A program made the position numbers and the translations under genes. DNA of 64,000 nucleotides from contig CASDSM010000016.1 of assembly GCA_949283375.1 (NCBI GenBank), positions 1-64,000 on the forward strand. Reading direction: 5' to 3'. Under the pieces are notes generated by a model. It was not told the DNA's origin. It did no database searches and saw only the letters and a list, made by a program, of their open reading frames with translations. This stretch comes from an uncultured Eubacteriales bacterium. Lineage in GTDB: Bacteria > Bacillota > Clostridia > Oscillospirales > Oscillospiraceae. Positions 1-64,000 of this stretch are shown in pieces. Each line of letters starts with the position of its first letter. Position 1 is the stretch's first letter.

Positions 1-144
1 AGGAGACTGCCCCTGCGGAGGAGACTGCCCCTGCGGAGGAGACTGCCCCTGCGGAGGAGACTGCCCCTGCGGAGGAGACTGCCCCTGCGGAGGAGACTGC
101 CCCTGCGGAGGAGACTGCCCCTGCGGAGGAGACTGCTCCTGAGG
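1..144 (+). repeat. 18-bp tandem repeat encoding EETAPA
   Basis: Seven perfect tandem copies of an 18-bp unit (AGGAGACTGCCCCTGCGG) run from base 1 to 126. An eighth, degenerate copy follows (127-144), then a more diverged acidic stretch. The unit is in frame, so each copy adds the hexapeptide EETAPA. The array continues left of the window, so its total copy number is unknown. Perfect identity at the DNA level suggests recent expansion, and the copy number probably varies between strains. Confidence 0.95.
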
Positions 145-3100
145 AAGGGACTGCCCCCGAAGAGGAGCCTGTCCCGGAGGAAGAGGCTGCGGCAGAGGAC
201 GTCCCTGCGGAGGAGGAACGCCTTTACAGCGGTCAGGAGGCGGACTATAACGATCCTGACTTTGTCAAGCTGCTGGAGCAGGGCTATTTTGACGAGGAGG
301 CAAACGCCGGGATCGCCACCTTCAGCGCCAGAAGCGTGCGCAGCGGCTGGGGGTCCAGTCACAGCAGCCGCTTTTCCGGTTATGACGTGGACAAGGGGAT
401 CGACATCTCCAAGTGGAACAAGGCGAACTCTGCCGGCACACAGGCGATTCGCTGGTCCCAGGTTGCCCAGCAGGTGGATTTTGTTATCATTCGCTGCGCT
501 TACCGCGGAACGGGAGACGGGCAGCTTCATGTAGACAACTCCTTTGAAGAGAATATCGAGGGCGCGCTGGACGCAGGACTCGAGGTCGGCATCTACGTCT
601 TCTCCCAGGCGCTGACGGAGCGGGAGGCGCGCGAGGAGGCGCAGCTTGCGCTCCGGTTGGCGGCAGGCTATGACTTTACGCTGCCGATCGTCATGGACTA
701 TGAGTATTCCAGCAACGGCCGCCTCACAAGCACGGGCCTGTCCGACGCTCAGCGGACGCGCAACTGCCTGGCCTTCTGCGAGGTGATCGAGGAGGCGGGG
801 TACCGCGCCATGCTGTATGCCAACCGGAGCATGCTCGAGGACGATCTGGACGGGCAGAGGATCGCCGATGAGGGCTATGACATCTGGCTGGCGGAGTGGA
901 GAAGCTCTGCCACCTATGGCGGGACCTATACCTACTGGCAGTATTCCGACCGCGGGAGTGTCAGCGGCATCTATGGCGGCGTGGATATGGACTACCGTTA
1001 CCGTCTGCCGGAGGCCAATCTGGAGTATTTCTACTGCATCGACTCCGGGGTGAGACTGTCCTGGAACAGCGTCACTCAGGCGGATTCCTATCGCATTTAC
1101 CGTCAAAAGGCCGGCGAGAGCAATTGGGAGCTGCTGGCGTCCCTCTCCGGTTCGGGGACAAACGTCTATCTGGATAAGACGGCGGTGCTGAATACGACAT
1201 ACCGCTATCGGGTGCAGGCATGTGACGGATCCGCCCGGGCGGACTATGACCTGGAGGGAACGGAGGTCACATTTGTTCCGCGGCTGGCCTTGTCAGAGGC
1301 GGCAAACGAGGTGAGCGGCATCCGGCTCAAATGGAAGGCTGTCACGGGCTATGATGGCTATCAGATCCTGAGAAAAAGCGGTGAGGCCACCTCCTGGTCG
1401 GTGATCGCGGAGCTTGACGGCGCAGGGCAGAGCAGTTATCTTGACACTTCTGTGACTGGCGGTTCTGGAAGCGTCACCTATCATTATTCCATTCGCGGCG
1501 TCAGCAAGGGGCAGGCGTCGGATGAATATGATATCTATGGCGTTCAGAGTCAGTGGCTGTCCACCCCTGTGCTCTCGGGCGCGACCTCCCGTCAGGGAGG
1601 GCTGCGTGTGACCTGGAAGCCGGTGACCGGCGCGGAAGGGTACTACGTCTACCGAAGGGATAATAACAGGTGGGTCCTGAAGGCGAATATCAAGGGCGCC
1701 GGAAACGCAAGCTACACAGACCGCTCTGTGGGCCCGGAAGTGGCTTCGTATACCTATACAGTCATCGCCTATTCCGGCGTCTCAAAGAGCAACTTTGACA
1801 GAAACGGCATCACCGGCTGCTATATTGCGACACCCCAGCTGGCAGAAGCGTCCATTCAGGGCTCCGCTGTGACCGTCTCCTGGGAGGCTGTCTCCCAGGC
1901 AGACTCCTATGTCGTTTACCGCAGGAGAGGTTCCGGAGCGTGGGCCAGGATCGCGACGGTGACCGCGGGCACCTCCTATCAGGACAAGCTGCCGGAGCAC
2001 GGAGCATATTCCTATACGGTGCGGGCCGGATACGGGAGCAGCATGAGCTGGTATGAAGAGACAGGAAGCTCTGTTGTATGGCTCTCCACGACTGTGCTGA
2101 AGAGCGCGACCGCTACCAAAACAGGAATTGCGGTGAGCTGGCAGGCGGTTGAGGGTGCCGAATACTACTGGCTCTACCGTTGGAATGGTTCCATCTGGAA
2201 AACCGTGGGGAAGACGACGGGCACGACGCTCACAGACAGCAGCGCGGATGCGACGAAGAGCCAGATCTATACTGCCCGCGCGTGTTGGCAATCTTCGCTC
2301 GGTGGCTATGACCGCACTGGCATTACCTATATCCCGACTCCGGAGCTGGCAGGCGTAAAAAACCAGTCGGGAACCGGATTGAAGGTGAGCTGGAAGCAGG
2401 TGGATCAGGCGGCAGAATACATCGTCTACCGAAAGACCAATGGCGGCGGCTGGGTCAGACTGGCCAATGCCGGGGCAGCGAGCAGTTATACAGATACCTC
2501 TGTCCTCTCCGGCAACACCTATACCTATACGGTCCGCGCGAGCGACGGGAAGAGGATGAGCGACTACAATAGGAGCGGTGTCTCGTATATGTATCTGGCG
2601 ACGCCTGTGCTGAAGCAGCCGAATGGCGAGAACAGCGGCGTTTCTGTCAGTTGGAATGCTGTTCCCGGCGCGAAGGGCTATGACGTATACCGCAGACAGG
2701 GGTCTTCCTGGGTCAAAATTGGCACCACGTCCTCCACAAGGCTGGTGGATACAGGGGCGACCGGGACCAACCAGAGCTACCGATATACGGTCCGTGCGTA
2801 CAATGGCGGCTCGATGAGCGGGTATAGCAGCGAAGGCGTGACCGTCCTGCGTCTGGCTGCACCTGCGCTGCGGGGACTCTCCAACAGCGAGTCCGGTCTG
2901 GTGCTGACCTGGCAGAAAGTGAGCGGAGCGGATGGCTATGCGATCTACCGGAAGACAGCGCAGACCTCCTGGACCAGGATTGCCAGCGTCAGCGGTGAGC
3001 GCAGCAGCTATACAGATACGTCTGTGCAGTCCGGGACGAAATACAGCTATACAGTTCGAGCGCTCAAAGGCAATGTGCTGGTCAGCGGCTATGATGGGAG

Positions 3101-3641
3101 CGGAATCTCCTGCCTGCGGCTGGGACTGGCGGGATTGTCCCGGATTGAGCGCACTGCCAGCGGCATCCGTGTCAGCTGGCAGGCGGTTGCCGGAGCGCAG
3201 TCTTACCGGGTCTACCGAAAGCAGGCAGACGGCGTCTGGGTACAGATCGGGACGACTGCAAGCTGCTCCTATGTGGATACGGCTCTGCTGGAGAACGGGG
3301 AGTTCTACACCTATACAGTCCGCGCGGCCAATGGCGGCGTTCTCGGCAGCTATGACCGGAAAGGCCTGACATACGGCTATGTGGGCACGCCGCGTATGCT
3401 CTCCGCCTCCATCGGGGAGACGGGGACCACAGTCCGCTGGTCCGCCGTGGAAGGGGCGGAGGAATATCTGGTCTACCGCCGTATCCCGGGAGGCACCTGG
3501 GGCCGGCTGGCCAAAGTATCCGGCGATGTCACCAGTTATACAGACAATGCCGCAGAGGCCGGCACACAATATGAATATGTCGTCCGGGCAGCAAGGGGCC
3601 TGTATCAGAGTGGCTTTGAGTCCGGCATAGCGGCCCGGTAA
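1..3641 (+). CDS. GH25 lysozyme with acidic repeat linker and ten FnIII-like repeats (5' partial)
   Basis: The frame is open from base 3 to a TAA at 3639, so the start lies left of the window. In order it holds an acidic EETAPA repeat (bases 3 to about 160), a linker, a glycoside hydrolase 25 domain (about 370-1010) and ten roughly 85-residue fibronectin-III-like modules to the end. GH25 marks visible are GIDISKWN at the first strand, the acidic pair in VMDYEYSS (likely catalytic Asp and Glu) and YWQYSDRG near the domain end. Each module repeats a pattern like VSW..V.GA..Y.VYR followed by YTYTVRA. GH25 enzymes cleave the MurNAc-GlcNAc bond of peptidoglycan. The repeats probably mediate surface or carbohydrate binding (inference). 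No C-terminal sorting signal or membrane anchor is seen. The export signal, if any, is outside the window. Domain calls are firm; the biological role (autolysin or spore/surface lysin) is open. Confidence 0.88.
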   Translation, partial: ETAPAEETAPAEETAPAEETAPAEETAPAEETAPAEETAPAEETAPEEGTAPEEEPVPEEEAAAEDVPAEEERLYSGQEADYNDPDFVKLLEQGYFDEEANAGIATFSARSVRSGWGSSHSSRFSGYDVDKGIDISKWNKANSAGTQAIRWSQVAQQVDFVIIRCAYRGTGDGQLHVDNSFEENIEGALDAGLEVGIYVFSQALTEREAREEAQLALRLAAGYDFTLPIVMDYEYSSNGRLTSTGLSDAQRTRNCLAFCEVIEEAGYRAMLYANRSMLEDDLDGQRIADEGYDIWLAEWRSSATYGGTYTYWQYSDRGSVSGIYGGVDMDYRYRLPEANLEYFYCIDSGVRLSWNSVTQADSYRIYRQKAGESNWELLASLSGSGTNVYLDKTAVLNTTYRYRVQACDGSARADYDLEGTEVTFVPRLALSEAANEVSGIRLKWKAVTGYDGYQILRKSGEATSWSVIAELDGAGQSSYLDTSVTGGSGSVTYHYSIRGVSKGQASDEYDIYGVQSQWLSTPVLSGATSRQGGLRVTWKPVTGAEGYYVYRRDNNRWVLKANIKGAGNASYTDRSVGPEVASYTYTVIAYSGVSKSNFDRNGITGCYIATPQLAEASIQGSAVTVSWEAVSQADSYVVYRRRGSGAWARIATVTAGTSYQDKLPEHGAYSYTVRAGYGSSMSWYEETGSSVVWLSTTVLKSATATKTGIAVSWQAVEGAEYYWLYRWNGSIWKTVGKTTGTTLTDSSADATKSQIYTARACWQSSLGGYDRTGITYIPTPELAGVKNQSGTGLKVSWKQVDQAAEYIVYRKTNGGGWVRLANAGAASSYTDTSVLSGNTYTYTVRASDGKRMSDYNRSGVSYMYLATPVLKQPNGENSGVSVSWNAVPGAKGYDVYRRQGSSWVKIGTTSSTRLVDTGATGTNQSYRYTVRAYNGGSMSGYSSEGVTVLRLAAPALRGLSNSESGLVLTWQKVSGADGYAIYRKTAQTSWTRIASVSGERSSYTDTSVQSGTKYSYTVRALKGNVLVSGYDGSGISCLRLGLAGLSRIERTASGIRVSWQAVAGAQSYRVYRKQADGVWVQIGTTASCSYVDTALLENGEFYTYTVRAANGGVLGSYDRKGLTYGYVGTPRMLSASIGETGTTVRWSAVEGAEEYLVYRRIPGGTWGRLAKVSGDVTSYTDNAAEAGTQYEYVVRAARGLYQSGFESGIAAR

Positions 3642-3746
3642 TCGATCTTCGGTCCGGACGCGATGTGAGACGGACTTTATCATGACACCAGAAGCCGCCT
3701 TCCCGCATATCCTGAAATGAACAGGAGATGTGGGGAGGCGGTTTCT

Positions 3747-3896
3747 TTGCTGCGCAATCACAGAACGAAAGGCCTGTTCCTTGTGGCGTTGGGCATGGGA
3801 GTCCTTTTGGCCCTGGTGCTGCCGGTTGGCGCAGTGGTCTTCTGTGCCGGTGTGGTCCTGATCGTCGTAGGCTGCAACTGTATGAGGCGGTTTTGA
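3747..3896 (+). CDS. small 49-aa membrane protein upstream of spoVM
   Basis: A short frame starts with TTG after a GGGGAGGCGG ribosome site and ends at TGA 3894-3896. The 49 residues have a basic N-terminus (LRNHRTKG), then two closely spaced hydrophobic stretches (about residues 10-25 and 28-42) and a Cys-containing basic tail ending CMRRF. This looks like a one- or two-pass membrane peptide with both ends inside. I do not recognise a named family. Its stop is 13 bp before the spoVM start, so the two are probably co-transcribed. The TTG start is inferred from the Shine-Dalgarno position. Confidence 0.5.
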   Translation: MLRNHRTKGLFLVALGMGVLLALVLPVGAVVFCAGVVLIVVGCNCMRRF

Positions 3897-3909
3897 AAGG
3901 AGCGTTTCC

Positions 3910-3978
3910 ATGAAGATTGTAATTGTGCGGGCGCCCAGGTTTTTATCTGGCTTGCTGAAGGCGGTCTTTCATATGTAA
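3910..3978 (+). CDS. spoVM: SpoVM, amphipathic spore-coat anchoring peptide
   Basis: A 22-residue frame starts with ATG behind AAAGGAG and stops at TAA 3976-3978. It begins MKIVIV and carries the core PRFLSGLL, matching the clostridial SpoVM pattern (B. subtilis SpoVM is 26 residues with a PKFLGG core). SpoVM is an amphipathic helix that binds the positively curved outer forespore membrane and recruits the ATPase SpoIVA to start coat assembly. The next two genes encode SipL and SpoIVA, its partners in coat morphogenesis, which strongly supports the call despite the tiny size. The protein is slightly shorter at the C-terminus than the Bacillus form. Confidence 0.85.
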   Translation: MKIVIVRAPRFLSGLLKAVFHM

Positions 3979-4091
3979 GGAGCCGCTTATCTCATCGGCC
4001 GGGGATGACAGCGGCAATCCCTCGGGATGATCGGCGGGGCGGAGAATGGGGCGGCGGACGATGGCTTTGCCGGCCCCTCAACAACCGGTGG

Positions 4092-4120
4092 ACATATCTC
4101 TGCCCGGCGGCACATACTCT
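4092..4120 (+). promoter_or_regulatory. candidate sigma-E promoter of sipL-spoIVA
   Basis: ACATATC (4092-4098), a 14-bp spacer and CATACTCT (4113-4120) closely fit the mother-cell sigma-E consensus (-35 kmATAtt, -10 CATACAnT). The predicted transcript starts near 4127, which is 36 bp before the chosen sipL start. This argues against using the earlier in-frame ATG at 4046. Sigma-E control is what is known for spoIVA in Bacillus and sipL in Clostridioides. Confidence 0.55.
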
Positions 4121-4162
4121 CTGATAGAACCCTGTCCGGCCCCGCCGGGCACAAAGGAGAGG

Positions 4163-5695
4163 ATGCCGTTGGAACTGGAGTTGACCAAGACTGAGATCCA
4201 TTATGATGGGCTGGTGCATGACCTGGCCGGTAGCCGGGAGGAGACGCTGGAGATGATCGTTCCGGACGTCTGCCCAGACATGCTGCGGGTGGCGGATACC
4301 TACGGCTTTTGCTGCCTGAGCCGCCGGGAGATCACTGATTCCGGGGCGCTACTGGCCGGAAAAGTGGACGTCACCATTCTGTACCTTCCGGAGGAAGGGG
4401 AGGGGCTCTGCCATCTGGAGGCGGAGATCCCCTTTCAGCACCGGTATGAGTGCGGGCAGGTCGGAGAGGCCGGGCGTATCCTGGCGGCGGCGGAGATCAC
4501 GATGGCGGAGACAAGAATTCTGAATCCGCGCAAGGTGATGCTTCGGGTGGAGCTGCGCGAGCAGGTCCAAATCTATGAGCCGAAAACGCTCTCGCTGTGC
4601 AGCGGGCTGGAGGAGGCGCAGTCGTTTGGACTCCAACAGCTGATCTCCCACCATCAGGCCAGTGTCTCCCTCACGCCGGGAGAGAAGACGTTTCCCTTTG
4701 AGGAGGAGTTGACGCTGCCCGGCGGACACACTGCGGTGGAGGTCCTGCGCCTCCAGCCGGCTGTCTCCTGCCATGAGTCGAGGGTGATCGGCTCCAAGCT
4801 GGTGCTCAAGGGGAGCGTCCTGCTGCACATGCTCTTCCGGGGAGAGGACGGAGGGGTCTATACGGCGGACTACGACCTCCCCTTTTCCCAGATGCTGGAG
4901 ACGGGGAGCGCAGGCGACGGCGCGGCCTACTCCCTCGCGCTGCATGTGGTGGAGTGCCGGTGGGGAAGCCTCTCTGCCGATGGCAGGATGCTCACCGTCT
5001 CTCTGGAGCTGGCGGCGCATGCGGTCTTTTTTGAGACGGTATCCGCCGGAGTTCTGACGGACGTATACAGCACCCGCTGCCCGGTCACCGCGCGCCGGGA
5101 GGTCTGGCATCTCCAGCGCAGCCGGGAGCCGGTGACCCGCCGCCAGACGATCCGGGAGTTTGTCCCGCTGGAGGCCGCTGCCCCGCGGACGATTCTGGAC
5201 ACCCATCTGGAGCTGGGGCAGAGTGCTGTCCGGCGGGAGGGGGATTCGTATGAGCTCTCTGCTCCGGCGAGAGCGACCGTTCTCTATGTGGATGAGGACG
5301 GCCAATATGGCACACTGACGCATACCTTTTCCGTCTCCATGCGGCAGGCTGCGGGGGAAGACGGAACCATCTCCTGCCGGTGTGTCCCGGAGCGGCTCGA
5401 GGCCGTGCATACCGCGGCGGGGATGGAGCTGCGCGGCACGGTGGAGTTTAGCATGCAGATGACAGAGCTTTTTCAGGTGGACGGGGTGGCTGGCCTGGAG
5501 CTGGACCAGGAACATCCCCTGGACCACAGCGGGCAGCCCTCCATTGTCCTGCGCAGGCCGATGCCGGGAGAGACCCTGTGGGCGCTTGCAAAGCGCTATG
5601 GGACGACCTGTCAGGAGATCTGCGCGGCGAACGGTCTCGCACCTGAGCAGGAGCCTGCCGTGGGGCAGATGCTCCTGATCCCCCGTGTGCGGTGA
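4163..5695 (+). CDS. sipL: SipL, SpoIVA-interacting coat morphogenetic protein (SPOCS + LysM)
   Basis: The protein has 510 residues, begins MPLELELTKTEIHYDG and starts directly behind AAAGGAGAGG. It has the long beta-rich DUF3794 (SPOCS) repeats over roughly residues 10-430 and a C-terminal LysM domain (about 460-508, with MPGETLWALAKRYG and ending QMLLIPRVR). C. difficile SipL has the same layout and about the same length. It binds SpoIVA through the LysM region and is needed for coat localisation around the forespore. An upstream in-frame ATG at 4046 exists but lacks a good ribosome site and precedes the predicted promoter. Its stop lies 17 bp before spoIVA, so the two form one operon. Confidence 0.88.
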   Translation: MPLELELTKTEIHYDGLVHDLAGSREETLEMIVPDVCPDMLRVADTYGFCCLSRREITDSGALLAGKVDVTILYLPEEGEGLCHLEAEIPFQHRYECGQVGEAGRILAAAEITMAETRILNPRKVMLRVELREQVQIYEPKTLSLCSGLEEAQSFGLQQLISHHQASVSLTPGEKTFPFEEELTLPGGHTAVEVLRLQPAVSCHESRVIGSKLVLKGSVLLHMLFRGEDGGVYTADYDLPFSQMLETGSAGDGAAYSLALHVVECRWGSLSADGRMLTVSLELAAHAVFFETVSAGVLTDVYSTRCPVTARREVWHLQRSREPVTRRQTIREFVPLEAAAPRTILDTHLELGQSAVRREGDSYELSAPARATVLYVDEDGQYGTLTHTFSVSMRQAAGEDGTISCRCVPERLEAVHTAAGMELRGTVEFSMQMTELFQVDGVAGLELDQEHPLDHSGQPSIVLRRPMPGETLWALAKRYGTTCQEICAANGLAPEQEPAVGQMLLIPRVR

Positions 5696-5712
5696 GAGGA
5701 GGGGAGAGGTCT

Positions 5713-7191
5713 ATGGAGCAGATCAAACTCTATGAGGAGATTGCCCGCCGCACGGAGGGCGATATCTACATTGGCGTGGTGGGTCCGGTGCGCACGGGCA
5801 AGTCCACCTTCATCAAGCGCTTTATGGAGACGCTGGTCATCCCGCACATCGACAATGTGTTCCGCAGGGAGCGCGCGCGGGATGAGCTGCCGCAGTCCGG
5901 CAGCGGCCGGACCATCATGACTGCCGAGCCAAAGTTTGTGCCGGAGGAGGCGGTGGAGATCGCGTTGGAGGGGGGCGTCCGCTTCTCCGTCCGGCTGATC
6001 GACTCTGTGGGGTATCTGGTCGATGGCGCTGCCGGACAGATGGAGGATGAGAGCCCCAGAATGGTGACTACGCCCTGGTTTGACCACGAGGTCTCGATGG
6101 CGGAGGCGGCGGAACTGGGGACGCGCAGGGTGATTGCGGAGCACTCCACCATCGGCATTGTCGTCACCACGGACGGCAGCATCACCGACATCCCGCGCGA
6201 GGACTATATGGAGGCGGAAGCGCGTGTCATCCAGGAGCTCAAGCAGCTCAACAAGCCCTTCCTGGTCCTCCTGAACGCGCAGGAACCGCAGTCAGAACGG
6301 GCGCGCGCCCTGGCAGCGGAGATCACGGACCAGTATGGCGTGAGCTGTCTGCCGGTGAACTGTCTGGAGCTGGAGGAGCGGGACATCTCCGAGATCATCC
6401 GATCCGTCCTCTATGAATTCCCGCTGCAGGAGCTGGGGCTCTATCTCCCGTCCTGGGTGGACGCGCTCTCTCTGGAGCATCCCATCAAGGCGGAGCTCTA
6501 TCAGGCGATTCGGACAGCGGGCAGTCAGTTCGACCAGATCCGTCAGGTATATCCATGTATCGAGCATCTGAGCGCGTGCGGTACGGTCAGCCGGTGTGAA
6601 ATTTCTGAGATCGACCTGGGACAGGGAACCGTCAAGGCCTCTTTGGAGGTGCCGCGCGCCCTGTTTTATGAGACGCTGAGCGAGCAGTCCGGCTTCTCTG
6701 TCGCTGACGACGGAGACCTGGTGGAGTTGCTGACCCAGCTCTCCGCAGTCAAGCAGGAGTATGACAAGGTGAGAGACGCCCTCAGGAATGTCCGTGAGAG
6801 CGGATATGGCATTGTGGTCCCCTCCATGGATGAACTGGAGCTGGAGGAGCCGGAGATCGTCCGGCAGGGGGGACGCTATGGCGTCAAGCTGCGGGCGAGC
6901 GCCCCTTCCATCCACATGCTGCGGGCGGACATCGAGACGGTGATCTCGCCCATCGTGGGCAGCGAGAAGCAGAGCGAAGAGATGATCCACTATCTGCTCA
7001 AGGAATTTGAGGGGGACACGAAAAAGATCTGGGAGTCCAACATCTTCGGCAAATCCTTCCACGAGCTGGTCAATGAGGATCTGCAGGGGAAGCTGAACCG
7101 GATGCCAGAGGACGCCCGCGTCAAGCTGCGCGAGACGCTGGAGCGGATCATCAACGAGGGCACCGGCGGACTGATCTGCATCATTTTGTAG
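5713..7191 (+). CDS. spoIVA: SpoIVA, stage IV sporulation ATPase
   Basis: The 492-residue product has the same length as B. subtilis SpoIVA. The start MEQIKLYEEIARRTEGDIYIG follows GGGGAGAGG. The Walker A loop is GPVRTGKST at about residues 24-32, and the conserved terminus GGLICIIL is present. SpoIVA is a TRAFAC-like ATPase that polymerises irreversibly on the outer forespore membrane to form the coat basement layer. It is recruited by SpoVM and in clostridia works with SipL; both genes lie immediately upstream. A strong hairpin follows the stop. Identification is essentially certain. Confidence 0.97.
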   Translation: MEQIKLYEEIARRTEGDIYIGVVGPVRTGKSTFIKRFMETLVIPHIDNVFRRERARDELPQSGSGRTIMTAEPKFVPEEAVEIALEGGVRFSVRLIDSVGYLVDGAAGQMEDESPRMVTTPWFDHEVSMAEAAELGTRRVIAEHSTIGIVVTTDGSITDIPREDYMEAEARVIQELKQLNKPFLVLLNAQEPQSERARALAAEITDQYGVSCLPVNCLELEERDISEIIRSVLYEFPLQELGLYLPSWVDALSLEHPIKAELYQAIRTAGSQFDQIRQVYPCIEHLSACGTVSRCEISEIDLGQGTVKASLEVPRALFYETLSEQSGFSVADDGDLVELLTQLSAVKQEYDKVRDALRNVRESGYGIVVPSMDELELEEPEIVRQGGRYGVKLRASAPSIHMLRADIETVISPIVGSEKQSEEMIHYLLKEFEGDTKKIWESNIFGKSFHELVNEDLQGKLNRMPEDARVKLRETLERIINEGTGGLICIIL

Positions 7192-7193
7192 TG

Positions 7194-7251
7194 AAAATAC
7201 CGGCCGCAGGAGGTTGGAAGGTATCCTGCGGCCGGTATTTTGGCGGACTGA
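7194..7251. terminator. bidirectional rho-independent terminator after spoIVA
   Basis: A perfect 18-bp inverted repeat (7194-7211 with 7234-7251) starts with AAAA and ends with TTTT, giving a U-tract on either strand. It separates spoIVA (plus) from the convergent xer gene (minus). Confidence 0.9.
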
Positions 7252-7270
7252 CCCGCCGGAGGAGAGAGAT

Positions 7271-8266
7271 TCACTGCGCGCCGCCGTCTGATTCCGGGCG
7301 CTTTCGCCTGCGGTTTCTGGCCAGAGGATTCATCTGGGCGGCGTCTGCCAGATCTTCACTGCTGACGTGGGTGTAGATCTGTGTGGTATTGAGGTGGTCG
7401 TGGCCCAGGACCTCCTGAAGAGTGCGCACATCCACGCCGCTTTGCAGCATCAGAGTGGCGGCTGTATGGCGCAGCTTGTGCGCTGAGTAGAGCGACGGGT
7501 CCAGCCCGGCGGACGCCAGCGCGTTCTTCACGAGCAGATGGACGGCGCTCTTGGAGATGCGCTTGCGCTGATTGCTCACAAAAAGGGCCCCCGGCTCGAT
7601 CAGCGTCATACCGTTTCGAACTACGAAATAATCCTCCAGCGCGTCCACACAGCTGTCATTGAGGTACAGAATCCGTTCCTTATTGCCCTTGCCGAGCACC
7701 CGGATGGTGTTGGCGTGGACGTCAGACACATTCAGACCGACCAGCTCGGAGATGCGCAGCCCACAGTTGAGAAAGAGGACCAGAATGCAGTAGTCGCGCT
7801 CCTGATTCTGTCCGCGCACTGAGTCGAGCAGTCGGACGGATTCCTCCAGGCTGAGGTATCGCGGCAGAGTTTTCCGAATTTTGGGCGAATCCAGATCCTG
7901 GACGGGATTTTCGGTGAGCTGATGCGTCTTGGTTGTCAGATATTTGAAGAGCGAGCGGATCGCAGAGATCTTCCGGGCGCGGGACGCCTCGTTGAGACCT
8001 TTCTCACGGTTGAGGTAAGACAGATAGCTGTAGACGTCGCTGAGCGAGATCTGGCGGATAAAGTCGATGTCGATGTCGTCGATTGGAATCTGCTCAAATG
8101 GCGTATCTCTGGGCACGACCCGTTTGAGCCGCTTCAGATAGCGGAAAAAGCCGCGCAGATCGAGACAGTATTCATCGACGGTATGGTTGGAATGCCCTTT
8201 GACCGACTCGTGGTAGGCGAAGAAATCGCAGAGCAGCGGCGAGGCAAAGCTCCGGTAATCCATCAT
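7271..8266 (-). CDS. tyrosine recombinase of the XerC/XerD family
   Basis: The 331-residue protein has an N-terminal SAM-like core-binding domain (about 10-110) and a C-terminal catalytic domain. Catalytic residues are visible in order: Arg in CGLRISEL (about 175), Lys in LGKGNKER, His-x-x-Arg in HKLRHTAAT, His in LGHDHL and the nucleophile Tyr in TQIYTHVS (about 305). Length and motifs match chromosome dimer resolvases that act at dif with FtsK. It stands alone beside radA and not next to phage genes, so a housekeeping Xer role is likelier than a mobile integrase. Whether it is XerC, XerD or a single-protein XerH-like system cannot be told here. Two adjacent Met codons (8266, 8263) could start it. 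Confidence 0.85.
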   Translation of the reverse strand: MMDYRSFASPLLCDFFAYHESVKGHSNHTVDEYCLDLRGFFRYLKRLKRVVPRDTPFEQIPIDDIDIDFIRQISLSDVYSYLSYLNREKGLNEASRARKISAIRSLFKYLTTKTHQLTENPVQDLDSPKIRKTLPRYLSLEESVRLLDSVRGQNQERDYCILVLFLNCGLRISELVGLNVSDVHANTIRVLGKGNKERILYLNDSCVDALEDYFVVRNGMTLIEPGALFVSNQRKRISKSAVHLLVKNALASAGLDPSLYSAHKLRHTAATLMLQSGVDVRTLQEVLGHDHLNTTQIYTHVSSEDLADAAQMNPLARNRRRKRPESDGGAQ

Positions 8267-8346
8267 GGGTATGTCATCTCCATAAGTAGTATGCGTTGGC
8301 GGTCCGGACTTGCCGGACCGTTGAAGAGGCGGAAAATACCTCCCTC

Positions 8347-8378
8347 AACCTGAACAAAATTTTTATTTTGTTCAGGTT
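8347..8378. terminator. A/T-rich intergenic hairpin
   Basis: A perfect 14-bp inverted repeat (8347-8360 with 8365-8378) surrounds a TTTT loop, with GAACAAAAT in the stem. It lies between xer and the next minus-strand gene. It could terminate the transcript of the 95-residue ORF. A similar GAACAAAAT...ATTTTGTTC dyad recurs at 21225-21247. Confidence 0.6.
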
Positions 8379-8434
8379 TGTGCCTCGAAGAAAGCGGGCC
8401 ACTTTGCCCCCTTTCTCCTCTATCCATTTTAAGT

Positions 8435-8722
8435 TTAAGGAACGCGCTTGGACCGGCGCAGCGCATTGGCGTTGCTGACCGTAGGCAGGACTTCCTGCGC
8501 GTGGGTGCTGATCCATTGCCGGAGCTCCTCGGCAAACAGGGCCACGTCTTCCGCACCGGCGAGCGCGGCCAGACCCTCGAAGTAGTCCTCTGAGCTCAGC
8601 TTGTCACTGACCGTGCAGGCCAGCGCGACGCCTTCCGCCTCCGCCTTCCAGACGCGTACCAATGTGTCCAGATAGTCCAGCAATTCAGACTCGAACACAT
8701 ATCTTCCCCTGATTTTCTGCAT
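8435..8722 (-). CDS. conserved-looking 95-aa protein of unknown function
   Basis: A 95-residue acidic, mostly helical protein starts MQKIRGRYVFE behind GGAGG. Its stop lies about 170 bp before xer, and it begins 16 bp after the radA stop, so it is probably in the radA transcript. No motif, signal peptide or membrane segment is visible. A pattern of hydrophobic residues every 3-4 positions suggests a small helical bundle. I do not recognise the family. The ribosome site, codon use like its neighbours and tight spacing support a real gene. Confidence 0.6.
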   Translation of the reverse strand: MQKIRGRYVFESELLDYLDTLVRVWKAEAEGVALACTVSDKLSSEDYFEGLAALAGAEDVALFAEELRQWISTHAQEVLPTVSNANALRRSKRVP

Positions 8723-8738
8723 GGAAGCACCTCCGGTA

Positions 8739-10103
8739 TCACAGCAGCGCGGCCAGCGCCTCGCGGATATTTCGGACGGGGATGAGCTGAAGATCTGGAA
8801 TGGACAGGTCCTTGACGCCGCGCGCCGGGACCAGGCATTTGGAAAAGCCGAGCCGCCGGATCTCGGAGAGCCGCTGTCCCAGCGTGTGGACGCTGCGGAT
8901 CTCCCCGGTTAGGCCGACCTCGCCGACGGCGGCCAGATCGTCCGGCACCGGCCTGTCCCGGAAGCTGGAGGCGAGCGCCAGCACTGCGGCCAGGTCGGCG
9001 GCAGGCTCGTTCAGATTCAGCCCGCCGATCACGTTGATATAGGCGTCGCAGCCGCTGATCCGCAGACCGCCGCGCTTCTCCAGCACGGCAAGCAGGAGCA
9101 TTGCGCGGTTGTAGTCGATGCCGTTGCTCGTCCTTCTGGGCACAGAGAAGCTGCTCGGGGCGACCAGAGCCTGCACCTCTGCCAGGACGGGGCGCACCCC
9201 CTCCATCACGCAGGTGACGCAGGTGCCCGGCGTGCCGGTCGGGCGGCCGGAGAGGAGCATTTCCGACGGATTTGGCACCTCGCGCAGGCCGATGTCCATC
9301 ATCTCAAAGACACCGATCTCGTCCGTCGCGCCGAAGCGGTTTTTCGTCGCGCGCAGGATGCGGTAGGCGAGATTCTGCTCCCCCTCAAAGGAGAGCACGC
9401 AGTCCACCATGTGCTCGAGCACCTTGGGGCCGGCGATGGACCCCTCCTTGTTGATGTGACCGATCACAAAGACGGTGACGCCCTTGCCCTTGGCCAGCTC
9501 CATCAGGCTCATGGCACACGCCTTGACCTGCGCGACACTGCCGGGCAGGGAGTCTGACTGGCTCTGATACATCGTCTGAATGGAGTCAACGATCAGGATA
9601 TCGGGGGAGCAGGTCTCCACGCTGTCGAGAATATGGTCCAGTTTGGTCTCTGCGAGCAGATAGAGCCCCTCCCCTGCCACGCCGAGCCGCTGGGAGCGCA
9701 GCTTGATCTGCCGGACGGACTCCTCTCCGGAGACGTAGAGCACCCGGAAGGAGCGGGAGAGGTTATCGCAGATCTGCAGCATCAGGGTGGACTTTCCGAT
9801 GCCTGGGCTACCGCCGACCAGCACCAGTGAGCCGCGGACGGCGCCGCCGCCGAGCACGCGGTCCAGCTCCCCCATGCCGGTGGGAAAGCGGATCTCCTCC
9901 TCCATGTCCACCTCAGAGAGGGTGAGCACCCGCCCTGCTGGACGGCGGTCCGCCGTTTTCCCGGCAGAGGCGGGGGATTTTGCCCGGCTGGCGGCGGGCT
10001 GCTCCACAATGGTGTTCCAGCTGCCGCAGGCAGGGCATCTCCCCTGCCATTTGGGGAATTCATTGCCGCATTGGGTACAGTAGAAAATGGTCCTGGCCTT
10101 CAT
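8739..10103 (-). CDS. radA: RadA (Sms), DNA repair ATPase
   Basis: The 454-residue product has the full RadA layout. An N-terminal C4 zinc finger (CTQCG...CPACGSW, about residues 10-30) leads to a RecA-like ATPase with Walker A GGSPGIGKST (about 92-101). The RadA-specific KNRFG motif sits in RATKNRFGATDEIG (about 255), and a Lon-protease-like C-terminal domain carries GGLRISGCDAYINV. RadA is a hexameric helicase that drives branch migration of recombination intermediates. It starts MKARTIFYCTQCG just downstream of the cwlD gene end, consistent with an operon of sortase, cwlD, radA and the small ORF. Confidence 0.96.
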   Translation of the reverse strand: MKARTIFYCTQCGNEFPKWQGRCPACGSWNTIVEQPAASRAKSPASAGKTADRRPAGRVLTLSEVDMEEEIRFPTGMGELDRVLGGGAVRGSLVLVGGSPGIGKSTLMLQICDNLSRSFRVLYVSGEESVRQIKLRSQRLGVAGEGLYLLAETKLDHILDSVETCSPDILIVDSIQTMYQSQSDSLPGSVAQVKACAMSLMELAKGKGVTVFVIGHINKEGSIAGPKVLEHMVDCVLSFEGEQNLAYRILRATKNRFGATDEIGVFEMMDIGLREVPNPSEMLLSGRPTGTPGTCVTCVMEGVRPVLAEVQALVAPSSFSVPRRTSNGIDYNRAMLLLAVLEKRGGLRISGCDAYINVIGGLNLNEPAADLAAVLALASSFRDRPVPDDLAAVGEVGLTGEIRSVHTLGQRLSEIRRLGFSKCLVPARGVKDLSIPDLQLIPVRNIREALAALL

Positions 10104-10112
10104 GATCCTTCC

Positions 10113-10826
10113 TCACAGGTCAAACGTGGATGATAGAAATCCCGCCGTCAGCACGGCGGCGAGCTGGAGTTGATAGCCATCCTCCGTGAGGCGCAGCGCC
10201 TCCTCCGGGTGGGAGAGAAAGCCGCACTCCACCAGAATGGCAGTGCAGCCGATGTGGCTCATCAGGTAGAGATCGGATGGGACCTCCTTTGCCTGGCGGC
10301 GGTTAGCCGGGTCGATACAGTCGCGCAGGAGCGTCTGTGTCCGCACGGCCCAAGCCTCGCTCTCTGCCGTGGGACGGTAGAAGACCTGTGCGCCGGAATA
10401 GGAGGCGTCAGGGTAGCTGTTCTGGTGGATGCTGAGCAGCACGCCGCCGGCTGTCTGATTCACCAGCTCTGCCCGCCGGGCGAGGTCAGATCGCTTTTTT
10501 TCGCGGAGGGTCTCCGCCTCCGGCCCGGCGAGGGAGACGTCCTCCGTCCGCAGCAGCTCAACGCGGACGCCAAAGAGACCGGCAAGCAGGTCGCATTTCC
10601 GGGCGATGGCGAGGTTGATGCCGCTCTCCGGGACGCCTGCGGCAGAGACCGCACCGCCGTCCTCCCCACCGTGTCCGGGGTCGATCAGCAGTGTGACGTT
10701 GGTGCGCGCTGCCGGGCCGAATACGGAGACGGCGCGGCGCACCTGCCATCCCGCCAGTGCGGACAGCGTGATGAGGGCGAGGGCCAAAATGGCCGGAATA
10801 ACGGAAAAACAAGGATGTTTCTGCAT
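10113..10826 (-). CDS. cwlD: CwlD-type N-acetylmuramoyl-L-alanine amidase
   Basis: The product is about 237 residues. The start MQKHPCFS is chosen because GGGAGGGG lies 6 bp upstream; an earlier ATG at 10847 is possible. A single N-terminal membrane/signal segment (about 8-28) precedes an Amidase_3 domain. Its zinc-site motifs are DPGHGGEDGG, SIHQNS and ILVECGFLSHPEE. CwlD removes the peptide side chain from MurNAc so that muramic-delta-lactam can form in spore cortex. Size, the single membrane segment and spore-gene context favour CwlD over vegetative AmiC-type amidases. A sortase gene lies 43 bp upstream on the same strand. Confidence 0.82.
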   Translation of the reverse strand: MQKHPCFSVIPAILALALITLSALAGWQVRRAVSVFGPAARTNVTLLIDPGHGGEDGGAVSAAGVPESGINLAIARKCDLLAGLFGVRVELLRTEDVSLAGPEAETLREKKRSDLARRAELVNQTAGGVLLSIHQNSYPDASYSGAQVFYRPTAESEAWAVRTQTLLRDCIDPANRRQAKEVPSDLYLMSHIGCTAILVECGFLSHPEEALRLTEDGYQLQLAAVLTAGFLSSTFDL

Positions 10827-10868
10827 CACGATCCCCTCCCGGGCCATCTTATGCGCGGGAGAGGGGAT

Positions 10869-11702
10869 TTATCCGGCCGGCAGAGAGACCAGCTTTCCGA
10901 GCACGACGTAGCGCGCATTCTGAAAGTCATAGGCGCAGGTGGAGAGCGTGACGATCCGGTCCCCCTCCCCCACCGCTGCGGCGGATGAGAAATCAGAGCG
11001 CTCCTGCTGCCGGGCCAGCCACTGGAGGTATTCGTCCGGGTCGGAAAAGGTGTGCGTATAGACCTCGTCGTCCGCCGCGACGGTCATGCCGGCGAACAGC
11101 TCGAGGGAATAGTTCCCGTCCGGCGTGAGCAGGTAAATGACCGGATGGGCGTCATAGTACGTCTGGGCGTCATAGTGCTCCAGAGAGGCGAACATCGCGC
11201 CGTTTTTCATATGATGACCGTAGATGACCGTGTTCTGATCCTGCCATCCGGCGGCGTTGGCCGCGTCGATAAAGAGGGTGCCGTTATCGTTGCGTGTCCC
11301 ATCGAGCAGATGATGGAGGTAGTAATCGTTGTCCGTCCCCTGCACGACGGGGTAATTGATGGGTGTGTCCGGACAGTAGAGCCATCCGGCGACATCGCCG
11401 CTGCACGCCAGGAGTGTGTCAAAATCCACCGTGATACCGGCGGAGTCAGTCTCTGCCCCGGCCTGCCCGGCGCTCTCCTCCGGCGCAGGGGCGGACTCCC
11501 CTGCCGTGCGGATGCCTGTTTTCCCCGTTGAAGATTCCTCCGGGGGGACCGTCTGCACGACCTGGGCGGCGATCTCGTCGTAGAGGGTCTGGCCGGTCTG
11601 GTACATCTGGTAAATATGCCAGAGCTTCCAGGCGGAGAGGCAGAAAAGGCCGAGAAAGAAGAGCAGAAGCCCGATGCGCAAAGCGGGAAAGAGACGCCTC
11701 AA
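10869..11702 (-). CDS. srtB: class B sortase
   Basis: The 277-residue protein has an N-terminal membrane anchor (about 8-30) and a low-complexity Pro/Glu/Ala linker (about 50-85). The sortase fold carries catalytic His in YGHHMK, Cys in TLSTCAYDF and Arg in ARYVVLGKL. The spacing and the STCAY motif are those of class B sortases. Sortases cleave a C-terminal sorting motif and attach proteins to peptidoglycan cross-bridges. No candidate substrate with a sorting signal lies in the window. Clostridial SrtB enzymes usually have few substrates encoded elsewhere. It reads towards cwlD, and the AT-rich gap to cotJAB probably holds its promoter. Confidence 0.9.
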   Translation of the reverse strand: MRRLFPALRIGLLLFFLGLFCLSAWKLWHIYQMYQTGQTLYDEIAAQVVQTVPPEESSTGKTGIRTAGESAPAPEESAGQAGAETDSAGITVDFDTLLACSGDVAGWLYCPDTPINYPVVQGTDNDYYLHHLLDGTRNDNGTLFIDAANAAGWQDQNTVIYGHHMKNGAMFASLEHYDAQTYYDAHPVIYLLTPDGNYSLELFAGMTVAADDEVYTHTFSDPDEYLQWLARQQERSDFSSAAAVGEGDRIVTLSTCAYDFQNARYVVLGKLVSLPAG

Positions 11703-11817
11703 AGCGGTACCCTCCCTTCTCGGATCATCTCTGACAATATGTTATATCAATTCAATATACCACGAAACGGGGCGCTTGTCCACCGGAAAGCGCCGGACTT
11801 TGCGGTCGAAATCTGTC

Positions 11818-11844
11818 ACCGGCCGCGCACAGGGGAATAGGATA
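11818..11844 (+). promoter_or_regulatory. possible late mother-cell (sigma-K-like) promoter of the cotJ operon
   Basis: AC (11818-11819), a 16-bp spacer and AATAGGATA (11836-11844) fit the sigma-K pattern AC-N16-CATAnnnTA with one -10 mismatch. It lies 40 bp before the cotJAB start. The match is weak, because the -35 is only two bases. Bacillus cotJ is controlled by sigma-E. Confidence 0.3.
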
Positions 11845-11883
11845 GAGGGAGGGCGAACGGTGCCCTCAAGAGGAGGAATTCAT

Positions 11884-12336
11884 GTGAATCTGGAAAGCAA
11901 ACCCACCGCGGCCTGTCCGGCCGGACAGGGGCAGCAGCCCTGCTGCGCGCCGCTCGCCACGCCCTATGTCCCCTTCCAGCAGCAGGGGGAGCAGCGGTAT
12001 ACCCGCGCTGAGGCGCTGGCTCAGGGGACGCTGTTTCCCGGGCTGAACCTGCCGTTTCATCTGCAGGTCGACGGCAAGCCGGTGCCCAAGACGCCGCTCT
12101 CCGAGCTGCAGGCCATCTGCTTTGTCGTGCAGGAGCTGGGGCTCTATCTGGACACGCACCCGAACGACGAGGAGGCATTCGCGCTCTATCAGCGCTATGC
12201 CGTTCTGGCGCGGGAGGGGCGCGAACGCTATGTGGAGCGCTATGGCCCTCTGATGCAGACGGACGCCGCTCTGGCGGAGCGGTATCAATGGCTCCAGAAT
12301 CCCTGGCCGTGGGACATTGAGGAGGGCAAAGCGTAA
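11884..12336 (+). CDS. fused CotJA-CotJB spore coat protein
   Basis: The product is 150 residues from a GTG start behind AGGAGG; the ATG two bases earlier is out of frame and meets a stop at once. Residues about 20-65 resemble CotJA (TPYVPFQQQGEQRYTRAEAL, then QGTLFPGLNLPF). Residues about 70-150 are CotJB (LGLYLDTHPNDEEAF, ERYGPLM, NPWPW). In Bacillus these are two proteins of about 80 and 87 residues from adjacent genes. Here one uninterrupted frame joins them by a short linker (GKPVPKTPLSE). They are coat/under-coat components that act with the Mn-catalase CotJC. The stop overlaps the cotJC start as TAATG, so translation is coupled. Confidence 0.8.
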   Translation: MNLESKPTAACPAGQGQQPCCAPLATPYVPFQQQGEQRYTRAEALAQGTLFPGLNLPFHLQVDGKPVPKTPLSELQAICFVVQELGLYLDTHPNDEEAFALYQRYAVLAREGRERYVERYGPLMQTDAALAERYQWLQNPWPWDIEEGKA

Positions 12337-12520
12337 TGTTTCTCTATGACAAAAAATTGCAGTATCCGGTCAAGATCAAAAACACCAACCCGCGCCTGGC
12401 CTCCATTATCATCAGTCAGTATGGAGGGCCAGACGGCGAACTCGGCGCCTCTCTGCGCTATCTCAGCCAGCGCTACGCGATGCCCTATCCCGAGCTGAAG
12501 GGTCTGCTCACCGATATCGG
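12336..12520 (+). pseudogene. cotJC: cotJC 5' part (Mn-catalase spore coat protein, interrupted)
   Basis: The 5' fragment of cotJC starts at the ATG overlapping the cotJAB stop. It codes for MFLYDKKLQYPVK through GLLTDIG, with the metal ligand Glu35 in DGELGAS. Similarity to CotJC stops abruptly after GLLTDIGT, exactly where family members continue EE..HLE. The continuation is found at 27138-27549. If unexcised, the frame runs on with 43 or so unrelated residues (antisense to the end of cobA-hemD) to a stop at 12656, giving a dead 106-residue protein. After joining to the 3' part the protein is 198 residues, against 189 in B. subtilis. I regard it as a developmentally split gene, not a decayed one, because neither half has any lesion. 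Confidence 0.9.
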
Positions 12521-12542
12521 TACATCGGCGCAGCAATGGAAC
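12497..12542 (+). other. left attachment site of the cotJC intervening element
   Basis: The core GG is at 12519-12520. To the left is cotJC codon sequence; to the right is element DNA beginning TACATCGGCG. The right arm, joined to the element's other end, completes a dyad (GATGTA-GG-TACATC). The left arm, joined to 27138 onward, restores cotJC. GG is not self-complementary, so the two sites are oriented as direct repeats, which predicts deletion of the DNA between them rather than inversion. The limits given are 22 bp either side of the core, by analogy with serine-integrase sites. Confidence 0.75.
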
Positions 12543-12543
12543 C

Positions 12544-14025
12544 CTATCCCTGCTCGCGCGCCGCCTGAAGAAGGGACGAGAGCAGCCCCTCCCGGTCGCA
12601 GCGCGGGGCGAGCAGAAAGGGCGCGGCGCAGCGGCGCGCAAACGCCTCCCCCGTGACCGGCCCGATGCAGATGCAGCGCACACGGTCGGGAACCTCGCTG
12701 TGATGGGAGAAGAAGAGCTCCACCCCGCTTGCGCTGGCAAAGAGCAGGAAATCGGCCTCTGCCAGCCGACCGGCGGCATGCGCAGCGGTCTGCGGGTCGT
12801 CCCGGAGCCGGTAGAGCGGGATCTCCGTTACCGGAAACCGTCCGGCCAGCATCTGACGCAGGCCGGACGAGGCGTGGGCGGACCGGAGCAGAAGGACCGG
12901 TATGCCAGCCGGGACGGTCTCGAGGAGCGCCTCACCCAGCGCCGCCGTGGTGTAGATCTCCGGGCAGAGGTCTGGATGGATGCCGTATTCGGCGAGGGCC
13001 TTCCCTGTCCCGGGGCCGACCACGGCGAAGCGGCAGCGGTGCAGGCGCCGCAGGTCGATCTCTGCCTCCCGCAGATGGCTCCAGAGCATCCGGACGCCAT
13101 TGGGGCTGGTCAGGACCAGCCATCGCTCCTGCCCGTCCGCCAGGGTCTGCCAGGGGAAGGCTGTCTCGACCGGCTCGATGGCGGAGCGCTGCGCCCGGAA
13201 GACAGACGCGCCGAGCGACAGAAGGGCGGGCGTCAGCTCGCGCGCGAGGGCATCTGTCCCCGTCAGAGCGACGGTGCGGCCGTCCAGCGGCAGTCCGCTC
13301 CTGTTTCCGGTCAGCGCGAGCGCCGCGACCGGACCGATCACAGTCACGGCGGGCGGCTGTATTCCGGCGGCCGCAGCGCGCGCGGGCAGCTCAGAGAGAG
13401 GGGCGCGCACGGCCATCGGATGGGGGGCATTTCCGCCGGAGAGGACAGCGGCAGGGACAGCGGGGTCCTTCCCGGCGCGAATCAGCTCCTCTGCCAGCTC
13501 GGGCAGGGCGTGCAGCCCCATCAGGAAGATCAGTGTCCCCTCCAGCGCGGCCAGCTCTCCCCAGCGGCCGCAGAGGCCCTGTGCGGTCTGCGCAGTGATG
13601 ACGTGAAAGCTCCGGCTCATGCCCCGGTGGGTGACGGGAATGCCCGCCTCCTCCGGGATCGCGATGGCGGAGGAGATGCCCGGGACCAGCTCATAGGGAA
13701 TGCCCGTCCCGTCCAGCGCGAGCGCCTCCTCTCCGCCCCGGCCAAACACGAAGGGGTCTCCCCCCTTGAGGCGCACGACCTGCATGCCCTGACTGGCCCG
13801 GTCGATCAGAAGGCGGTTGATCTCCTCCTGCGGCAGGGCGCGCTTGCCATAGCGTTTGCCGGCATAGATCCGCTCCGCTTCGGGTGGGGCAGCATCGAGC
13901 AGCTCCGGGGCAATCAGGTCGTCATAGACCACCACATCGCAGGCTTGCAGCCGGTTCAGGCCGCGCAGCGTGATGAGGTCCGCCGCGCCGCAGCCCGCTC
14001 CGACCAGAGAGACCTTACCGCTCAT
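12544..14025 (-). CDS. cobA-hemD: uroporphyrinogen-III C-methyltransferase / uroporphyrinogen-III synthase fusion
   Basis: The product is 493 residues. The N-terminal half (about 1-245) is SUMT: GxGxGxxDLIT-type start (VGAGCGAADLITLRG), VVRLKGGDPFVFGRGGEE and PGISSA. It methylates uroporphyrinogen III twice with SAM to precorrin-2. The C-terminal half (about 250-493) is HemD-like (VVGPGTGKALAEYG, FASASGVELFF) and makes uroporphyrinogen III. Such fusions are common in clostridia. Its start overlaps the upstream precorrin-2 dehydrogenase stop as ATGA. Its stop is only 24 bp from the left crossover core, so the element border sits right behind it. With the next gene it supplies siroheme for the reductase at 17497-19035. 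Confidence 0.93.
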   Translation of the reverse strand: MSGKVSLVGAGCGAADLITLRGLNRLQACDVVVYDDLIAPELLDAAPPEAERIYAGKRYGKRALPQEEINRLLIDRASQGMQVVRLKGGDPFVFGRGGEEALALDGTGIPYELVPGISSAIAIPEEAGIPVTHRGMSRSFHVITAQTAQGLCGRWGELAALEGTLIFLMGLHALPELAEELIRAGKDPAVPAAVLSGGNAPHPMAVRAPLSELPARAAAAGIQPPAVTVIGPVAALALTGNRSGLPLDGRTVALTGTDALARELTPALLSLGASVFRAQRSAIEPVETAFPWQTLADGQERWLVLTSPNGVRMLWSHLREAEIDLRRLHRCRFAVVGPGTGKALAEYGIHPDLCPEIYTTAALGEALLETVPAGIPVLLLRSAHASSGLRQMLAGRFPVTEIPLYRLRDDPQTAAHAAGRLAEADFLLFASASGVELFFSHHSEVPDRVRCICIGPVTGEAFARRCAAPFLLAPRCDREGLLSSLLQAAREQG

Positions 14026-14648
14026 ACTTGACCTCCTTCAGCTTGAAAGGAAGATAAAATGACATCCTGTTCCTCCGGCTCCAGCGGACCGCCCTTTTCC
14101 AGACAGGCGGCGAAGAGGGCGGCATAGAGCGCCCGGCGCTTCTCCGCCGGGAACACCGAGCGGAGGGCAGGGCGCAGCGCGCCGAGACTGTCCAGAATCT
14201 CCCCCAGACGGGGCGGCAGCTGCGCTTGAAGCGACCGGCGCAGATGGGCGGCTGCGGTGGGGCTGGTCCCGCCGGTGGAGATGCCGATGCAGAGCGGCCC
14301 ATCACAGATCAGCGCGGGAAAATAGAAGGTGCACGCCTCCGGGTCGTCCACGACATTTACCGGGATGCCGCGCGTCTGGCAGAGAGCGGCGGCCTCCCGG
14401 TTGACAGAGGGCTGATCGGTGGCGGCGATGACGAAGGACTTCCCCTCCAGCAGCGCCTCCCGGAAGGAACCGGAAATCGTGCGGATGCCGGGCAGGCTGG
14501 AGAAAGCGGGGAGAAAGGTCTCGGAGACGACGGTCAGCTCCGGGCGGAAGGGCAGCAGCTGCTCCACCTTGCGCAGAGCGACTGTGCCTCCACCGATGAT
14601 CAGTCCCCGCCTCCCTTCCAGAGAGACAAAAAACGGGAAATAGGCCAT
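14022..14648 (-). CDS. precorrin-2 dehydrogenase / sirohydrochlorin ferrochelatase-like protein
   Basis: The 208-residue protein begins MAYFPFFVSLEGRRGLIIGGG, a Rossmann NAD-binding start, and continues VALRKVEQLLPF. FVIAATDQPSVN and VNVVDDPEACTFYFPA are typical of the CysG N-terminal/Met8p family. It oxidises precorrin-2 to sirohydrochlorin and in some members inserts iron. Whether this one chelates iron cannot be told, and no separate chelatase is seen in the window. It overlaps cobA-hemD by 4 bp and is 14 bp downstream of the transporter ATPase, so a single operon is likely. Confidence 0.9.
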   Translation of the reverse strand: MAYFPFFVSLEGRRGLIIGGGTVALRKVEQLLPFRPELTVVSETFLPAFSSLPGIRTISGSFREALLEGKSFVIAATDQPSVNREAAALCQTRGIPVNVVDDPEACTFYFPALICDGPLCIGISTGGTSPTAAAHLRRSLQAQLPPRLGEILDSLGALRPALRSVFPAEKRRALYAALFAACLEKGGPLEPEEQDVILSSFQAEGGQV

Positions 14649-14662
14649 GATATCCCTCCTGT

Positions 14663-15430
14663 CTATGGCGAGAGCGGCTTGCAGTAGTAATGCCAGCCGT
14701 CCTCCTCTGCGACCCGGCCGAGCCGGACGCCCAACGTCTGTTCCAGCAGCGCGCTTTGAAAGAGCTCCTCCGGCGCGCCGCTGGCGAGCAGACGCCCACC
14801 TGAGAGGAGAAACAACCGGTCCGCGCAGGGGAAGGCGAGGCTGAGGTCGTGCAGCACGAGGACAACGGCCCTCCCCTCCCCTGCCAGACGCCGGGCCAGA
14901 TGCATGGTCTCAAACTGATGGCGGATATCCAGATAGGTAGTTGGCTCATCCATCAGGAGGTACGGCGTCTGCTGGGCCAGCGCCATAGCGAGATAGACCT
15001 TCTGCCGCTGGCCCCCGCTCAGCCGGGGCAGAGGGAGGTCGGCCAGCTCCTCCGCGTCCAGCTGCCGCAGGGCGGCGCGGGCGATCTCATAGTCCTCCTG
15101 CCGGTAGCGCCGCGGGTATGAGAGATGGGGGAACCGCCCGTGCAGGACCATGCGCAGCGCAGAGATGCTGGGTACCGGGCGGTCCTGCGGCAGGTAGGCG
15201 ACCGTCTGTGCAAGCTGCCGGGCGTTGAGCGAATGGGCCGCGACGCCGTCCAGAAGCACTTCACCCGTCATGGCCGGGAGGAGGCGGGGAATGACGCGCA
15301 GGAGCGTGCTCTTTCCACAGCCGTTGGGGCCGAGCAGGACAGAGACCTCACCCCGGTGAAAGGTGAGGGAGAGATCGTGCAAAACCGTCCGCCCGCCATA
15401 GCCGGCGGAGAGCCGGTGCAGCTCAATCAC
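14663..15430 (-). CDS. ABC transporter ATP-binding protein, iron-siderophore/cobalamin type
   Basis: The 255-residue ATPase starts at GTG (VIELHRLSAGYGG), because the permease stop overlaps it by 8 bp. Walker A is GPNGCGKST, the signature LSGGQRQKVYLAMAL, Walker B LLMDEPTTYLDI and the H-loop His in VLHDLSLAF. The QDRPVPS Q-loop region and overall length are those of the FecE/BtuD/FhuC group. It powers the permease and binding protein encoded directly upstream. The substrate could be ferric siderophore, heme or cobalamin; sequence does not decide. Confidence 0.92.
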   Translation of the reverse strand: MIELHRLSAGYGGRTVLHDLSLTFHRGEVSVLLGPNGCGKSTLLRVIPRLLPAMTGEVLLDGVAAHSLNARQLAQTVAYLPQDRPVPSISALRMVLHGRFPHLSYPRRYRQEDYEIARAALRQLDAEELADLPLPRLSGGQRQKVYLAMALAQQTPYLLMDEPTTYLDIRHQFETMHLARRLAGEGRAVVLVLHDLSLAFPCADRLFLLSGGRLLASGAPEELFQSALLEQTLGVRLGRVAEEDGWHYYCKPLSP

Positions 15431-16421
15431 GGACCCGCCCCCCTCTCTGATGCAGCAGGAGCCAGAGGAAAAACGGCCCTCCGAGCAGGGCGAGCAGGAT
15501 GCCGACCGGCAGCTCATAGGGGGCAAACAGCAGCCGGGAGAGCAGGTCACAGCCGGTCAAAAAGGCCGCGCCGCCCAGCGCGGAGTGCAGCAACAGCGGT
15601 AGGCTCTCCTCGCCCGCGAGACGCCGCATGACGTGCGGCACGATCAGGCCGACAAAGCCGAGCAGTCCGGCAAAGCTGACGGCGGCCCCGGCCAACGCCG
15701 CGCTGAGCAGGAGCAGAAGCAGTCTCACCCGGCGCACGGGCAGGCCAAGGCTTTGCGCCGTCTCCCGGCCCAGAAGCAGAATATCCAGCTCCCCGGAGAG
15801 GAGGAGGACGGCGATCAGGGCGGGCAGAATGACGGCCGCCGCCGGGAGGACCCGCGACATCTGGAGATTGGAGAGTCCTCCGATGCGAAAGTCGGAGTAG
15901 CCGTTGAGCGCCTCCGGGACAAAGGTGAGCACGGCGTCAATGCCCGCGCCGCAGATGCTGGAGACGGCGATGCCGGAGAGGATCACCGTCATGCGCGAGG
16001 CCCCCGTCCGCTCGGAGAAGAGCAGGACAAAGAGCGCCCCGCCGAAGGCTCCGAGCAGGGCGGCAAAGGGGACGAGGGCCACCGCCTGCGGGGCAATGGC
16101 GCAGCAGAGTACGGTAGTCAGTCCGGCCCCCGCGTTGACGCCGATCACATTGGGCGCGGCCATGGGGTTTTGCAGCACCGCCTGGATCACCGCCCCGGAG
16201 ACCGCCAGCGCCGCCCCTGCCAGGAGACAGCCCAAGGTGCGCGGCAGACGGACGAGCAGGAGGATCTGTGCCTGCGCGGTGCCGCGCAGCTCTCCCAGGA
16301 GGACACGCAGGGTGTCGCCCGGAGAGACGGAGACCGGCCCCAGACAGAGGCTGAGCAGCCCGGCGAGGATGGCCAGCGCGGCCAGCAGGGGTGTCAGCCA
16401 GGGTCTTGCGCGCCTATTCAT
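15423..16421 (-). CDS. ABC transporter permease, FecCD family
   Basis: The product is 332 residues starting MNRRARPWLTPLL. It is hydrophobic throughout, with about nine to ten membrane segments. Family marks are VRLPRTLGCLLAGAALAVSGAVIQ, NPMAAPNVIGVNAGAG and GFVGLIVPHVMRR. It forms the homodimeric channel of a FecCD/BtuC-type importer. It overlaps the binding-protein gene by 8 bp and the ATPase gene by 8 bp, a tightly coupled three-gene transporter. Confidence 0.93.
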   Translation of the reverse strand: MNRRARPWLTPLLAALAILAGLLSLCLGPVSVSPGDTLRVLLGELRGTAQAQILLLVRLPRTLGCLLAGAALAVSGAVIQAVLQNPMAAPNVIGVNAGAGLTTVLCCAIAPQAVALVPFAALLGAFGGALFVLLFSERTGASRMTVILSGIAVSSICGAGIDAVLTFVPEALNGYSDFRIGGLSNLQMSRVLPAAAVILPALIAVLLLSGELDILLLGRETAQSLGLPVRRVRLLLLLLSAALAGAAVSFAGLLGFVGLIVPHVMRRLAGEESLPLLLHSALGGAAFLTGCDLLSRLLFAPYELPVGILLALLGGPFFLWLLLHQRGGRVRD

Positions 16422-17424
16422 AGAGCAGCTGCGCGAGATACTCATACGCCTCACCCCAGCGCGCGTTCGGCTTGAGGTTATAGAGGCGGTGGTCAAGCAC
16501 ATAGAAGCGTCCCTCCCGCACGGCGCGCAGCTCGCTCCAGGCGGGATTGGAGAGCAGCGTGGCCTCCAGCACCGCCTCGGCGTCCGTCGGGTCGGAACCC
16601 TGAAGGACGGCAAAGATGTAGTCCGGGTCCCCCGCAATGATGGCCTCCAGGCTCAGGTCCTCCAGCAGAGCGCTGTCGCCGTCGGCGATATTCACACAGC
16701 CGAGGTCGGCCAGCATCTCCCCGAGCACATTGTCCTCGCTCCCCTTCACCTTACAGCTCACGCCGGTGGCGCGGATGCAGAGCACAGTGGGGGCGGAGCC
16801 GTCCTGCTGGGCGATCGCCTCGTCCACCTGCAGGCGGACGTCTGTCCCGTAGGTCTCATAGCGCTCCGGACTGCCGGTGAGCCGGGTGCAGATCTCCAGC
16901 ATCCGAAGATAGTCGTCAAAGGTTTGGACATCGAAGTAGGCGACCGGGATGCCCGCCTCCTCAAACGTCTCCTCCAGCTCCAGATTGGCGGCGGTGTTGC
17001 AGCTGGCGAGGATGAAGTCCGGCTCGGCGTCGAGCAGGGCCTCCAGATTGGGGGACTTGATCGCGCCCAGGCGGACCACATCCTCAGAGAGCCCCAGCGC
17101 AAAGGAGGTCCAGGCGTCATCTGCGGCGGCGACAAGGGTGCTCTCTCCGCCTGCCAGGCACCAGACTTCGGCAAAGCTGCCAATCAGGGCGGCGACCCGC
17201 TCCGGCGGGGTGATGCACACCTCCCGTCCCAGATCGTCGGTGAAGGAGATCTCCTCCTCCGAGGGGGGCTCTGCGGTGTCTGCACCCTCCTCCTCCAAGG
17301 CGGACTCCGCGGTGTCCTTGTGCTCCTCCTGCGGGGCGGCATCGCCCGCGCCCTCTTCCTGCGGGATGGCATAACAGCCGGCCAGCAGCAGTAAGGCCAA
17401 CAGCAGCAGCCAGATACGTCTCAT
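16414..17424 (-). CDS. substrate-binding lipoprotein of the FecBCD-type transporter
   Basis: The 336-residue protein starts MRRIWLLLLALLLLAGC, a lipoprotein signal with lipobox LAGC (Cys at about 17). A long acidic linker follows (about 20-60). The periplasmic-binding (TroA-like) fold begins DDLGREVCITPPERVAAL, with NLEALLDAEPDFILAS and a GDPDYIFAV motif later. It captures a chelated metal or corrinoid outside the membrane and delivers it to the permease. Starts at 17448 and 17466 are possible, but only this one gives a clean signal peptide. It lies just after a terminator hairpin that follows the reductase gene. Confidence 0.9.
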   Translation of the reverse strand: MRRIWLLLLALLLLAGCYAIPQEEGAGDAAPQEEHKDTAESALEEEGADTAEPPSEEEISFTDDLGREVCITPPERVAALIGSFAEVWCLAGGESTLVAAADDAWTSFALGLSEDVVRLGAIKSPNLEALLDAEPDFILASCNTAANLELEETFEEAGIPVAYFDVQTFDDYLRMLEICTRLTGSPERYETYGTDVRLQVDEAIAQQDGSAPTVLCIRATGVSCKVKGSEDNVLGEMLADLGCVNIADGDSALLEDLSLEAIIAGDPDYIFAVLQGSDPTDAEAVLEATLLSNPAWSELRAVREGRFYVLDHRLYNLKPNARWGEAYEYLAQLLYE

Positions 17425-17450
17425 CGGTCCATCCTGTCCTTTCCTCATGC

Positions 17451-17487
17451 AAAAAGGCAGGCACATCAGAGCAGACGTGCCTGCCTT
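17451..17487 (-). terminator. terminator between the siroheme reductase and transporter genes
   Basis: An 11-bp perfect inverted repeat (17454-17464 with 17477-17487) is followed on the minus strand by five Us (17451-17455). It sits between the reductase stop (17497) and fecB-like start (17424). It may end the reductase mRNA or act as a partial attenuator before the transporter-siroheme operon. Confidence 0.75.
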
Positions 17488-17496
17488 GGTCCTCAG

Positions 17497-19035
17497 TTAC
17501 GAATACTTGGCCACGATGGCGCGGAGGTCCTCTCCGTGCTCAGCAGACCAGGCCTCCCAGCCCTGAGCGGCTGCGGCCTGGCCGAGCTCGACCAGCAGGG
17601 CGGGGATATCCCGCTCCAGGACGGTGGCCAGCGGCTCGCCGAAGCGGGCCTGTCCCACCGCATCGCTTCCGCCCAGGAACATCCGGAAAGCGGGCAGGGG
17701 CTGACGGTCCACCACGCGGACGCAGCCCTGGAAGCCGATCGCGGCGGCCTGATGGGCAGAGCAGCTCGACGGGCAGCCGGAGACGCAGATTTTCGGCAGG
17801 GCCCCGTCCGGCAGACCGGCGGTACGGACCGCCTCCACAGCGGCGCGCAGGAGGGACTGGCTGTCGCGCACTCCCTGCTGGCAGATGGAGGCGCCGATGC
17901 AGGCGACGCTGTACTCAAACGTGGTCTGTGCCCCGTCCTCCGTCGCAGCGAGCACCTTTTCCGCCTCTTCGGCGGTGAGATTGATGATGTAGATGGACTC
18001 GTCCGGCGTGATGCGGCACTCTGCCTCCGGCATCTCCCGGAGGAGCTGGTCCAGGACGGCAGGCTTGCCGGTGGGCAGGCAGCCGCCAATGGGGTGATAG
18101 CAGACGGCATAGAGGCCATCCTGCTTCTGCGCCGTCACGCGGGGATGGGAAATCGTGCCGCTCCCCTGCTTGGTGACCGGCGCGGGCGAGAGATGGAGGT
18201 CCAGCCCGCCGGCCTCCTTGGCCTGGGCGACGGCGGCCAGATAGGTCTCGCGGAGCTGATCGCCCAGTGTCTCCTGGAGATAGCGGGTGCGCGCCTTGCC
18301 GCGGTTCTGGTAGTTGCCGTGGGCGCAGAAGAGGTCCACCATCCCCTTGACGTAGTAGAGCACGTCCTCCGGAGCGACCGACTCCACGACGGGCACGCCC
18401 ATCCGGTGGTTGCTACCGAGGCCGCCGCAGATGCGCAGGGAGAAGGTCCCGTCCGGCTGCGCCTGGAAGCCCATGTCACGAAATGCGCTGTGTACCGAGT
18501 CGTCCGCCCCATTGCTGAAGGCGATCTTCAGTTTCCGCGGCATGCGGATATCCCGGCAGATGGAGAGAAGGTAGTCCGTCACCGCCTCCGCCCACGGCAT
18601 GACGTCAAACGCCTCACCCTGCTGGACGCCGGAGAGCGGGCTGGCCATCGCGTTGCGGGGGTTGTCGCCGCCGCCGCCCCGCGTCAGGATATGGCCATCG
18701 ATCGCGGCCTCCATGATCTCGGGCACCTGTGCGGCGGAGAGGTCGTGGAGCTGGATGGTCTGGCAGGTGGTCAGCTTGAGCAGGGAGACCTGCCATCTCT
18801 CCACCGCCCCGGCCAGGAAGTGCAGCCGCTCCGGCGTCAGAAGGCCGCCGGGCATCCGCAGGCGCAGCATGTGCTTTGAGGCGTCCCGCTGCGCGTAGGA
18901 CCCCATGCCGCCGGACATCCCCTTGTAGTCCTTGCGGCTGATCTCGCCCGCCTGAAAGGCGTTCAGCTTCTCGGAAAAGCTGGCGATCTCGTCGCGGAAG
19001 GTGGAGATCCACTGCTCATTGACTCTCATTGACAT
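17497..19035 (-). CDS. siroheme-dependent sulfite/nitrite reductase
   Basis: The 512-residue protein has two ferredoxin-like half-domains and two siroheme/4Fe-4S domains. The cluster cysteines are visible as CIGASICQQG and, further on, CVSGCPSSC (pattern CX5C...CX3C). RGGGGDNPRNAMASPLSG is the typical substrate/siroheme-binding stretch. It catalyses six-electron reduction of sulfite to sulfide or nitrite to ammonia. The family (NirA/Sir) cannot be split by eye. Siroheme-making genes lie downstream on the same strand, which fits. It probably works in assimilation in the cytoplasm. Met3 of the start (MSMRVNEQ) is an alternative start. Confidence 0.9.
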   Translation of the reverse strand: MSMRVNEQWISTFRDEIASFSEKLNAFQAGEISRKDYKGMSGGMGSYAQRDASKHMLRLRMPGGLLTPERLHFLAGAVERWQVSLLKLTTCQTIQLHDLSAAQVPEIMEAAIDGHILTRGGGGDNPRNAMASPLSGVQQGEAFDVMPWAEAVTDYLLSICRDIRMPRKLKIAFSNGADDSVHSAFRDMGFQAQPDGTFSLRICGGLGSNHRMGVPVVESVAPEDVLYYVKGMVDLFCAHGNYQNRGKARTRYLQETLGDQLRETYLAAVAQAKEAGGLDLHLSPAPVTKQGSGTISHPRVTAQKQDGLYAVCYHPIGGCLPTGKPAVLDQLLREMPEAECRITPDESIYIINLTAEEAEKVLAATEDGAQTTFEYSVACIGASICQQGVRDSQSLLRAAVEAVRTAGLPDGALPKICVSGCPSSCSAHQAAAIGFQGCVRVVDRQPLPAFRMFLGGSDAVGQARFGEPLATVLERDIPALLVELGQAAAAQGWEAWSAEHGEDLRAIVAKYS

Positions 19036-19109
19036 CCGCTCCCATACATTGAGATGATAAGATGATTATACTACGCTGCACCCCGGAAGTCCAGCTGCGC
19101 AGGATGTTT

Positions 19110-19988
19110 TTACGGGTCACACTGTCCGCAGGGGGTATAGCCCTGCCCGATCAGGTCCTCCCTGCTGCCGGTATATTCCTCCCGGTTCTGCTCGCTCATG
19201 CTCTCCGCGCCGGGGCAGTCCGGCAGGTGGAACTTTTTCGAGCGGGTGTTGAGGATGTATTCCTGCTCGCCGGAGGACGCCGTCTCTCCGCCCTCTGCCA
19301 GATGGCTCTCGCCGGTGGCGTAGTCGATTTCAATGCCGGGCTGGCAGTTATAGACGTAGACGTGGAAGCAGACGCCCTCTCCCCCGTCCTCCACACTCAT
19401 CGCCTCCATCACCACCCCGCTGGCGACGAGGTTATCCCCCTCAAAGATGGGGGTGACGCGGTAGAGCACATGGTATTCCGTCTCGGTGACGTAGTCTGCC
19501 ACCTGGTCCTCAAAGGGGAGCATCCCCTCCACGTTGAAATACCGGGTCCCGGTGATGAGATTGTCCTCGTTGGCGTTCTCACCGGTGAGCTGAAAGCCAA
19601 TCAGGTGGCAGCGGTTGTAGAGGTAATTGCCATCCACGCAGTCATAGGTGACGCTGTGCCAGCCGGTGGGCTCCACCTGGCTGATATTGCCGCGCGCCTC
19701 GTCCGGCATCAGGTCCACGCCGACGTTGGCGTATGCCGTGCCGCAGCGGCCGAGGGAGTCGAGCGGGCTGTAGGACTCAAAGGACTCGGTGGTGAGCTCC
19801 AGCTCTGAAAAGCTGGGCTGGTTGCCGTTGAGGATGACATAGGGCTCACCGGAGTAGTCCGGGACCTCCTCCAGCGAGAGGACGGAGACGGGCTCCTCCG
19901 GAAGCGACGGCAGGAGCGATGCGCAGCCCGCGAGGGACAGAGAGAGCGCGGCGAGGAGCGCCGCCAGAAAAGAGCGAAGGCGAGACAT
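19110..19988 (-). CDS. secreted DNA/RNA non-specific endonuclease (EndA/NucA-like) with C-terminal Cys motif
   Basis: The 292-residue lipoprotein-like product starts MSRLRSFLAALLAALSLSLAGC (lipobox LAGC). The nuclease core contains NRCHLIGFQLTGE, with the catalytic His of the DRGH-type beta-beta-alpha-metal fold, and NLITGTRYFN. This matches streptococcal EndA-like enzymes. The last 50 residues (YILNTRSKKFHLPDCPGAE to GYTPCGQC) match a small Cys/His module seen at the end of many secreted clostridial nucleases and hydrolases. It probably degrades extracellular DNA for nutrition or uptake. It is divergent from the kinase gene to its right. Confidence 0.85.
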   Translation of the reverse strand: MSRLRSFLAALLAALSLSLAGCASLLPSLPEEPVSVLSLEEVPDYSGEPYVILNGNQPSFSELELTTESFESYSPLDSLGRCGTAYANVGVDLMPDEARGNISQVEPTGWHSVTYDCVDGNYLYNRCHLIGFQLTGENANEDNLITGTRYFNVEGMLPFEDQVADYVTETEYHVLYRVTPIFEGDNLVASGVVMEAMSVEDGGEGVCFHVYVYNCQPGIEIDYATGESHLAEGGETASSGEQEYILNTRSKKFHLPDCPGAESMSEQNREEYTGSREDLIGQGYTPCGQCDP

Positions 19989-20041
19989 GGAAACAATTCC
20001 CCCAAACCATGTGAAATGCCGCAGAAAAGCGGAAATAAAGG

Positions 20042-20070
20042 TTGAATATCTGCACGAAATAAATTATAAT
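20042..20070 (+). promoter_or_regulatory. sigma-A promoter of the PfkB kinase gene
   Basis: TTGAAT (20042-20047), a 17-bp spacer and TATAAT (20065-20070) form a near-consensus vegetative promoter 59 bp before the kinase start. It lies in an AT-rich divergent region shared with the nuclease gene. Confidence 0.8.
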
Positions 20071-20128
20071 ACAGTTATAGAAATGTACCGTATAAAATAG
20101 AACCGGCATCTGCAAAGGAGGATACGCT

Positions 20129-21217
20129 ATGCAGCACGCGAACCCGCTGCTCGACCGCAGCCAGAATTTGAAGAAGTTTATCACGATCGGCGAGATCATG
20201 CTCCGCCTGACGCCGCCGAACTATGAGAAAATCCGGATGGCGTCCAGCTTTGAGGCCAGCTATGGCGGAAGTGAGGCGAACATCGCCCTCGCCCTTGCGA
20301 ATCTGGGCATCGACAGCACTTTTTTCAGCGTCGTGCCGAACAACAGCCTGGGCAAGAGCGCGGTTCGGATGCTGCGCAGCAACGATGTACACTGCACGCC
20401 CATGATCCTCAGCACCCCGGAGGAGACGCCGACACACCGCCTGGGCACCTATTATCTGGAGACCGGCTATGGCATCCGGGCCAGCAAGGTGACCTATGAC
20501 CGCAAGCACAGCGCGATCACGGAGTATGACTTTGGCAAGGTGGACCTGAATGCCCTGCTCGACGGGTTTGACTGGCTCCACCTGAGCGGCATCACGCCGG
20601 CCTTGGGCGAGAACTGCCGCCGGCTGATCCTTGACGCCCTCCGGGTGGCCCGGGAGAAGGGGATGACCATCAGCTTTGACGGCAACTTCCGCAGCGCGCT
20701 CTGGACCTGGGAGGAGGCGCGCGACTTCTGCACCCAATGCCTGCCCTATATCGACGTCCTGATGGGCATCGAGCCCTATCACCTCTGGCGGGACGAGGAG
20801 GACCACAGCAAGGGAGACTGGAAGGACGGCGTTCCCCTCCAGCCGAGCTATGAGCAGCAGGACGCCATCTTTGAGAGATTTTTGGCCCGGTATCCCAATC
20901 TGAAGTGCATCGCCCGCCACGTCCGCTATGCCCACAGCGGCAGCGAGAACAGCCTGAAAGCCTTCATGTGGTATGAGGGGCACACCTTCGAGAGCAAGCT
21001 GTTCACCTTCAACATCCTCGACCGGGTCGGCGGCGGCGACGCCTTTGCCAGCGGGCTGATCTACGCGATGATCCACAACTACCGCCCGATGGATATGATC
21101 AACTTTGCGGTGGCCAGCTCCGCCATCAAGCACACCATCCACGGCGACGCGAATATCACCGACGACGCGCAGACCATCCGCAACCTGATGAACATGAACT
21201 ACGACATCCGCCGCTGA
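20129..21217 (+). CDS. PfkB-family sugar kinase, 2-keto-3-deoxygluconate-kinase-like
   Basis: The 362-residue protein starts behind AAAGGAGG. It has the ribokinase fold with N-terminal FITIGEIMLRLTPPNYEKI, the GGSEANIALALANLG substrate-lid region and the catalytic DRVGGGDAFASGLIYA signature (Asp base, anion hole) near residue 300. Its opening closely parallels the KdgK in the uronate locus at 28520-29551, including EIMLRL/ELMLRL and FEASYGG/FEATFGG, so the two are paralogs. It probably phosphorylates a keto-deoxy sugar acid or related sugar. It is the only plus-strand gene inside the intervening element and has its own promoter. Confidence 0.85.
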   Translation: MQHANPLLDRSQNLKKFITIGEIMLRLTPPNYEKIRMASSFEASYGGSEANIALALANLGIDSTFFSVVPNNSLGKSAVRMLRSNDVHCTPMILSTPEETPTHRLGTYYLETGYGIRASKVTYDRKHSAITEYDFGKVDLNALLDGFDWLHLSGITPALGENCRRLILDALRVAREKGMTISFDGNFRSALWTWEEARDFCTQCLPYIDVLMGIEPYHLWRDEEDHSKGDWKDGVPLQPSYEQQDAIFERFLARYPNLKCIARHVRYAHSGSENSLKAFMWYEGHTFESKLFTFNILDRVGGGDAFASGLIYAMIHNYRPMDMINFAVASSAIKHTIHGDANITDDAQTIRNLMNMNYDIRR

Positions 21218-21500
21218 CACAATCGAACAAAATCTGCGATTTTGTTCGAAAAATTCGGCCGACCCGCACCCCAAGGGCACTTTTTCGCCGCCGTTGGCGG
21301 CTCGGGCGCGCGCCCCTTCGGGGCACACTCCCGGCCTCCCTGTGTTTTTGGGCCGGTACAACAAGGTGAATTGCCCCGCAGGGGCAAGAGGAGGCCCCTT
21401 GGGGGTGCCCATCCCAAAAACGAGATTGCACTTTATTTTGTTGCTGCGCAACAAAACTCCTGCGGAGGGCTCCAGAACTTTTAGCCTATATTGGAAATCT
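21218..21500. other. hairpin-rich intergenic region
   Basis: About 280 bp lie between two convergent kinase genes with no plausible gene. The region is a run of dyads. A 10-bp stem sits at 21224-21233 with 21239-21248 (CGAACAAAAT...ATTTTGTTCG). Short GC stems follow (GCCGCCGTTGGCGGC, GCCCCTTCGGGGC, TTGCCCCGCAGGGGCAA). A 9-bp stem at 21436-21456 reads TTTTGTTGC-TGC-GCAACAAAA. It may be a terminator cluster or a dispersed intergenic repeat. The first dyad resembles the one at 8351-8374. Confidence 0.6.
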
Positions 21501-21523
21501 CAAAACATATTTTTTCGACAGTT

Positions 21524-21546
21524 TGTGCCCTGACGGGACCTCCGTC
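21524..21546 (-). terminator. terminator hairpin after the second PfkB gene
   Basis: CCCTGACGG and CCGTCAGGG form a 9-bp stem overlapping the end of the minus-strand kinase gene. The stem is clear but the U-tract is weak, so this is a tentative call. Confidence 0.45.
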
Positions 21547-22510
21547 AGGGCAGTTTTTCTGCTGCCCAGACGGCCAGCGCTCCGGGCGGAAATTCCTCTG
21601 TCCAGCGCACCGCTCCGGTGGAGGCAACCGCCCGGGCGCCGCAGGCGTTGGCAAAGCGGGCGCACTCCGCCGCCGGCCGACCGCGGGTCAGGGCATAGAG
21701 AAAGCCGGCGGCAAAGCTGTCCCCCGCTCCGGTGGTGTCCCGGCAGACGGCGTCCGGGACGGCGGGGACCCAAGCGCCGCGGCCATCCTCGAGCAGATAG
21801 CAGCCGCGCGCGCCGCATTTGACGGCGACGCAGCGGACGCCTGCCCTCCAGAGCGCCCCGGCGGCGTCCTCCGGCCGATCCATTCCGGTGAGCGCCATCG
21901 CCTCAGAGTCGTTGGGGAGCAGATAGTCGATCAGGGGGAGGACCTCTCTCAGGTCCTCCAGCCGCTCTCCGCGCTTGGGCCGGGTGAGGTCGGCACAGAC
22001 GGTCAGTCCCTGCAGCTTCGCCGCGTGAAACAGGGTGAAGAGCTCCGGCGGCCCCAGATGCGGAGAGACGAAGATGCTCGCCAGAGAGAGAAATCCCGCC
22101 TCTGGCGGGAAGGTGAGCGAGAGGTCCTCCAGCCGCAGGGCGCGCAGACTGCCGCGCGGGTTGGTGAGAAAGGAGCGCTCGCCGCCCTCCTGCACCAGAA
22201 CGACGTTGACGCCGGTGGCCAGTCCTGACCGGACGGCGCGCTCAGCGAGCGCGATGCCGCAGCGGCGGCAGTGCCGGAGGACCATCTCCCCTGCCGCGTC
22301 CGCGCCGAGGACCGTCTGCAATCGGACGTCCGCGCCGAGGCGGGCAAGGACGGTGGCCTCATTCAGAGCGTCGCCTCCGACAGTGAGGGCGATCTCCTCC
22401 ACGGGCATGGAGCCGGACCGAAAGACCTCCGGCCCCGCCGGGCGGACCAGCACATCCAGAATGGCGGCGCCCACCAGGACGACGGCGGGCCGGGGAACAG
22501 ACACAGGCAC
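21545..22510 (-). CDS. PfkB-family carbohydrate kinase
   Basis: The 321-residue protein has the ribokinase fold: VVLVGAAILDVLV at the N-terminus, a GGDALNEATVLARLGADV di-Gly region and the signature DTTGAGDSFAAGFLYAL around residue 260. It phosphorylates a sugar or nucleoside with ATP, and the exact substrate is not readable. A cytidine deaminase gene lies 21 bp upstream on the same strand, which may hint at nucleoside or ribose salvage (inference). Confidence 0.85.
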   Translation of the reverse strand: MPVSVPRPAVVLVGAAILDVLVRPAGPEVFRSGSMPVEEIALTVGGDALNEATVLARLGADVRLQTVLGADAAGEMVLRHCRRCGIALAERAVRSGLATGVNVVLVQEGGERSFLTNPRGSLRALRLEDLSLTFPPEAGFLSLASIFVSPHLGPPELFTLFHAAKLQGLTVCADLTRPKRGERLEDLREVLPLIDYLLPNDSEAMALTGMDRPEDAAGALWRAGVRCVAVKCGARGCYLLEDGRGAWVPAVPDAVCRDTTGAGDSFAAGFLYALTRGRPAAECARFANACGARAVASTGAVRWTEEFPPGALAVWAAEKLP

Positions 22511-22531
22511 GGGAACGACCTCCTCTCTCCG

Positions 22532-22960
22532 TCAATTTGTATTGGGGGAAGACATCCCGGACGGGAAGCGCGCCTCGCCCCACCAGGCGGGGAGCAGCTC
22601 TCGCAGGGTGACGGTCCTCCGGGTGTCATAGTCCAGGAGGATCTGCATCTCTCCATTCTCCCGGTCCAGCTGCATCAGCACCTCCCGGCAGGCCCCGCAG
22701 GGCGTGCCCGGCGTGCCGTCCGGCAGGAGTGCGACCAGCTTTTCCGCCTGCTGCTCCCCGTGCGTGATCATGTTGGCGATGGCGTTTCGCTCTGCGCACA
22801 TGCCGAGAGAGCAGGCGGTGTCGATGCAGACGCCCACATAGACGTTGCCCGCCCTGGTCAGCAGCGCGGCGGCCACGCCGCCCGCCTCCACAAAGGGAGA
22901 GAGGACACGGGGGTTCTGCACCTCCCGCGCCGCCTGACAGAGCATCTCCCAGGCATCCAT
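22532..22960 (-). CDS. cdd: cytidine deaminase
   Basis: The 142-residue protein carries the zinc-site motifs CAERNAIANMI (zinc Cys and catalytic Glu) and PCGACREVLMQ (two zinc Cys). Size matches tetrameric cytidine deaminases that convert cytidine and deoxycytidine to uridines in pyrimidine salvage. The C-terminal tail after WWGEARFP is a little longer than usual. It lies between a GyrI-like gene and a PfkB kinase, all minus strand and tightly spaced. Confidence 0.9.
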   Translation of the reverse strand: MDAWEMLCQAAREVQNPRVLSPFVEAGGVAAALLTRAGNVYVGVCIDTACSLGMCAERNAIANMITHGEQQAEKLVALLPDGTPGTPCGACREVLMQLDRENGEMQILLDYDTRRTVTLRELLPAWWGEARFPSGMSSPNTN

Positions 22961-23608
22961 CTAGTCTTCCTCCCGGCTGAGCTTACGGACAGGGTGGCGG
23001 ATGACGGTTTTCCGCCGCTCCGGCGGGACGCGGCGCGCGTCGCTGAGATAGATTTCGTGGTGATAGCGGTCCGGCGAGAGGTCGGGCGCATAGCCCTCCC
23101 GCGCGGCAAAGGCGTGCATGGCCTCCACCGTCTCCGGCTCGGCGTCATAGGGGCCGATGTGCATGCACTGGACGCAGAGTCCCTCGGTATAGGTCAGATA
23201 CTCCACCGGAGAGAAGTCCATCTGCTTCTTGCGCGCGGCCTCGGCCACCGCCCAGTCAAAGTCCGACCGGCGCACAAAGTCCGGCAGGCGGATCAGGGAG
23301 ATCCACTGAAAGTCCTCCTTGCGGGCGTAGTCGATGCCGGAGACGCCCTCCTGCCACCAGAAGCCCTCCAGCGGCGGCACCACATAGTCAAAGTACCCCT
23401 CGATCGGACGGCTGCCCTTTTTGCTCATCTTGATGGTGAAGGCGACGCCGTAGAGCAGGCTGATCGCCGCCTGATAGGCCCCGTCCGGCGCGTTGGGGTC
23501 TCCCCTGCCGCGCACGGCGAGAAAGCGCATCTCCGGCACGTCCACGAGGACGGGGGTGCGGGGCGGCAGATAGAACTCCCGGTACTCTTTCTTATAGTCA
23601 AAGGGCAT
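22961..23608 (-). CDS. GyrI-like small-molecule-binding domain protein
   Basis: The 215-residue protein begins MPFDYKKEYREFYLPPR, with PVLVDVPEMRFLAVRGRGDPN and SLLYGVAFTIKMSKKG. These match the stand-alone GyrI-like (SOUL/AraC-effector-like) proteins of Firmicutes. These bind small molecules or hydrolyse cyclopropanoid-type toxins in some cases; the role here is unknown. Its stop abuts the cytidine deaminase start directly, with zero intergenic bases. No signal peptide or DNA-binding domain is seen. Confidence 0.75.
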   Translation of the reverse strand: MPFDYKKEYREFYLPPRTPVLVDVPEMRFLAVRGRGDPNAPDGAYQAAISLLYGVAFTIKMSKKGSRPIEGYFDYVVPPLEGFWWQEGVSGIDYARKEDFQWISLIRLPDFVRRSDFDWAVAEAARKKQMDFSPVEYLTYTEGLCVQCMHIGPYDAEPETVEAMHAFAAREGYAPDLSPDRYHHEIYLSDARRVPPERRKTVIRHPVRKLSREED

Positions 23609-23620
23609 TTTGTCTCCTCC

Positions 23621-24364
23621 TCAGGTCCGAAGAAATACAAATTGACTGCTGTCTGAACGGGCCTCATCGAAGCGGAAGCCCAGCCGGTCGAAGCTTTTGA
23701 GCTGCTCCGGACTGGTGCTCTGCCGCTCGGCCAGATAGCGTACCATCTCGCCGCGGGCCATCTTGCAGAGCGTCCCCTTCTCCACCACTTTCCCGTTCAG
23801 CGCTTCGCCGAAGATACAGGTGAGAAAGCGCACCGAGCCGGGCAGATGCCGGCTGACGGAGAGGCTGTACTCTTTGGAGGCCAGATTCACAATGCATCCG
23901 GTCTCCGCGCAGAGCCGGGACGCGAGGCGGTCTCCCCAGTAGTGATAGAGGTCTCTCGCGCCGTTGACGCTCAATTTTGCCTGCATCTCCAGCCGGTAGG
24001 GCGTCACGCCGTCAAACGGCCGCAGGAGGCCATAAAAGCCGGACAGGATGCGCAAATGCTCCTGAATATAGTCAAATTCCGCATCTGTAAACACGCCGGG
24101 CGCCATATGCTGGTACTGAATGCCGTCGTAGGCCAGCAGCGCGGGCGTCAGGCGGCGGCGCAGGTCCATCTGCTCCAGCCGCTCCACGTTCTGCCGGGCG
24201 ATGGAGTCGCTGCACTTCCAGAGCTTTTTGAGTTCCGGATAGGACATCGACCGCATGGACGCACAGAGCGCCTCTGTCTGGGGGAGAAACACGGGAAGGG
24301 TCCGCCAGGGTAGGCTGTCCGTGTCCACCCGCATCTTCTTGGCGGGGGAGATGATGATGCGCAT
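23621..24364 (-). CDS. yaaA: YaaA-family peroxide stress protein
   Basis: The 247-residue product starts MRIIISPAKKM, the family hallmark, and continues with YDGIQYQHMAP and LSGFYGLLRPFDGVTPYRLEM, both characteristic. In E. coli YaaA limits free iron and DNA damage after H2O2. The start at 24364 is one base from the rhodanese stop. The upstream neighbours are a peroxiredoxin and a rhodanese lipoprotein, giving an oxidative-stress flavoured operon. Confidence 0.92.
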   Translation of the reverse strand: MRIIISPAKKMRVDTDSLPWRTLPVFLPQTEALCASMRSMSYPELKKLWKCSDSIARQNVERLEQMDLRRRLTPALLAYDGIQYQHMAPGVFTDAEFDYIQEHLRILSGFYGLLRPFDGVTPYRLEMQAKLSVNGARDLYHYWGDRLASRLCAETGCIVNLASKEYSLSVSRHLPGSVRFLTCIFGEALNGKVVEKGTLCKMARGEMVRYLAERQSTSPEQLKSFDRLGFRFDEARSDSSQFVFLRT

Positions 24365-24365
24365 C

Positions 24366-24746
24366 TCACTCCACCTCATAGGGCCAGGTGTTGATCCCTC
24401 CGAATTCGTAGACGGCGGTGTAGCCCAGCTCCGCGAGAGCGGCGGACGCCGTCTTGCTGCGGTTGCCGCTGCGGCAGTAGACCAGTACGGTCATGTCAGT
24501 TGCCGGGATGACGTCTGCCGCCGTCTCCTCCGTGATGGTGCCCACGGGCAGCAGGACAGCGCCGGGGATGTGCCCGGCGTCATACTCCTCCTGCTCGCGC
24601 ACATCCAGAACGATGACCTCCTGGGTGTCCATCATCTCTTTTGCCTCTTCCTGGCTGATTTGGCGGTAAGCCGCCTCGGAGGAGGCGCCTGCGCATCCAC
24701 TCAGCGCCAGCAGCAGGGCCAGCAGCAGCGGGACGAGGCGTCTCAT
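24366..24746 (-). CDS. rhodanese-domain lipoprotein
   Basis: The 126-residue product starts [18 protein letters not shown], a lipoprotein signal with lipobox LSGC. A single rhodanese domain has the active-site loop CRSGNRS (Cys at about 94) and the N-terminal [20 protein letters not shown]. Rhodaneses move sulfane sulfur from donors such as thiosulfate to thiols. Its membrane anchoring places it outside the cell. It overlaps the peroxiredoxin stop by 4 bp. Confidence 0.9.
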
Positions 24747-25210
24747 GCTTCCTCTCCGCTCAGATAGCGCAGGAGGTCTGCCGCGTTGGTGTCCGGCTTG
24801 ACCTTGGGCATGACCTTCTCGATCATCCCCTGCTCGTCAATGAGGAAGGTGGTGCGCACCACGCCCATGCTCACCTTGCCATAGAGCTTCTTCTCCTGCC
24901 AGACGCCGTAGGCCTCGATCGCCTGCCGCTCCGGGTCGGAGAGCAGGAGAAACGGCAGCTCCTGCTTCTGGGCAAACCTCTGGTGAGAGGCCACCGAGTC
25001 CTTGCTCACGCCGATCACGGCGACGTCTCTGGCCTGAAACTCCCCGTAAGCCGCGGCAAAGGCGCAGGCCTGACGGGTACAGCCGGGGGTATTGTCCTTG
25101 GGATAGAAGTAGAGCACGACCTTCCGCCCCAGAAAATCAGAGAGACGAACTGTTTTTCCGTCCTTGTCCGGGAGGGCGAAATCCGGCGCTTTCATGCCAA
25201 CTTCCAACAT
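24743..25210 (-). CDS. bcp: thiol peroxidase, Bcp/PrxQ-type peroxiredoxin
   Basis: The 155-residue product starts [18 protein letters not shown]. The peroxidatic Cys is in [14 protein letters not shown], and the second Cys five residues later is the typical PrxQ resolving Cys. GVSKDS and VRTTFLID are also family marks. It reduces peroxides using thioredoxin. It is the first gene of the bcp-rhodanese-yaaA group and is preceded by a sigma-A-like promoter. Confidence 0.93.
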
Positions 25211-25272
25211 ATTCCATTCTCCTTTGCACAGATATGGGGCCGAGTCAGGCTGCGGCGCCCCTTCTGAGGCTT

Positions 25273-25301
25273 AGTGTAGCATACTTTGGCAATAGACGCA
25301 A
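25273..25301 (-). promoter_or_regulatory. sigma-A-like promoter of bcp
   Basis: On the minus strand TTGCGT (25296-25301), a 17-bp spacer and TACACT (25273-25278) lie about 63 bp before the bcp start and just after the recombinase stop. The match is moderate. Confidence 0.5.
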
Positions 25302-25320
25302 CGAAAAAGCCGCTCTGCCG

Positions 25321-26838
25321 TCAGCCGGTAAAGTGGAAGACATGGGGGAGTTTTGTGAGGCGAAGCTCGATATGGCGGTCCGGGAATACGGTCAAGCCAT
25401 CCAGCATGGACCGGTAAAATACCCTGCTCTCCGTCTCCGCGCACAAAATGGACTTCACCGCAGAGCGGATGTCCTCTCGCAGCGCGGCGGGGCTCCGCCC
25501 GTCCTCGCGGCGCTGGCAGGTTTCCCATTGACGGCGCAGGCGGTCCAGCTCATCATCATATCTCTGACACATGGCCTGCATGTCGGAGACCGTGATCTCA
25601 TGGGCAAAATAGCTGTCCAGAACGGCCTCCCGCCTCTGCCGTATCCGCTCCATCCCGGCAGAGATGTGCCGCGCAGATTCTCCGGGGGCCTCCTCTGAGG
25701 AGCGGACCGCCGCCAGCGCCAGCGCCGTCACATTGCCGATGACGGACTCTGTGTCCATGGAGAGACTTCGGATGGCGGCCCTCAGCATCTCCAGAGCGTC
25801 GTCGTCCCGGACAAGTCTCCCGATCTGGCAGGAGGCCCTGCCGGCGGCGGCCCTCCCGCAGCGCCAGCGGCGTATTTTGCGCCCATCCGGAAGGTATTTG
25901 AACCGTCCGACAAAGCTGCCGCCGCACGCGCCGCAGCGGATCTTGCCGGAGAAGAGATAGCGGTTGGAGTGTCCGTCATTGCCCGTCCTGTGCGCCCCAC
26001 TGTGCCGCAGCCGCTCCTGCGCGAGTGCCCAGAGCTCCCGGCTGACGATCGGCTCATGATGATTCCGGATGGTCACGAGCGGCACGGCGCCCTGATTTCT
26101 GCGCTTCTCATGGGTCAGGTAATCGGGGGTATAGGTCTTTTTCTGTATCAGATCGCCCACATACTTCTCGTTTTTCAGGATTTTGACGACAGTGCTGGCG
26201 CTCCAGCGGGGGTTGCCCCGGCTGGTGCGGTATCCCTCTGCGCTGAGGAACCGCGCGATCTGGCCCGCGCTGAGCTCCTCCAGGGCGTATTTGTGGAAGA
26301 TGAGCCGGACCAGTTCGGCCCCCTCGGGGTTGACAGTCAGCCGCCCGCCCGCAGCGTCGTAGCCGAGCAGCGATGGGCCGAACACCACCCCGCGCTCCAT
26401 CTGGCGGGTTTGCCCCCAGACCACCCGGCTGGAGGTCTTGCGGCTCTCCTCCTGCGCGATGGAGGCCATGATGCTCAGGTACATCTCCGCGTCCCCTCTC
26501 AGCGTGTTGATGCCGTCCAGAAGAAATCGGACGCCGACACCGATGGCCTTCAGCTCGCGTGTGTAGGAGATGGTGTCCAGAATGTTCCGGGAGAAGCGGC
26601 TGACCTCCTTGGTGAGGATGAGCTGGAACTTGCCCGCGTAGGCGTCGCGGATCATCCGGTTGAACTGCACACGCCGCCTGGTGCTGGTACCGGTGATGCC
26701 CTCGTCGGCGTAGACCTCATACAGCTCCCAATCGGGGTGCTGATCGATGTACGCCCGGAAATAGCGCTGCTGCGCCTGGAAGGAGTTGGCCTGATCGTCC
26801 CTGTCGGTGGAGACGCGGCAATAGCTGGCGACCTTCAC
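25321..26838 (-). CDS. large serine recombinase (SpoIVCA-like), element excisionase/integrase
   Basis: The 505-residue protein starts at GTG and overlaps the upstream small gene's TGA as GTGA. The resolvase domain has the catalytic Ser in YCRVSTDRDDQ (about residue 10) and the Arg-rich EVSRFSRN region. A recombinase domain follows (about 165-270), then a zinc ribbon (CGACGG ... CGRAAAGRASC, about 310-350) and a C-terminal coiled region. B. subtilis SpoIVCA, which excises skin, has the same length and domain order. As the only recombinase in the interrupting DNA, and 299 bp from the right core, it is the obvious enzyme for rejoining cotJC. A role in integration is equally expected. Confidence 0.92.
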   Translation of the reverse strand: MKVASYCRVSTDRDDQANSFQAQQRYFRAYIDQHPDWELYEVYADEGITGTSTRRRVQFNRMIRDAYAGKFQLILTKEVSRFSRNILDTISYTRELKAIGVGVRFLLDGINTLRGDAEMYLSIMASIAQEESRKTSSRVVWGQTRQMERGVVFGPSLLGYDAAGGRLTVNPEGAELVRLIFHKYALEELSAGQIARFLSAEGYRTSRGNPRWSASTVVKILKNEKYVGDLIQKKTYTPDYLTHEKRRNQGAVPLVTIRNHHEPIVSRELWALAQERLRHSGAHRTGNDGHSNRYLFSGKIRCGACGGSFVGRFKYLPDGRKIRRWRCGRAAAGRASCQIGRLVRDDDALEMLRAAIRSLSMDTESVIGNVTALALAAVRSSEEAPGESARHISAGMERIRQRREAVLDSYFAHEITVSDMQAMCQRYDDELDRLRRQWETCQRREDGRSPAALREDIRSAVKSILCAETESRVFYRSMLDGLTVFPDRHIELRLTKLPHVFHFTG

Positions 26839-27053
26839 GGCACATCCTCCTGTTGTCTCCGCCTCGCCTGCTCCTGGCGCTGCCGTTTGAGGCCCTCCGA
26901 TGCAGAGCGGTATTCTGCGGCGTCCAGTCTCCCCTGCTCCCGGAGGGCCAGCAGGAGTGCGCCTTGCAGGTGATGAAGAAATTCGCCGTGCGTCTCCTCC
27001 GTGATTTTCTCGTTATAGTCGATGCGCTGGAGCTGTGCAAACCGCATTTTCAT
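26835..27053 (-). CDS. SHOCT-like small protein upstream of the recombinase (candidate directionality factor)
   Basis: The 72-residue product starts MKMRFAQLQRIDYNEKITEE behind GAGGAGG. The middle (LLLALREQGRLDAAEYRSAS) resembles the SHOCT motif (short helical, L..L...G.I...EY). Similar short SHOCT proteins commonly precede serine recombinase genes in clostridial elements. Translation is coupled to the recombinase by a 4-bp overlap. It could be a recombination directionality factor or a DNA-binding accessory; that is inference from size and position only. A longer frame starts at 27074. Confidence 0.65.
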   Translation of the reverse strand: MKMRFAQLQRIDYNEKITEETHGEFLHHLQGALLLALREQGRLDAAEYRSASEGLKRQRQEQARRRQQEDVP

Positions 27054-27074
27054 ATTCCGCCTCCTCTCCTGCAC

Positions 27075-27103
27075 AGCCTATGCGCGGAAGGGGCGGTTCT
27101 GAC
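27075..27103 (-). promoter_or_regulatory. possible sigma-E promoter of the recombinase operon
   Basis: On the minus strand GTCAGAA (27097-27103), a 14-bp spacer and CATAGGCT (27075-27082) partly fit the sigma-E consensus (-10 CATACAnT, 6 of 8). It lies 22 bp before the small-gene start and inside the right border. If real it would express the recombinase in the mother cell. The match is imperfect. Confidence 0.35.
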
Positions 27104-27113
27104 CTCCCGGCGG

Positions 27114-27159
27114 GTCTCATTCTGATGCGGATGTAGGGACAGAGGAGCTGGGACATCTG
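27114..27159 (+). other. right attachment site of the cotJC intervening element
   Basis: The core GG is at 27136-27137. To the left is element DNA ending GCGGATGTA; to the right is cotJC sequence GACAGAGGAGCTGGGACAT. The left arm paired with 12521-12542 gives 14 complementary positions of 22 around GG, including six perfect inner pairs. The right arm with cotJC upstream sequence gives a weaker dyad (about 10 of 18), as expected for an attB. A shared ACA lies one base to the right of the core at both ends, so the exact crossover could be shifted by a few bases without changing the protein. Confidence 0.75.
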
Positions 27160-27549
27160 GAGATGGTGGCCTCCATCGTCCATCAGCTCACCCGGAAGCT
27201 CTCTGACCAGCAGATCCAGGACAGCGCCTTTGCGCCCTATTTCGTCGACCACACCACCGGCGTCTACCCCACCGCGGCCTCCGGCTTTCCCTGGTCCGCC
27301 GCGAGCATCGGCGTGAAGGGGGATGTGATCTGCGACCTGACGGAGGATCTGGCGGCGGAGCAGAAGGCGAGAGTGACCTATGACAACATCCTCCGCCTCT
27401 CGGACGACCCGGATGTGAACGATGTCATCCGCTTCCTGCGCGAGCGGGAGATCGTCCACTTCCAGCGCTTCGGCGAGGCGCTGGAGCTTGCCAAGGAGAA
27501 GATGAACCAGAAGAACGTCTATTTCACCAATCCGGCGTTTGACCGCTGA
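27138..27549 (+). pseudogene. cotJC: cotJC 3' part (Mn-catalase spore coat protein, interrupted)
   Basis: The 3' portion of cotJC has no ribosome site or plausible start at its beginning. It encodes EELGHLEMVASIV onward, with VDHTTGVYPTAASGFPW, DLTEDLAAEQKAR, DDPDVNDVIRFL and REREIVHF, all CotJC landmarks. In the joined protein the metal ligands are Glu65, His68, Glu136 and His169, complementing Glu35 in the 5' part. The last codon is followed by TGA at 27547-27549. There are no frameshifts or early stops. On its own the first ATG is at 27163 and would miss two ligands, so this fragment cannot be functional without excision. Confidence 0.9.
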
Positions 27550-27567
27550 GCGCCAGACGACAGCAAT

Positions 27568-27590
27568 GGGGCCTGCTGGAAGCAGGCCCC
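27568..27590. terminator. hairpin after cotJC
   Basis: GGGGCCTGCT and AGCAGGCCCC form a perfect 10-bp stem with a 3-base loop, 18 bp after the cotJC stop and before the convergent reductase gene. The U-tract is poor on both strands, but the position fits a transcription end. Confidence 0.6.
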
Positions 27591-27620
27591 AAAATCAGAT
27601 GAAAGGTGAAATTGTGACGT

Positions 27621-28475
27621 TTACACGCCGGAATAGGCGGAGAAGCCGCCGTCAATGGGAATGCAGACGCCGGTGATGAAGCTCGCGGCCTCGTTGTTGA
27701 GCAGGAAGAGGACGGCGCCGGCCAGCTCGGTCTCGGTGTCGCCGAAGCGGCCCATCGGCGTGGCGGCCAGGATCTTGCCGGTCCGCGCGGTGGGAGAGCC
27801 GTCGGGGTTATAGAGCAGGGCGGCATTCTGCTTGGTGGAGAAGAAGCCGGGGGCGATCGCGTTCACGCGGATGCCGGCGTGGGAGAAGTGGACGGCCAGC
27901 CACTGGGTGAAGTTGCTGATCGCGGCCTTCGCGCCGGAATAGGCGGGGATCTTGGTCAGCGGGGTGTAGGCGTTCATCGAGCTGATGTTCAGGATGTTGC
28001 AGCCCGGGCGGCCCACCATCTGACGGGCAAACGCCTGCGTCGGCAGCAGGGTGCCGATGAAGTTCAGATTGAAGACGAACTCCACGCCGCTCTTGTCCAG
28101 GTCAAAGAAGCTCTTGGTCTCCGCGTCGATGTCGCCGTCCTCGTAGTACTCCTTGTCAGTGGTCGCACGGGGATTGTTGCCGCCGGCGCCGTTGATCAGG
28201 ATGTCGCAGGGGCCGAGGTCGGCCAGGACCGCGTCGGCCACACTGTAGCAGCTCTCCTTCTCCAGGACGTTGCACTTGTAGGCCTTGGCGACGCCGCCCT
28301 CGGCGACGATCTCATCGGCAAACTTCTGCGCGGCTTCCAGATTCAGGTCGAGCAGGGCGACCTTCGCGCCCGCGCGGGCCAGCACCTTGGCAAAGGCGGA
28401 GCAGAGCACGCCGCCCGCGCCGGTGACGGCTGCGACCTTCCCGGTCAGATCGGTATTCAGAACGTTCTTTTCCAT
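27621..28475 (-). CDS. SDR-family D-mannonate oxidoreductase (fructuronate reductase)
   Basis: The 284-residue short-chain dehydrogenase has the NAD-binding TGAGGVLCSAFA, NGAGGNNPR, catalytic Ser in LNISSMNAYTPLTKI, YSGAK (Tyr-x-x-x-Lys) and a terminus GGFSAYSGV. SDR-type UxuB replacements with this profile are typical of Firmicute uronate loci. It would interconvert D-fructuronate and D-mannonate. It is the last gene of the uronate operon, 45 bp after kdgK. The exact substrate rests on context. Confidence 0.85.
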   Translation of the reverse strand: MEKNVLNTDLTGKVAAVTGAGGVLCSAFAKVLARAGAKVALLDLNLEAAQKFADEIVAEGGVAKAYKCNVLEKESCYSVADAVLADLGPCDILINGAGGNNPRATTDKEYYEDGDIDAETKSFFDLDKSGVEFVFNLNFIGTLLPTQAFARQMVGRPGCNILNISSMNAYTPLTKIPAYSGAKAAISNFTQWLAVHFSHAGIRVNAIAPGFFSTKQNAALLYNPDGSPTARTGKILAATPMGRFGDTETELAGAVLFLLNNEAASFITGVCIPIDGGFSAYSGV

Positions 28476-28519
28476 GATAGAAAACCCCTTTCAATCCTTG
28501 ATGTGGGAATCAAACGGAC

Positions 28520-29551
28520 TCAGCGCTGCACGCGGCCGGAGCCGGAGCCGCCGGCCAGCTTCTCCACCTCGTCCACGGAGACGAAGTTGTAGTCGCCCTC
28601 GATGGAGTGCTTGAGGGCGGAGGCCGCGACCGCGAACTCCACCGCGTCCTGCGTGCTCTTGCCGGAGAGCAGCGCATAGATCAGGCCGCCGCCGAAGCTG
28701 TCGCCGCCGCCGACGCGGTCGATGATGTGCAGGTGATAGAGCTTGGAGAAGCAGTACTCGCCGCTGGCCACGTCGTAGAGCATGGCGCTCCAGTCGTTGT
28801 CAAAGGCGGACTTGCTCTCACGCAGGGTGATGGCGACCTTCTCAAATCCAAACTGGTCGGCAAGCTGCTTGGCGACGCTCTTGTAGCCCTCCTTGTTGAG
28901 CTCACCGGCGTTGATATCGGTGTTGGCCGCCTCGATGCCGAAGACGTCCTTCGCGTCCTCCTCGTTGGAGATGCAGACGTCCACATACTGGCAGAGGTCG
29001 GTCATCGCCGCGCGCGCCTCGGCGCGGGTCCAGAGCTTGCCGCGGTAGTTCAGGTCGCAGGAGATCTTGACCCCCTTGGCCTTGGCTGCCTTGCAGGCCT
29101 GACGGCAGATTTCGACCACGTTGGGGCCGAGGGCCGGGGTGATGCCGGTGAAATGGAACCAGGACGCGCCGTCAAAGATGGCGTCCCAGTCAAAGTCCTC
29201 CGGCTTGGCCTCGGCGATGGCGCTGTGGGCGCGGTCATAGATGCAGACGCTGCCGCGCTGGGAGGCGCCCTTCTCCAGGAAGTAGATGCCCACGCGGTCG
29301 CCGCCGCGGGTGATGTCGCCGGTGTCAACGCCATACTTGCGCAGGCTGTTGACCGCCATCTGGCCGATGGCGTGCTTGGGCAGCTTGGAGACGAAGTGGG
29401 CGTCCATGCCGTAGTTGGCCAGGCTGACGGCAACATTGGCCTCGCCGCCGCCGAAGGTGGCCTCAAAGCTGTCGGCCTGGATAAAGCGGAGGTAATCATA
29501 CGGCTGCAGGCGCAGCATCAGTTCGCCGAAGGTGATGACTTTCTTGCTCAT
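28520..29551 (-). CDS. kdgK: 2-keto-3-deoxygluconate kinase
   Basis: The 343-residue PfkB-family kinase begins KVITFGELMLRLQPYDYLRF. FEATFGGGEANVAVSLANYG is the substrate region and DRVGGGDSFGGGLIYAL the catalytic signature (about 295). It phosphorylates 2-keto-3-deoxygluconate to KDPG, which the next gene's aldolase splits. The position between the aldolase and mannonate oxidoreductase genes makes the substrate call strong. A paralog lies inside the cotJC element. Confidence 0.92.
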   Translation of the reverse strand: MSKKVITFGELMLRLQPYDYLRFIQADSFEATFGGGEANVAVSLANYGMDAHFVSKLPKHAIGQMAVNSLRKYGVDTGDITRGGDRVGIYFLEKGASQRGSVCIYDRAHSAIAEAKPEDFDWDAIFDGASWFHFTGITPALGPNVVEICRQACKAAKAKGVKISCDLNYRGKLWTRAEARAAMTDLCQYVDVCISNEEDAKDVFGIEAANTDINAGELNKEGYKSVAKQLADQFGFEKVAITLRESKSAFDNDWSAMLYDVASGEYCFSKLYHLHIIDRVGGGDSFGGGLIYALLSGKSTQDAVEFAVAASALKHSIEGDYNFVSVDEVEKLAGGSGSGRVQR

Positions 29552-29584
29552 AGGTTGTTAGCCTCCTTTGTGTGGGATGGGCGC

Positions 29585-30532
29585 TTACTTCTGCACCAGA
29601 TGGATGGCAAAGCCGGCGATCTCGTCCTGGAAATAGGCGGCCTTGGCGGTGATGGTCTCCTCGCGGAAGGCGAAGCCGCGGCTCTTGAAGTAGGCGATCG
29701 CGCGCGGCAGGGTGTTCGTGCCGATGGCGATGTGGCCGTTCTTGCCGAGGTACTGGCTCTTCATCACCTCGATCTCCTTCTTGCCGACGAAGATGCTGCT
29801 GTTGCCCTCGGCGGCGGGGAGGCCGAACATGGTCTGGAACAGCCCGGCGGCCTTGCGGGCCTCCTCAGCGTTCTCCGTGTTGATGCCGACGTGCATCAGG
29901 CTAAAGCCCATCATCGTGTTGACCGCCTCGCGGGTCAGGCGCTCGATCTCCGCCCAGTTCTCGCTCTCGATCAGGTCCTTCTTCACCATCCAGGTGCCGC
30001 CGCAGGCGATGATCTTCGGGAAGCTCAGGTAGTCGAGCAGGTTCTTGGCGTTCACGCCGCCGGTGGGCATCCAGCGCAGGCTGCCATACGGGCCGGCCAC
30101 CGCCTTGAGCTTGGCCACGCCGCCGTTCTGCTCCGCCGGGAAGAACTTGACCACGTCCAGTCCCATCGCCATCGCCTGCTCCATCTCGCCGGGCGTGGCG
30201 GTGCCGGGCATCATCAGCATCCCGCGGTCGATGACGTACTTGGTGATCTCCGGGTTGAAGCCGGGGCTGACGATAAACTTGACGCCCGCGTCGATTGCCC
30301 GGTCCACCTGGTCACGGGTGAGCACGGTGCCGGCGCCCACCAGCATCTCGGGCACCTCGGCGACGATCCGGCGGATCGCCTCCTCGGCGGCGGCGGTGCG
30401 GAAGGTCACCTCAGCGGCGGGCAGGCCTCCGGCCACCAGCGCCTTGGCCAGCGGTACGGCCTTGTCCGCATCGTCGATGGCGATGACGGGCACAATGCCG
30501 ATTTCATAGATTTTTTGCAGTACTTCGTTCAT
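29585..30532 (-). CDS. KDPG/KHG aldolase fused to a glyoxalase-fold (VOC) domain
   Basis: The product is 315 residues; plain KDPG aldolases have about 210. Residues about 1-205 are the class I aldolase: GIVPVIAIDD, EVTFRTAAAEEAI, VGAGTVLT, Schiff-base Lys in DVVKFFPAEQ and WMPTGGVN. The last about 100 residues (FSLMHVGINTENAEEARKA ... GHIAIGTNTLPRAI) look like a VOC metal-binding half-domain. The aldolase cleaves KDPG to pyruvate and glyceraldehyde-3-phosphate. The role of the VOC part is unknown; regulation or stability is a guess. It is embedded in the uronate operon between uxuA and kdgK. Confidence 0.88.
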   Translation of the reverse strand: MNEVLQKIYEIGIVPVIAIDDADKAVPLAKALVAGGLPAAEVTFRTAAAEEAIRRIVAEVPEMLVGAGTVLTRDQVDRAIDAGVKFIVSPGFNPEITKYVIDRGMLMMPGTATPGEMEQAMAMGLDVVKFFPAEQNGGVAKLKAVAGPYGSLRWMPTGGVNAKNLLDYLSFPKIIACGGTWMVKKDLIESENWAEIERLTREAVNTMMGFSLMHVGINTENAEEARKAAGLFQTMFGLPAAEGNSSIFVGKKEIEVMKSQYLGKNGHIAIGTNTLPRAIAYFKSRGFAFREETITAKAAYFQDEIAGFAIHLVQK

Positions 30533-30566
30533 CAGATGGTTCCCCCTTTGCAGGTGATGTGGCGGC

Positions 30567-31616
30567 TCACTTCCGGAGCTGCTTCTCGCAGGCCTCGAAC
30601 AGGCCGTTGATATAGGTCGCGCCGAGCGCGCGGTCGAAGAGGCCGTAGCCCGGCTTGCCGGTCTCGCCCCAGATCATGCGGCCGTGGTCCGGACGGACAT
30701 AGCCGTCAAAGCCGGTCTCCACCAGGGCGCGGACGATCTCATAGATGTCCAGGCTGCCGCAGCTGGACAGATGCGCGCGCTCCTCGAAGCTGCCGTCATC
30801 CATGATCTTGACGTTGCGGATGTGCATGAAGCCGATCCGTCCGGCGGCGGAGTACTTGCGAACCATCGCCGGGATGTCGTTGCTGCGCGCGCAACCGAGG
30901 CTGCCGGTGCACAGGCAGAGGGCGTTGGACGGAGAGTCCACAATGGAGAGATAGCGGTCCAGATTCGCCTCACAGGTGATGACGCGCGGCAGGCCGAAGA
31001 TGGGATACGGTGGATCGTCCGGATGGAGGGCCATCACCACGCCGCATTCCTCGGCGACCGGGATCACGCGCTTGAGGAAGATCTCGATGTTCTTCCACAG
31101 GCCCTCCTCGCCCAGCTCGCCGTAAGCGCGGATGAGGTCGCGGACCTCCTCCTGCGTGTAGCTGGCGTCCCAGCCGGGCAGGTGGATGTCGTCCTTGAGG
31201 GGGTCCAGGCCGCGCATCTGGTCCCAGTACATGACCAGGCTGGTGGAGCCGTCGGGGGCCTTGCGGTCAAGCTGGGTGCGCGTCCAGTCAAAGACGGGCA
31301 TGAAGTTGTAGGTGACGCACTTGACGCCGTACTTGGCGCAGCGGCGGATGTTCTCACAGTAGACGTCGATGTGCGCGTCGCGCTTCTCGGTGCCCAGCTT
31401 GATGTCCTCGCTCACGGGGATGGACTCCACCACGTCGAAGATGAGGTTGTGCGCCTCGCACTGCTCCTTCAGGCGGGCGATGGACTCCTCCGGCCACACC
31501 TCGCCCGGCTTGACGTCGTAGACGGCGGAGACGATGGAGCGCATGCCGGGGATCTGGCTGATGTACTCCAGCGAGATGGGGTCGGACTCGCCGTACCAGC
31601 GGAATGATAGTTTCAT
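30567..31616 (-). CDS. uxuA: mannonate dehydratase
   Basis: The 349-residue product starts [19 protein letters not shown]. Marks of the UxuA family are [38 protein letters not shown] and [11 protein letters not shown]. These include the metal-binding His and Cys of this xylose-isomerase-like barrel. It dehydrates D-mannonate to 2-keto-3-deoxygluconate. It sits 30 bp after uxaC and 34 bp before the aldolase gene. Confidence 0.95.
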
Positions 31617-31646
31617 AAACCTGCCTCCTTCCAGATAGTTCAGATA

Positions 31647-33050
31647 TCAGAGATTGAAGTAGCGCTCTGCGTTGCGATAGGAGATGTCCTGCACCAGTCC
31701 GCCCACGAAGGGGATGTCGGCCGGATACTCCCCGTTTTCCACCCAGCGGCCGATGAGGGCGCAGAGGATGCGGCGGAAGTACTCGTGGCGGGCATAGCTG
31801 AGCAGGCTGCGGCTGTCGGTGAGCATGCCGATGAAGTTGCCCAGCACGCTGAGATTGGCCAGGCTGGAGAGCTGGTCGGTCATGCCGATTTTGTTGTCGT
31901 TGAACCACCAGGCGCTGCCGTGCTGGATCTTGCCGGGGATCTCACTGCTCTGGAACGCGCCGAGCAGGGTGTCCAGCCACTCGTTGTCCGCCGGGTTCAG
32001 GCTGTAGAGAATGGTCTTGGGGAGCTTCCCCTCCCGCTCCCAGGCGTCCATCAGGGCGTAGGTGGCCGCGCAGCTGTCGGTGACCGCCATGCAGTCAAAG
32101 CCGGTGTCCGGGCCGAGCTGAGCGAGCATACGGCTGTTCGGGTTGCGCACGCAGCTGAAGTGGAGCTGCATCGCCCAGCCGTGGGCGGCGTACTCGCGGC
32201 CGCAGTGGAGCAGGAGCGCGGTCTGATAGCCCTCCATCTCCTCCAGGGTGAGTGGCTGGCCGGCGAGGGCCTTTTGCAGGGCGGCGGTGGCCTCATCGTC
32301 GCTCACGGGGCGGTACATCACATAGTCCAGACCGTGATCGGAGGCGCGGCAGCCGTTCTCGTCAAAGTAGGCGATGCGCGCGCTCAGAGCGTCCTTCACG
32401 TCCTGCACGGTGGCGAGGGTCTTCCCCACTGTCTCGCCGAGCTGGGCGATATAGGCGGCAAAGCCGGGCTTATGGATGTTCAGCGCCGGGTCGGGGCGGA
32501 AGCTGGGGCAGACCTTGGGGGCAAAGGAGGCGTCCTCACGCAGCTTCTTGTGCCAAGCGAGGTCGCTGCACGGGTTGTCCGTCGTGCCCACCATGGCGAC
32601 GTTGCTGCCGGTGATCAGGCCACGGGCGCTCATGGACGGGTCGCTTTGCAGCTTCTCGTTGCAGAGGTTCCAGACCTCCTCCGCCGTATCCGCGTTGAGC
32701 ACGCCGCAGTAGCCGAAGTAGTTCTTCAGCTCCAGGTGGCACCAGTGGTACATCGGGTTGCCGATGGCGCGCGGCAGCGACTCGGCGAATTTCTGGAACT
32801 TCTCCCGGTCGGGGGCGCCGCCGGTGATATAGTACTCGTCCACGCCGTTGGAGCGCATCAGACGCCACTTGTAGTGGTCGCCGCCCAGCCAGACCTGCGT
32901 GATGTTCTCAAAACGCCGGTCTTCATAGATCTCCTTTGGGTCAATATGGCAGTGATAGTCCACGATCGGCATCGAGGCGGCGTACTCGTGATAGAGCGTC
33001 CGCGCCGTGGCAGTGTCCAGAAGGAAATCGTCGGTCAGAAATGTGTTCAT
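31647..33050 (-). CDS. uxaC: glucuronate/galacturonate isomerase
   Basis: The 467-residue amidohydrolase-fold isomerase starts MNTFLTDDFLLDTATARTLY. YHCHIDPKEIYEDRRFENI is the UxaC N-terminal metal motif. NPMYHWCHLELKNYFG, GYQTALLLHCGREYAAHGWAMQLH and SLSVLGNFIGMLTDSRS-like stretches follow. It converts D-glucuronate to D-fructuronate (or galacturonate to tagaturonate). With uxuA and a UxuB-like enzyme here, the glucuronate branch is indicated. Confidence 0.96.
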   Translation of the reverse strand: MNTFLTDDFLLDTATARTLYHEYAASMPIVDYHCHIDPKEIYEDRRFENITQVWLGGDHYKWRLMRSNGVDEYYITGGAPDREKFQKFAESLPRAIGNPMYHWCHLELKNYFGYCGVLNADTAEEVWNLCNEKLQSDPSMSARGLITGSNVAMVGTTDNPCSDLAWHKKLREDASFAPKVCPSFRPDPALNIHKPGFAAYIAQLGETVGKTLATVQDVKDALSARIAYFDENGCRASDHGLDYVMYRPVSDDEATAALQKALAGQPLTLEEMEGYQTALLLHCGREYAAHGWAMQLHFSCVRNPNSRMLAQLGPDTGFDCMAVTDSCAATYALMDAWEREGKLPKTILYSLNPADNEWLDTLLGAFQSSEIPGKIQHGSAWWFNDNKIGMTDQLSSLANLSVLGNFIGMLTDSRSLLSYARHEYFRRILCALIGRWVENGEYPADIPFVGGLVQDISYRNAERYFNL

Positions 33051-33112
33051 AGGATCATCCTTTCTGATGGGAATTCGCGCTGTCTGCGCGCGGAGACAGA
33101 TTTCGCACCAAT

Positions 33113-33145
33113 GCCGCCGCAGAGGCAGGAGCCCTCTGCGGCGGC
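33113..33145. terminator. strong GC hairpin between the transporter and uxaC genes
   Basis: A perfect 13-bp inverted repeat (33113-33125 with 33133-33145) lies in the 168-bp gap. It may partly terminate the operon or set different mRNA levels for the transporter and the enzymes; no clear U-tract is present. Confidence 0.5.
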
Positions 33146-33218
33146 GCCGGTGTGCGTCCAGGGCGCACAGATCAGGTCCCGGGCTTATGGCAGTGTAAAG
33201 CCTGCAGATATGCTTTTC

Positions 33219-34799
33219 TCAGGAGCGGAATTTCTGCGGAACCTGATCCATGGTCTGGACCTTCGCCATCGCGTCCTCCAGGGACATGCCCTGCGCGATC
33301 AGATCCTTGCGCGCGGCGTTGATGGCCTGGATCTCCTTGACGCGCTTGCCGTCGAGCTCATAGCCCTTCATCGCCCACAGCGTGAGCAGCCAGGCACACA
33401 TCGGGATGACGCAGAAGAGGATGATGACCACCCAGTTCATGCCGGGCGTAAAGGGCGTCGTCTTGGTGGGGAGCTTCTCCAGACCGATGAGGGTGACGGC
33501 GATGCCGACCACCGTCGCAGACAGAGAGGAGACCAGCTTGTCCACCAGGGAGAACAGCGTGCCCATGATGCCGGGGATGAACTTGCCGGAGCGGTAGGTC
33601 TCATAGTCGGCACAGTCGGCCACCATCGGGATGGGCATATCGGCGGTGGCGTAGTAGGCGCCGTAGCCGATGCCGAAGCAGAGGATAAAGAGAATGGTAT
33701 ACAGGTTGATGGTGATGCTGAAGTTGCCATCCACCACCTGATAGATGTTGAACACAAAGTTGGGCTTCTCAGGATTCCACAGGAAGAGGAGCACCAGCAC
33801 GCCCACATAGCAGAGCAGGGCCACCTTGACATACTTGGCCAGGGAGGCCTTCTGTCCAAACTTCTGAGAGGTGCGCACCGTCAGGCCGAAGAACGGGACG
33901 GCAAACACATAGCCGAGCACCATCATGGGGAGATACAGGGTGTCGTAGTTGCCCATCATGCTGCCGTAGAGCATGCACAGGACGGTGACGTTGGTCGCGA
34001 TGGAGAGGGCCAGCTTGCAGCTGCCGCCGGCGACCATCAGCCGCTGGATGGGCTTGTTGGACTTGATGATCTGGACATACTCGGAAACCTTGACTGCCTC
34101 CTGCTTGTCGCCGCCGATGCCGAAGTACTTCGGCTGGTCCTTCTCCCAGATGCCGATCATCGCGAGGACGGTCAGGGCAACGGAAACCGCAATGCCCACC
34201 GGGGCCATAAAGGCAAACCAGCTCTGATTGTAGTCGCCAAAGAAGCTGTCGCCCGCCAGAATGGGGCCGATGAACTGCATGGCGCCCATGCCCAGCAGGG
34301 AGCCGACGGTGTTGAAGATGGTAAACAGGGGGCGCTGATTGGGGTCATTGGTCAGAACGGCCTGCGCGGCGCGGGTGACGGAGGTCTGGAAGGTATAGCC
34401 GATCACCCAGGCGGCGTAGAGCAGGATGAACAGGGCGTAACGCAGCACCATCATGTCCTCCGGCACATAGGGCGTCAGGACATACAGGCAGATGACGGAG
34501 ACCGCCATGATCGCGCTGCCGATCACCATGAAGGGACGGAACTTGCCGAACTTTCCGTTGGTCTTGTCCATCAGCGCGCCGATGATCGGGTCGGTGATAG
34601 CGTCGAAGACGCGCATGCCCGTGACCATGAAGGACGCAAAGAAGGTGGCAATGCCCAGAACGGTGTTGCCAAAGGTGGCGATATAGGACAGGATCAGGAC
34701 ATAGTAGACGTTCGTGGCCCCGTTATTCAGCGGAAACAGGACCAGCTGATACATTTTTGCACGATTGACAGCGGTAGTGGCCGTCGCATTCTCGTTCAT
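33219..34799 (-). CDS. GPH-family (glycoside-pentoside-hexuronide) cation symporter
   Basis: The 526-residue, twelve-segment membrane protein has the GPH signature region FDAITDPIIGALMDKTNGKFGKFRPF near residue 65-90. The long soluble C-terminal tail (about 480-526) is hydrophilic. GPH carriers import glucuronides, melibiose or pentosides with H+ or Na+. In this locus, between glycosidases and uronate enzymes, a glucuronide or uronate is the likely substrate (inference). Confidence 0.9.
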   Translation of the reverse strand: MNENATATTAVNRAKMYQLVLFPLNNGATNVYYVLILSYIATFGNTVLGIATFFASFMVTGMRVFDAITDPIIGALMDKTNGKFGKFRPFMVIGSAIMAVSVICLYVLTPYVPEDMMVLRYALFILLYAAWVIGYTFQTSVTRAAQAVLTNDPNQRPLFTIFNTVGSLLGMGAMQFIGPILAGDSFFGDYNQSWFAFMAPVGIAVSVALTVLAMIGIWEKDQPKYFGIGGDKQEAVKVSEYVQIIKSNKPIQRLMVAGGSCKLALSIATNVTVLCMLYGSMMGNYDTLYLPMMVLGYVFAVPFFGLTVRTSQKFGQKASLAKYVKVALLCYVGVLVLLFLWNPEKPNFVFNIYQVVDGNFSITINLYTILFILCFGIGYGAYYATADMPIPMVADCADYETYRSGKFIPGIMGTLFSLVDKLVSSLSATVVGIAVTLIGLEKLPTKTTPFTPGMNWVVIILFCVIPMCAWLLTLWAMKGYELDGKRVKEIQAINAARKDLIAQGMSLEDAMAKVQTMDQVPQKFRS

Positions 34800-34829
34800 G
34801 CAATTTCACCTCTCAAAGCGGGGAATGGC

Positions 34830-34863
34830 GGCTGTCCGGCCCTCTCAGGCAGGCCGGACAGCC
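34830..34863. terminator. GC hairpin between GH3 and symporter genes
   Basis: GGCTGTCCGGCC pairs with GGCCGGACAGCC (12 bp) in the 81-bp gap. No U-tract is visible, so mRNA processing or stability is as likely as termination. Confidence 0.5.
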
Positions 34864-34880
34864 GTAGCAGGGATATGCGG

Positions 34881-37800
34881 TTACTTCTTCGCGCCGGTCT
34901 GCTTCTTGAGCTTGATCTGGCCGACCAGCTTGATGAGGCAGAACACGGTGCCGACCGCGCCGACCGCGATGACGGCGTAGATCGCGAGCTGCCACCAGGG
35001 GATGTTATCCACGATCCGGGTGTCCTCATCCCAGCCGTTCATGGCGTTGGAGTTGACCACGGTGTAGCAGATGTTGTGGATCGCTTCCTTCATCTCGGCG
35101 ATCATGTTCTCGTCCGCGGTGAGGTTCTCGCTGACATAGGTGGTGTGGATCATCGGCATCGGGCTGTCCCAGATGTCGGTGCCGGCCAGGAGGGCGTCGG
35201 GGACGTCCATGTACTGGCTGGAGCCGGAGAAGTCGGTGATGGACATGCCGCGCATACCGAGCTCGCCGCGCAGGTAGGAGGTCTGGAGGTTGTAGTTCTC
35301 GCCGCACCACTCAGTGCCCCAGCGGTTGAAGCCGGACATGGTGCACCAGGCGCCGCCGTCGATGATGGCGCGGTCAGCGACCTCAAGATAGATCTCGCGG
35401 GCGGCCTGCTCGGTCAGCCAAGTGTTGACGCCGCGGCGGCTGGACTCGGAGTCGTTCAGGGCCACGTGCTTCAGGTAGACATAGACGCCCTTGGACTGGA
35501 TGCCCTGGGTCTCAGCGGTGCAGATCTCGCCGGAGACGAAGGGGTCCTCAGAGTAGTACTCGAAGTTACGGCCAGAATAGGCGGTGCGGTGCATGTTCAC
35601 GCCGGGACCATAGAGACCGGAGTAGCCGAAGGCCATGCAGTCCTCGCCGATGGCGGCGCCGACGCGGTACATCAGCTCGGTGTTCATGGTGGCGGCCATG
35701 ATGTCCTCAGAGGTGAAGGCGGTGCCGGAGCGGCCGCCGGTCAGGCTGGCGGTGAAGCCCTGCGGGCCGTTCTCGTCGTTGGTGGCGACCTTGTGGATGG
35801 AGCGGGCCATCGCGGTGTTGTGGAAGCCCAGGGTGATCATGTTGTTCATCTCGTCGAAGGTGAGCTGATCGAGGAGCTGATACCAGCGCTCGTCATCCTT
35901 CTCCGCGCCGATGAGCATGGACAGGTTCAGGCCGTTGTCCGCGCCCAGGGTGGAGCCGTAGGTCTCCAGGGCGGTGCCGTCATAGGAGGAGGCGTCATAG
36001 CGGATGAAGGCCAGGTCGGCCGCGGTGGCGTCCGTCAGAGTGAGGACGGCGGGAGAGTGCGGATAGGTGCCCTCCCAGTCGGTGCGGCTCAGGGCGGTGA
36101 AGTCACCGTCGGGCGCGACCGAGCTGATGGTAGGATCGGACTCGCTGAAGAGGTTGGTGATGGCGTTGCCGGTCGCGCGGGAGGTGGCGAAGATCTCGGT
36201 GTCCAGAGACTCGACCGTCCACTCCCAGGTCATGCCGGCGTTGCCCTCGGCGTCCATGCCGTCGGCGGTGGTGTAGCCCTTGGCGGCCAGGACGTTGTTC
36301 AGGGCCTCGTGCGCGCCGTTGGCGACGGTGAAGTAGTAGGAACCGGCGTCGAGGATGTAGGTGCCGGCGCCATAGGCGTCATAGGAGCGCAGCTCGGTCT
36401 TCGGGACCTCGATGGAGACGTCGGCGGAGGCGCCGGGCTCGAGGACGTCCGTCTTGGCAAAGCCGCACAGCTCGATGGAGGCCTTCTCGATCTTGTTGGC
36501 CACGTCATAGTCGGTGAACGGGGACTGGAAGTAGACCTGGACGGTCTTCTTGGAGGCCACATCGCCGGTGTTGGTGACGGTGACATTGACGGTGAAGCTG
36601 TCGGCGTTCTCCGTCACGCTGTAGTTGCTGTACTCGAAAGTGGTGTAGCTGATGCCATAGCCGAAGGGATAGGCGACGGTGGTGGTGTAGTCATAGTCTC
36701 CGGCGTTGCCGGTGCCCATGACGGCATCCTCGTACCGGGTCTCGAAGTAACGGTAGCCGAGGTAGATGCCCTCCTCGTAGGCGGAGTACATGCCCTGGAC
36801 GTCCGCGCTGTCCTCGCACTGCAGGCCGTAGTCATCGGCGTTGGTGTACTTCTGGGAGTAGAAGTTGTGGATGGCGGGGTTGGTCAGGTTGTCATAGAGG
36901 AAGGTGTCCACCAGGGAGCCGGAGGGAGAGGCAGCGCCGGTCAGCAGCTCCGCCACGCCCACGATGCCGGACTGGCCGACGTCGCCGATCCACATGCAGG
37001 AGTCGATGCCGTAGTCCACGCCGCAGATCTCAGGATTCAGGAAGTCGAGCTCGATGGCGTTGGAGGTGTTGAGCAGGACGATGATGCTCTTGAAGACGCC
37101 GGCGTCCTTGAGTTCCTTCAGGCCGGCCAGCAGCTCCTGCTCCTGGGTGGAGAGGGCCAGATAGTTGCCGTCGGTGCCGTCAGCGGAGGAGCCATAGGTG
37201 TAGGCGACCTCCTGGCCGTCCTTGGTGTAGGTCATCTCCGCGCCGATGTCGCCGGCGGGGAGGTCCGCGCCCTCGCCGCCGGAGCGGGCGAAGACGACGA
37301 TGGCGGCGTCGCCGTAGTCGGCGAAGGAGTCGCCGGCGCCGGCCTCGACCTCAGACCAGGGGGCCTCGTTGACGCCATACTGGGAGTTGGCGACCAGGGA
37401 GTCCGAGATGGCGGCCGGGGTCTGGCGGCCATACTTGCTGAAGACGCTCTCGGAGGTGTACCAGCTCCACAGCGTCTCGTTGACCTCGACGCCGCGGGCG
37501 GTGAGCACGTCCTTCAGGGACTGGGCGGAGCTGGTGTCAACGCCGCCGGAGCCGGTGCCGCCGTACATCAGGTCGACCGAGCCGCGGGCGAACAGGCTGA
37601 CCTTCGCGCCGCTGGCCAGAGGCAGGGCGTCGTTGTCGTTCTTCAGCAGGGTGGAGCCCTCCTGGCCGAGCTCGGCGCACAGCGCCTCGGCGTTGGCCCA
37701 GCGCTCCTCGTCCGAAGAGAACTCACTGGCAAAATAGACGTCGTCAGACGCGCCGTCAACCCTGAAGTAATTGGTGCCCAGGGCCACGTTGATCGTGGTG

Positions 37801-37904
37801 GCGTACATATTGGCCACGACGTTGAGCACGATGCCGACCACCAGAACAATGGCCATGATCGCGGTCAGGACGGACCAGAGTACGACTTTTGGTTTCTTCT
37901 GCAT
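34881..37904 (-). CDS. membrane-anchored GH3 glycosidase with swapped domain order
   Basis: The 1007-residue protein has membrane segments at both ends (about 8-31 and 975-997). The GH3 C-terminal-type domain comes first (GSTLLKNDNDALPLASG, about 85, through about 300). A FnIII-like module follows (about 440-560). The GH3 catalytic barrel comes last (LTFDEMNNMITLGFHN to about 950), with KHVALNDSESSRRGVNTW and the likely nucleophile Asp in ITDFSGSSQY. This order is the reverse of canonical GH3 and matches the permuted subgroup. It probably faces outwards and trims beta-linked sugars from glycosides. Substrate is unknown; it lies between a beta-glucuronidase-like gene and the symporter. Confidence 0.87.
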   Translation of the reverse strand: MQKKPKVVLWSVLTAIMAIVLVVGIVLNVVANMYATTINVALGTNYFRVDGASDDVYFASEFSSDEERWANAEALCAELGQEGSTLLKNDNDALPLASGAKVSLFARGSVDLMYGGTGSGGVDTSSAQSLKDVLTARGVEVNETLWSWYTSESVFSKYGRQTPAAISDSLVANSQYGVNEAPWSEVEAGAGDSFADYGDAAIVVFARSGGEGADLPAGDIGAEMTYTKDGQEVAYTYGSSADGTDGNYLALSTQEQELLAGLKELKDAGVFKSIIVLLNTSNAIELDFLNPEICGVDYGIDSCMWIGDVGQSGIVGVAELLTGAASPSGSLVDTFLYDNLTNPAIHNFYSQKYTNADDYGLQCEDSADVQGMYSAYEEGIYLGYRYFETRYEDAVMGTGNAGDYDYTTTVAYPFGYGISYTTFEYSNYSVTENADSFTVNVTVTNTGDVASKKTVQVYFQSPFTDYDVANKIEKASIELCGFAKTDVLEPGASADVSIEVPKTELRSYDAYGAGTYILDAGSYYFTVANGAHEALNNVLAAKGYTTADGMDAEGNAGMTWEWTVESLDTEIFATSRATGNAITNLFSESDPTISSVAPDGDFTALSRTDWEGTYPHSPAVLTLTDATAADLAFIRYDASSYDGTALETYGSTLGADNGLNLSMLIGAEKDDERWYQLLDQLTFDEMNNMITLGFHNTAMARSIHKVATNDENGPQGFTASLTGGRSGTAFTSEDIMAATMNTELMYRVGAAIGEDCMAFGYSGLYGPGVNMHRTAYSGRNFEYYSEDPFVSGEICTAETQGIQSKGVYVYLKHVALNDSESSRRGVNTWLTEQAAREIYLEVADRAIIDGGAWCTMSGFNRWGTEWCGENYNLQTSYLRGELGMRGMSITDFSGSSQYMDVPDALLAGTDIWDSPMPMIHTTYVSENLTADENMIAEMKEAIHNICYTVVNSNAMNGWDEDTRIVDNIPWWQLAIYAVIAVGAVGTVFCLIKLVGQIKLKKQTGAKK

Positions 37905-37978
37905 TTCTTTTCCTCCTACAAAAGATTTATTTTACCCTGCCCTTCTCACCAGAGGACAGTGATAAACACGGGGACGGC

Positions 37979-39901
37979 TCACACCCAGTTGGCGCTCTTG
38001 CTGCTGCTCTTCTGGAGGGTGTAGGCCGGGTTGGGCTGGCTGACGTAGCGCAGCGTGGCGGTGTCGGTGCAGCTGCCCGCCACAGCCTTGATCTCGGTGT
38101 CCCCCTTCAGCGTGACCTGGAAGGTGAGCACCTTGCTGCCGCTCTTCTCGTCCAGCAGCGTCCCGTTGACATAGAGAGAGACCTTCGGCTGGTTGGTGTA
38201 GACCTTGACCGTCGTGACCTGCTCCGGGCGGTCCACATAGCGGCTGCCGGCGATATGGACAAAGGGATCGTCGCTCCAGTAGGCCTTGTAGAGATAGAAG
38301 CTGTCCTTCTTGATCTTGCGGTCGAAGGTGACCAGCCCCTTATGGTTCATGCCGGGCTCGCCGCCCTGGTCGCGGGCGTCGGCGGCAAAGTCGAACATGT
38401 TCCAGACATGGGTGCTCCACATATAGGGATGGCGCTCGAAGCACTCGACGAGGAACTCGTGATAGATCGCCTGATATTCCTCCGTGTGGTCCCCGCGCTT
38501 GGGGTGGGAGGAGTGGAGATTCGGCATGCCCTCACAGCCGTACTCGGAATAGCCGAGGCAGCGGTCAGGATAGCGCCAGTGGAAGAAGCTGATCCACCAG
38601 TCGTTCAGGAACAGGCCGGGGACGTACCAGCCCAGATAGAGGTTCCAGCTGACCAGATCGGTGATATGTGCGACCTTGTTGAACGGGCCGCACATCGCGT
38701 AGCAGGCCAGCGTCGTCGGACGGGTGGGGTCCATCTTGTGGCACAGGTCGTTGAGGACGCGGTGGTTATCCAGCATGTCCTCGCTCTCCTTCGTGGAGAT
38801 GGTGATCTCGTTGGAGACGCCCCAGGTGACGATGGAGGGATGGTTGTAGTTCTGGATGATCAGCTCCTTCATCTGGCTGATCGTGTTCTCGCGGCCATTG
38901 GGCATGTGCTCGGAGATGTAGGGGATCTCCGCCCAGACGATCATGCCGTACTCATCGCAGAGATCGTAGAAGTACTGGTCGTGCTGGTAGTGGGCCAGGC
39001 GGATGGTGTTCGCGCCGATCTCGCGGATGAGCGCCATGTCCTCGTCGTGCTCGGCCCGGGTCAGCGCGTTGCCGATGCCCCGGCGGTCCTGATGGCGGGA
39101 GACGCCGTGGAGCGGGTACTTGCGCCCGTTGAGGAAGAAGCCCTCCTTCGGGTCTGCTCTGAAGGTGCGCACGCCAAAGCGGGTGCTGATCTCGTCCACC
39201 GTCTTGCCGTCCTTTTGGAGCTGGAGGGTGGCGGTGTAGAGATAGGGGTCCTTCACGCCGTCCCAGAGATGGACGTTCGGGATCTCCAGCGTGACATCCT
39301 CCCCCTGGCCGCTGGAGACCACAGCGCCGGAGGCGTCGGTGACGGTGACGGTGACCTCGGCGGACTTGTCGTTCACATAGCTCTCCACCCGGACACGGCC
39401 CGTCGTCCGGGAGACGGTGGGCGTCACTTTGACGCCGGGGCCTCCAAAGTGGTCCAGGTCAAAGTGCGTCTTGTTGACGACCATCAGGAAGACATCCCGA
39501 TAGATGCCGCCGTAGAAGGTGAAGTCCGCCTTCTGCGGATAGATGCGGTCGTTCACGCTGTTGTCCGCCGTCACCTCCAGCAGATTCTCCTTCTGCAAGA
39601 GACCTGTGATCTCTGCGCGGAAGGTAGAGTAGCCGCCGTCGTGATGGATGACCTGCTTGCCGTTGACCGAGACGTCTGCCGAGGAGTTGACGCCGCGGAA
39701 CTCCAGATAGACCTGCTCCGTCGCCGGGTCAAATTTGGGCATCTGGAAATTCCGGGTGTACTGGCAGCTGCCGCGCCAGTAATCGTTTCCGCCATCCTGA
39801 CCGTCGATGGCGTTCCAGGTGTGCGGCACGTCTACGGCGACCCATTTCTTGTCCGGTCCGCAGAACTGCCAGCCCTGGTTCAGGCACTCCGTTCTTCTCA
39901 A
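37979..39901 (-). CDS. GH2 family beta-glucuronidase-like enzyme
   Basis: The product is 640 residues from a TTG start (LRRTECLNQGWQF) behind GGGAGG; a longer frame reaches 40021 but lacks a ribosome site. GH2 sandwich, immunoglobulin and barrel domains are present. The acid/base Glu is in WGVSNEITIS and the nucleophile Glu in GYSEYGCEG. Near the end NHKGLVTFDRKIKKDS aligns with the E. coli UidA stretch holding the Asn-x-Lys motif that recognises the glucuronate carboxylate. This separates glucuronidases from beta-galactosidases. No signal peptide is seen, so it probably acts inside on imported glucuronides, feeding uxaC. Confidence is high for GH2, moderate for substrate. Confidence 0.82.
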   Translation of the reverse strand: MRRTECLNQGWQFCGPDKKWVAVDVPHTWNAIDGQDGGNDYWRGSCQYTRNFQMPKFDPATEQVYLEFRGVNSSADVSVNGKQVIHHDGGYSTFRAEITGLLQKENLLEVTADNSVNDRIYPQKADFTFYGGIYRDVFLMVVNKTHFDLDHFGGPGVKVTPTVSRTTGRVRVESYVNDKSAEVTVTVTDASGAVVSSGQGEDVTLEIPNVHLWDGVKDPYLYTATLQLQKDGKTVDEISTRFGVRTFRADPKEGFFLNGRKYPLHGVSRHQDRRGIGNALTRAEHDEDMALIREIGANTIRLAHYQHDQYFYDLCDEYGMIVWAEIPYISEHMPNGRENTISQMKELIIQNYNHPSIVTWGVSNEITISTKESEDMLDNHRVLNDLCHKMDPTRPTTLACYAMCGPFNKVAHITDLVSWNLYLGWYVPGLFLNDWWISFFHWRYPDRCLGYSEYGCEGMPNLHSSHPKRGDHTEEYQAIYHEFLVECFERHPYMWSTHVWNMFDFAADARDQGGEPGMNHKGLVTFDRKIKKDSFYLYKAYWSDDPFVHIAGSRYVDRPEQVTTVKVYTNQPKVSLYVNGTLLDEKSGSKVLTFQVTLKGDTEIKAVAGSCTDTATLRYVSQPNPAYTLQKSSSKSANWV

Positions 39902-40036
39902 TCCGATCCTCCCTTTCTTTCTCCTGATATAGTTGTGCTGTACTGCAATACGATGCGCCGAAAACAACAAGGAAACCGGTGTCTTCGGCGACGCGGGGGA
40001 CTTCCTTGCCCTGTTTTGCACATTTTGCTATTCTCA

Positions 40037-40073
40037 ATTCTACAAATATTTTTACAAAAGCTCAATAAGCTTT
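40037..40073 (-). promoter_or_regulatory. sigma-A promoter and putative operator of the uronate operon
   Basis: On the minus strand TTGAGC (40060-40065), a 17-bp spacer and TAGAAT (40037-40042) lie about 135 bp before the GH2 start. A 6-bp inverted repeat AAAGCT-CAATA-AGCTTT (40057-40073) overlaps the -35 box and could be a regulator site. The 274-bp gap otherwise holds only the terminator at 40116-40167. Confidence 0.6.
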
Positions 40074-40115
40074 GCACAAGTGGCGGTCTAAATTTCCTAA
40101 GTGGTCCCAGGCAGT

Positions 40116-40167
40116 CAAAAACAGACCCCCATTTTTGTGCAATACGCACAACGAAATGAGGGTCTGT
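40116..40167 (-). terminator. terminator of the histidine kinase gene
   Basis: A 14-bp stem with one mismatch (40121-40134 with 40154-40167) and an inner TTGTGC/GCACAA extension is followed on the minus strand by five Us. It separates the two-component genes from the uronate operon. Confidence 0.8.
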
Positions 40168-40175
40168 TGGAGTAA

Positions 40176-41471
40176 TCAGGAATTTGGGCAGGGAAAAAGG
40201 ACGCGCAGGCAGAAGCAGCCGTTCTCCACGGCGATCGTCAGAAAACCGTCATATTGTGCTGCGGTGCGCCGGATGCTCTTCAGGCCGAAGCCGTGGTTTC
40301 GCTTGTCCTCCTTCGTCGTCAGCGGGAGGCCGTCCTCGTCAAAGCGGGGGGACATGATGGCGGGGTTGATGATCTGGACGATCACGAACTGCCGCTCGCG
40401 GCTCACCATCACGTCGATGATGCGGCGCTCGGGATCGGCGAACGTCTTCACATGCTCAATGGCGTTGTCCAGGGCGTTGCCAAAGATGGTGTACAGGTCG
40501 ACCGGGTCCAGAAACGCGAGCTGCTTTCCGTCTGCCACGCAGTGGGCCTGGATGCCGTTTGCCTGGCACTGGAGGCTTTTCTCCGTCAGCACGGTGTTGA
40601 GCACCTGATTGCCGGTGTTGCAGACCATCGAGTCGTAGGCGTTGACGATCCCCTCCAGCTCCTGGAGGTAGGGCTCCCGCCGCTGCTCGTCGAGCGCGCG
40701 CAGGATGGAGAGCTGATGCTTGAGGTCGTGGCACTTCCGGTTGAGCAGGGCGATGTTCTCCTTCGCTGCGGCATACTGGCTCTTCTGCTGGGCCTGGATG
40801 CGGTTGAGGACGACGATCTCCTGGCGCATCGCGCTCTTTTTGAACATCTCGTTTTGGATGTAGAGCAGCGTCACGCAGTAAAACTCCATCAGCAGGAGCA
40901 TGGACCAGGGGGCGCGGGGGATGTGCAGCTCGTCTCCGGAAAGCCCGATCAGAATTTGCAGCGCCAGAAAGGAGAAGGCCGCCCCGCTCATCTGCCGCGG
41001 GCCGATCTGATAGCGCCCCTTCACTGGCATCCAGCGGGCCAGCGTGAGGCCGATGACGGCCAGAAAGAGGAGCTCGGAGAGGAGGGCCGCCGCGCGGCTC
41101 TCCGTGCCGGCCCAGCCGGCGGTCTGGCACAGGTTCTGGAGATTTGCCCTGAGCTGGAACGCCAGCTCCTGGATGGAGATGGTCCAGATGGCGCAGTAGC
41201 AGACTGCGGTGCGCGAGATGTCTGCGCACAGGGCAAAGAGCAGCAGGGCGAGCGCGGTGTGCAGGGCTGTGATCCCCCATGCCGCCCAGCCTGCCGGATA
41301 GAACGCCAGCCAGAAGGCGGACTGCGCCGCTATGCCCATCGCCAGGCAGGCGGCGGCGCGCAGGTGAAACTGCCTGCGGCGGCGCAGCGGCAGCAAAAAC
41401 AGCATTGCCGTCACCCAGAACGAGACGGACGCCTCCAGAACGGAGGCCCAGTCAGCCGGCATGGGGTTCAT
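40176..41471 (-). CDS. sensor histidine kinase, GHKL (AgrC/CitA-like) type
   Basis: The 431-residue protein has an N-terminal membrane domain of about six segments (10-220), then a coiled region and a dimerisation helix with the His in CHDLKHQLS (about 268). The ATPase has NALDNAIEH (N box) and NHGFGLKSIRR (G box). Kinases of this class pair with LytTR regulators. No extracellular sensor domain is visible, so the ligand is probably sensed in the membrane. Its start overlaps the regulator stop by 4 bp. Location upstream of the uronate operon suggests control of that operon (inference). Confidence 0.88.
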   Translation of the reverse strand: MNPMPADWASVLEASVSFWVTAMLFLLPLRRRRQFHLRAAACLAMGIAAQSAFWLAFYPAGWAAWGITALHTALALLLFALCADISRTAVCYCAIWTISIQELAFQLRANLQNLCQTAGWAGTESRAAALLSELLFLAVIGLTLARWMPVKGRYQIGPRQMSGAAFSFLALQILIGLSGDELHIPRAPWSMLLLMEFYCVTLLYIQNEMFKKSAMRQEIVVLNRIQAQQKSQYAAAKENIALLNRKCHDLKHQLSILRALDEQRREPYLQELEGIVNAYDSMVCNTGNQVLNTVLTEKSLQCQANGIQAHCVADGKQLAFLDPVDLYTIFGNALDNAIEHVKTFADPERRIIDVMVSRERQFVIVQIINPAIMSPRFDEDGLPLTTKEDKRNHGFGLKSIRRTAAQYDGFLTIAVENGCFCLRVLFPCPNS

Positions 41472-42178
41472 CCGTGCGTCCCTCCAACGTAGTTGGTGAG
41501 CGCGGTCATGAATGTGTTCCGGTTCCGGCGGCTGATTTCCAGCTCCTGACCGGCGACCAAGACGGTGTCGCGCCGGATCTCGGTCACATGGCGCAGATTG
41601 ACCAGATACCAGTAGTTGCAGCGGACGAAGTGATAGCGAGAGAGCTCCTGCTCTGCGGCCTGCATCGTCCCGCGGACCACCATCTCTCCCTGGTCGGTGT
41701 GGTAGTGGAGCATCCGGTTCTGCACCTCGACGTAGTAGATCTGGTGGGTGCTGATCCTCCGGACGGAGTCGGGCAGGGTGAGGAGCACCTGACCGGACTC
41801 CCGGCGCTTGGCCCGGTCCACTGCGCGGGCAAAGCGGATGGAAAATGTGTAGAAATTGACCGGTTTGAGGACAAAATCCAGAGCCCCGACTTCATAGCCG
41901 TTGATGGCGTACTGCGCCATGTTGGTGATGAACATCAGGACCACTTCGCTGTCCTGCCGGCGGATGGCCGCCGCGGCGTCCATCCCGTTGACCTGCGGCA
42001 GCTCAATGTCGAGCAGAATAATGTCATAGCGGGGCTGATAGCTGTTGAGGATCTCGCTCCCGTCTTCAAAGGCATGCACTTGAAACTCTATCTCAGTTTC
42101 CCGACCATACCGGTAGATATAATTCTGGATCTGTCTGCTATCTTCCCGATCGTCCTCTACGACTGCGATATGAAGCAC
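41468..42178 (-). CDS. LytTR-family response regulator
   Basis: The 236-residue product has a receiver domain (1-125, VEDDRED acidic pocket, phospho-Asp in ILLDIELPQ at about 57, Lys in VLKPVN) and a LytTR DNA-binding domain (about 135-232, IYYVEVQNRMLHYHT, FVRCNYWYLVNLRHV). LytTR regulators bind paired direct repeats upstream of few targets. It is the first gene of the two-component pair, and its start is well placed. Confidence 0.92.
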   Translation of the reverse strand: MLHIAVVEDDREDSRQIQNYIYRYGRETEIEFQVHAFEDGSEILNSYQPRYDIILLDIELPQVNGMDAAAAIRRQDSEVVLMFITNMAQYAINGYEVGALDFVLKPVNFYTFSIRFARAVDRAKRRESGQVLLTLPDSVRRISTHQIYYVEVQNRMLHYHTDQGEMVVRGTMQAAEQELSRYHFVRCNYWYLVNLRHVTEIRRDTVLVAGQELEISRRNRNTFMTALTNYVGGTHG

Positions 42179-42273
42179 CTGCCTTCTCCCTCCTTCTCTC
42201 TTCTGTGCGGCGGAGCCTGTGCGGAATTCTCTCTTCTATTTTAGCAGGCTTTCCGATGGAATGTAAGTGCGGT

Positions 42274-43446
42274 TCAGGCGCGGAGCATGCCGCTTGCCTC
42301 CACGGCGGCGATCATCTCCTCCATCTGCGCAGCGCGCAGCACCAGTGCAAAGCGGACGTGCCCCTCGCCGAGGGAGCCGAACGCCGAGCCGGGGGTGCAG
42401 AGCACGCCGGTGCGCTCGAGCAGCTGAAAGCAGAACTCCACCGAGTTGGAATATCCGGTCGGAAGTGGCGCCCAGGCGAACATGCTGCCCTCGCTGTCCG
42501 GCACATCCCAGCCGATGCGCCGGAAGCCGCCGCACAGGGCGTCCCGGCGGCGCTGATAGCTCTTGCGCCTCCAGGCGACGCCGTCCTGCGGGCCGTTGAG
42601 CGCGGCGATGGCGGCGTACTGGACCGGCTTGAAGATGCCGTAGTCGATCTGGCTGCGCAGGGTGGCGAATTTCCGGATGATCTCCCGGTTGCCCAAGGCG
42701 AACGAGATGCGCGCGCCGGTCAGGCAGTAGCTCTTGGAGAGGGAGTTGAACTCGATACCGACCTCCTTTGCGCCCGGGAAGGAGAGGAAGGAGGGGGCCT
42801 CATGGCCGTCGTAGACGATCTCGGAATAGGCGTTGTCGTGGATGATGATGATCTGGTTGCGCCGGGCGAAGTCGATCAGGTCGAGGTAAAAGCTCGCCGG
42901 CGCGGTCCGGCAGACGGGGTTGGCTGGATAGGAGACCACCATCACCTTCGCCCGGCGGGCGATCTCCGCCGGGATGGCGTCCAGGTTGGGCAGATAGTTG
43001 TTCTCCGGCAGCAGGTCATAGGGGACGACCTGCGCCCCGCAGAGCTGTGGACCCACCTCAAAGATGGGGTAACCCGGATTGGGCGCGAGGACGATGTCGC
43101 CCGGATCGCAGAGCGCCCAGGCGATGTGGGCCATTCCCTCCTGGGTGCCGTTCACGCTGGTGATCTCATCCGGCTCCAGCGTGACCTCATAGCGCCGGAA
43201 ATACCAGCCCTGCACCGCCTGGATCAGCTCCGGGAGATCGGCCAGCGCATAGGTGTAGTTCTCCGGCAGGCGGACGGCTTCCTCCATCGCGTGGATGACA
43301 TGCGGGTCAGGCTCGAAGTCGGGTGTGCCGACGGAGAGATTCCAGACCGGCTTGCCCGCGCGCAGGCGCTCGTTCTTCTTCTCGTTGAGCACGCTGAAGA
43401 TGCCCGGCTGGAAGGACGCCATACGGGACGCAAATTGAAGTTCCAT
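42274..43446 (-). CDS. PLP-dependent aminotransferase, class I/II
   Basis: The 390-residue fold-type I aminotransferase has the PLP Lys in NSLSKSYCLTGARISFALG (about 235), NPGYPIFEVGPQLCGA and SYPANPVCRTAP. The overall pattern resembles the LL-diaminopimelate aminotransferase/DapL-like and AspC-like group. The exact amino acid substrate cannot be read. It lies 46 bp after ligA on the same strand. Confidence 0.87.
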   Translation of the reverse strand: MELQFASRMASFQPGIFSVLNEKKNERLRAGKPVWNLSVGTPDFEPDPHVIHAMEEAVRLPENYTYALADLPELIQAVQGWYFRRYEVTLEPDEITSVNGTQEGMAHIAWALCDPGDIVLAPNPGYPIFEVGPQLCGAQVVPYDLLPENNYLPNLDAIPAEIARRAKVMVVSYPANPVCRTAPASFYLDLIDFARRNQIIIIHDNAYSEIVYDGHEAPSFLSFPGAKEVGIEFNSLSKSYCLTGARISFALGNREIIRKFATLRSQIDYGIFKPVQYAAIAALNGPQDGVAWRRKSYQRRRDALCGGFRRIGWDVPDSEGSMFAWAPLPTGYSNSVEFCFQLLERTGVLCTPGSAFGSLGEGHVRFALVLRAAQMEEMIAAVEASGMLRA

Positions 43447-43491
43447 GAAACAACGCTCCTCTTCTCTATGGTCTGTATCAAAACATGCGGC

Positions 43492-46279
<2,788 letters not shown>

Positions 46280-46288
46280 TGGGAAGGA

Positions 46289-47542
46289 TTATCCCTTCAG
46301 CAGCTCCTCCACCGCGAGGAGGATGCCGGTCTTGCCCGACTCATAGGTCAGGCCGCCCTGGAGGTAGACGGTGTAGGGCGGGCGCATCGGCGCGTCGGCG
46401 GAGAGCTCGATGGAGGCCCCCTGAATGAACGCGCCCGCCGCCATGATGACCGGCACATCATAGCCCGGCATATCCCACGGCACCGGCGTCACGAAGCTGT
46501 CCACCGGAGAGCCGGACTGGATGCCCCGGCAGAACCGCTCCACCCCCTCTGGTGTGTGCAGGGAGATCATCTGGATGATGTCGTGGCGCGTCTGGTCCGA
46601 GCGCGGCTCGGTGTCATAGCCGAGCAGCTCCATGATCTTCGCGGCGAAGACCGCCGTCTTGAGCGCCTGCGCGACGGTGTGGGGCGCGAGGAAGAGGCCC
46701 TGATAGAGCGCGCGGTTGTTGCCCAAGGTGGAGCCGCATTCACGGCCAATGCCGGGGACGGTGAGGCGGAAGGAGGCGCGCTCCACCAGCTCCTTCCGGC
46801 CGCAGATATATCCGCCCGTCGGGGCGAGGCCGCCGCCGGGGTTCTTGATCAGGCTGCCGACGATCAGGTCTGCCCCCACCTCGGAGGGCTCGGTCCGCTC
46901 GACGAACTCGCCATAGCAGTTGTCCACCACGCACACGGCGCCCGGGTTGACTGACTTCACGATGGAGATCAGTTCCCCGATCTCCGCGACAGAGAGGGAG
47001 GCGCGGGTCGCATAGCCCTTGGAGCGCTGGATGAGGACCGCCTTTACCCGCGCATCCGCCGCCATCTCGGCCAGGCGGGCATGGTCCGGGGTGTTTTCCC
47101 GGGAAATGGGGACCTCGCGGTACTCCACGCCATAGCGCTTCAGGCTGAGGGGATAGTCCCCCGAGATACCGATGACGCCGTGGATGGTGTCATACGGCGC
47201 GCCGACGGCGGAGAGGAGGACGTCCCCCGGCTCCAGCACGCCGTAGAGGCAGGAAGCGATGGCGTGCGTCCCGTTGACAAACTGGATGCGCACCAGCGCG
47301 TCCTCTGTGCCGAAGAGATCGGCGTAGACCCGGTCGAGGGTGTCCCGGCCGAGGTCGTCATAGCCGTAGCCGGTGGTCCCGGCAAAGCAGGCCTCCGCCA
47401 CGCGGTGGTTCTGGAAGGCGGCGAGCACCTTGCGGCTGTTGTACTCTGCGATCTCGTCGATGGCGTCGAACTGGGCGCGCAGTCCGGACTGGGCCTCGCG
47501 GGCCAGGGCGAGCACGCGCTCGGAGAGCTGAAGCTGACTCAT
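46289..47542 (-). CDS. methionine gamma-lyase family (aluminium-resistance-type) PLP protein
   Basis: The product is 417 residues. The N-terminal FAGTTGYGYDDLGRDTLDRVYA, FVNGTHAI and the PLP Lys in IVGSLIKNPGGGLAPTGGYI are hallmarks of the YnbB/aluminium-resistance family of Cys/Met-metabolism PLP enzymes. Activity is not established for most members; C-S lyase is expected. Its start overlaps the upstream M42 peptidase stop as ATGA, so it belongs to the same transcription unit as the three M42 peptidase genes. Confidence 0.88.
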   Translation of the reverse strand: MSQLQLSERVLALAREAQSGLRAQFDAIDEIAEYNSRKVLAAFQNHRVAEACFAGTTGYGYDDLGRDTLDRVYADLFGTEDALVRIQFVNGTHAIASCLYGVLEPGDVLLSAVGAPYDTIHGVIGISGDYPLSLKRYGVEYREVPISRENTPDHARLAEMAADARVKAVLIQRSKGYATRASLSVAEIGELISIVKSVNPGAVCVVDNCYGEFVERTEPSEVGADLIVGSLIKNPGGGLAPTGGYICGRKELVERASFRLTVPGIGRECGSTLGNNRALYQGLFLAPHTVAQALKTAVFAAKIMELLGYDTEPRSDQTRHDIIQMISLHTPEGVERFCRGIQSGSPVDSFVTPVPWDMPGYDVPVIMAAGAFIQGASIELSADAPMRPPYTVYLQGGLTYESGKTGILLAVEELLKG

Positions 47543-48549
47543 ACCGCCTCCAGCCTCCGCTCGCACAGCGCCGCCACCAGACGGACGCAGGCGTCGATGT
47601 CGCGCAGGTCGCACAGCTCGCCGGAGGTGTGGGTATAGCGGCAGGGGATGGAGACGCCGCCGGTGACGACGCCGCCCCGGCTTGCGCGGATGGGGCCGCC
47701 GTCCGTGCCGCCGCAGGTGAGTAGGTCGCTCTGGCAGGGGATCTCCCCCTCGCGGGCGAGGTCGCGCAGGAGTTGGACCATCTGCGGATGGCAGAGGACG
47801 GACCGGTCCATCACCTTGATCGCCGCGCCCTTGCCGAGTGCCGCGGTCCCCTCATGCTGGCTGCCGGGCACGTCGTCCGGGCAGGTGACGTCCACGGCCA
47901 GTCCGTAGTCCGGCTCAAGGGCGAAGGCGGCGGGCTGTGCGCCGCGCGTGCCCACCTCCTCCTGGACGGTGAAGACAAAGCAGAGGTCGTTTGCCGGCTG
48001 CGCGACGCGGGCCATCGCCTGGAGCAGGACCAGGCATCCGGCGCGGTTGTCCAGATAGTTTCCGCAGACCCGGTGCTCCCCCATCCGGACCAGGGAGGGG
48101 GCAAAGGCGGCGGTGTCGCCGGCCTGGATCAGCCGGCGGGCCTCCGCCTCGTCCGCCGCGCCGAGGTCGAGATAGAGGTCGCCGCGCTTGGGAGAGGGGA
48201 GCTTGTCCTCATTTGCGCAGCAAAGGGCGGCCGCGCCGCCGCGGAAGCGAAAGCGCTGTCCGAGCAGGTCGGAGACCGCCAATCCGCCCAGATTGGCGAA
48301 CTGGACATAGCCCTCCTTGTCGATATGGGTGGCGATGACGCCGACCGAGTCCATGTGGGCGGCCAGCATCAGCCGGGGGCCGGGACCCTTTTTGTGTGCG
48401 ATCAGGTTGCCCATGACGTCGGTATAGATCTCGTCACAGTACGGCTCGGCCAGCGAGGCGAGGAGGGAGCGGATCTCCCCCTCGTCGCCGGAGACGCCGT
48501 GGGCGGCGGTCAGTTGGCCGAGCAGAGCGGCGGTGTCAAACAGGTTCAT
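47539..48549 (-). CDS. M42-family aminopeptidase (third of three)
   Basis: The 336-residue protein carries the M42 metal and catalytic motifs: AAHMDSVG (zinc His), YLDNRAGC (bridging Asp), QEEVGTRGAQ (catalytic Glu and zinc Glu), VDVTCPDD and a late CRYTHTSGE His. M42 peptidases form tetrahedral dodecamers that trim peptides from the N-terminus in the cytoplasm. It abuts the next M42 gene with no gap. Sequence differs clearly from its two neighbours, so the trio is an old duplication. Confidence 0.92.
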   Translation of the reverse strand: MNLFDTAALLGQLTAAHGVSGDEGEIRSLLASLAEPYCDEIYTDVMGNLIAHKKGPGPRLMLAAHMDSVGVIATHIDKEGYVQFANLGGLAVSDLLGQRFRFRGGAAALCCANEDKLPSPKRGDLYLDLGAADEAEARRLIQAGDTAAFAPSLVRMGEHRVCGNYLDNRAGCLVLLQAMARVAQPANDLCFVFTVQEEVGTRGAQPAAFALEPDYGLAVDVTCPDDVPGSQHEGTAALGKGAAIKVMDRSVLCHPQMVQLLRDLAREGEIPCQSDLLTCGGTDGGPIRASRGGVVTGGVSIPCRYTHTSGELCDLRDIDACVRLVAALCERRLEAV

Positions 48550-49584
48550 TTATTCTACTTCCTCCCGGGCCACTGCCTCGATGAACAGGCGGGCCAGATG
48601 GTAAAGATGTTCGCAGTCGGAGATGGAGGCCACGCTGGACGGGGCGTGCAGATAGCGCACCGGGGCGGCGAGGCCCGCCACGCGCACGCCGGAGCGGCTG
48701 CGCTGGAAGGCGCGGGCGTCGGTGCCGCCGGAGATGGTCTCTTTCATCTGCCAGGGGATCTGGTGCTCCTCCGCCAGCGCGCGCAGAAGCTCGAACAGAG
48801 CGCGGTCATAGATGGTCCGCCGGTCCATGTGGGCGAGCACGGGCCCTTTCCCCACCTGGCAGACACGGCTGCCGCCCTCCAGCCCGGGGAGGTCAGCGGC
48901 GGTGGTGCCCTCCACGATGAGGGCGATCTCCGGACGGGCGGAGAAGGCTGCGGCGAGCGCGCCGCGCGTGCCCACCTCCTCCTGGGCGGTGAAGACAAAG
49001 GTGACGTCCATGGGCAGGTCCTCCCGGAGCAGGCCGAGCAGCACCGCGCAGCCCACGCGGTCGTCGATCGCCTTGGCCTTGAGCAGGCCGGAGCCGAACG
49101 CGAGCACGTCATCGGAGAAGACCGCCACGTCCCCCAGCTCGACCAGCGCGCGCGCCTCCTCCGCGCTGGCGCAGCCGATATCCAGGTAGAGCTTGTCGCG
49201 CGGCGGCACCTTCTCGCGCTCCTTGCGGGTGGTGAGGTGGATGGGCTTCATCCCCACCACGGCGGGGACGCGGTTCGGGCCGATCCAGACTGGCTTTCCG
49301 ATCACCACCGGACGGTTGATGCCGCCGACAAACTGGAAGCCGAGGGTGCCGTCGTCGTGGATCCGGTCCACCATCAATCCGACCTCGTCCATGTGGGCGG
49401 CCAGGAGCAGCTTGCCCGGGGCGGAGCGCGCGCCGCGCTTTGTCACGATCAGGTTGCCGAGGGCGTCCACGCGCAGTTCGGAGGCGTAGGGGGCCGCCTG
49501 ATCGCGCAGCCAGTTGCGCACCGCCTCTTCCCGGCTGGAGACGCCGGAGAGGCGGCAGAGCTGTTTCAGGTCGTCGAGCAGCAC
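48550..49584 (-). CDS. M42-family aminopeptidase (second of three)
   Basis: The 344-residue product has AAHMDEVG, AIDDRVGCAVL, QEEVGTRGALAA, GTDARAFQRS and RYLHAPSS. All metal ligands of the M42/glutamyl aminopeptidase family are visible. It overlaps the upstream M42 gene by 19 bp. It probably shares mixed dodecamers or complementary specificity with its neighbours (inference). Confidence 0.92.
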   Translation of the reverse strand: MLLDDLKQLCRLSGVSSREEAVRNWLRDQAAPYASELRVDALGNLIVTKRGARSAPGKLLLAAHMDEVGLMVDRIHDDGTLGFQFVGGINRPVVIGKPVWIGPNRVPAVVGMKPIHLTTRKEREKVPPRDKLYLDIGCASAEEARALVELGDVAVFSDDVLAFGSGLLKAKAIDDRVGCAVLLGLLREDLPMDVTFVFTAQEEVGTRGALAAAFSARPEIALIVEGTTAADLPGLEGGSRVCQVGKGPVLAHMDRRTIYDRALFELLRALAEEHQIPWQMKETISGGTDARAFQRSRSGVRVAGLAAPVRYLHAPSSVASISDCEHLYHLARLFIEAVAREEVE

Positions 49585-50621
49585 AGGGCATCCTCCTCTC
49601 CAATGCCGCGCAGGAAGGCGGCCAGCAACCGGGCGGTCTGCTCGGCGTCTTCGGCGGAGATGACCTCCAGCGGGGTGTGCATGTATTTCAGCGGCAGGGA
49701 GACCAGGGCGACGGGCACGCCCTCGCGCGCGGCCTGCATCCCCCAGCCGTTCGTGCCGGTCTCACCGGCCATCACCTCGGGGTTCCAGGCGATGCCCTCC
49801 GCCTCCGACACGCGGCGCAGTCGGCGCACCATCCAGTGGGCGCAGTTGGGGCCGATGCCGGTGGCGGGGCCCTTGCCCAGTTCGTAGCCGGTCTCCTTCG
49901 GGCCGTCGTGCGTCCTGGCAAAGGTCACGTCCACGGCGACGGCGCAGTCGGGCGCGATGGCAAAGGTGGCCGTCAGCGCCCCGGCACCCGAGGTCTCCTC
50001 CAGGCAGGAGCCGAGCACATAGAGGTCCACGTCCAGCGTCTCCTCCCGCAGCAGCTCGAGCGTGCGCAGCAGGACGGCGAAGCAGGCGCGGTCGTCCAGG
50101 CTCTTCCCGGCGATTTGGCCGTTGGCCAGACGGAGCAGCTCCTGGCGGTAGACGACGGGGGTCCCGATGGGGACGGCGCGCTCCGCCTCCTCCTGGCTTA
50201 TGCCGATGTCAATGCGCAGCTCGCGCGTGGGCACGGACTTGTCCGCCTCGCCCGGCTGCATGATGTGCGGCGGCTTGACGGCGACGACGCCGAAGCACGG
50301 CGGTTCGGTCAGAACGGTGACTTCCCGGTCCGGGAGCACGCGCGGGTCGATGCCGCCGAGGGTGTCAAAGCGCAGAAAGCCGTCCTCCCAGCCGGTGACG
50401 ATCATGCCGACCTCGTCCAGATGCGCGTCCAGAAGGACCTTTTTCGCCCCGGGGCGGCCGCAGCGGCGCAGGGCAAGCACATTGCCCTGCCGGTCGGTCC
50501 ACACCTCGTCCGCCAGCGGCGCGAGCAGTCCTGCCGCGGCCTCTACCGCGGGCCACTCAAAGCCGGAGGGACCGGGGGCGGAGCAGAGCGTCTCCAATGT
50601 CTCAAACAGATCCAATTCCAA
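49566..50621 (-). CDS. M42-family aminopeptidase (first of three)
   Basis: The 351-residue product has LDAHLDEVG, LDDRACFAVL, EETSGAGAL, VDVTFARTHD and KYMHTPLEV. The catalytic Glu pair reads EETS rather than EEVG, a variation within the family. It is 6 bp after murD and begins the peptidase trio. Confidence 0.9.
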   Translation of the reverse strand: MELDLFETLETLCSAPGPSGFEWPAVEAAAGLLAPLADEVWTDRQGNVLALRRCGRPGAKKVLLDAHLDEVGMIVTGWEDGFLRFDTLGGIDPRVLPDREVTVLTEPPCFGVVAVKPPHIMQPGEADKSVPTRELRIDIGISQEEAERAVPIGTPVVYRQELLRLANGQIAGKSLDDRACFAVLLRTLELLREETLDVDLYVLGSCLEETSGAGALTATFAIAPDCAVAVDVTFARTHDGPKETGYELGKGPATGIGPNCAHWMVRRLRRVSEAEGIAWNPEVMAGETGTNGWGMQAAREGVPVALVSLPLKYMHTPLEVISAEDAEQTARLLAAFLRGIGEEDALCCSTT

Positions 50622-50627
50622 ATTTCC

Positions 50628-52013
50628 TCACTTTGCGTCCAGGCTGCGGACAATTTCCTTGAAGGTATTGCCGCGCACCATAAAATTCTTAAACTGGTCA
50701 AACGAGGCGGAGGCGGGCGAGAGAATGACCACATCGCCCGGCTGCGCCAGCGCCCGCGCCTGCTCCACGGCCCCGGCGAAGTCCAGACCGTCGCAGATGG
50801 TCAGCTCGTCCGGGGTATAGCCCGGCGCCTGCTCCACGGCGGCGCGGATCTTCGGGGCGGTCGCCCCGGTGAGCACCAGCGCCTTTGCGTGCGCCAGGAT
50901 CTCCGGCCCCAGCGGGGCGTAGTCCAGGTGCTTGTCGTAGCCGCCGGCGATCAGGATCACCTTCTCCGGGAAGGAGCGGAGGCCCGCGATGGTCCGCGTC
51001 GGGCTGGAGGCGATGGAGTCATTGTAGTAGCGCACTCCGTCCAGCTCGCGCACCAGCTCGATCCGGTGCTCCACCCCGCCGAAGGTCCTGGCGAACGAGC
51101 GGATCACCTCGTCCGGCACGAGGCCGTCCACTGCCGCGATGGCGGCCATATAGTTCTCCTGATTGTGGACGCCGGGCAGGAGGATGTCCTCGAGCGGCAG
51201 CACGGGGCGGCTGCCCCTGACGGTGATCACGCCGTCCTCGATAGTGACGCCGGAGTCGATCTCCGTCTGGCGGGCAAACCAGGTGACGCTTCCCTTTGCC
51301 TTGGGGGCGAAGGAGCGGGTATAGTCGTTGTCGTGGTTGAGCACCAGCCTGCCGCCCTCGTTCTGCCAGAGATAGATGTTCTCCTTGGCGGCGACGTACT
51401 CCTCCATCCCCCGGTGGATGTCCAGATGGTTGGGGGCGAGATTGGTGATGACGGCGATCTCCGGCGAGGCGTGCATCGTCATGAGCTGGAAGGAGGAGAG
51501 CTCGAGCACGGCGTAGTCCTCCGGGCGCATCCGGCCGGTCTCGGCGAGCAGAGGCTTGCCGATGTTGCCGCCGAGGTGGACGGTGTGGCCAGCGGCCTCG
51601 AGGAGGCGGGCGATGATGGTGGTGGTGGTCGTCTTGCCGTCCGAGCCGGTCACGGCGATCATGTGGCAGGGGCAGACGTCAAAGAAGACCTCCATCTCCG
51701 AGGTGAGGCGGCTGCCGCGCGCGACGGCCTGTTGAAAGGCGGGCAGATCGGGGCGGATGCCGGGCGAGCGGAAGATATAGTCCTGGTCCAGGCCGTCCAG
51801 ATAGTGCTCTCCCATCTGGAGCCGGACGCCGAGCGCGCGCAGCTCATCGAGCAGCGCATCGTTGCCGAACAACGCGGGAGCAGCCTTGTCACAGGCGGTC
51901 ACCTGCACACCGTGCTCCGCGAGCAGGCGGATGAGCGGCGTGTTGGAGACGCCAATGCCGATGACGGCGACGGTCTTGTGCCGGAGCGAATCCAGCCAAC
52001 CGGAAAAGGTCAT
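50628..52013 (-). CDS. murD: UDP-N-acetylmuramoylalanine-D-glutamate ligase
   Basis: The product is 461 residues from ATG (MTFSGWLDSLRHKTVAVIG) behind GGGAGG. The ATP loop is GSDGKTTTTT (about 115-124), followed by NLAPNHLDIH, ENYMAAIAAVDGL and FGGVEHRIELV. All are MurD marks. It adds D-Glu to UDP-MurNAc-L-Ala in the cytoplasmic stage of peptidoglycan synthesis. It stands apart from a dcw cluster, next to the peptidase trio. Confidence 0.95.
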   Translation of the reverse strand: MTFSGWLDSLRHKTVAVIGIGVSNTPLIRLLAEHGVQVTACDKAAPALFGNDALLDELRALGVRLQMGEHYLDGLDQDYIFRSPGIRPDLPAFQQAVARGSRLTSEMEVFFDVCPCHMIAVTGSDGKTTTTTIIARLLEAAGHTVHLGGNIGKPLLAETGRMRPEDYAVLELSSFQLMTMHASPEIAVITNLAPNHLDIHRGMEEYVAAKENIYLWQNEGGRLVLNHDNDYTRSFAPKAKGSVTWFARQTEIDSGVTIEDGVITVRGSRPVLPLEDILLPGVHNQENYMAAIAAVDGLVPDEVIRSFARTFGGVEHRIELVRELDGVRYYNDSIASSPTRTIAGLRSFPEKVILIAGGYDKHLDYAPLGPEILAHAKALVLTGATAPKIRAAVEQAPGYTPDELTICDGLDFAGAVEQARALAQPGDVVILSPASASFDQFKNFMVRGNTFKEIVRSLDAK

Positions 52014-52214
52014 GAAAATGCCTCCCAAATTCCAAAGTCATCCCTCCTGCCTCCACCGGAGACGGGAGCCGCCCTGAAAAGGACGGAAATTCAATCAGAC
52101 CACATTATAGCCTACCGGACGGGGAAATTCAAGGCGGTGTTTTGTCGCCTCCTTGCAAAGAAGATACGGCTATGGTAGGATGATGATACATTCAAAAAAG
52201 AGGAGGCATACACC

Positions 52215-52535
52215 ATGATCGTCACGACAACCCCCTCCGTGCAGGGAAAGCGGATCGTCGCATATCGCGGCATCGTCTTTGGCGAAGTGGTCGCCGGCGT
52301 GGATTTCGTCCGGGACTTTGCCGCCGGACTGACCAATTTCTTTGGCGGCCGCTCCGGCTCGTATGAGGAGGAGCTGGTCAACGCCCGCGAGACCGCCCTG
52401 CGCGAGCTGGAGGCGAGGGCCGCTGAGCGCGGGGCGAACGCCGTGGTGGGCGTCGATGTGGACTATGAGGTGCTCGGGGCGAACAACGGGATGCTGATGG
52501 TCTCCGCTTCCGGCACGGCGGTGGTGGTGGAGTAA
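52215..52535 (+). CDS. ybjQ: YbjQ/UPF0145 family protein
   Basis: The 106-residue product starts [14 protein letters not shown], with [12 protein letters not shown] and [29 protein letters not shown], the conserved UPF0145 core. The family forms pentamers and binds metals in some members; cellular role unclear. It is flanked by murD (divergent) and RNase P RNA. Ribosome site AGAGGAGG precedes the ATG. Confidence 0.9.
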
Positions 52536-52542
52536 CGCTTTC

Positions 52543-52571
52543 TTGACATTTCGGCGGCTATCCGGTACAAT
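52543..52571 (+). promoter_or_regulatory. sigma-A promoter of RNase P RNA
   Basis: TTGACA (52543-52548), a 17-bp spacer and TACAAT (52566-52571) form a near-perfect promoter. It ends 7 bp before the predicted RNA 5' end. Confidence 0.92.
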
Positions 52572-52578
52572 AGCACCT

Positions 52579-52921
52579 GCAAGTGGGCTGGACAGCCGCG
52601 CGCACGGGGCGAAAGGCCCATGCGTGAGGAAAGTCCGGGCTCCATAGGGCAAGGATAACGGGTAACGCCCGCCGAAGGCGACTTCAGGACAAGTGCAACA
52701 GAGATATACCGCCCCGCTCTGCGGGGTAAGGGTGGAAAGGCGAGGTAAGAGCTCACCGGCCGACTGGGAACTGCTCGGCCCTGTAAACTCTATCCGGAGC
52801 AACACCGTGGAGGGACATATGGCTGGCCCGGCCGTCCCGGGGAGGTGGCTAGAGCCTGGCGGCAACGTCAGGTCGAGATAGATGGCTGTCAAAACAGAAC
52901 CCGGCTTACAGGCCCGCTTGC
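52579..52921 (+). ncRNA. rnpB: RNase P RNA component (bacterial class A-like)
   Basis: The conserved core GAGGAAAGTCCGGGCTC (about 52622) and the late ACAGAACCCGGCTTA (about 52894) are RNase P hallmarks. The ends GCAAGTGGGC and GCCCGCTTGC pair perfectly as helix P1, fixing the limits. It cleaves the 5' leader of pre-tRNAs. About 343 nt is a usual length. A strong promoter precedes it and a terminator follows. Confidence 0.97.
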
Positions 52922-52922
52922 A

Positions 52923-52973
52923 GACACAGGAGAACCGCACGGCGCTCGCCGCCGCGGTTCTCCTGTGTCTTTT
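52923..52973 (+). terminator. rho-independent terminator of rnpB
   Basis: A perfect 16-bp inverted repeat (52923-52938 with 52954-52969) is followed by TTTT (52970-52973), immediately after helix P1. Confidence 0.93.
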
Positions 52974-52988
52974 GCATCCAGACAGAGC

Positions 52989-53020
52989 GCGGCCCGGCAG
53001 CGGAAAAGCTGCCGGGCCGC
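52989..53020 (-). terminator. hairpin after yebC
   Basis: A 13-bp GC-rich stem (52989-53001 with 53008-53020) lies about 27 bp after the yebC stop. No U-run follows on the minus strand, so this is a probable but imperfect terminator. Confidence 0.6.
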
Positions 53021-53046
53021 GTCGCATATGTTCTCTGACCGGAAAA

Positions 53047-53781
53047 TCAGTCCTGCTCCCAGTTGTGCCAGACGTTCTGGACGTCCTCGTCCTCCTCCAG
53101 AAGCTCGATCAGGCGCTCCATGTTGCGGATGTCCTTCTCCTCTGTCAGCTTGACGTAGTTCTGGGGGACCATCTCGATCTGCGCGCTGTCGAAGGTATAA
53201 CCGGCCGCCTCCAGCGCCTCGGTGACGTCAGAGAGATTGTCCGTGCCGGTGTAGACCACGAAGACGCCGCCGTCCACCTCCAGGTCATCCGCGCCCGCCT
53301 CGAGCGCATCCATCATGACGGTCTCCTCGTCCAGGTCCTCGTCGTCGTTGTTGAGCACGATGACGCCCTTGCGGTCAAAGCTCCAGGAGACGCAGCCGGT
53401 CGCGCCCAGGTTGCCGTTGAACTTGTCAAACAGGTGGCGGACGTTGGGGGCGGTGCGGTTGCGGTTGTCCGTCAGCGCCTCGACGATGACGGCCACGCCG
53501 GAGGGGCCGTAGCCCTCGTAGACGACGTCCTCATAGTTGTCCGTGTTGCCTGCGGCGAGCGCGCGGTCGATCGTGCGCTTGATGTTGTCCTTGGGCATGT
53601 TGACCGCCTTGGCCTTGGCGATGATGGCGGCCAGCTTGGAGTTGTTCTTGGGGTCGCCGGAGCCGCCGGTCTTGACGGCGACGATGATCTCGCGGGCGAT
53701 CTTGGTGAACGCCTGAGAGCGCTTGGCGTCCGCTGCGCCCTTGGTCTTCTGAATATTATTCCATTTGGAATGTCCCGACAT
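53047..53781 (-). CDS. yebC: YebC/PmpR-family regulator
   Basis: The 244-residue product starts MSGHSKWNNIQKTKGAADAKR, diagnostic of the family, with DNIKRTIDRALAAG and YEGYGPSGVAVIVE. YebC-type proteins are DNA-binding regulators or, by more recent work, translation factors easing proline stalls. It is monocistronic, between rnpB and the Nif3-like gene. The acidic C-terminus ending WHNWEQD is normal. Confidence 0.95.
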   Translation of the reverse strand: MSGHSKWNNIQKTKGAADAKRSQAFTKIAREIIVAVKTGGSGDPKNNSKLAAIIAKAKAVNMPKDNIKRTIDRALAAGNTDNYEDVVYEGYGPSGVAVIVEALTDNRNRTAPNVRHLFDKFNGNLGATGCVSWSFDRKGVIVLNNDDEDLDEETVMMDALEAGADDLEVDGGVFVVYTGTDNLSDVTEALEAAGYTFDSAQIEMVPQNYVKLTEEKDIRNMERLIELLEEDEDVQNVWHNWEQD

Positions 53782-53875
53782 GTTCCATTCAATCCTTCCA
53801 CTCAGTGATGGTCGATGCAAAATGCACACAGTACGATTTAATATAGCACTTTTTTCCCCTGCTGGCAAGAGGCCG

Positions 53876-54691
53876 TCAGGAGTTTTCTGCCATATGATAG
53901 CAGATGGCCTCCCCGTGGCGGCGGGAGACGCGCACCTCCAGCGTCGGGAACGCCTCGCGCAGCCAGCGCGCGAGGATGGGGACGACCACATTTTCTGTCG
54001 GAAAGTGGCCCGCGTCGATCAGGTTGATGCCGAGGTCGCCCGCGTCGAGGAACTGGTTATACTTCAGGTCGGCTGTGACGAAGGTATCACAGCCGGCGCG
54101 CAGGGCATCTGTGAGCATCCCCCCGCAGGAGCCGCCGCCCACGGCGACGCGGTGGACGGGACGGCCTCCGTCCACATAGCGGATGCCGTTCGGGGCCAGT
54201 CGGGCGCGCACCCGCGCGAGAAACGCCGGCAGGGCCTCCGGCTCAGGCAGAACGCCCACCCGGCCGATGCCGTAGGGTCTCCCCTCCCCGTCCACGCCGT
54301 CCTGGGCGAGCTGGCCGGTCTGCTCCAGGCCGAGGGCGGCGGCCAGGGCGCTGTTCACGCCCCCCTCCACCGCGTCCAGATTGGTGTGGCAGCAGATGGC
54401 GGCCATGCCGTGGGAGATCATGGGCCAGAGGATGCGGCCGGTGAGGTCGTCCGTCGCGCAGGTCACGCGCTTGATGGGGGCGAAGATGAGCGGATGGTGG
54501 CTGACGATCAGCTGCGCGCCATATTCCGCCGCCTCCGCGACGGCCTGTCCGGTGATGTCCAGAGAGACGAGGACCCGCGTGACCTCCGCAGACGGGTCGC
54601 CCACCAGCAGGCCGGAGTTATCCCAGCTCATCTGGATGGCAAACGGGGCCTTCTGGTCGAGCATCTGATAGATTTGACGGACGGTGATCAT
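53876..54691 (-). CDS. Nif3-like dinuclear metal centre protein (YqfO)
   Basis: The product is 271 residues from ATG overlapping the trmK stop. The metal motif is VSHHPLIFAPIKR, with MSWDNSGLLVGD near the start and HFPTENVVVPILA near the end. This is the short form without the central insert seen in B. subtilis YqfO. Nif3 proteins form hexamers; some act as GTP cyclohydrolase-like enzymes, but function is unsettled. The yqfO-trmK pairing is conserved in Firmicutes. Confidence 0.9.
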   Translation of the reverse strand: MITVRQIYQMLDQKAPFAIQMSWDNSGLLVGDPSAEVTRVLVSLDITGQAVAEAAEYGAQLIVSHHPLIFAPIKRVTCATDDLTGRILWPMISHGMAAICCHTNLDAVEGGVNSALAAALGLEQTGQLAQDGVDGEGRPYGIGRVGVLPEPEALPAFLARVRARLAPNGIRYVDGGRPVHRVAVGGGSCGGMLTDALRAGCDTFVTADLKYNQFLDAGDLGINLIDAGHFPTENVVVPILARWLREAFPTLEVRVSRRHGEAICYHMAENS

Positions 54692-55398
54692 AGAGCTTCC
54701 TCCTCTTCCAGCGCCTGGATCCAGCGCTTCAGATCTGAGATGGTCCGGTCCAGCTCGCCGAGGCGCAGCGCGTCCAGCCTGGCGGCGCGCGCCTGCCCCT
54801 CCCTTCGGCGCTGGCACTGGGACAGCAGGGCGCGCAGGTAGTCCGCCCGCTGCGGCTCCCGGACCCAGCGCTCCGGCTGGCCGGCCAGCATTGTGGCGGG
54901 CGTCCAGAGCGATGTATCCGCCCCGCCGCGCACCTGAAGGATGGGATACCAGTGCCCGGCATCATAGACGCAGCGCTCGCGCTCGATGCGGTATCCGTTC
55001 CCTGTCAGCCACCGGCGCAACTCAGGGAGCTGTGACTGTGGCTGGAGGAGCAGGAGGGTATCCGCTCTGGTCCAGGGAGCGGCGGCGAGAATGGCGCGCA
55101 CCGTCTCCCCGCCCATCCCGGCCAGCGCGATGCAGTCCGCCTCCCGGGGGGAGAAGGCGCGCAGTCCGTCGGAGAGGCGCAGCTCCATCTGCCCGGAGAG
55201 GGCAAAGCGGGTCGCGGTCTCCGCCGCCCGCTCCAGCGGGCCGGGGCGCAGGTCGGCGGCGATGGCGCGGGAGATGCGCCCGGTCAGCAGCAGCCAGGCG
55301 GGCAAAAAGGCGTGATCGGTGCCGATATCGGCAAAGCGGCAGCCAGGCGGCACCCAATCCGCCACCGCCCGCAGCCGGGACGAGAGCGTCAGCTCCAT
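54688..55398 (-). CDS. trmK: tRNA (adenine22-N1)-methyltransferase
   Basis: The 236-residue product starts MELTLSSRLRAVADWVP. The SAM loop is FADIGTDHAFLPAWLL, and the catalytic-region IALAGMGGETVRAIL is typical of TrmK. HWYPILQV follows in the C-terminal part. It methylates A22 in tRNA-Ser and others. It is coupled to the Nif3-like gene by ATGA overlap. Confidence 0.93.
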   Translation of the reverse strand: MELTLSSRLRAVADWVPPGCRFADIGTDHAFLPAWLLLTGRISRAIAADLRPGPLERAAETATRFALSGQMELRLSDGLRAFSPREADCIALAGMGGETVRAILAAAPWTRADTLLLLQPQSQLPELRRWLTGNGYRIERERCVYDAGHWYPILQVRGGADTSLWTPATMLAGQPERWVREPQRADYLRALLSQCQRRREGQARAARLDALRLGELDRTISDLKRWIQALEEEEAL

Positions 55399-55431
55399 CC
55401 GTGTTCCTCCTCCCTACGAACTGGATGATAT

Positions 55432-55463
55432 ACGGGCCGGCCGTCAAAAAACGGCCGGCCCGT
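55432..55463 (-). terminator. terminator hairpin after the DUF1858 gene
   Basis: A 13-bp perfect stem (55432-55444 with 55451-55463) around a CAAAAA loop lies 9 bp after the stop of the DUF1858 gene. Confidence 0.75.
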
Positions 55464-55472
55464 GATCGCAGG

Positions 55473-55682
55473 TCAGTCCTCCTGCAGGGCGATGATGCTG
55501 TTGAGCTCGTCGAGCAGGGTGTCCACGTCCACGCCGTGCACCATGCAGGCCTCTTCGATCGTCTCGCCCTGAGAGGCGGGGCAGTACAGGCAGTGCATGC
55601 CGATGGACATAAACAGCGGTGCGGCATCGGGCGCGATGCGCAGCACGTCGCCAATGATGGTATCCTTTGTCAGTTCAACCAT
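55473..55682 (-). CDS. DUF1858 small redox-disulfide protein
   Basis: The 69-residue product starts MVELTKDTIIGDVLRIAPD, with MHCLYCPAS giving a CxxC pair. This matches DUF1858 (hybrid-cluster-protein-associated disulfide domain). These short proteins probably bind a redox cofactor or act as thiol switches; function is not established. A longer frame extends upstream but the family start and ribosome site favour this one. Confidence 0.88.
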   Translation of the reverse strand: MVELTKDTIIGDVLRIAPDAAPLFMSIGMHCLYCPASQGETIEEACMVHGVDVDTLLDELNSIIALQED

Positions 55683-55847
55683 GACGGTTCCCTCCGTGTC
55701 ATAAAGTGAGATCACGGTTATTATACCCGGACATCTCCGCAATTTCAACCGTTTCCCGGAAAAATCCCAGAGGAGGCGGCGAAGAGAGGACGCTTGCCGC
55801 GGGGCGTGAAATGGGGTATACTGGGGCAAACACACGGAAAGAGGGGG

Positions 55848-56246
55848 ATGGCCTTGACCGAAGTGGTTGCGGCCCTGATCTGGCGGGGAGACCGCTTTCT
55901 GATCTGCCAGCGGCCGGCGCACAAGGCGCGCGGCCTGCTCTGGGAATTTGTGGGCGGCAAGGTGGAGCCGGGCGAGACGGGAGAGCAGGCGCTCATGCGC
56001 GAGTGCCGGGAGGAGCTGGACATTGGCGTGCGCGTGGGCGAGGCGTTTTTCGAGGTCACCCACACCTACCCCGACCTCACGGTGCATCTGACGCTCTTTC
56101 GGGCGGAGATCGCCGAAGGAGAGCCGAGGCGTCTGGAGCACAACGACCTGCGCTGGATCACCGTGCAGGAGATCCCGGACTATCCGTTCTGCCCGGCGGA
56201 TGAGGCGATTCTGCGCGCGCTGCGGCAGGGGGAGGCGCGCAGATGA
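55848..56246 (+). CDS. MutT-like Nudix hydrolase
   Basis: The 132-residue product starts MALTEVVAALIWRGDRFLICQRP. The Nudix box reads GGKVEPGETGEQALMREC followed by REEL, matching GX5EX7REUXEE. Similarity to MutT suggests 8-oxo-dGTP hydrolysis in nucleotide sanitation, though other substrates are possible. Its stop overlaps the exonuclease start by 4 bp. Confidence 0.9.
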   Translation: MALTEVVAALIWRGDRFLICQRPAHKARGLLWEFVGGKVEPGETGEQALMRECREELDIGVRVGEAFFEVTHTYPDLTVHLTLFRAEIAEGEPRRLEHNDLRWITVQEIPDYPFCPADEAILRALRQGEARR

Positions 56247-56821
56247 GCGGCCGGTACATCGCCTTTGACGTGGAGACGCCCAACAGTGCCAACAGCCGGA
56301 TGAGCGCCATCGGCATCACGGTGGTGGAGGACGGGCGGATCGTGGAGGAGTTTGACACGCTGGTCGATCCGGAGTGCCATTTCGACCGGTTCAATGTGGA
56401 GCTCACCGGCATCACGCCGGAGATGGCCGCTGAGGCCCCCGTCTTTCCGGAGCTGTGGGAGCGCATCTCTCCCCTGCTGTCCGGCGGCGTCCTGGCTGCC
56501 CACAATGCGCCGTTTGACCTCTCCGTGCTCTCCCGGTGCCTGCGGGACTACGGCATCTTCTGGCGGGAGTCCGTCCGATATCTCTGCACCTGCCAGATGA
56601 GCCGGAGACTGCTGCCGGGGCTGCCGAATCACCGGCTCAACACGGTCTGCGGATATTTCCGCGTGCCGCTTGACCACCACCGGGCGGGCAGCGACAGCCG
56701 TGCCTGCGGGGAGATCCTGTGCCGCTGTCTGGAGGCGGCGGGCAGCCCCGCCCCCTTCCTGCGGACCTATGACCTGCTGCGGTCGCGGACCATTCCCGTC
56801 ACGCACCGCAGGCGGAGGTGA
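56243..56821 (+). CDS. DEDDh 3'-5' exonuclease (DnaQ-like)
   Basis: The 192-residue product has ExoI FDVETPNSAN, ExoII AAHNAPFDLSVL and ExoIII HHRAGSDSRAC, the DEDDh set with catalytic His. It is a stand-alone exonuclease, not a polymerase domain. It sits between a Nudix gene and a broken pseudouridine synthase gene, all on the plus strand and overlapping or nearly so. Confidence 0.9.
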   Translation: MSGRYIAFDVETPNSANSRMSAIGITVVEDGRIVEEFDTLVDPECHFDRFNVELTGITPEMAAEAPVFPELWERISPLLSGGVLAAHNAPFDLSVLSRCLRDYGIFWRESVRYLCTCQMSRRLLPGLPNHRLNTVCGYFRVPLDHHRAGSDSRACGEILCRCLEAAGSPAPFLRTYDLLRSRTIPVTHRRRR

Positions 56822-56823
56822 TC

Positions 56824-57466
56824 ATGGAGAGACAGGCTGTCAACATTCCGATCCTCTATCAGGACAAACGGATCCTGGTCTGCCAGAAGCCGTCCGGCCT
56901 CTGCTCGGCAGACCAGCCGGGCGGTCTGCCCGACTGCCTGCGGGCGCAGCTGGGCGGCGCTGCCGCCTGCCTGCGGACGGTGCACCGGCTGGACCAGCCG
57001 GTGGGCGGGGTGATGGTGCTCGCCCGGTCGCGGGAGGCGGCCCGCATTCTCTCCCGTCAGGTGGAGGAGCGGAGGATGCACAAGGAGTATCTGGCAGTGC
57101 TCACCGGCGTGCCGGAGACGACGGGCCTACCTTGCGCCCGGGCCGGGCCGGGAGGCGCGGGAGGCGGAGCTCTCTTACCAGGTGCTGCTTGCCGTGGAGC
57201 GGGGCGCGCTCGTCCGGGTGCGACTGAGGACCGGGCGCACCCATCAGATCCGCGTGCAGTTCGCCTTACGCGGACTGCCGCTGGCGGGGGACGTCAAATA
57301 CGGCGCGCCGCCGTCCATCGCGGAGGGGATCGGCCTGTGGTCCTGGCGCCTGGCGTTTCTCCATCCGCAGAGCGGCGAGCATGTCAGCTTTTCTGCCCTG
57401 CCGCCGGAGCGGGAGCCGTGGAGCTGGTTTGAGCGCTCTGCCCTGGAGCGGGCAGCGGCAGAATAG
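56824..57466 (+). pseudogene. RluA-family pseudouridine synthase with frameshift
   Basis: The 5' part (56824 to about 57120) encodes ILYQDKRILVCQKPSGL and the catalytic-Asp motif VHRLDQPVGGVMV. The 3' part encodes RAYLAPGPGREAREAELSYQ, then RTGRTHQIRVQFALRGLPL and GDVKYG in the next frame. The two frames meet around 57105-57125 (near ACGACGGGCC), where one extra base or two missing bases break the gene. As written, translation goes off frame to a stop at 57432. All family motifs survive on both sides, so the lesion is recent or a sequencing error. The family isomerises uridines in rRNA or tRNA. Confidence 0.85.
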
Positions 57467-57514
57467 AAAAATCCGGACGGAGGGAGCGCTCTGGCTCATT
57501 CCGTTCGGATTTTT
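57467..57514 (+). terminator. terminator after the pseudouridine synthase gene
   Basis: A 15-bp stem with one mismatch (57467-57481 with 57500-57514) ends in TTTTT on the plus strand and begins with AAAAA. It may also serve the minus-strand tRNA. Confidence 0.85.
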
Positions 57515-57523
57515 GCATCTTCC

Positions 57524-57596
57524 TCCGAGTGGGGAGACTCGAACTCCCGGCATCATGCTCCCAAAGCATGCGCGCTACCAACTGCGCTACACCCGG
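57524..57596 (-). tRNA. tRNA-Pro (anticodon TGG)
   Basis: On the minus strand the 73-nt gene has acceptor arms CCGGGTG/CACTCGG, D-arm GTAGCGCAGTTGGTAGCGC, anticodon stem with loop TTTGGGA giving TGG, and GTTCGAGTC in the T-arm. No CCA is encoded. Confidence 0.96.
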
Positions 57597-57669
57597 CCAC
57601 AGGACAAAACCTAGTATACTGAAAGAGGACGGCGATTGCAAGCCCCAGTTTCCGCCGCCGGACAAAGCG

Positions 57670-57700
57670 GGGCCGCCGGAGGATGAGACCCCGGCGGCCC
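57670..57700 (-). terminator. hairpin after the zinc-ribbon gene
   Basis: GGGCCGCCGG pairs with CCGGCGGCCC (57670-57679 with 57691-57700), 31 bp past the stop. The U-tract is weak. Confidence 0.45.
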
Positions 57701-57730
57701 TGTCCGGCTGTTTTGGATGGAGACGGTCCC

Positions 57731-58009
57731 TCAGCGCTCGCCGCGCATCTGGGCAAAGCACTCGCTGCAGTAGACGGGGCGGTCCGCCTTCGGCTCGAAG
57801 GGCACGCGGGCCTCCTTGCCGCAGTTGGCGCAGACGGCAGTGAAATACTGGCGGGGCGCGCGGTTGGCGTTCTTGCGGGCGTCACGGCAGCTCTTGCAGC
57901 GCTGGGGTTCGTTCTGGAAGCCGCGCTCAGCATAGAACTCCTGCTCACCGGCGGTGAACACGAACTCGTTGCCGCACTCCTTGCAAACCAACACCTTGTC
58001 TTCGTACAT
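57731..58009 (-). CDS. zinc-ribbon domain protein
   Basis: The 92-residue product has three CxxC pairs: VCKECGNEFVF, CKSCRDARK and CANCGKEARVPFEP ... CSECF. FTAGEQEFYAERGF is the typical linker of the probable zinc-binding zf-trcl family. It likely binds two zinc ions; role unknown (nucleic acid binding possible). It follows sigH on the same strand. Confidence 0.88.
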   Translation of the reverse strand: MYEDKVLVCKECGNEFVFTAGEQEFYAERGFQNEPQRCKSCRDARKNANRAPRQYFTAVCANCGKEARVPFEPKADRPVYCSECFAQMRGER

Positions 58010-58082
58010 GATCGTGATCCTCTCTTTTCGGATAAAAAGTTGCCCTTAGGGGCTATATAGAAACAGCTCTTCAGGGCCGAAT

Positions 58083-58685
58083 CTAACAACCTTCAGGTGG
58101 AGCCAATTGCTCGAGCTTGCGGCGGATGCGCCGCAGGGCGTTGTCGATGCTCTTGCGGGTACGGTGCAGGGCCTCGCTCATCTCCTGATAGGACAGGCCG
58201 CGCAGATAGAGCGGCAGCACCTGGCGCTCCAGCGGGGTGAGCATCCGGTCCAGGCGCTCAAAGAGCTCCCGCACATCCTCGCGGCCGATCACTCTGGCCT
58301 CCGGCCCGTCCTCATAGGCCTCGGAGGCCTCCCCGCTCTCCTCGAGGGAGACGGAGAAGTTGAGCGCGGCATGCCGGTCGCCTGCGGCGGAGCGGATGGC
58401 AGAGCGCATCCGGCTGCGGATGCAGTGCTCGGCAAAGGTGCGAAAGGCGGCCCCGCGCTCCGGACGGTATTCCCGGATGGCGTTGAGCAGACCTACCATA
58501 CCCTCCTGAATCAGATCCTCCTGATCCGCCCCCATGAGAAAGAGCGGACGGGCGCAGGAGCGCACCAGATAGTGGTACCGCAGCACCAGCGCCTCCATCG
58601 CATCGGAATCGCCGCCGGCGGCCGCGCGGCAGAGCTGCTCGTCCGTCCGGGCAGATTCTTCAGAACGGAAATGATTCATGGACAA
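58083..58685 (-). CDS. sigH: sporulation sigma factor SigH
   Basis: The 200-residue sigma-70 family protein has region 2 (VLRYHYLVRSCARPLF, DLIQEGMVGLLNAIREY, FRTFAEHCIRSRM) and region 4 (LTPLERQVLPLYLRGLSYQEM, RKSIDNALRRIRRKL). The size and region 2 match SigH. SigH directs early sporulation and stationary genes. A TTG start sits 7 bp after AGGAG; an ATG two codons on is alternative. Its promoter lies in an 11-bp inverted repeat. Confidence 0.88.
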   Translation of the reverse strand: MSMNHFRSEESARTDEQLCRAAAGGDSDAMEALVLRYHYLVRSCARPLFLMGADQEDLIQEGMVGLLNAIREYRPERGAAFRTFAEHCIRSRMRSAIRSAAGDRHAALNFSVSLEESGEASEAYEDGPEARVIGREDVRELFERLDRMLTPLERQVLPLYLRGLSYQEMSEALHRTRKSIDNALRRIRRKLEQLAPPEGC

Positions 58686-58700
58686 TAAACATCTCCTAGC

Positions 58701-58760
58701 ATCTTATAGCAAAAGCCAATTCTTGTCAAGATGTTCTGAGCAAAAAGTGATTGGCTTTTG
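58701..58760 (-). promoter_or_regulatory. sigH promoter within an inverted repeat
   Basis: On the minus strand TTGACA (58724-58729), a 17-bp spacer and TAAGAT (58701-58706) form a strong sigma-A promoter. A perfect 11-bp inverted repeat CAAAAGCCAAT / ATTGGCTTTTG (58710-58720 and 58750-58760) places one arm inside the spacer and the other 21 bp upstream of the -35. This suggests a regulator binding two sites. Confidence 0.7.
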
Positions 58761-58816
58761 GACGAGAATGTTCGTTTTGTGCGAATCGTGCAGGCGTTTT
58801 GTGCAAATGCACACAA

Positions 58817-59857
58817 TTAAAAGCTCAGCTGCTGGCCGGGGAACTGAATGTGCAGATGGTCATAGGCTGCCTGGGTCACACAGCGTCCGCGCGGCGTGCG
58901 GATGAGAAAGCCCTGCTGGAGGAGGTAGGGCTCATACATGTCCTCCAGCGTGACCGTGTCCTCGTTGATGGTGGCCGCCAGCGTCTCCAGGCCGACCGGG
59001 CCGCCGCCATACTGTTCGATGACGGCGCGCAGCATCCGCCGGTCGATCTGGTCCAGGCCGAGCTGGTCCACCTCCAGCGCGGTGAGCGCCTCATCGGCGA
59101 CCCGGCGGGTGATCACGCCGCCCGCCCGGACCTGGGCAAAGTCGCGCACGCGGCGCAGCATGCGGTTGGCGATGCGCGGCGTGCCGCGGGAGCGGCGGGC
59201 GATCTCCATCGCGCCCTCCGCATCGATGGGCACCTGGAGGAGGCTGGCAGAGCGGCAGACGATGTCGGAGAGCTCCTCCGGGGTGTAGAGCTCCAGGCGG
59301 AGGTTGACGCCGAAGCGGTCCCGCAGCGGCGCGGAGAGGGAGCCTGCGCGTGTGGTCGCCCCAATCAGGGTGAACTTCGGCAGGTCCAGCCGGATGGAGT
59401 TGGCGGACGGGCCCTTGCCGATGATGATGTCGATGGCGTAGTCCTCCATCGCGGGATAGAGGATCTCCTCCACCGCCCGGTTCATCCGGTGGATCTCGTC
59501 CACAAAGAGAATGTCGTTCTCCCCCAGGTTGGTCAGCAGCGCCGCCAGGTCGCCCGGCTTTTCGATGGCGGGGCCGGAGGTGATGCGGATCTGGACGCCC
59601 ATCTCGTTGGCGATGATGCCGGCCAGCGTGGTCTTGCCCAGGCCCGGAGGGCCGTGGAGCAGGACGTGGTCGAGCGGCTCGTTGCGCAGCTTGGCCGCCT
59701 GGATGAAGATGCCGAGGTTCTCCTTCGCCTTTTTCTGGCCGATATACTCCCCCAGACGCTGTGGGCGGAGGGTGACCTCCCCCTCGTCGGCGCGCGTGAG
59801 CGCCGAGGTGACCAGCGGCTCGGAGTGGTATTCGGCGTCGGAATAGTCAATGCTCAT
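58817..59857 (-). CDS. ruvB: Holliday junction branch-migration ATPase RuvB
   Basis: The 346-residue product starts [18 protein letters not shown]. Walker A is GPPGLGKTT, Walker [11 protein letters not shown], sensor 1 IGATTRAG and the winged-helix terminus ending [16 protein letters not shown]. It drives branch migration with RuvA. The start was set at ATG 59857 since an upstream GTG has no better ribosome site. It follows ruvA by 10 bp. Confidence 0.97.
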
Positions 59858-59867
59858 GGAGGGCACC

Positions 59868-60470
59868 TCACTTTATCATTTTCTTCAGCGCCTGCTTAAT
59901 GATCTGCTCTGCCGTCAGCCCCTCCAGCTCGATCCCCTTGAGGGCCTGATTGATCTCGCTCTGGCTGTAGCCCAGCACGGCGAGGGCGGCCGCCGACTCG
60001 CCCAGCTTGTCCTCCGTCAGGGCGAGGCCGCCGGCGGGCGCGGTGTACTCCTCCAGCGCCTGCCCCTGCTCCTTGGCCAGCTTGTCCTTCAGCTCCAGGA
60101 TCACCCGCTGGGCGATCCGCTTGCCGATGCCGGGGGCGGCCGTCAGCGCTCTGGTGTCCCCCGTGATGATGGCGAGGGCGAGCTGAGAGGGGGTCGTCAC
60201 CGACAGGATGGCGAGCGCCGCCTTCGGCCCCACGCCGGAGACCGAGATGAGTTGGCGGAAGAGATTGCGCTCCTCCTGTGTGGCAAAGCCGTAGAGGGTC
60301 ATATCGTCTTCCTTGACGGACAGATGGGTGTACAGCGTGGCCTGCTTCCCCTTGGAGAGGGCGGCCAGGGTGTGGGTGGTGGTGTTGCAGGCAAAGCCCA
60401 CCCCGCCGCAGTCGATCACGGCCAGCCTGGCCTCCAGATGGGCCACCGTGCCGGAGAGATAGTAAAACAT
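59868..60470 (-). CDS. ruvA: Holliday junction-binding protein RuvA
   Basis: The 200-residue product starts [26 protein letters not shown]. HhH repeats [16 protein letters not shown] and [16 protein letters not shown], and the C-terminal domain III ([12 protein letters not shown]), are typical. It tetramerises on junctions and loads RuvB. Confidence 0.97.
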
Positions 60471-60521
60471 AGGCGCAAAACTCCAAATCTGCTGAAATGA
60501 TGGCAGTCCGGACGGACATCG

Positions 60522-61043
60522 TCAGCGGGTATCGTAGCGCTCCGGGTCGAAGACCCGCTCCTGATTGAGCAGGCTGGTCGCGCTGCGCGCATGGCAGATG
60601 GCGATGGCGAGCGCATCCGCCGCGTCGTCCGGGCGCGGGAGCGCCTTCAGGCCGAGGAGGCGCTGGATCATCAGCATGACCTGACGCTTGTCCGCCTTGC
60701 CATATCCAGCCACCGCCTGTTTGACCTGCATCGGCGTGTACTCAAAGATGGGCACACCGAGCTGCTCCGCCGCCAGCAGGATCACGCCCCGCCCGTGGGC
60801 GACCGAGATGCCGGTGGTGAGATTGGTGTTGAAAAAGAGCTCCTCCACCGCCATCTCGTCCGGCTGGAAGGTGTGGATCAGCTCTTCCAGGTCGGCGTAG
60901 ATCTGCATGAGGCGGCGGGAGAGCGGCAGGCCGGGCGGGGTGGAGATCACGCCGTAGCGGATGGGACGGTTCGCCTTCCGGTCCGCGTCGATCACGCCGA
61001 AGCCGACGGTGGCCACGCCGGGGTCAATGCCCAGGATCCGCAT
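60522..61043 (-). CDS. ruvC: crossover junction endodeoxyribonuclease RuvC
   Basis: The 173-residue product starts MRILGIDPGVATVGFGVID. Catalytic acids are in GIDPG, AVEELFFN and the pair in RPDDAADALAIAICH. VAGYGKADKRQV is the DNA-binding loop. It resolves Holliday junctions. The order ruvC-ruvA-ruvB is the usual bacterial one. Confidence 0.97.
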   Translation of the reverse strand: MRILGIDPGVATVGFGVIDADRKANRPIRYGVISTPPGLPLSRRLMQIYADLEELIHTFQPDEMAVEELFFNTNLTTGISVAHGRGVILLAAEQLGVPIFEYTPMQVKQAVAGYGKADKRQVMLMIQRLLGLKALPRPDDAADALAIAICHARSATSLLNQERVFDPERYDTR

Positions 61044-61144
61044 CCGTTTCCCTCCCCTGTCCGCCTGTGCGGAAGATAAAGGCCCACCCAAATGCAGACA
61101 TTCGGATGGACCCGTGTCAATTGGCTGCCAAATGGCAACTGTTA

Positions 61145-61771
61145 TTATAGCATGGGCCGGAAGGGTTGGCAATCGCATTTTCCCCCCTCCCGCAGGAGGC
61201 CGGCGGCGAGCCAGAGGGAGAGCAGCAGCAGGGAGAGGTTTCCCCGCAGGGCGAACCAGCCGCCCACCCCCAGCAGAAACCCGCACGCCGCTCCGGAGAC
61301 CGCCCCGGTCAGACAGTACGCCTGCCTTGTGGGACAGGCCCAGTCGGCGCACAGGCGCAGGAGCGCGCCCCCGTCCAGCGGCGGTATGGGGAGCAGGTTG
61401 AAGAGCGCGAGCAGGAGATTTGCGCCCGAGAGCAGTCCGCACCAGGCCGGGCGGAGCGGGGCGAGCAGTCCGGCCAGCGCGAAATTGGCCAGCGGACCTG
61501 CCGAGAGCACCGCCAGCTCCTTCCAATAGGGGACGCCGGGGGCGCACGGGATGTCCAGCTCCGCGCCCATCAGGCCGAGCCGCAGGCCGCGCACCGGAAG
61601 GCCGAGGGCCAGTGCGGTCAGGGCATGTCCCAGCTCATGGGCGAGTCCCGCCAGGAAGAAGAGGGCGGTCAGCCCGGGGCCGTCCTCCGTCAGCAGCCAG
61701 AGGGCAGAGCCCACCAGAAAGCCGGACGTGACGCGGACCGGCCCCAGAGCGAGTTCACCCGGCCGGCGCAT
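61145..61771 (-). CDS. SpoIVFB-like M50 intramembrane zinc protease
   Basis: The 208-residue polytopic protein has the zinc motif HELGHA (about 45-50) in the second membrane segment and NLLPIPPLDGG (about 125-135) providing the third ligand Asp. This is the site-2 protease layout. SpoIVFB processes pro-sigma-K in the mother cell; small M50 proteins like this also occur with other roles. There is no CBS or PDZ domain. Its start overlaps the upstream membrane-protein gene by 17 bp, reminiscent of the spoIVFA-spoIVFB pair. Confidence 0.8.
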   Translation of the reverse strand: MRRPGELALGPVRVTSGFLVGSALWLLTEDGPGLTALFFLAGLAHELGHALTALALGLPVRGLRLGLMGAELDIPCAPGVPYWKELAVLSAGPLANFALAGLLAPLRPAWCGLLSGANLLLALFNLLPIPPLDGGALLRLCADWACPTRQAYCLTGAVSGAACGFLLGVGGWFALRGNLSLLLLSLWLAAGLLREGGKCDCQPFRPML

Positions 61772-62117
61772 CGGAGCGATCTTCCTCCGGCGGCTGCGCC
61801 GGCGTCTCCTCCGGCAGGAAGACGGCGATGCACCATTCCCCGACAGACGAGGCGACGTCCTCTCCGCCGGCGAGGTCCTCCCCCAGCTGCTCACAGGCCG
61901 CCCAGAGGTCGGCAGAACCGGAGAGCAGTCCGCGCAGCGTCTCCTGACGGGCTGCCATTTCGGACGGCAGCAGGGCGCAGGCGGCCAGATAGAGCAGATA
62001 GAGCGAGACAGCGGCGGCCAGCTCGAGCGCCATGCGCCGGGCGGCACGGTCGGGGCCGGTCCCGCGGTCCGGACGGCGCACACGCCGCCCCTCCCGGCGT
62101 CTGGATGCATGCGGCAT
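61755..62117 (-). CDS. single-pass membrane protein preceding the M50 protease
   Basis: The 120-residue product starts MPHASRRREGRRVRRPDRG, a strongly basic N-terminus. One membrane segment follows (about 33-52, LAAAVSLYLLYLAACALLP) and an acidic C-terminal domain ending EEDRSDAPAG. I do not recognise the family. Overlap with the protease gene suggests a partner or regulator; no M23 domain of SpoIVFA is present. Its ribosome site lies in a terminator-like hairpin. Confidence 0.6.
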   Translation of the reverse strand: MPHASRRREGRRVRRPDRGTGPDRAARRMALELAAAVSLYLLYLAACALLPSEMAARQETLRGLLSGSADLWAACEQLGEDLAGGEDVASSVGEWCIAVFLPEETPAQPPEEDRSDAPAG

Positions 62118-62119
62118 AA

Positions 62120-62160
62120 AAATCCCCTCCCCGGGGGCAGTATATGCGCCCGGGGAGGGG
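62120..62160 (-). terminator. terminator-like hairpin overlapping a ribosome site
   Basis: A perfect 12-bp stem (62124-62135 with 62149-62160) is followed on the minus strand by AUUUUUAUG, where AUG is the start of the 120-residue gene. The 3' arm GGGGAGGGG doubles as that gene's Shine-Dalgarno sequence. It may terminate gltX mRNA and hide the ribosome site in read-through RNA. Confidence 0.75.
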
Positions 62161-62176
62161 AATAGTAGAGAGGGAC

Positions 62177-63670
62177 TCAGGCCGAGAGGCGGGCCAGCGC
62201 CGACTCCAGACGGGCCAGCGTCTTCTCTTTGCCGAGGATCCACGCGATCTCCACCGCGCCACCCGGCGTGACCGCCTTGCCGGAGATGGCGATGCGCACC
62301 GGCCACATGACTTTGGCGTTCCTGGCGCCCGTCTCCTCAGCGAGGGCGGACATCGTCTGCTTGAGCGCCTCCGGCTCCCAGGTCTCCAGCGCGCGCAGAC
62401 GCGGCAGGATGGCCTGCAGCACCTCCAGCGCGCTCTCCGGGGTGCTCTTGGACTTCTTGTGGCGGAAGAGCTCGGTGTCATAGTCCGGGAGAGACTGGAA
62501 GAAGTCCACCTTCTCCGGGATATCGGTGAGCTTTTCGCAGCGCTGCTGCAGGATGGAGGCGACCTTCACCACGTCGATGGAGGGATCGGTCACGCTCTGG
62601 CGGATATAGGGCTCTGCCTTGCGCGCAAACTCCTCCAGCGAAAGCGCGCGGATATAGACGCTGTTGAAGTAAGTCAGTTTGTCCATATCAAAGATGGCGG
62701 GGGACTTGGAGACGCTTTTCACGTCGAAGATCTGCACCATGTCGTCCAGCGAGAAGATCTCCTCCTCCCCGCCGGGGGCCCAGCCGAGCAGGGCGACGTA
62801 GTTCACCACCGCCTCGGTGAGATAGCCCATCTGGATCAGGTCCTCATAGGAGGGGTCGCCATGGCGCTTGGACATCTTGTGGTGCGCATCGCGCATCACC
62901 GGTGAGCAGTGGATATAGGTGGGGACCTCCCAGCCAAAGGCGTGATAGAGCAGATTATACTTGGGGGCGGAGGCGAGATATTCGTTGCCGCGCACGACGT
63001 GGGTGATGCCCATCAGGTGGTCGTCGATCACGTTGGCGAAGTTGTAGGTGGGCAGGCCGTCCGACTTCATCAGCACGCCCTCGTCCAGGTCGGAATTGTC
63101 AACCGTGATGGAGCCGAAGATCACGTCGTCAAAGCTGGTGGTGCCCGGCTCGATCCGCTGGCGCAGGACGTAGGGACGCCCCTCTGCGGCCAGCGCGTCC
63201 GACGCCGCGCGGGAGATGTCCCGATAGGGGCACTCGTGCTTGGTGGCTGCCTTGCCCAGCGCCGCGCCGTGCAGGGCCGCCTCCTCCGTCTTCTGGCAGA
63301 AGCAGCGGTAGGCGCCGCCCCGGTCAAGCAGGCGCTCGGCATAGCGCTGATAGATCTCGCGGCGGTCGGTCTGGACATAGGGACCCACCGGGCCGCCCAT
63401 GTCCGGGCCCTCGTCGTGCGTCAGGCCGCACTCGCCCAGCGTCTTATAGATCAGCTCCTCTGCCCCGTCCACCTGACGGGCCAGGTCGGTATCTTCAATG
63501 CGCAGCAGGAATTTTCCCCTGTTGTGGCGGGCGATCAGCCAGGTGTACAGCGCCGTGCGCAGATTGCCCACATGCATATATCCCGTGGGAGAGGGGGCAA
63601 AGCGGGTGCGGACCTCCCCGGTGGGGATGCGGGCCTCCATCTCCTCAAACCAGCGCGCGTCAGTTGACAT
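62177..63670 (-). CDS. gltX: glutamyl-tRNA synthetase
   Basis: The 497-residue class I synthetase has HIGH-type motif PSPTGYMHVGN (about 25-35) and KMSKRHG (about 255). FLLRIEDTDLARQ and YNFANVIDDHLMGITHV are also typical. The anticodon-binding region is all-helical. It charges tRNA-Glu and, if discriminating is absent, tRNA-Gln. The start MSTDARWFEEME is chosen because GGGAGG lies 7 bp upstream. Confidence 0.96.
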   Translation of the reverse strand: MSTDARWFEEMEARIPTGEVRTRFAPSPTGYMHVGNLRTALYTWLIARHNRGKFLLRIEDTDLARQVDGAEELIYKTLGECGLTHDEGPDMGGPVGPYVQTDRREIYQRYAERLLDRGGAYRCFCQKTEEAALHGAALGKAATKHECPYRDISRAASDALAAEGRPYVLRQRIEPGTTSFDDVIFGSITVDNSDLDEGVLMKSDGLPTYNFANVIDDHLMGITHVVRGNEYLASAPKYNLLYHAFGWEVPTYIHCSPVMRDAHHKMSKRHGDPSYEDLIQMGYLTEAVVNYVALLGWAPGGEEEIFSLDDMVQIFDVKSVSKSPAIFDMDKLTYFNSVYIRALSLEEFARKAEPYIRQSVTDPSIDVVKVASILQQRCEKLTDIPEKVDFFQSLPDYDTELFRHKKSKSTPESALEVLQAILPRLRALETWEPEALKQTMSALAEETGARNAKVMWPVRIAISGKAVTPGGAVEIAWILGKEKTLARLESALARLSA

Positions 63671-63854
63671 GCTCATTCCTCCCATACTGGACGAAGCCGT
63701 TTTCTCACGGTCTCCGCGTGGCGATACAGACACAGTATAACGGATTTGCGCGCGAAAGACAAGGCGTCCCCTCCCCTCCCGCGCGGAAATCTTCCCAGTC
63801 GGAAGGGGGCGCGCGATCTTCGGAGACTGTCCGGAAAAAATTGCGCCGGAAGGA

Positions 63855-63883
63855 TTGACGGCGGCGGAGAAATGTGATAAGAT
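63855..63883 (+). promoter_or_regulatory. sigma-A promoter of tRNA-Thr
   Basis: TTGACG (63855-63860), a 17-bp spacer and TAAGAT (63878-63883) precede the tRNA by 40 bp. The 253-bp gap from gltX holds only this. Confidence 0.75.
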
Positions 63884-63923
63884 AGCAAAGCATTTTAGGG
63901 CGGGGGCTCCGCCCGGTACAGAT

Positions 63924-63996
63924 GCTGGTGTGGCTCAGTCGGTAGAGCAGCTGATTCGTAATCAGCAGGTCAGCGGTTCAAGTCCGCTCACCAGCT
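63924..63996 (+). tRNA. tRNA-Thr (anticodon CGT)
   Basis: The 73-nt gene has acceptor arms GCTGGTG/CACCAGC, D-arm GGCTCAGTCGGTAGAGC, anticodon stem CTGAT/ATCAG with loop TCGTA giving anticodon CGT, and GGTTCAAGTCC in the T-arm. The genomic CCA is absent (TGCA follows). Confidence 0.95.
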
Positions 63997-64000
63997 TGCA

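Follow-up and report, generated by a model that had tools for sequence, protein, structure and literature searches.

Programmed excision during sporulation has been described for six genes in the papers cited here. The skin element divides sigK in B. subtilis and C. difficile; under mother-cell control, a serine recombinase and a small directionality factor excise it and so rebuild the gene (PMC5025042). The 28.6-kb gin element lies in gerE of Bacillus cereus ATCC10987 and has three recombinases and an accessory factor, GirX (PMC5595907). Further elements are yin in yabG, vfbin in spoVFB, vrin in spoVR and SP-beta in spsM (PMC10747680, PMC4191935, PMC6957869). Heterocyst elements are known as six nifH variants and four nifD variants, distinguished by insertion position (PMC4874684).

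The locus described here is that of a gut spore-former and lies in a window of 64,000 nucleotides, ie the whole stretch of DNA that was analysed. Like gin, whose gene is rebuilt in sporulation with GirX, it has a non-phage interval in a mother-cell sporulation gene and a serine recombinase; as reported, however, gin splits a regulator gene in a single strain and brings three recombinases, whereas here one recombinase and a small upstream gene occupy a coat-enzyme gene in many species. With skin it shares a serine recombinase, a small (here candidate) directionality factor and an excision, here inferred, which rebuilds the gene. The target of skin is a sigma factor and not a coat catalase, and the small gene found here overlaps the start of the recombinase and has no likeness to any family searched. 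As with yin, vfbin, vrin and SP-beta, a sporulation gene is split by an element with its own recombination unit, although those have other targets and, as described, one element per gene. Excision in a cell without descendants and several insertion positions per gene are features in common with the nifD and nifH elements, which differ in belonging to cyanobacteria and nitrogen fixation and in using both serine and tyrosine recombinases. We came across no account of such elements targeting cotJC in the literature searched, which did not extend to preprints or most subscription papers and was in part seen as the best matches listed.

The split gene and its attachment sites

The features of the locus are collected in Table 1. 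The preliminary description of this DNA had proposed two same-strand, lesion-free halves of cotJC 14.6 kb apart, and this is what was found. Neither half has an internal stop; the Pfam Mn_catalase profile matches the 5' half at 12336-12530 (E 2e-18) and the 3' half, on the same strand, at 27127-27546 (E 2.2e-32), and a Pfam search of the 43-contig genome gave no other match to this family. Of the solved protein 6j42, the 5' half matches residues 1-62 and the 3' half residues 60-176. The GG of the Gly62 codon is present at both ends of the interruption with a spacing of 14,617 bp, and cotJC is thus split by an interval of that length at 12519/27136. Joining the halves at the shared GG gives, as had been predicted, one intact frame of 198 residues, with E35, E65, H68, E136 and H169 at the positions expected; these we take to be the metal ligands of Mn catalase. 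The break falls at the identical codon in the 25 other elements for which both ends were available, and the joins read GTEEL at the aligned codon in 26 out of 26.

Table 1. Features of the split cotJC locus (window positions)
Feature	Position	Strand	Basis or remarks
CotJA-CotJB fusion gene	11884..12336	+	directly 5' of cotJC; Pfam CotJA and CotJB in a single 150-aa frame
cotJC 5' part (residues 1-61 and core GG of codon 62)	12336..12520	+	Pfam Mn_catalase 1-64; join
attL (B arm, core GG 12519-12520, P' arm)	12495..12545	+	junction comparison; family P' consensus TACaGAaGgntCanaATGgnaCc
CobA-HemD fusion, cargo	12544..14025	-	sole match in this genome
Siroheme synthase-type dehydrogenase, cargo	14022..14648	-	cargo annotation
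FecCD-type ABC transporter (ATPase, permease, binding protein), cargo	14663..17466	-	cargo annotation
Nitrite/sulfite reductase-like protein, cargo	17497..19035	-	cargo annotation
DNA/RNA non-specific endonuclease, cargo	19110..19988	-	common to G010 element
PfkB kinase, cargo	20129..21217	+	cargo annotation; genus comparison
Second PfkB kinase, cargo	21545..22510	-	common to G010 element
Cytidine deaminase-like, GyrI-like, YaaA, rhodanese, Bcp peroxiredoxin, cargo	22532..25210	-	cargo annotation
Large serine recombinase, 505 aa, clade A	25321..26838	-	Resolvase, Recombinase and Zn-ribbon domains; target link
Small helical protein, candidate recombination directionality factor	26835..27053	-	overlaps recombinase start; conserved position; two-helix model
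Mother-cell-type promoter motif	27075..27104	-	motif search; -10 CATAGGCT 27082-27075; upstream GGTCAG 27104-27099
attR (P arm, core GG 27136-27137, B' arm)	27111..27161	+	junction comparison; palindrome centring
cotJC 3' part (residues 62-198)	27136..27549	+	Pfam Mn_catalase 60-199; join

An attP that is palindromic about its core is expected of a serine integrase. The attP of the window, inferred from both junctions, has inverted arms about a 2-bp core that is present in attL and attR. Sixteen of 25 positions are paired about the GG (P 1.2e-4 by shuffling), compared with 4 to 9 when the centre is shifted by 1-6 bases. For 23 elements the mean was 16.6 of 25 at the GG and 4.7-7.6 at centres 1-6 bases off, against 8.0 for attB and 6.8 for shuffled controls; in regularity the window attP falls short of the best in its family. 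Neither an excised circle nor a rebuilt junction turned up when IMG/VR and the collected loci were searched with exact attP-type patterns, a weak test because the patterns were strict. A nested or tandem insertion within the window was also considered and rejected, as no convincing internal att copy was seen among the best 20 of at least 60 repeat families.

Recombinase, small upstream gene and cargo

The interval had been said to end in a SHOCT/serine-recombinase unit. The recombinase was borne out by its three domains, and its Ser10, which is invariant in the recombinase alignment, is presumably the catalytic serine; the SHOCT label was not confirmed because the small upstream ORF has no Pfam match at E 1. 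In a single scan of species genomes, a piece of cotJC was present at the locus of 74 of the 80 closest relatives of the recombinase. When all collected loci were ranked by score to the window recombinase (duplicates L001, L002 and L084 having been removed before counting), a cotJC piece was present at 94 of 102 loci at 400 bits or more, 5 of 10 at 300-400, none of 158 at 100-300 and one of 4 below 100 bits. The Gly62 site of cotJC is used by the whole recombinase clade.

The small protein is 72 residues long from the ATG at 27053 (in the ORF list it begins with GTG 27074). Of 90 cotJC-linked clade-A recombinases, 82 have a relative of it upstream, as against 5 of 162 low-scoring ones. It is modelled as a two-helix hairpin with a mean pLDDT of 89, for which no structural match at E <= 0.001 and no convincing PDB sequence match was found. 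Position and conservation, on which the assignment is made, suggest that it is probably a directionality factor.

A mother-cell-type promoter motif precedes this gene. CATAnnnT occurs within 160 nt upstream of the small-gene start in 57 of 75 regions, many of them near-copies and with start codons chosen by a script favouring ribosome-binding sites; the reverse strand gave 12 and 200 shuffles a mean of 11 and a maximum of 19. The distance to the start is 20-39 nt for 50 of 59 matches. In a wider test, up to 400 nt from the recombinase, the counts were 62 of 90 forward and 33 of 90 reverse. The -35 region in the window bears only a loose likeness to known ones. In B. subtilis cotJC itself belongs to the sigma-E genes (PMC3416734), and the cotCB and cotD operons are reported as lower in a C. 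difficile sigK mutant (PMC3789822).

A prophage reading of the interval was rejected, as no phage structural or packaging genes were found among the proteins scanned. None of ten interval proteins matched a structural PHROG, the best named match being an ABC transporter, in a scan that omitted the small ORFs and the deaminase-like, rhodanese, Bcp and binding proteins; nor was there one among the best 25 of 66 families in the 25 other elements (124 of 136 cargo ORFs, the 12 left out being small). The PfkB kinase at 20129..21217 has counterparts of 79-86% identity in 16 of 31 other members of the genus, always away from cotJC, and is within the cotJC element in G000 and G010 (94% identical). The cotJC element of G012 also carries YaaA and a peroxiredoxin. 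G000, G010 and G012 have cargo in common despite different recombinases.

Proposed excision in the mother cell and its alternatives

We consider it very likely that the 14.6-kb interval, in which no phage genes are recognisable, is a skin-like element excised in the sporulating mother cell to rebuild cotJC, as first proposed. It lies inside a sporulation gene whose parts are intact and in frame, and brings its own site-specific recombinase; the palindromic attP, the in-frame join, intact relatives, purifying selection and the promoter motif all support this reading in silico. The recombinase would have integrated the interval at attB in cotJC, in the Gly62 codon, as the junctions and relatives suggest. 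In the sporulating mother cell a sigma-E/K-type promoter would drive both the recombinase and the small upstream protein, the latter probably serving as directionality factor. Recombination of attL with attR at the GG would release the interval as a circle, and the rebuilt cotJC would be read into the spore-coat Mn catalase. The interval and its metabolic genes would remain in the line of descent because the mother cell lyses.

The comparison with intact relatives at the locus, which had been called for, was provided by G003 and G019, where an uninterrupted cotJC adjoins the radA flank seen in the window. For the joined cotJC of the window and G010, dN/dS was 0.028 at dS 1.13 (0.036 and 0.023 for the halves), and for L101/L109 0.011 at dS 0.44. 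By this measure, which took in 20 of 26 joined genes, both halves of the split gene are under strong purifying selection; that between the window and G010 may in part be older than the insertion. The split gene showed neither the lesions nor the relaxed selection of a decayed insertion. Decayed halves in close relatives had been named as grounds for doubt: frames are open where both halves share a locus, and ten matches in the wider survey report stops.

An ordinary integrative element at a conserved site, with a dispensable spore catalase, the gene off and no developmental control, is decidedly unlikely. Specificity for a single gene is common among serine integrases (PMC10083194), and C. difficile cotCB and cotD mutants are reported to have reduced catalase activity and no significant coat defect (PMC11222575), yet this reading must contend with the strong purifying selection on both halves, with open parts that rejoin in frame and with the mother-cell-type motif at the recombinase operon. 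The same motif argues against excision that is real and not confined to the mother cell, in which vegetative cells would toggle between split and intact cotJC. This is unlikely, despite the report of a C. botulinum yin element excised at all time points (PMC10747680), since loss of the interval would remove CobA-HemD and YaaA, each a single match in this genome.

A split protein, or joining of RNA or protein with no DNA excision, would be in keeping with the conservation of both parts; it cannot explain why the recombinase lineage tracks the break point, and the unjoined 5' part stops within 10 codons past the core in 15 of 26 elements (it runs for 45 in the window), so that we regard it as very improbable. 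Least credible is an assembly artefact. The assembly containing the window is in 43 contigs, and many of the relatives are represented by metagenome bins, but mis-assembly, a concern raised at the outset, is disfavoured because isolates (L130, Pseudoflavonifractor capillosus An386a; L141, P. phocaeensis An901; and L148) and the one-contig genome G223 carry the identical split, and the otherwise similar cotJC locus of G010 holds a different, 5-kb element.

Recurrence of cotJC as a target

In a survey of the order the Mn-catalase family was present in 165 of 197 genomes, up to 65 of them having pieces only, as picked by hand from the table (best E weaker than about 1e-44); G198, with a divergent 15-77 match alone, was omitted from the tally. 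Break points recur at at least four places, near residues 32, 62, 134 and 177, and three have their own recombinase lineage. One genome has cotJC in four colinear pieces. In G141, scored as multi-site by the script, the pieces are 2 and 89 bp apart and it is probably a frameshifted gene. Simple excision could not mend cotJC in the closed genome G129, whose halves are in the wrong order and separated by 675 kb. No split of sigK was seen among ten sigma-type matches in the window's genome, none of them above the spore_sigmaK cut-off; the best is uninterrupted and covers 2-225 of 227.

On balance we favour the view that cotJC is a developmental recombination hub, its at least four break points (three with their own recombinase lineages) being reused in as many as a third of the sampled species of the order. 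As many as three or four elements would sit in a single copy, and each such mother cell would have to complete several independent excisions to make the enzyme. The intervals would keep ordinary, even widespread, metabolic genes because excision is confined to a doomed cell. If correct, this adds to the known targets an enzyme gene that is hit, at several sites, in a large proportion of the sampled gut spore-formers. It also yields a series of recombinases whose attachment sites can be read, together with a candidate family of directionality factors. The persistence of such elements becomes a question open to experiment, as does the idea that excision only in dying cells makes the intervals safe for host genes. 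There is also a caution here: cotJC may seem broken or absent in the genomes of many bacteria that probably do make the protein.

Clade-A or clade-C recombinases also occur on some IMG/VR contigs that have terminase, portal, tail and endolysin matches (among 44 of 57 ORFs scanned), which suggests that real phages probably use cotJC sites too.

The divided cotJC gene and its interval

The spore-coat Mn-catalase gene cotJC is split in the window by an interval, as the preliminary description stated, and that observation is right. After the first 61 codons comes GG, then 14,617 bp up to another GG with the rest of the codons; both parts are on the same strand. One solved protein is matched by both halves, over adjoining residues, and no further Mn-catalase match was found elsewhere in the source genome. 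A CotJA-CotJB fusion gene directly precedes the 5' part.

Positions of features in the window
Feature	Position	Observation
CotJA and CotJB fused in one gene	11884-12336	Homologous 149-aa frame at the same position in the related genome G010 (locus L033)
cotJC, 5' part	12336-12520	
Cargo blocks common to three congeners (window, loci L034 and L033)	12544-25210	Nuclease and kinases; YaaA and peroxiredoxin
GC skew	16000-27000	Flanks positive; much of the interval near zero or negative
cotJC, 3' part	27136-27549	

The right-hand end of the interval is a large serine recombinase of 505 residues, read leftwards, whose gene is preceded and overlapped by a small gene. Among the remaining genes of the interval, those matched by Pfam encode siroheme- and haem-type enzymes, an iron-type ABC transporter, a sulfite reductase-like protein, a nuclease, sugar kinases, a deaminase-like protein and GyrI-like, YaaA, rhodanese and peroxiredoxin proteins. 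The GC content of the interval is within the range of the remaining window.

A Mn-catalase family match was present in 54 of 59 related genomes, mostly as full-length cotJC but in several as pieces with the same break point. The comparison with relatives that had been proposed earlier gave an intact cotJC with the radA flank in G003 and G019. In G010, which is syntenic with the window over most of its 64 kb, a 5-kb element interrupts the same cotJC codon; the recombinase of this element is 46% identical to that of the window and lies at the opposite element end, and three cargo genes are common to both elements. The three congeners with common cargo blocks differ in their recombinases, whose end of the element also varies, as though recombination units had been swapped under retained cargo. 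Of 31 other genus members, 16 have a match (79-86% identity) to one interval kinase gene, always away from cotJC (on a separate contig or, for G012, at a distance of about 150 kb from the nearest cotJC piece), and therefore a host gene seems to lie inside the window element. Within the genus sample YaaA (E up to 1e-20) was found only in G012, inside its cotJC element, and G025.

Recombinase target, attachment sites and selection

The earlier inference, that a skin-like element is cut out to rebuild cotJC, is well supported by the link between recombinase clade and target, by attP symmetry and by selection, ie the interval would work like the skin element of sigK; excision, the circle and their timing are predicted. 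Those anatomical traits of gene-intervening elements that could be tested are present in the window interval.

Seven recombinases whose loci all include a cotJC piece formed the query alignment for a scan of one genome per species. The best 80 of 561 candidates were kept, mostly from Clostridia, many labelled Oscillospiraceae or Lachnospiraceae and some of them named isolates. A cotJC piece was present at 74 of these 80 loci; of the other six, L127 had no full ORF, and five had a recombinase ORF without a piece in the stretch examined. Over all loci, ranked by score to the window recombinase, a piece was found at 94/102 (at least 400 bits), 5/10 (300-400 bits), 0/158 (100-300 bits) and 1/4 (below 100 bits); as the queries were selected by their linkage to cotJC and near relatives are retained by the scan, the informative part is the contrast of near with far. 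The single case below 100 bits is the G068 recombinase, which adjoins another cotJC break.

Core GG was observed at 82/83 left and 36/36 right junctions, a conservation partly built in by alignment at the Gly62 codon; symmetry provides the independent test. The attP that excision would produce was assembled for 23 elements of which both ends were available. Arm pairing was 16.6/25 when centred on GG and 4.7-7.6 when the centre was shifted by 1-6 bases, compared to 8.0 for attB and 6.8 for shuffled arms. The putative attP of the window has 16/25 paired (P 1.2e-4). The 26 elements available with both ends, which measure 3.1-16 kb (median 6.4 kb), all give GTEEL on rejoining. Eight of them have or seem to have another cotJC break (L034, L100, L101, L109, L118, L133, L136 and L163); at L144 the 3' frame continues to 263 codons. 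The scan of cargo ORFs covered 124 of 136 from the other 25 elements: no Pfam family was present in more than three, and there was no structural family among the best 25 of 66 PHROG families.

Between the window and G010, both split, dN/dS was 0.028; synonymous sites are nearly saturated here, and the ratio was low in each half separately. The values for the loci L101/L109 and L145/L134 were 0.011 and 0.019; the elements within each pair are similar, so divergence more likely followed insertion. Across 190 pairs from 20 joined genes, pN/pS had a median of 0.23 and a maximum of 0.47. The pattern is unlike that of a long-dead gene and indicates that the split cotJC is in use. For a gene that is never complete in the genome, the simplest route to continued use would be reassembly in a cell leaving no descendants.

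The interval was also considered as a prophage, and this was rejected because the phage-family scan of ten interval proteins gave no structural match. The prophage phi027 of C. difficile adjoins a cotJC homologue and is not reported as inside it (PMC11222575), and the targets reported for gene-intervening elements are sigK, spoVFB, spoVR, spsM, gerE and yabG (PMC6957869, PMC10747680, PMC4191935). A literature search, with preprints and most subscription papers outside its scope, found no report of cotJC as a target. In IMG/VR, L184, L185 and L187 have clade-A recombinases (the lineage of the window) near a viral contig end, with a terminase-like match on L184; these are perhaps real prophages trimmed at cotJC.

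The small upstream gene

The small gene lay directly upstream of the recombinase in 82/90 cotJC-linked clade-A cases, 7/8 clade-A cases without a cotJC piece on the stretch examined, 2/9 at 300-400 bits, 5/162 lower-scoring recombinases and 0/39 in the other three lineages. Its family has no Pfam match; the sole NCBIfam match of the protein was far under the cut-off, and a two-helix hairpin is predicted. In 75 upstream regions CATAnnnT occurred 57 times on the coding strand and 12 on the other, against a shuffled mean of 11, and alignment of 55 cases placed A at -18 in 94%; near-copies within these sets are not independent. The position was 20-39 nt before the small-gene start for 50/59 matches. 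A weaker, broader test, in which CATAnnnT could lie anywhere up to 400 nt from the recombinase, gave 62 forward and 33 reverse (n=90), compared to 30 and 91 for low-scoring recombinases (n=162). In C. difficile, sigma-E and sigma-K promoters have -10 sequences in common (PMC3789822), and the skin directionality factor is controlled by sigma-E and SpoIIID (PMC5025042). We infer that the recombinase operon is expressed in the mother cell.

Other break points and their frequency

Apart from the window's break at the Gly62 codon (site A), cotJC is broken near residue 32 (site C) and residue 134 (site B), with a separate recombinase lineage at each junction. Clade-B recombinases of at least 500 bits adjoin site B in 10/10 cases and clade-C recombinases of at least 290 bits adjoin site C in 18/18, counts biased towards cotJC as loci were mostly picked for cotJC or clade A. 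A fourth break, near residue 177, has a conserved arm common to L100, L101, L109 and L149. In both G057 and G216, where site A is slightly displaced, a further recombinase type lies at it. On a FastTree tree of 182 rows site B was one clade, C two changes and A twelve (shuffled, 60), A's low count being partly due to rows without a piece scored as 'none', and with long branches the tree weighs little. In G216 the gene is in four colinear pieces, spread together with four recombinases across about 70 kb; G063, G068 and G182 contain three pieces each. cotJC is probably a hub for such elements, with more than one site.

Of 197 genomes from the order, each with a completeness of at least 90%, 165 had a Mn-catalase match, and the 66 with a weak best match were examined for pieces. 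Among these, 65 had pieces that ended at site A (n=36), site B (n=25) or site C (n=17); this is an upper figure, as contig ends can give single pieces and ten matches have internal stops; 12 genomes had more than one site by a script count that includes G141, probably a frameshift. Pieces also occur in other orders of the class. Those on one contig and strand were colinear in 23/24 sets, the exception being G129. In that one-contig genome (L271, L272) 675 kb separate the halves, which are in the wrong order, and a window-type recombinase (334 bits) adjoins the 3' half; the separation seems to stem from a chromosomal rearrangement.

At site A of G216 (L253-L256), two recombinases of different type occupy opposite ends of a 49-kb interval, which is either tandem elements or a two-recombinase element. 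At L015 (G001), 49 bp separate the end of an L048-type recombinase gene from a downstream cotJC; the latter is almost complete, its alignment beginning at residue 4, and the gene start may be a further target site.
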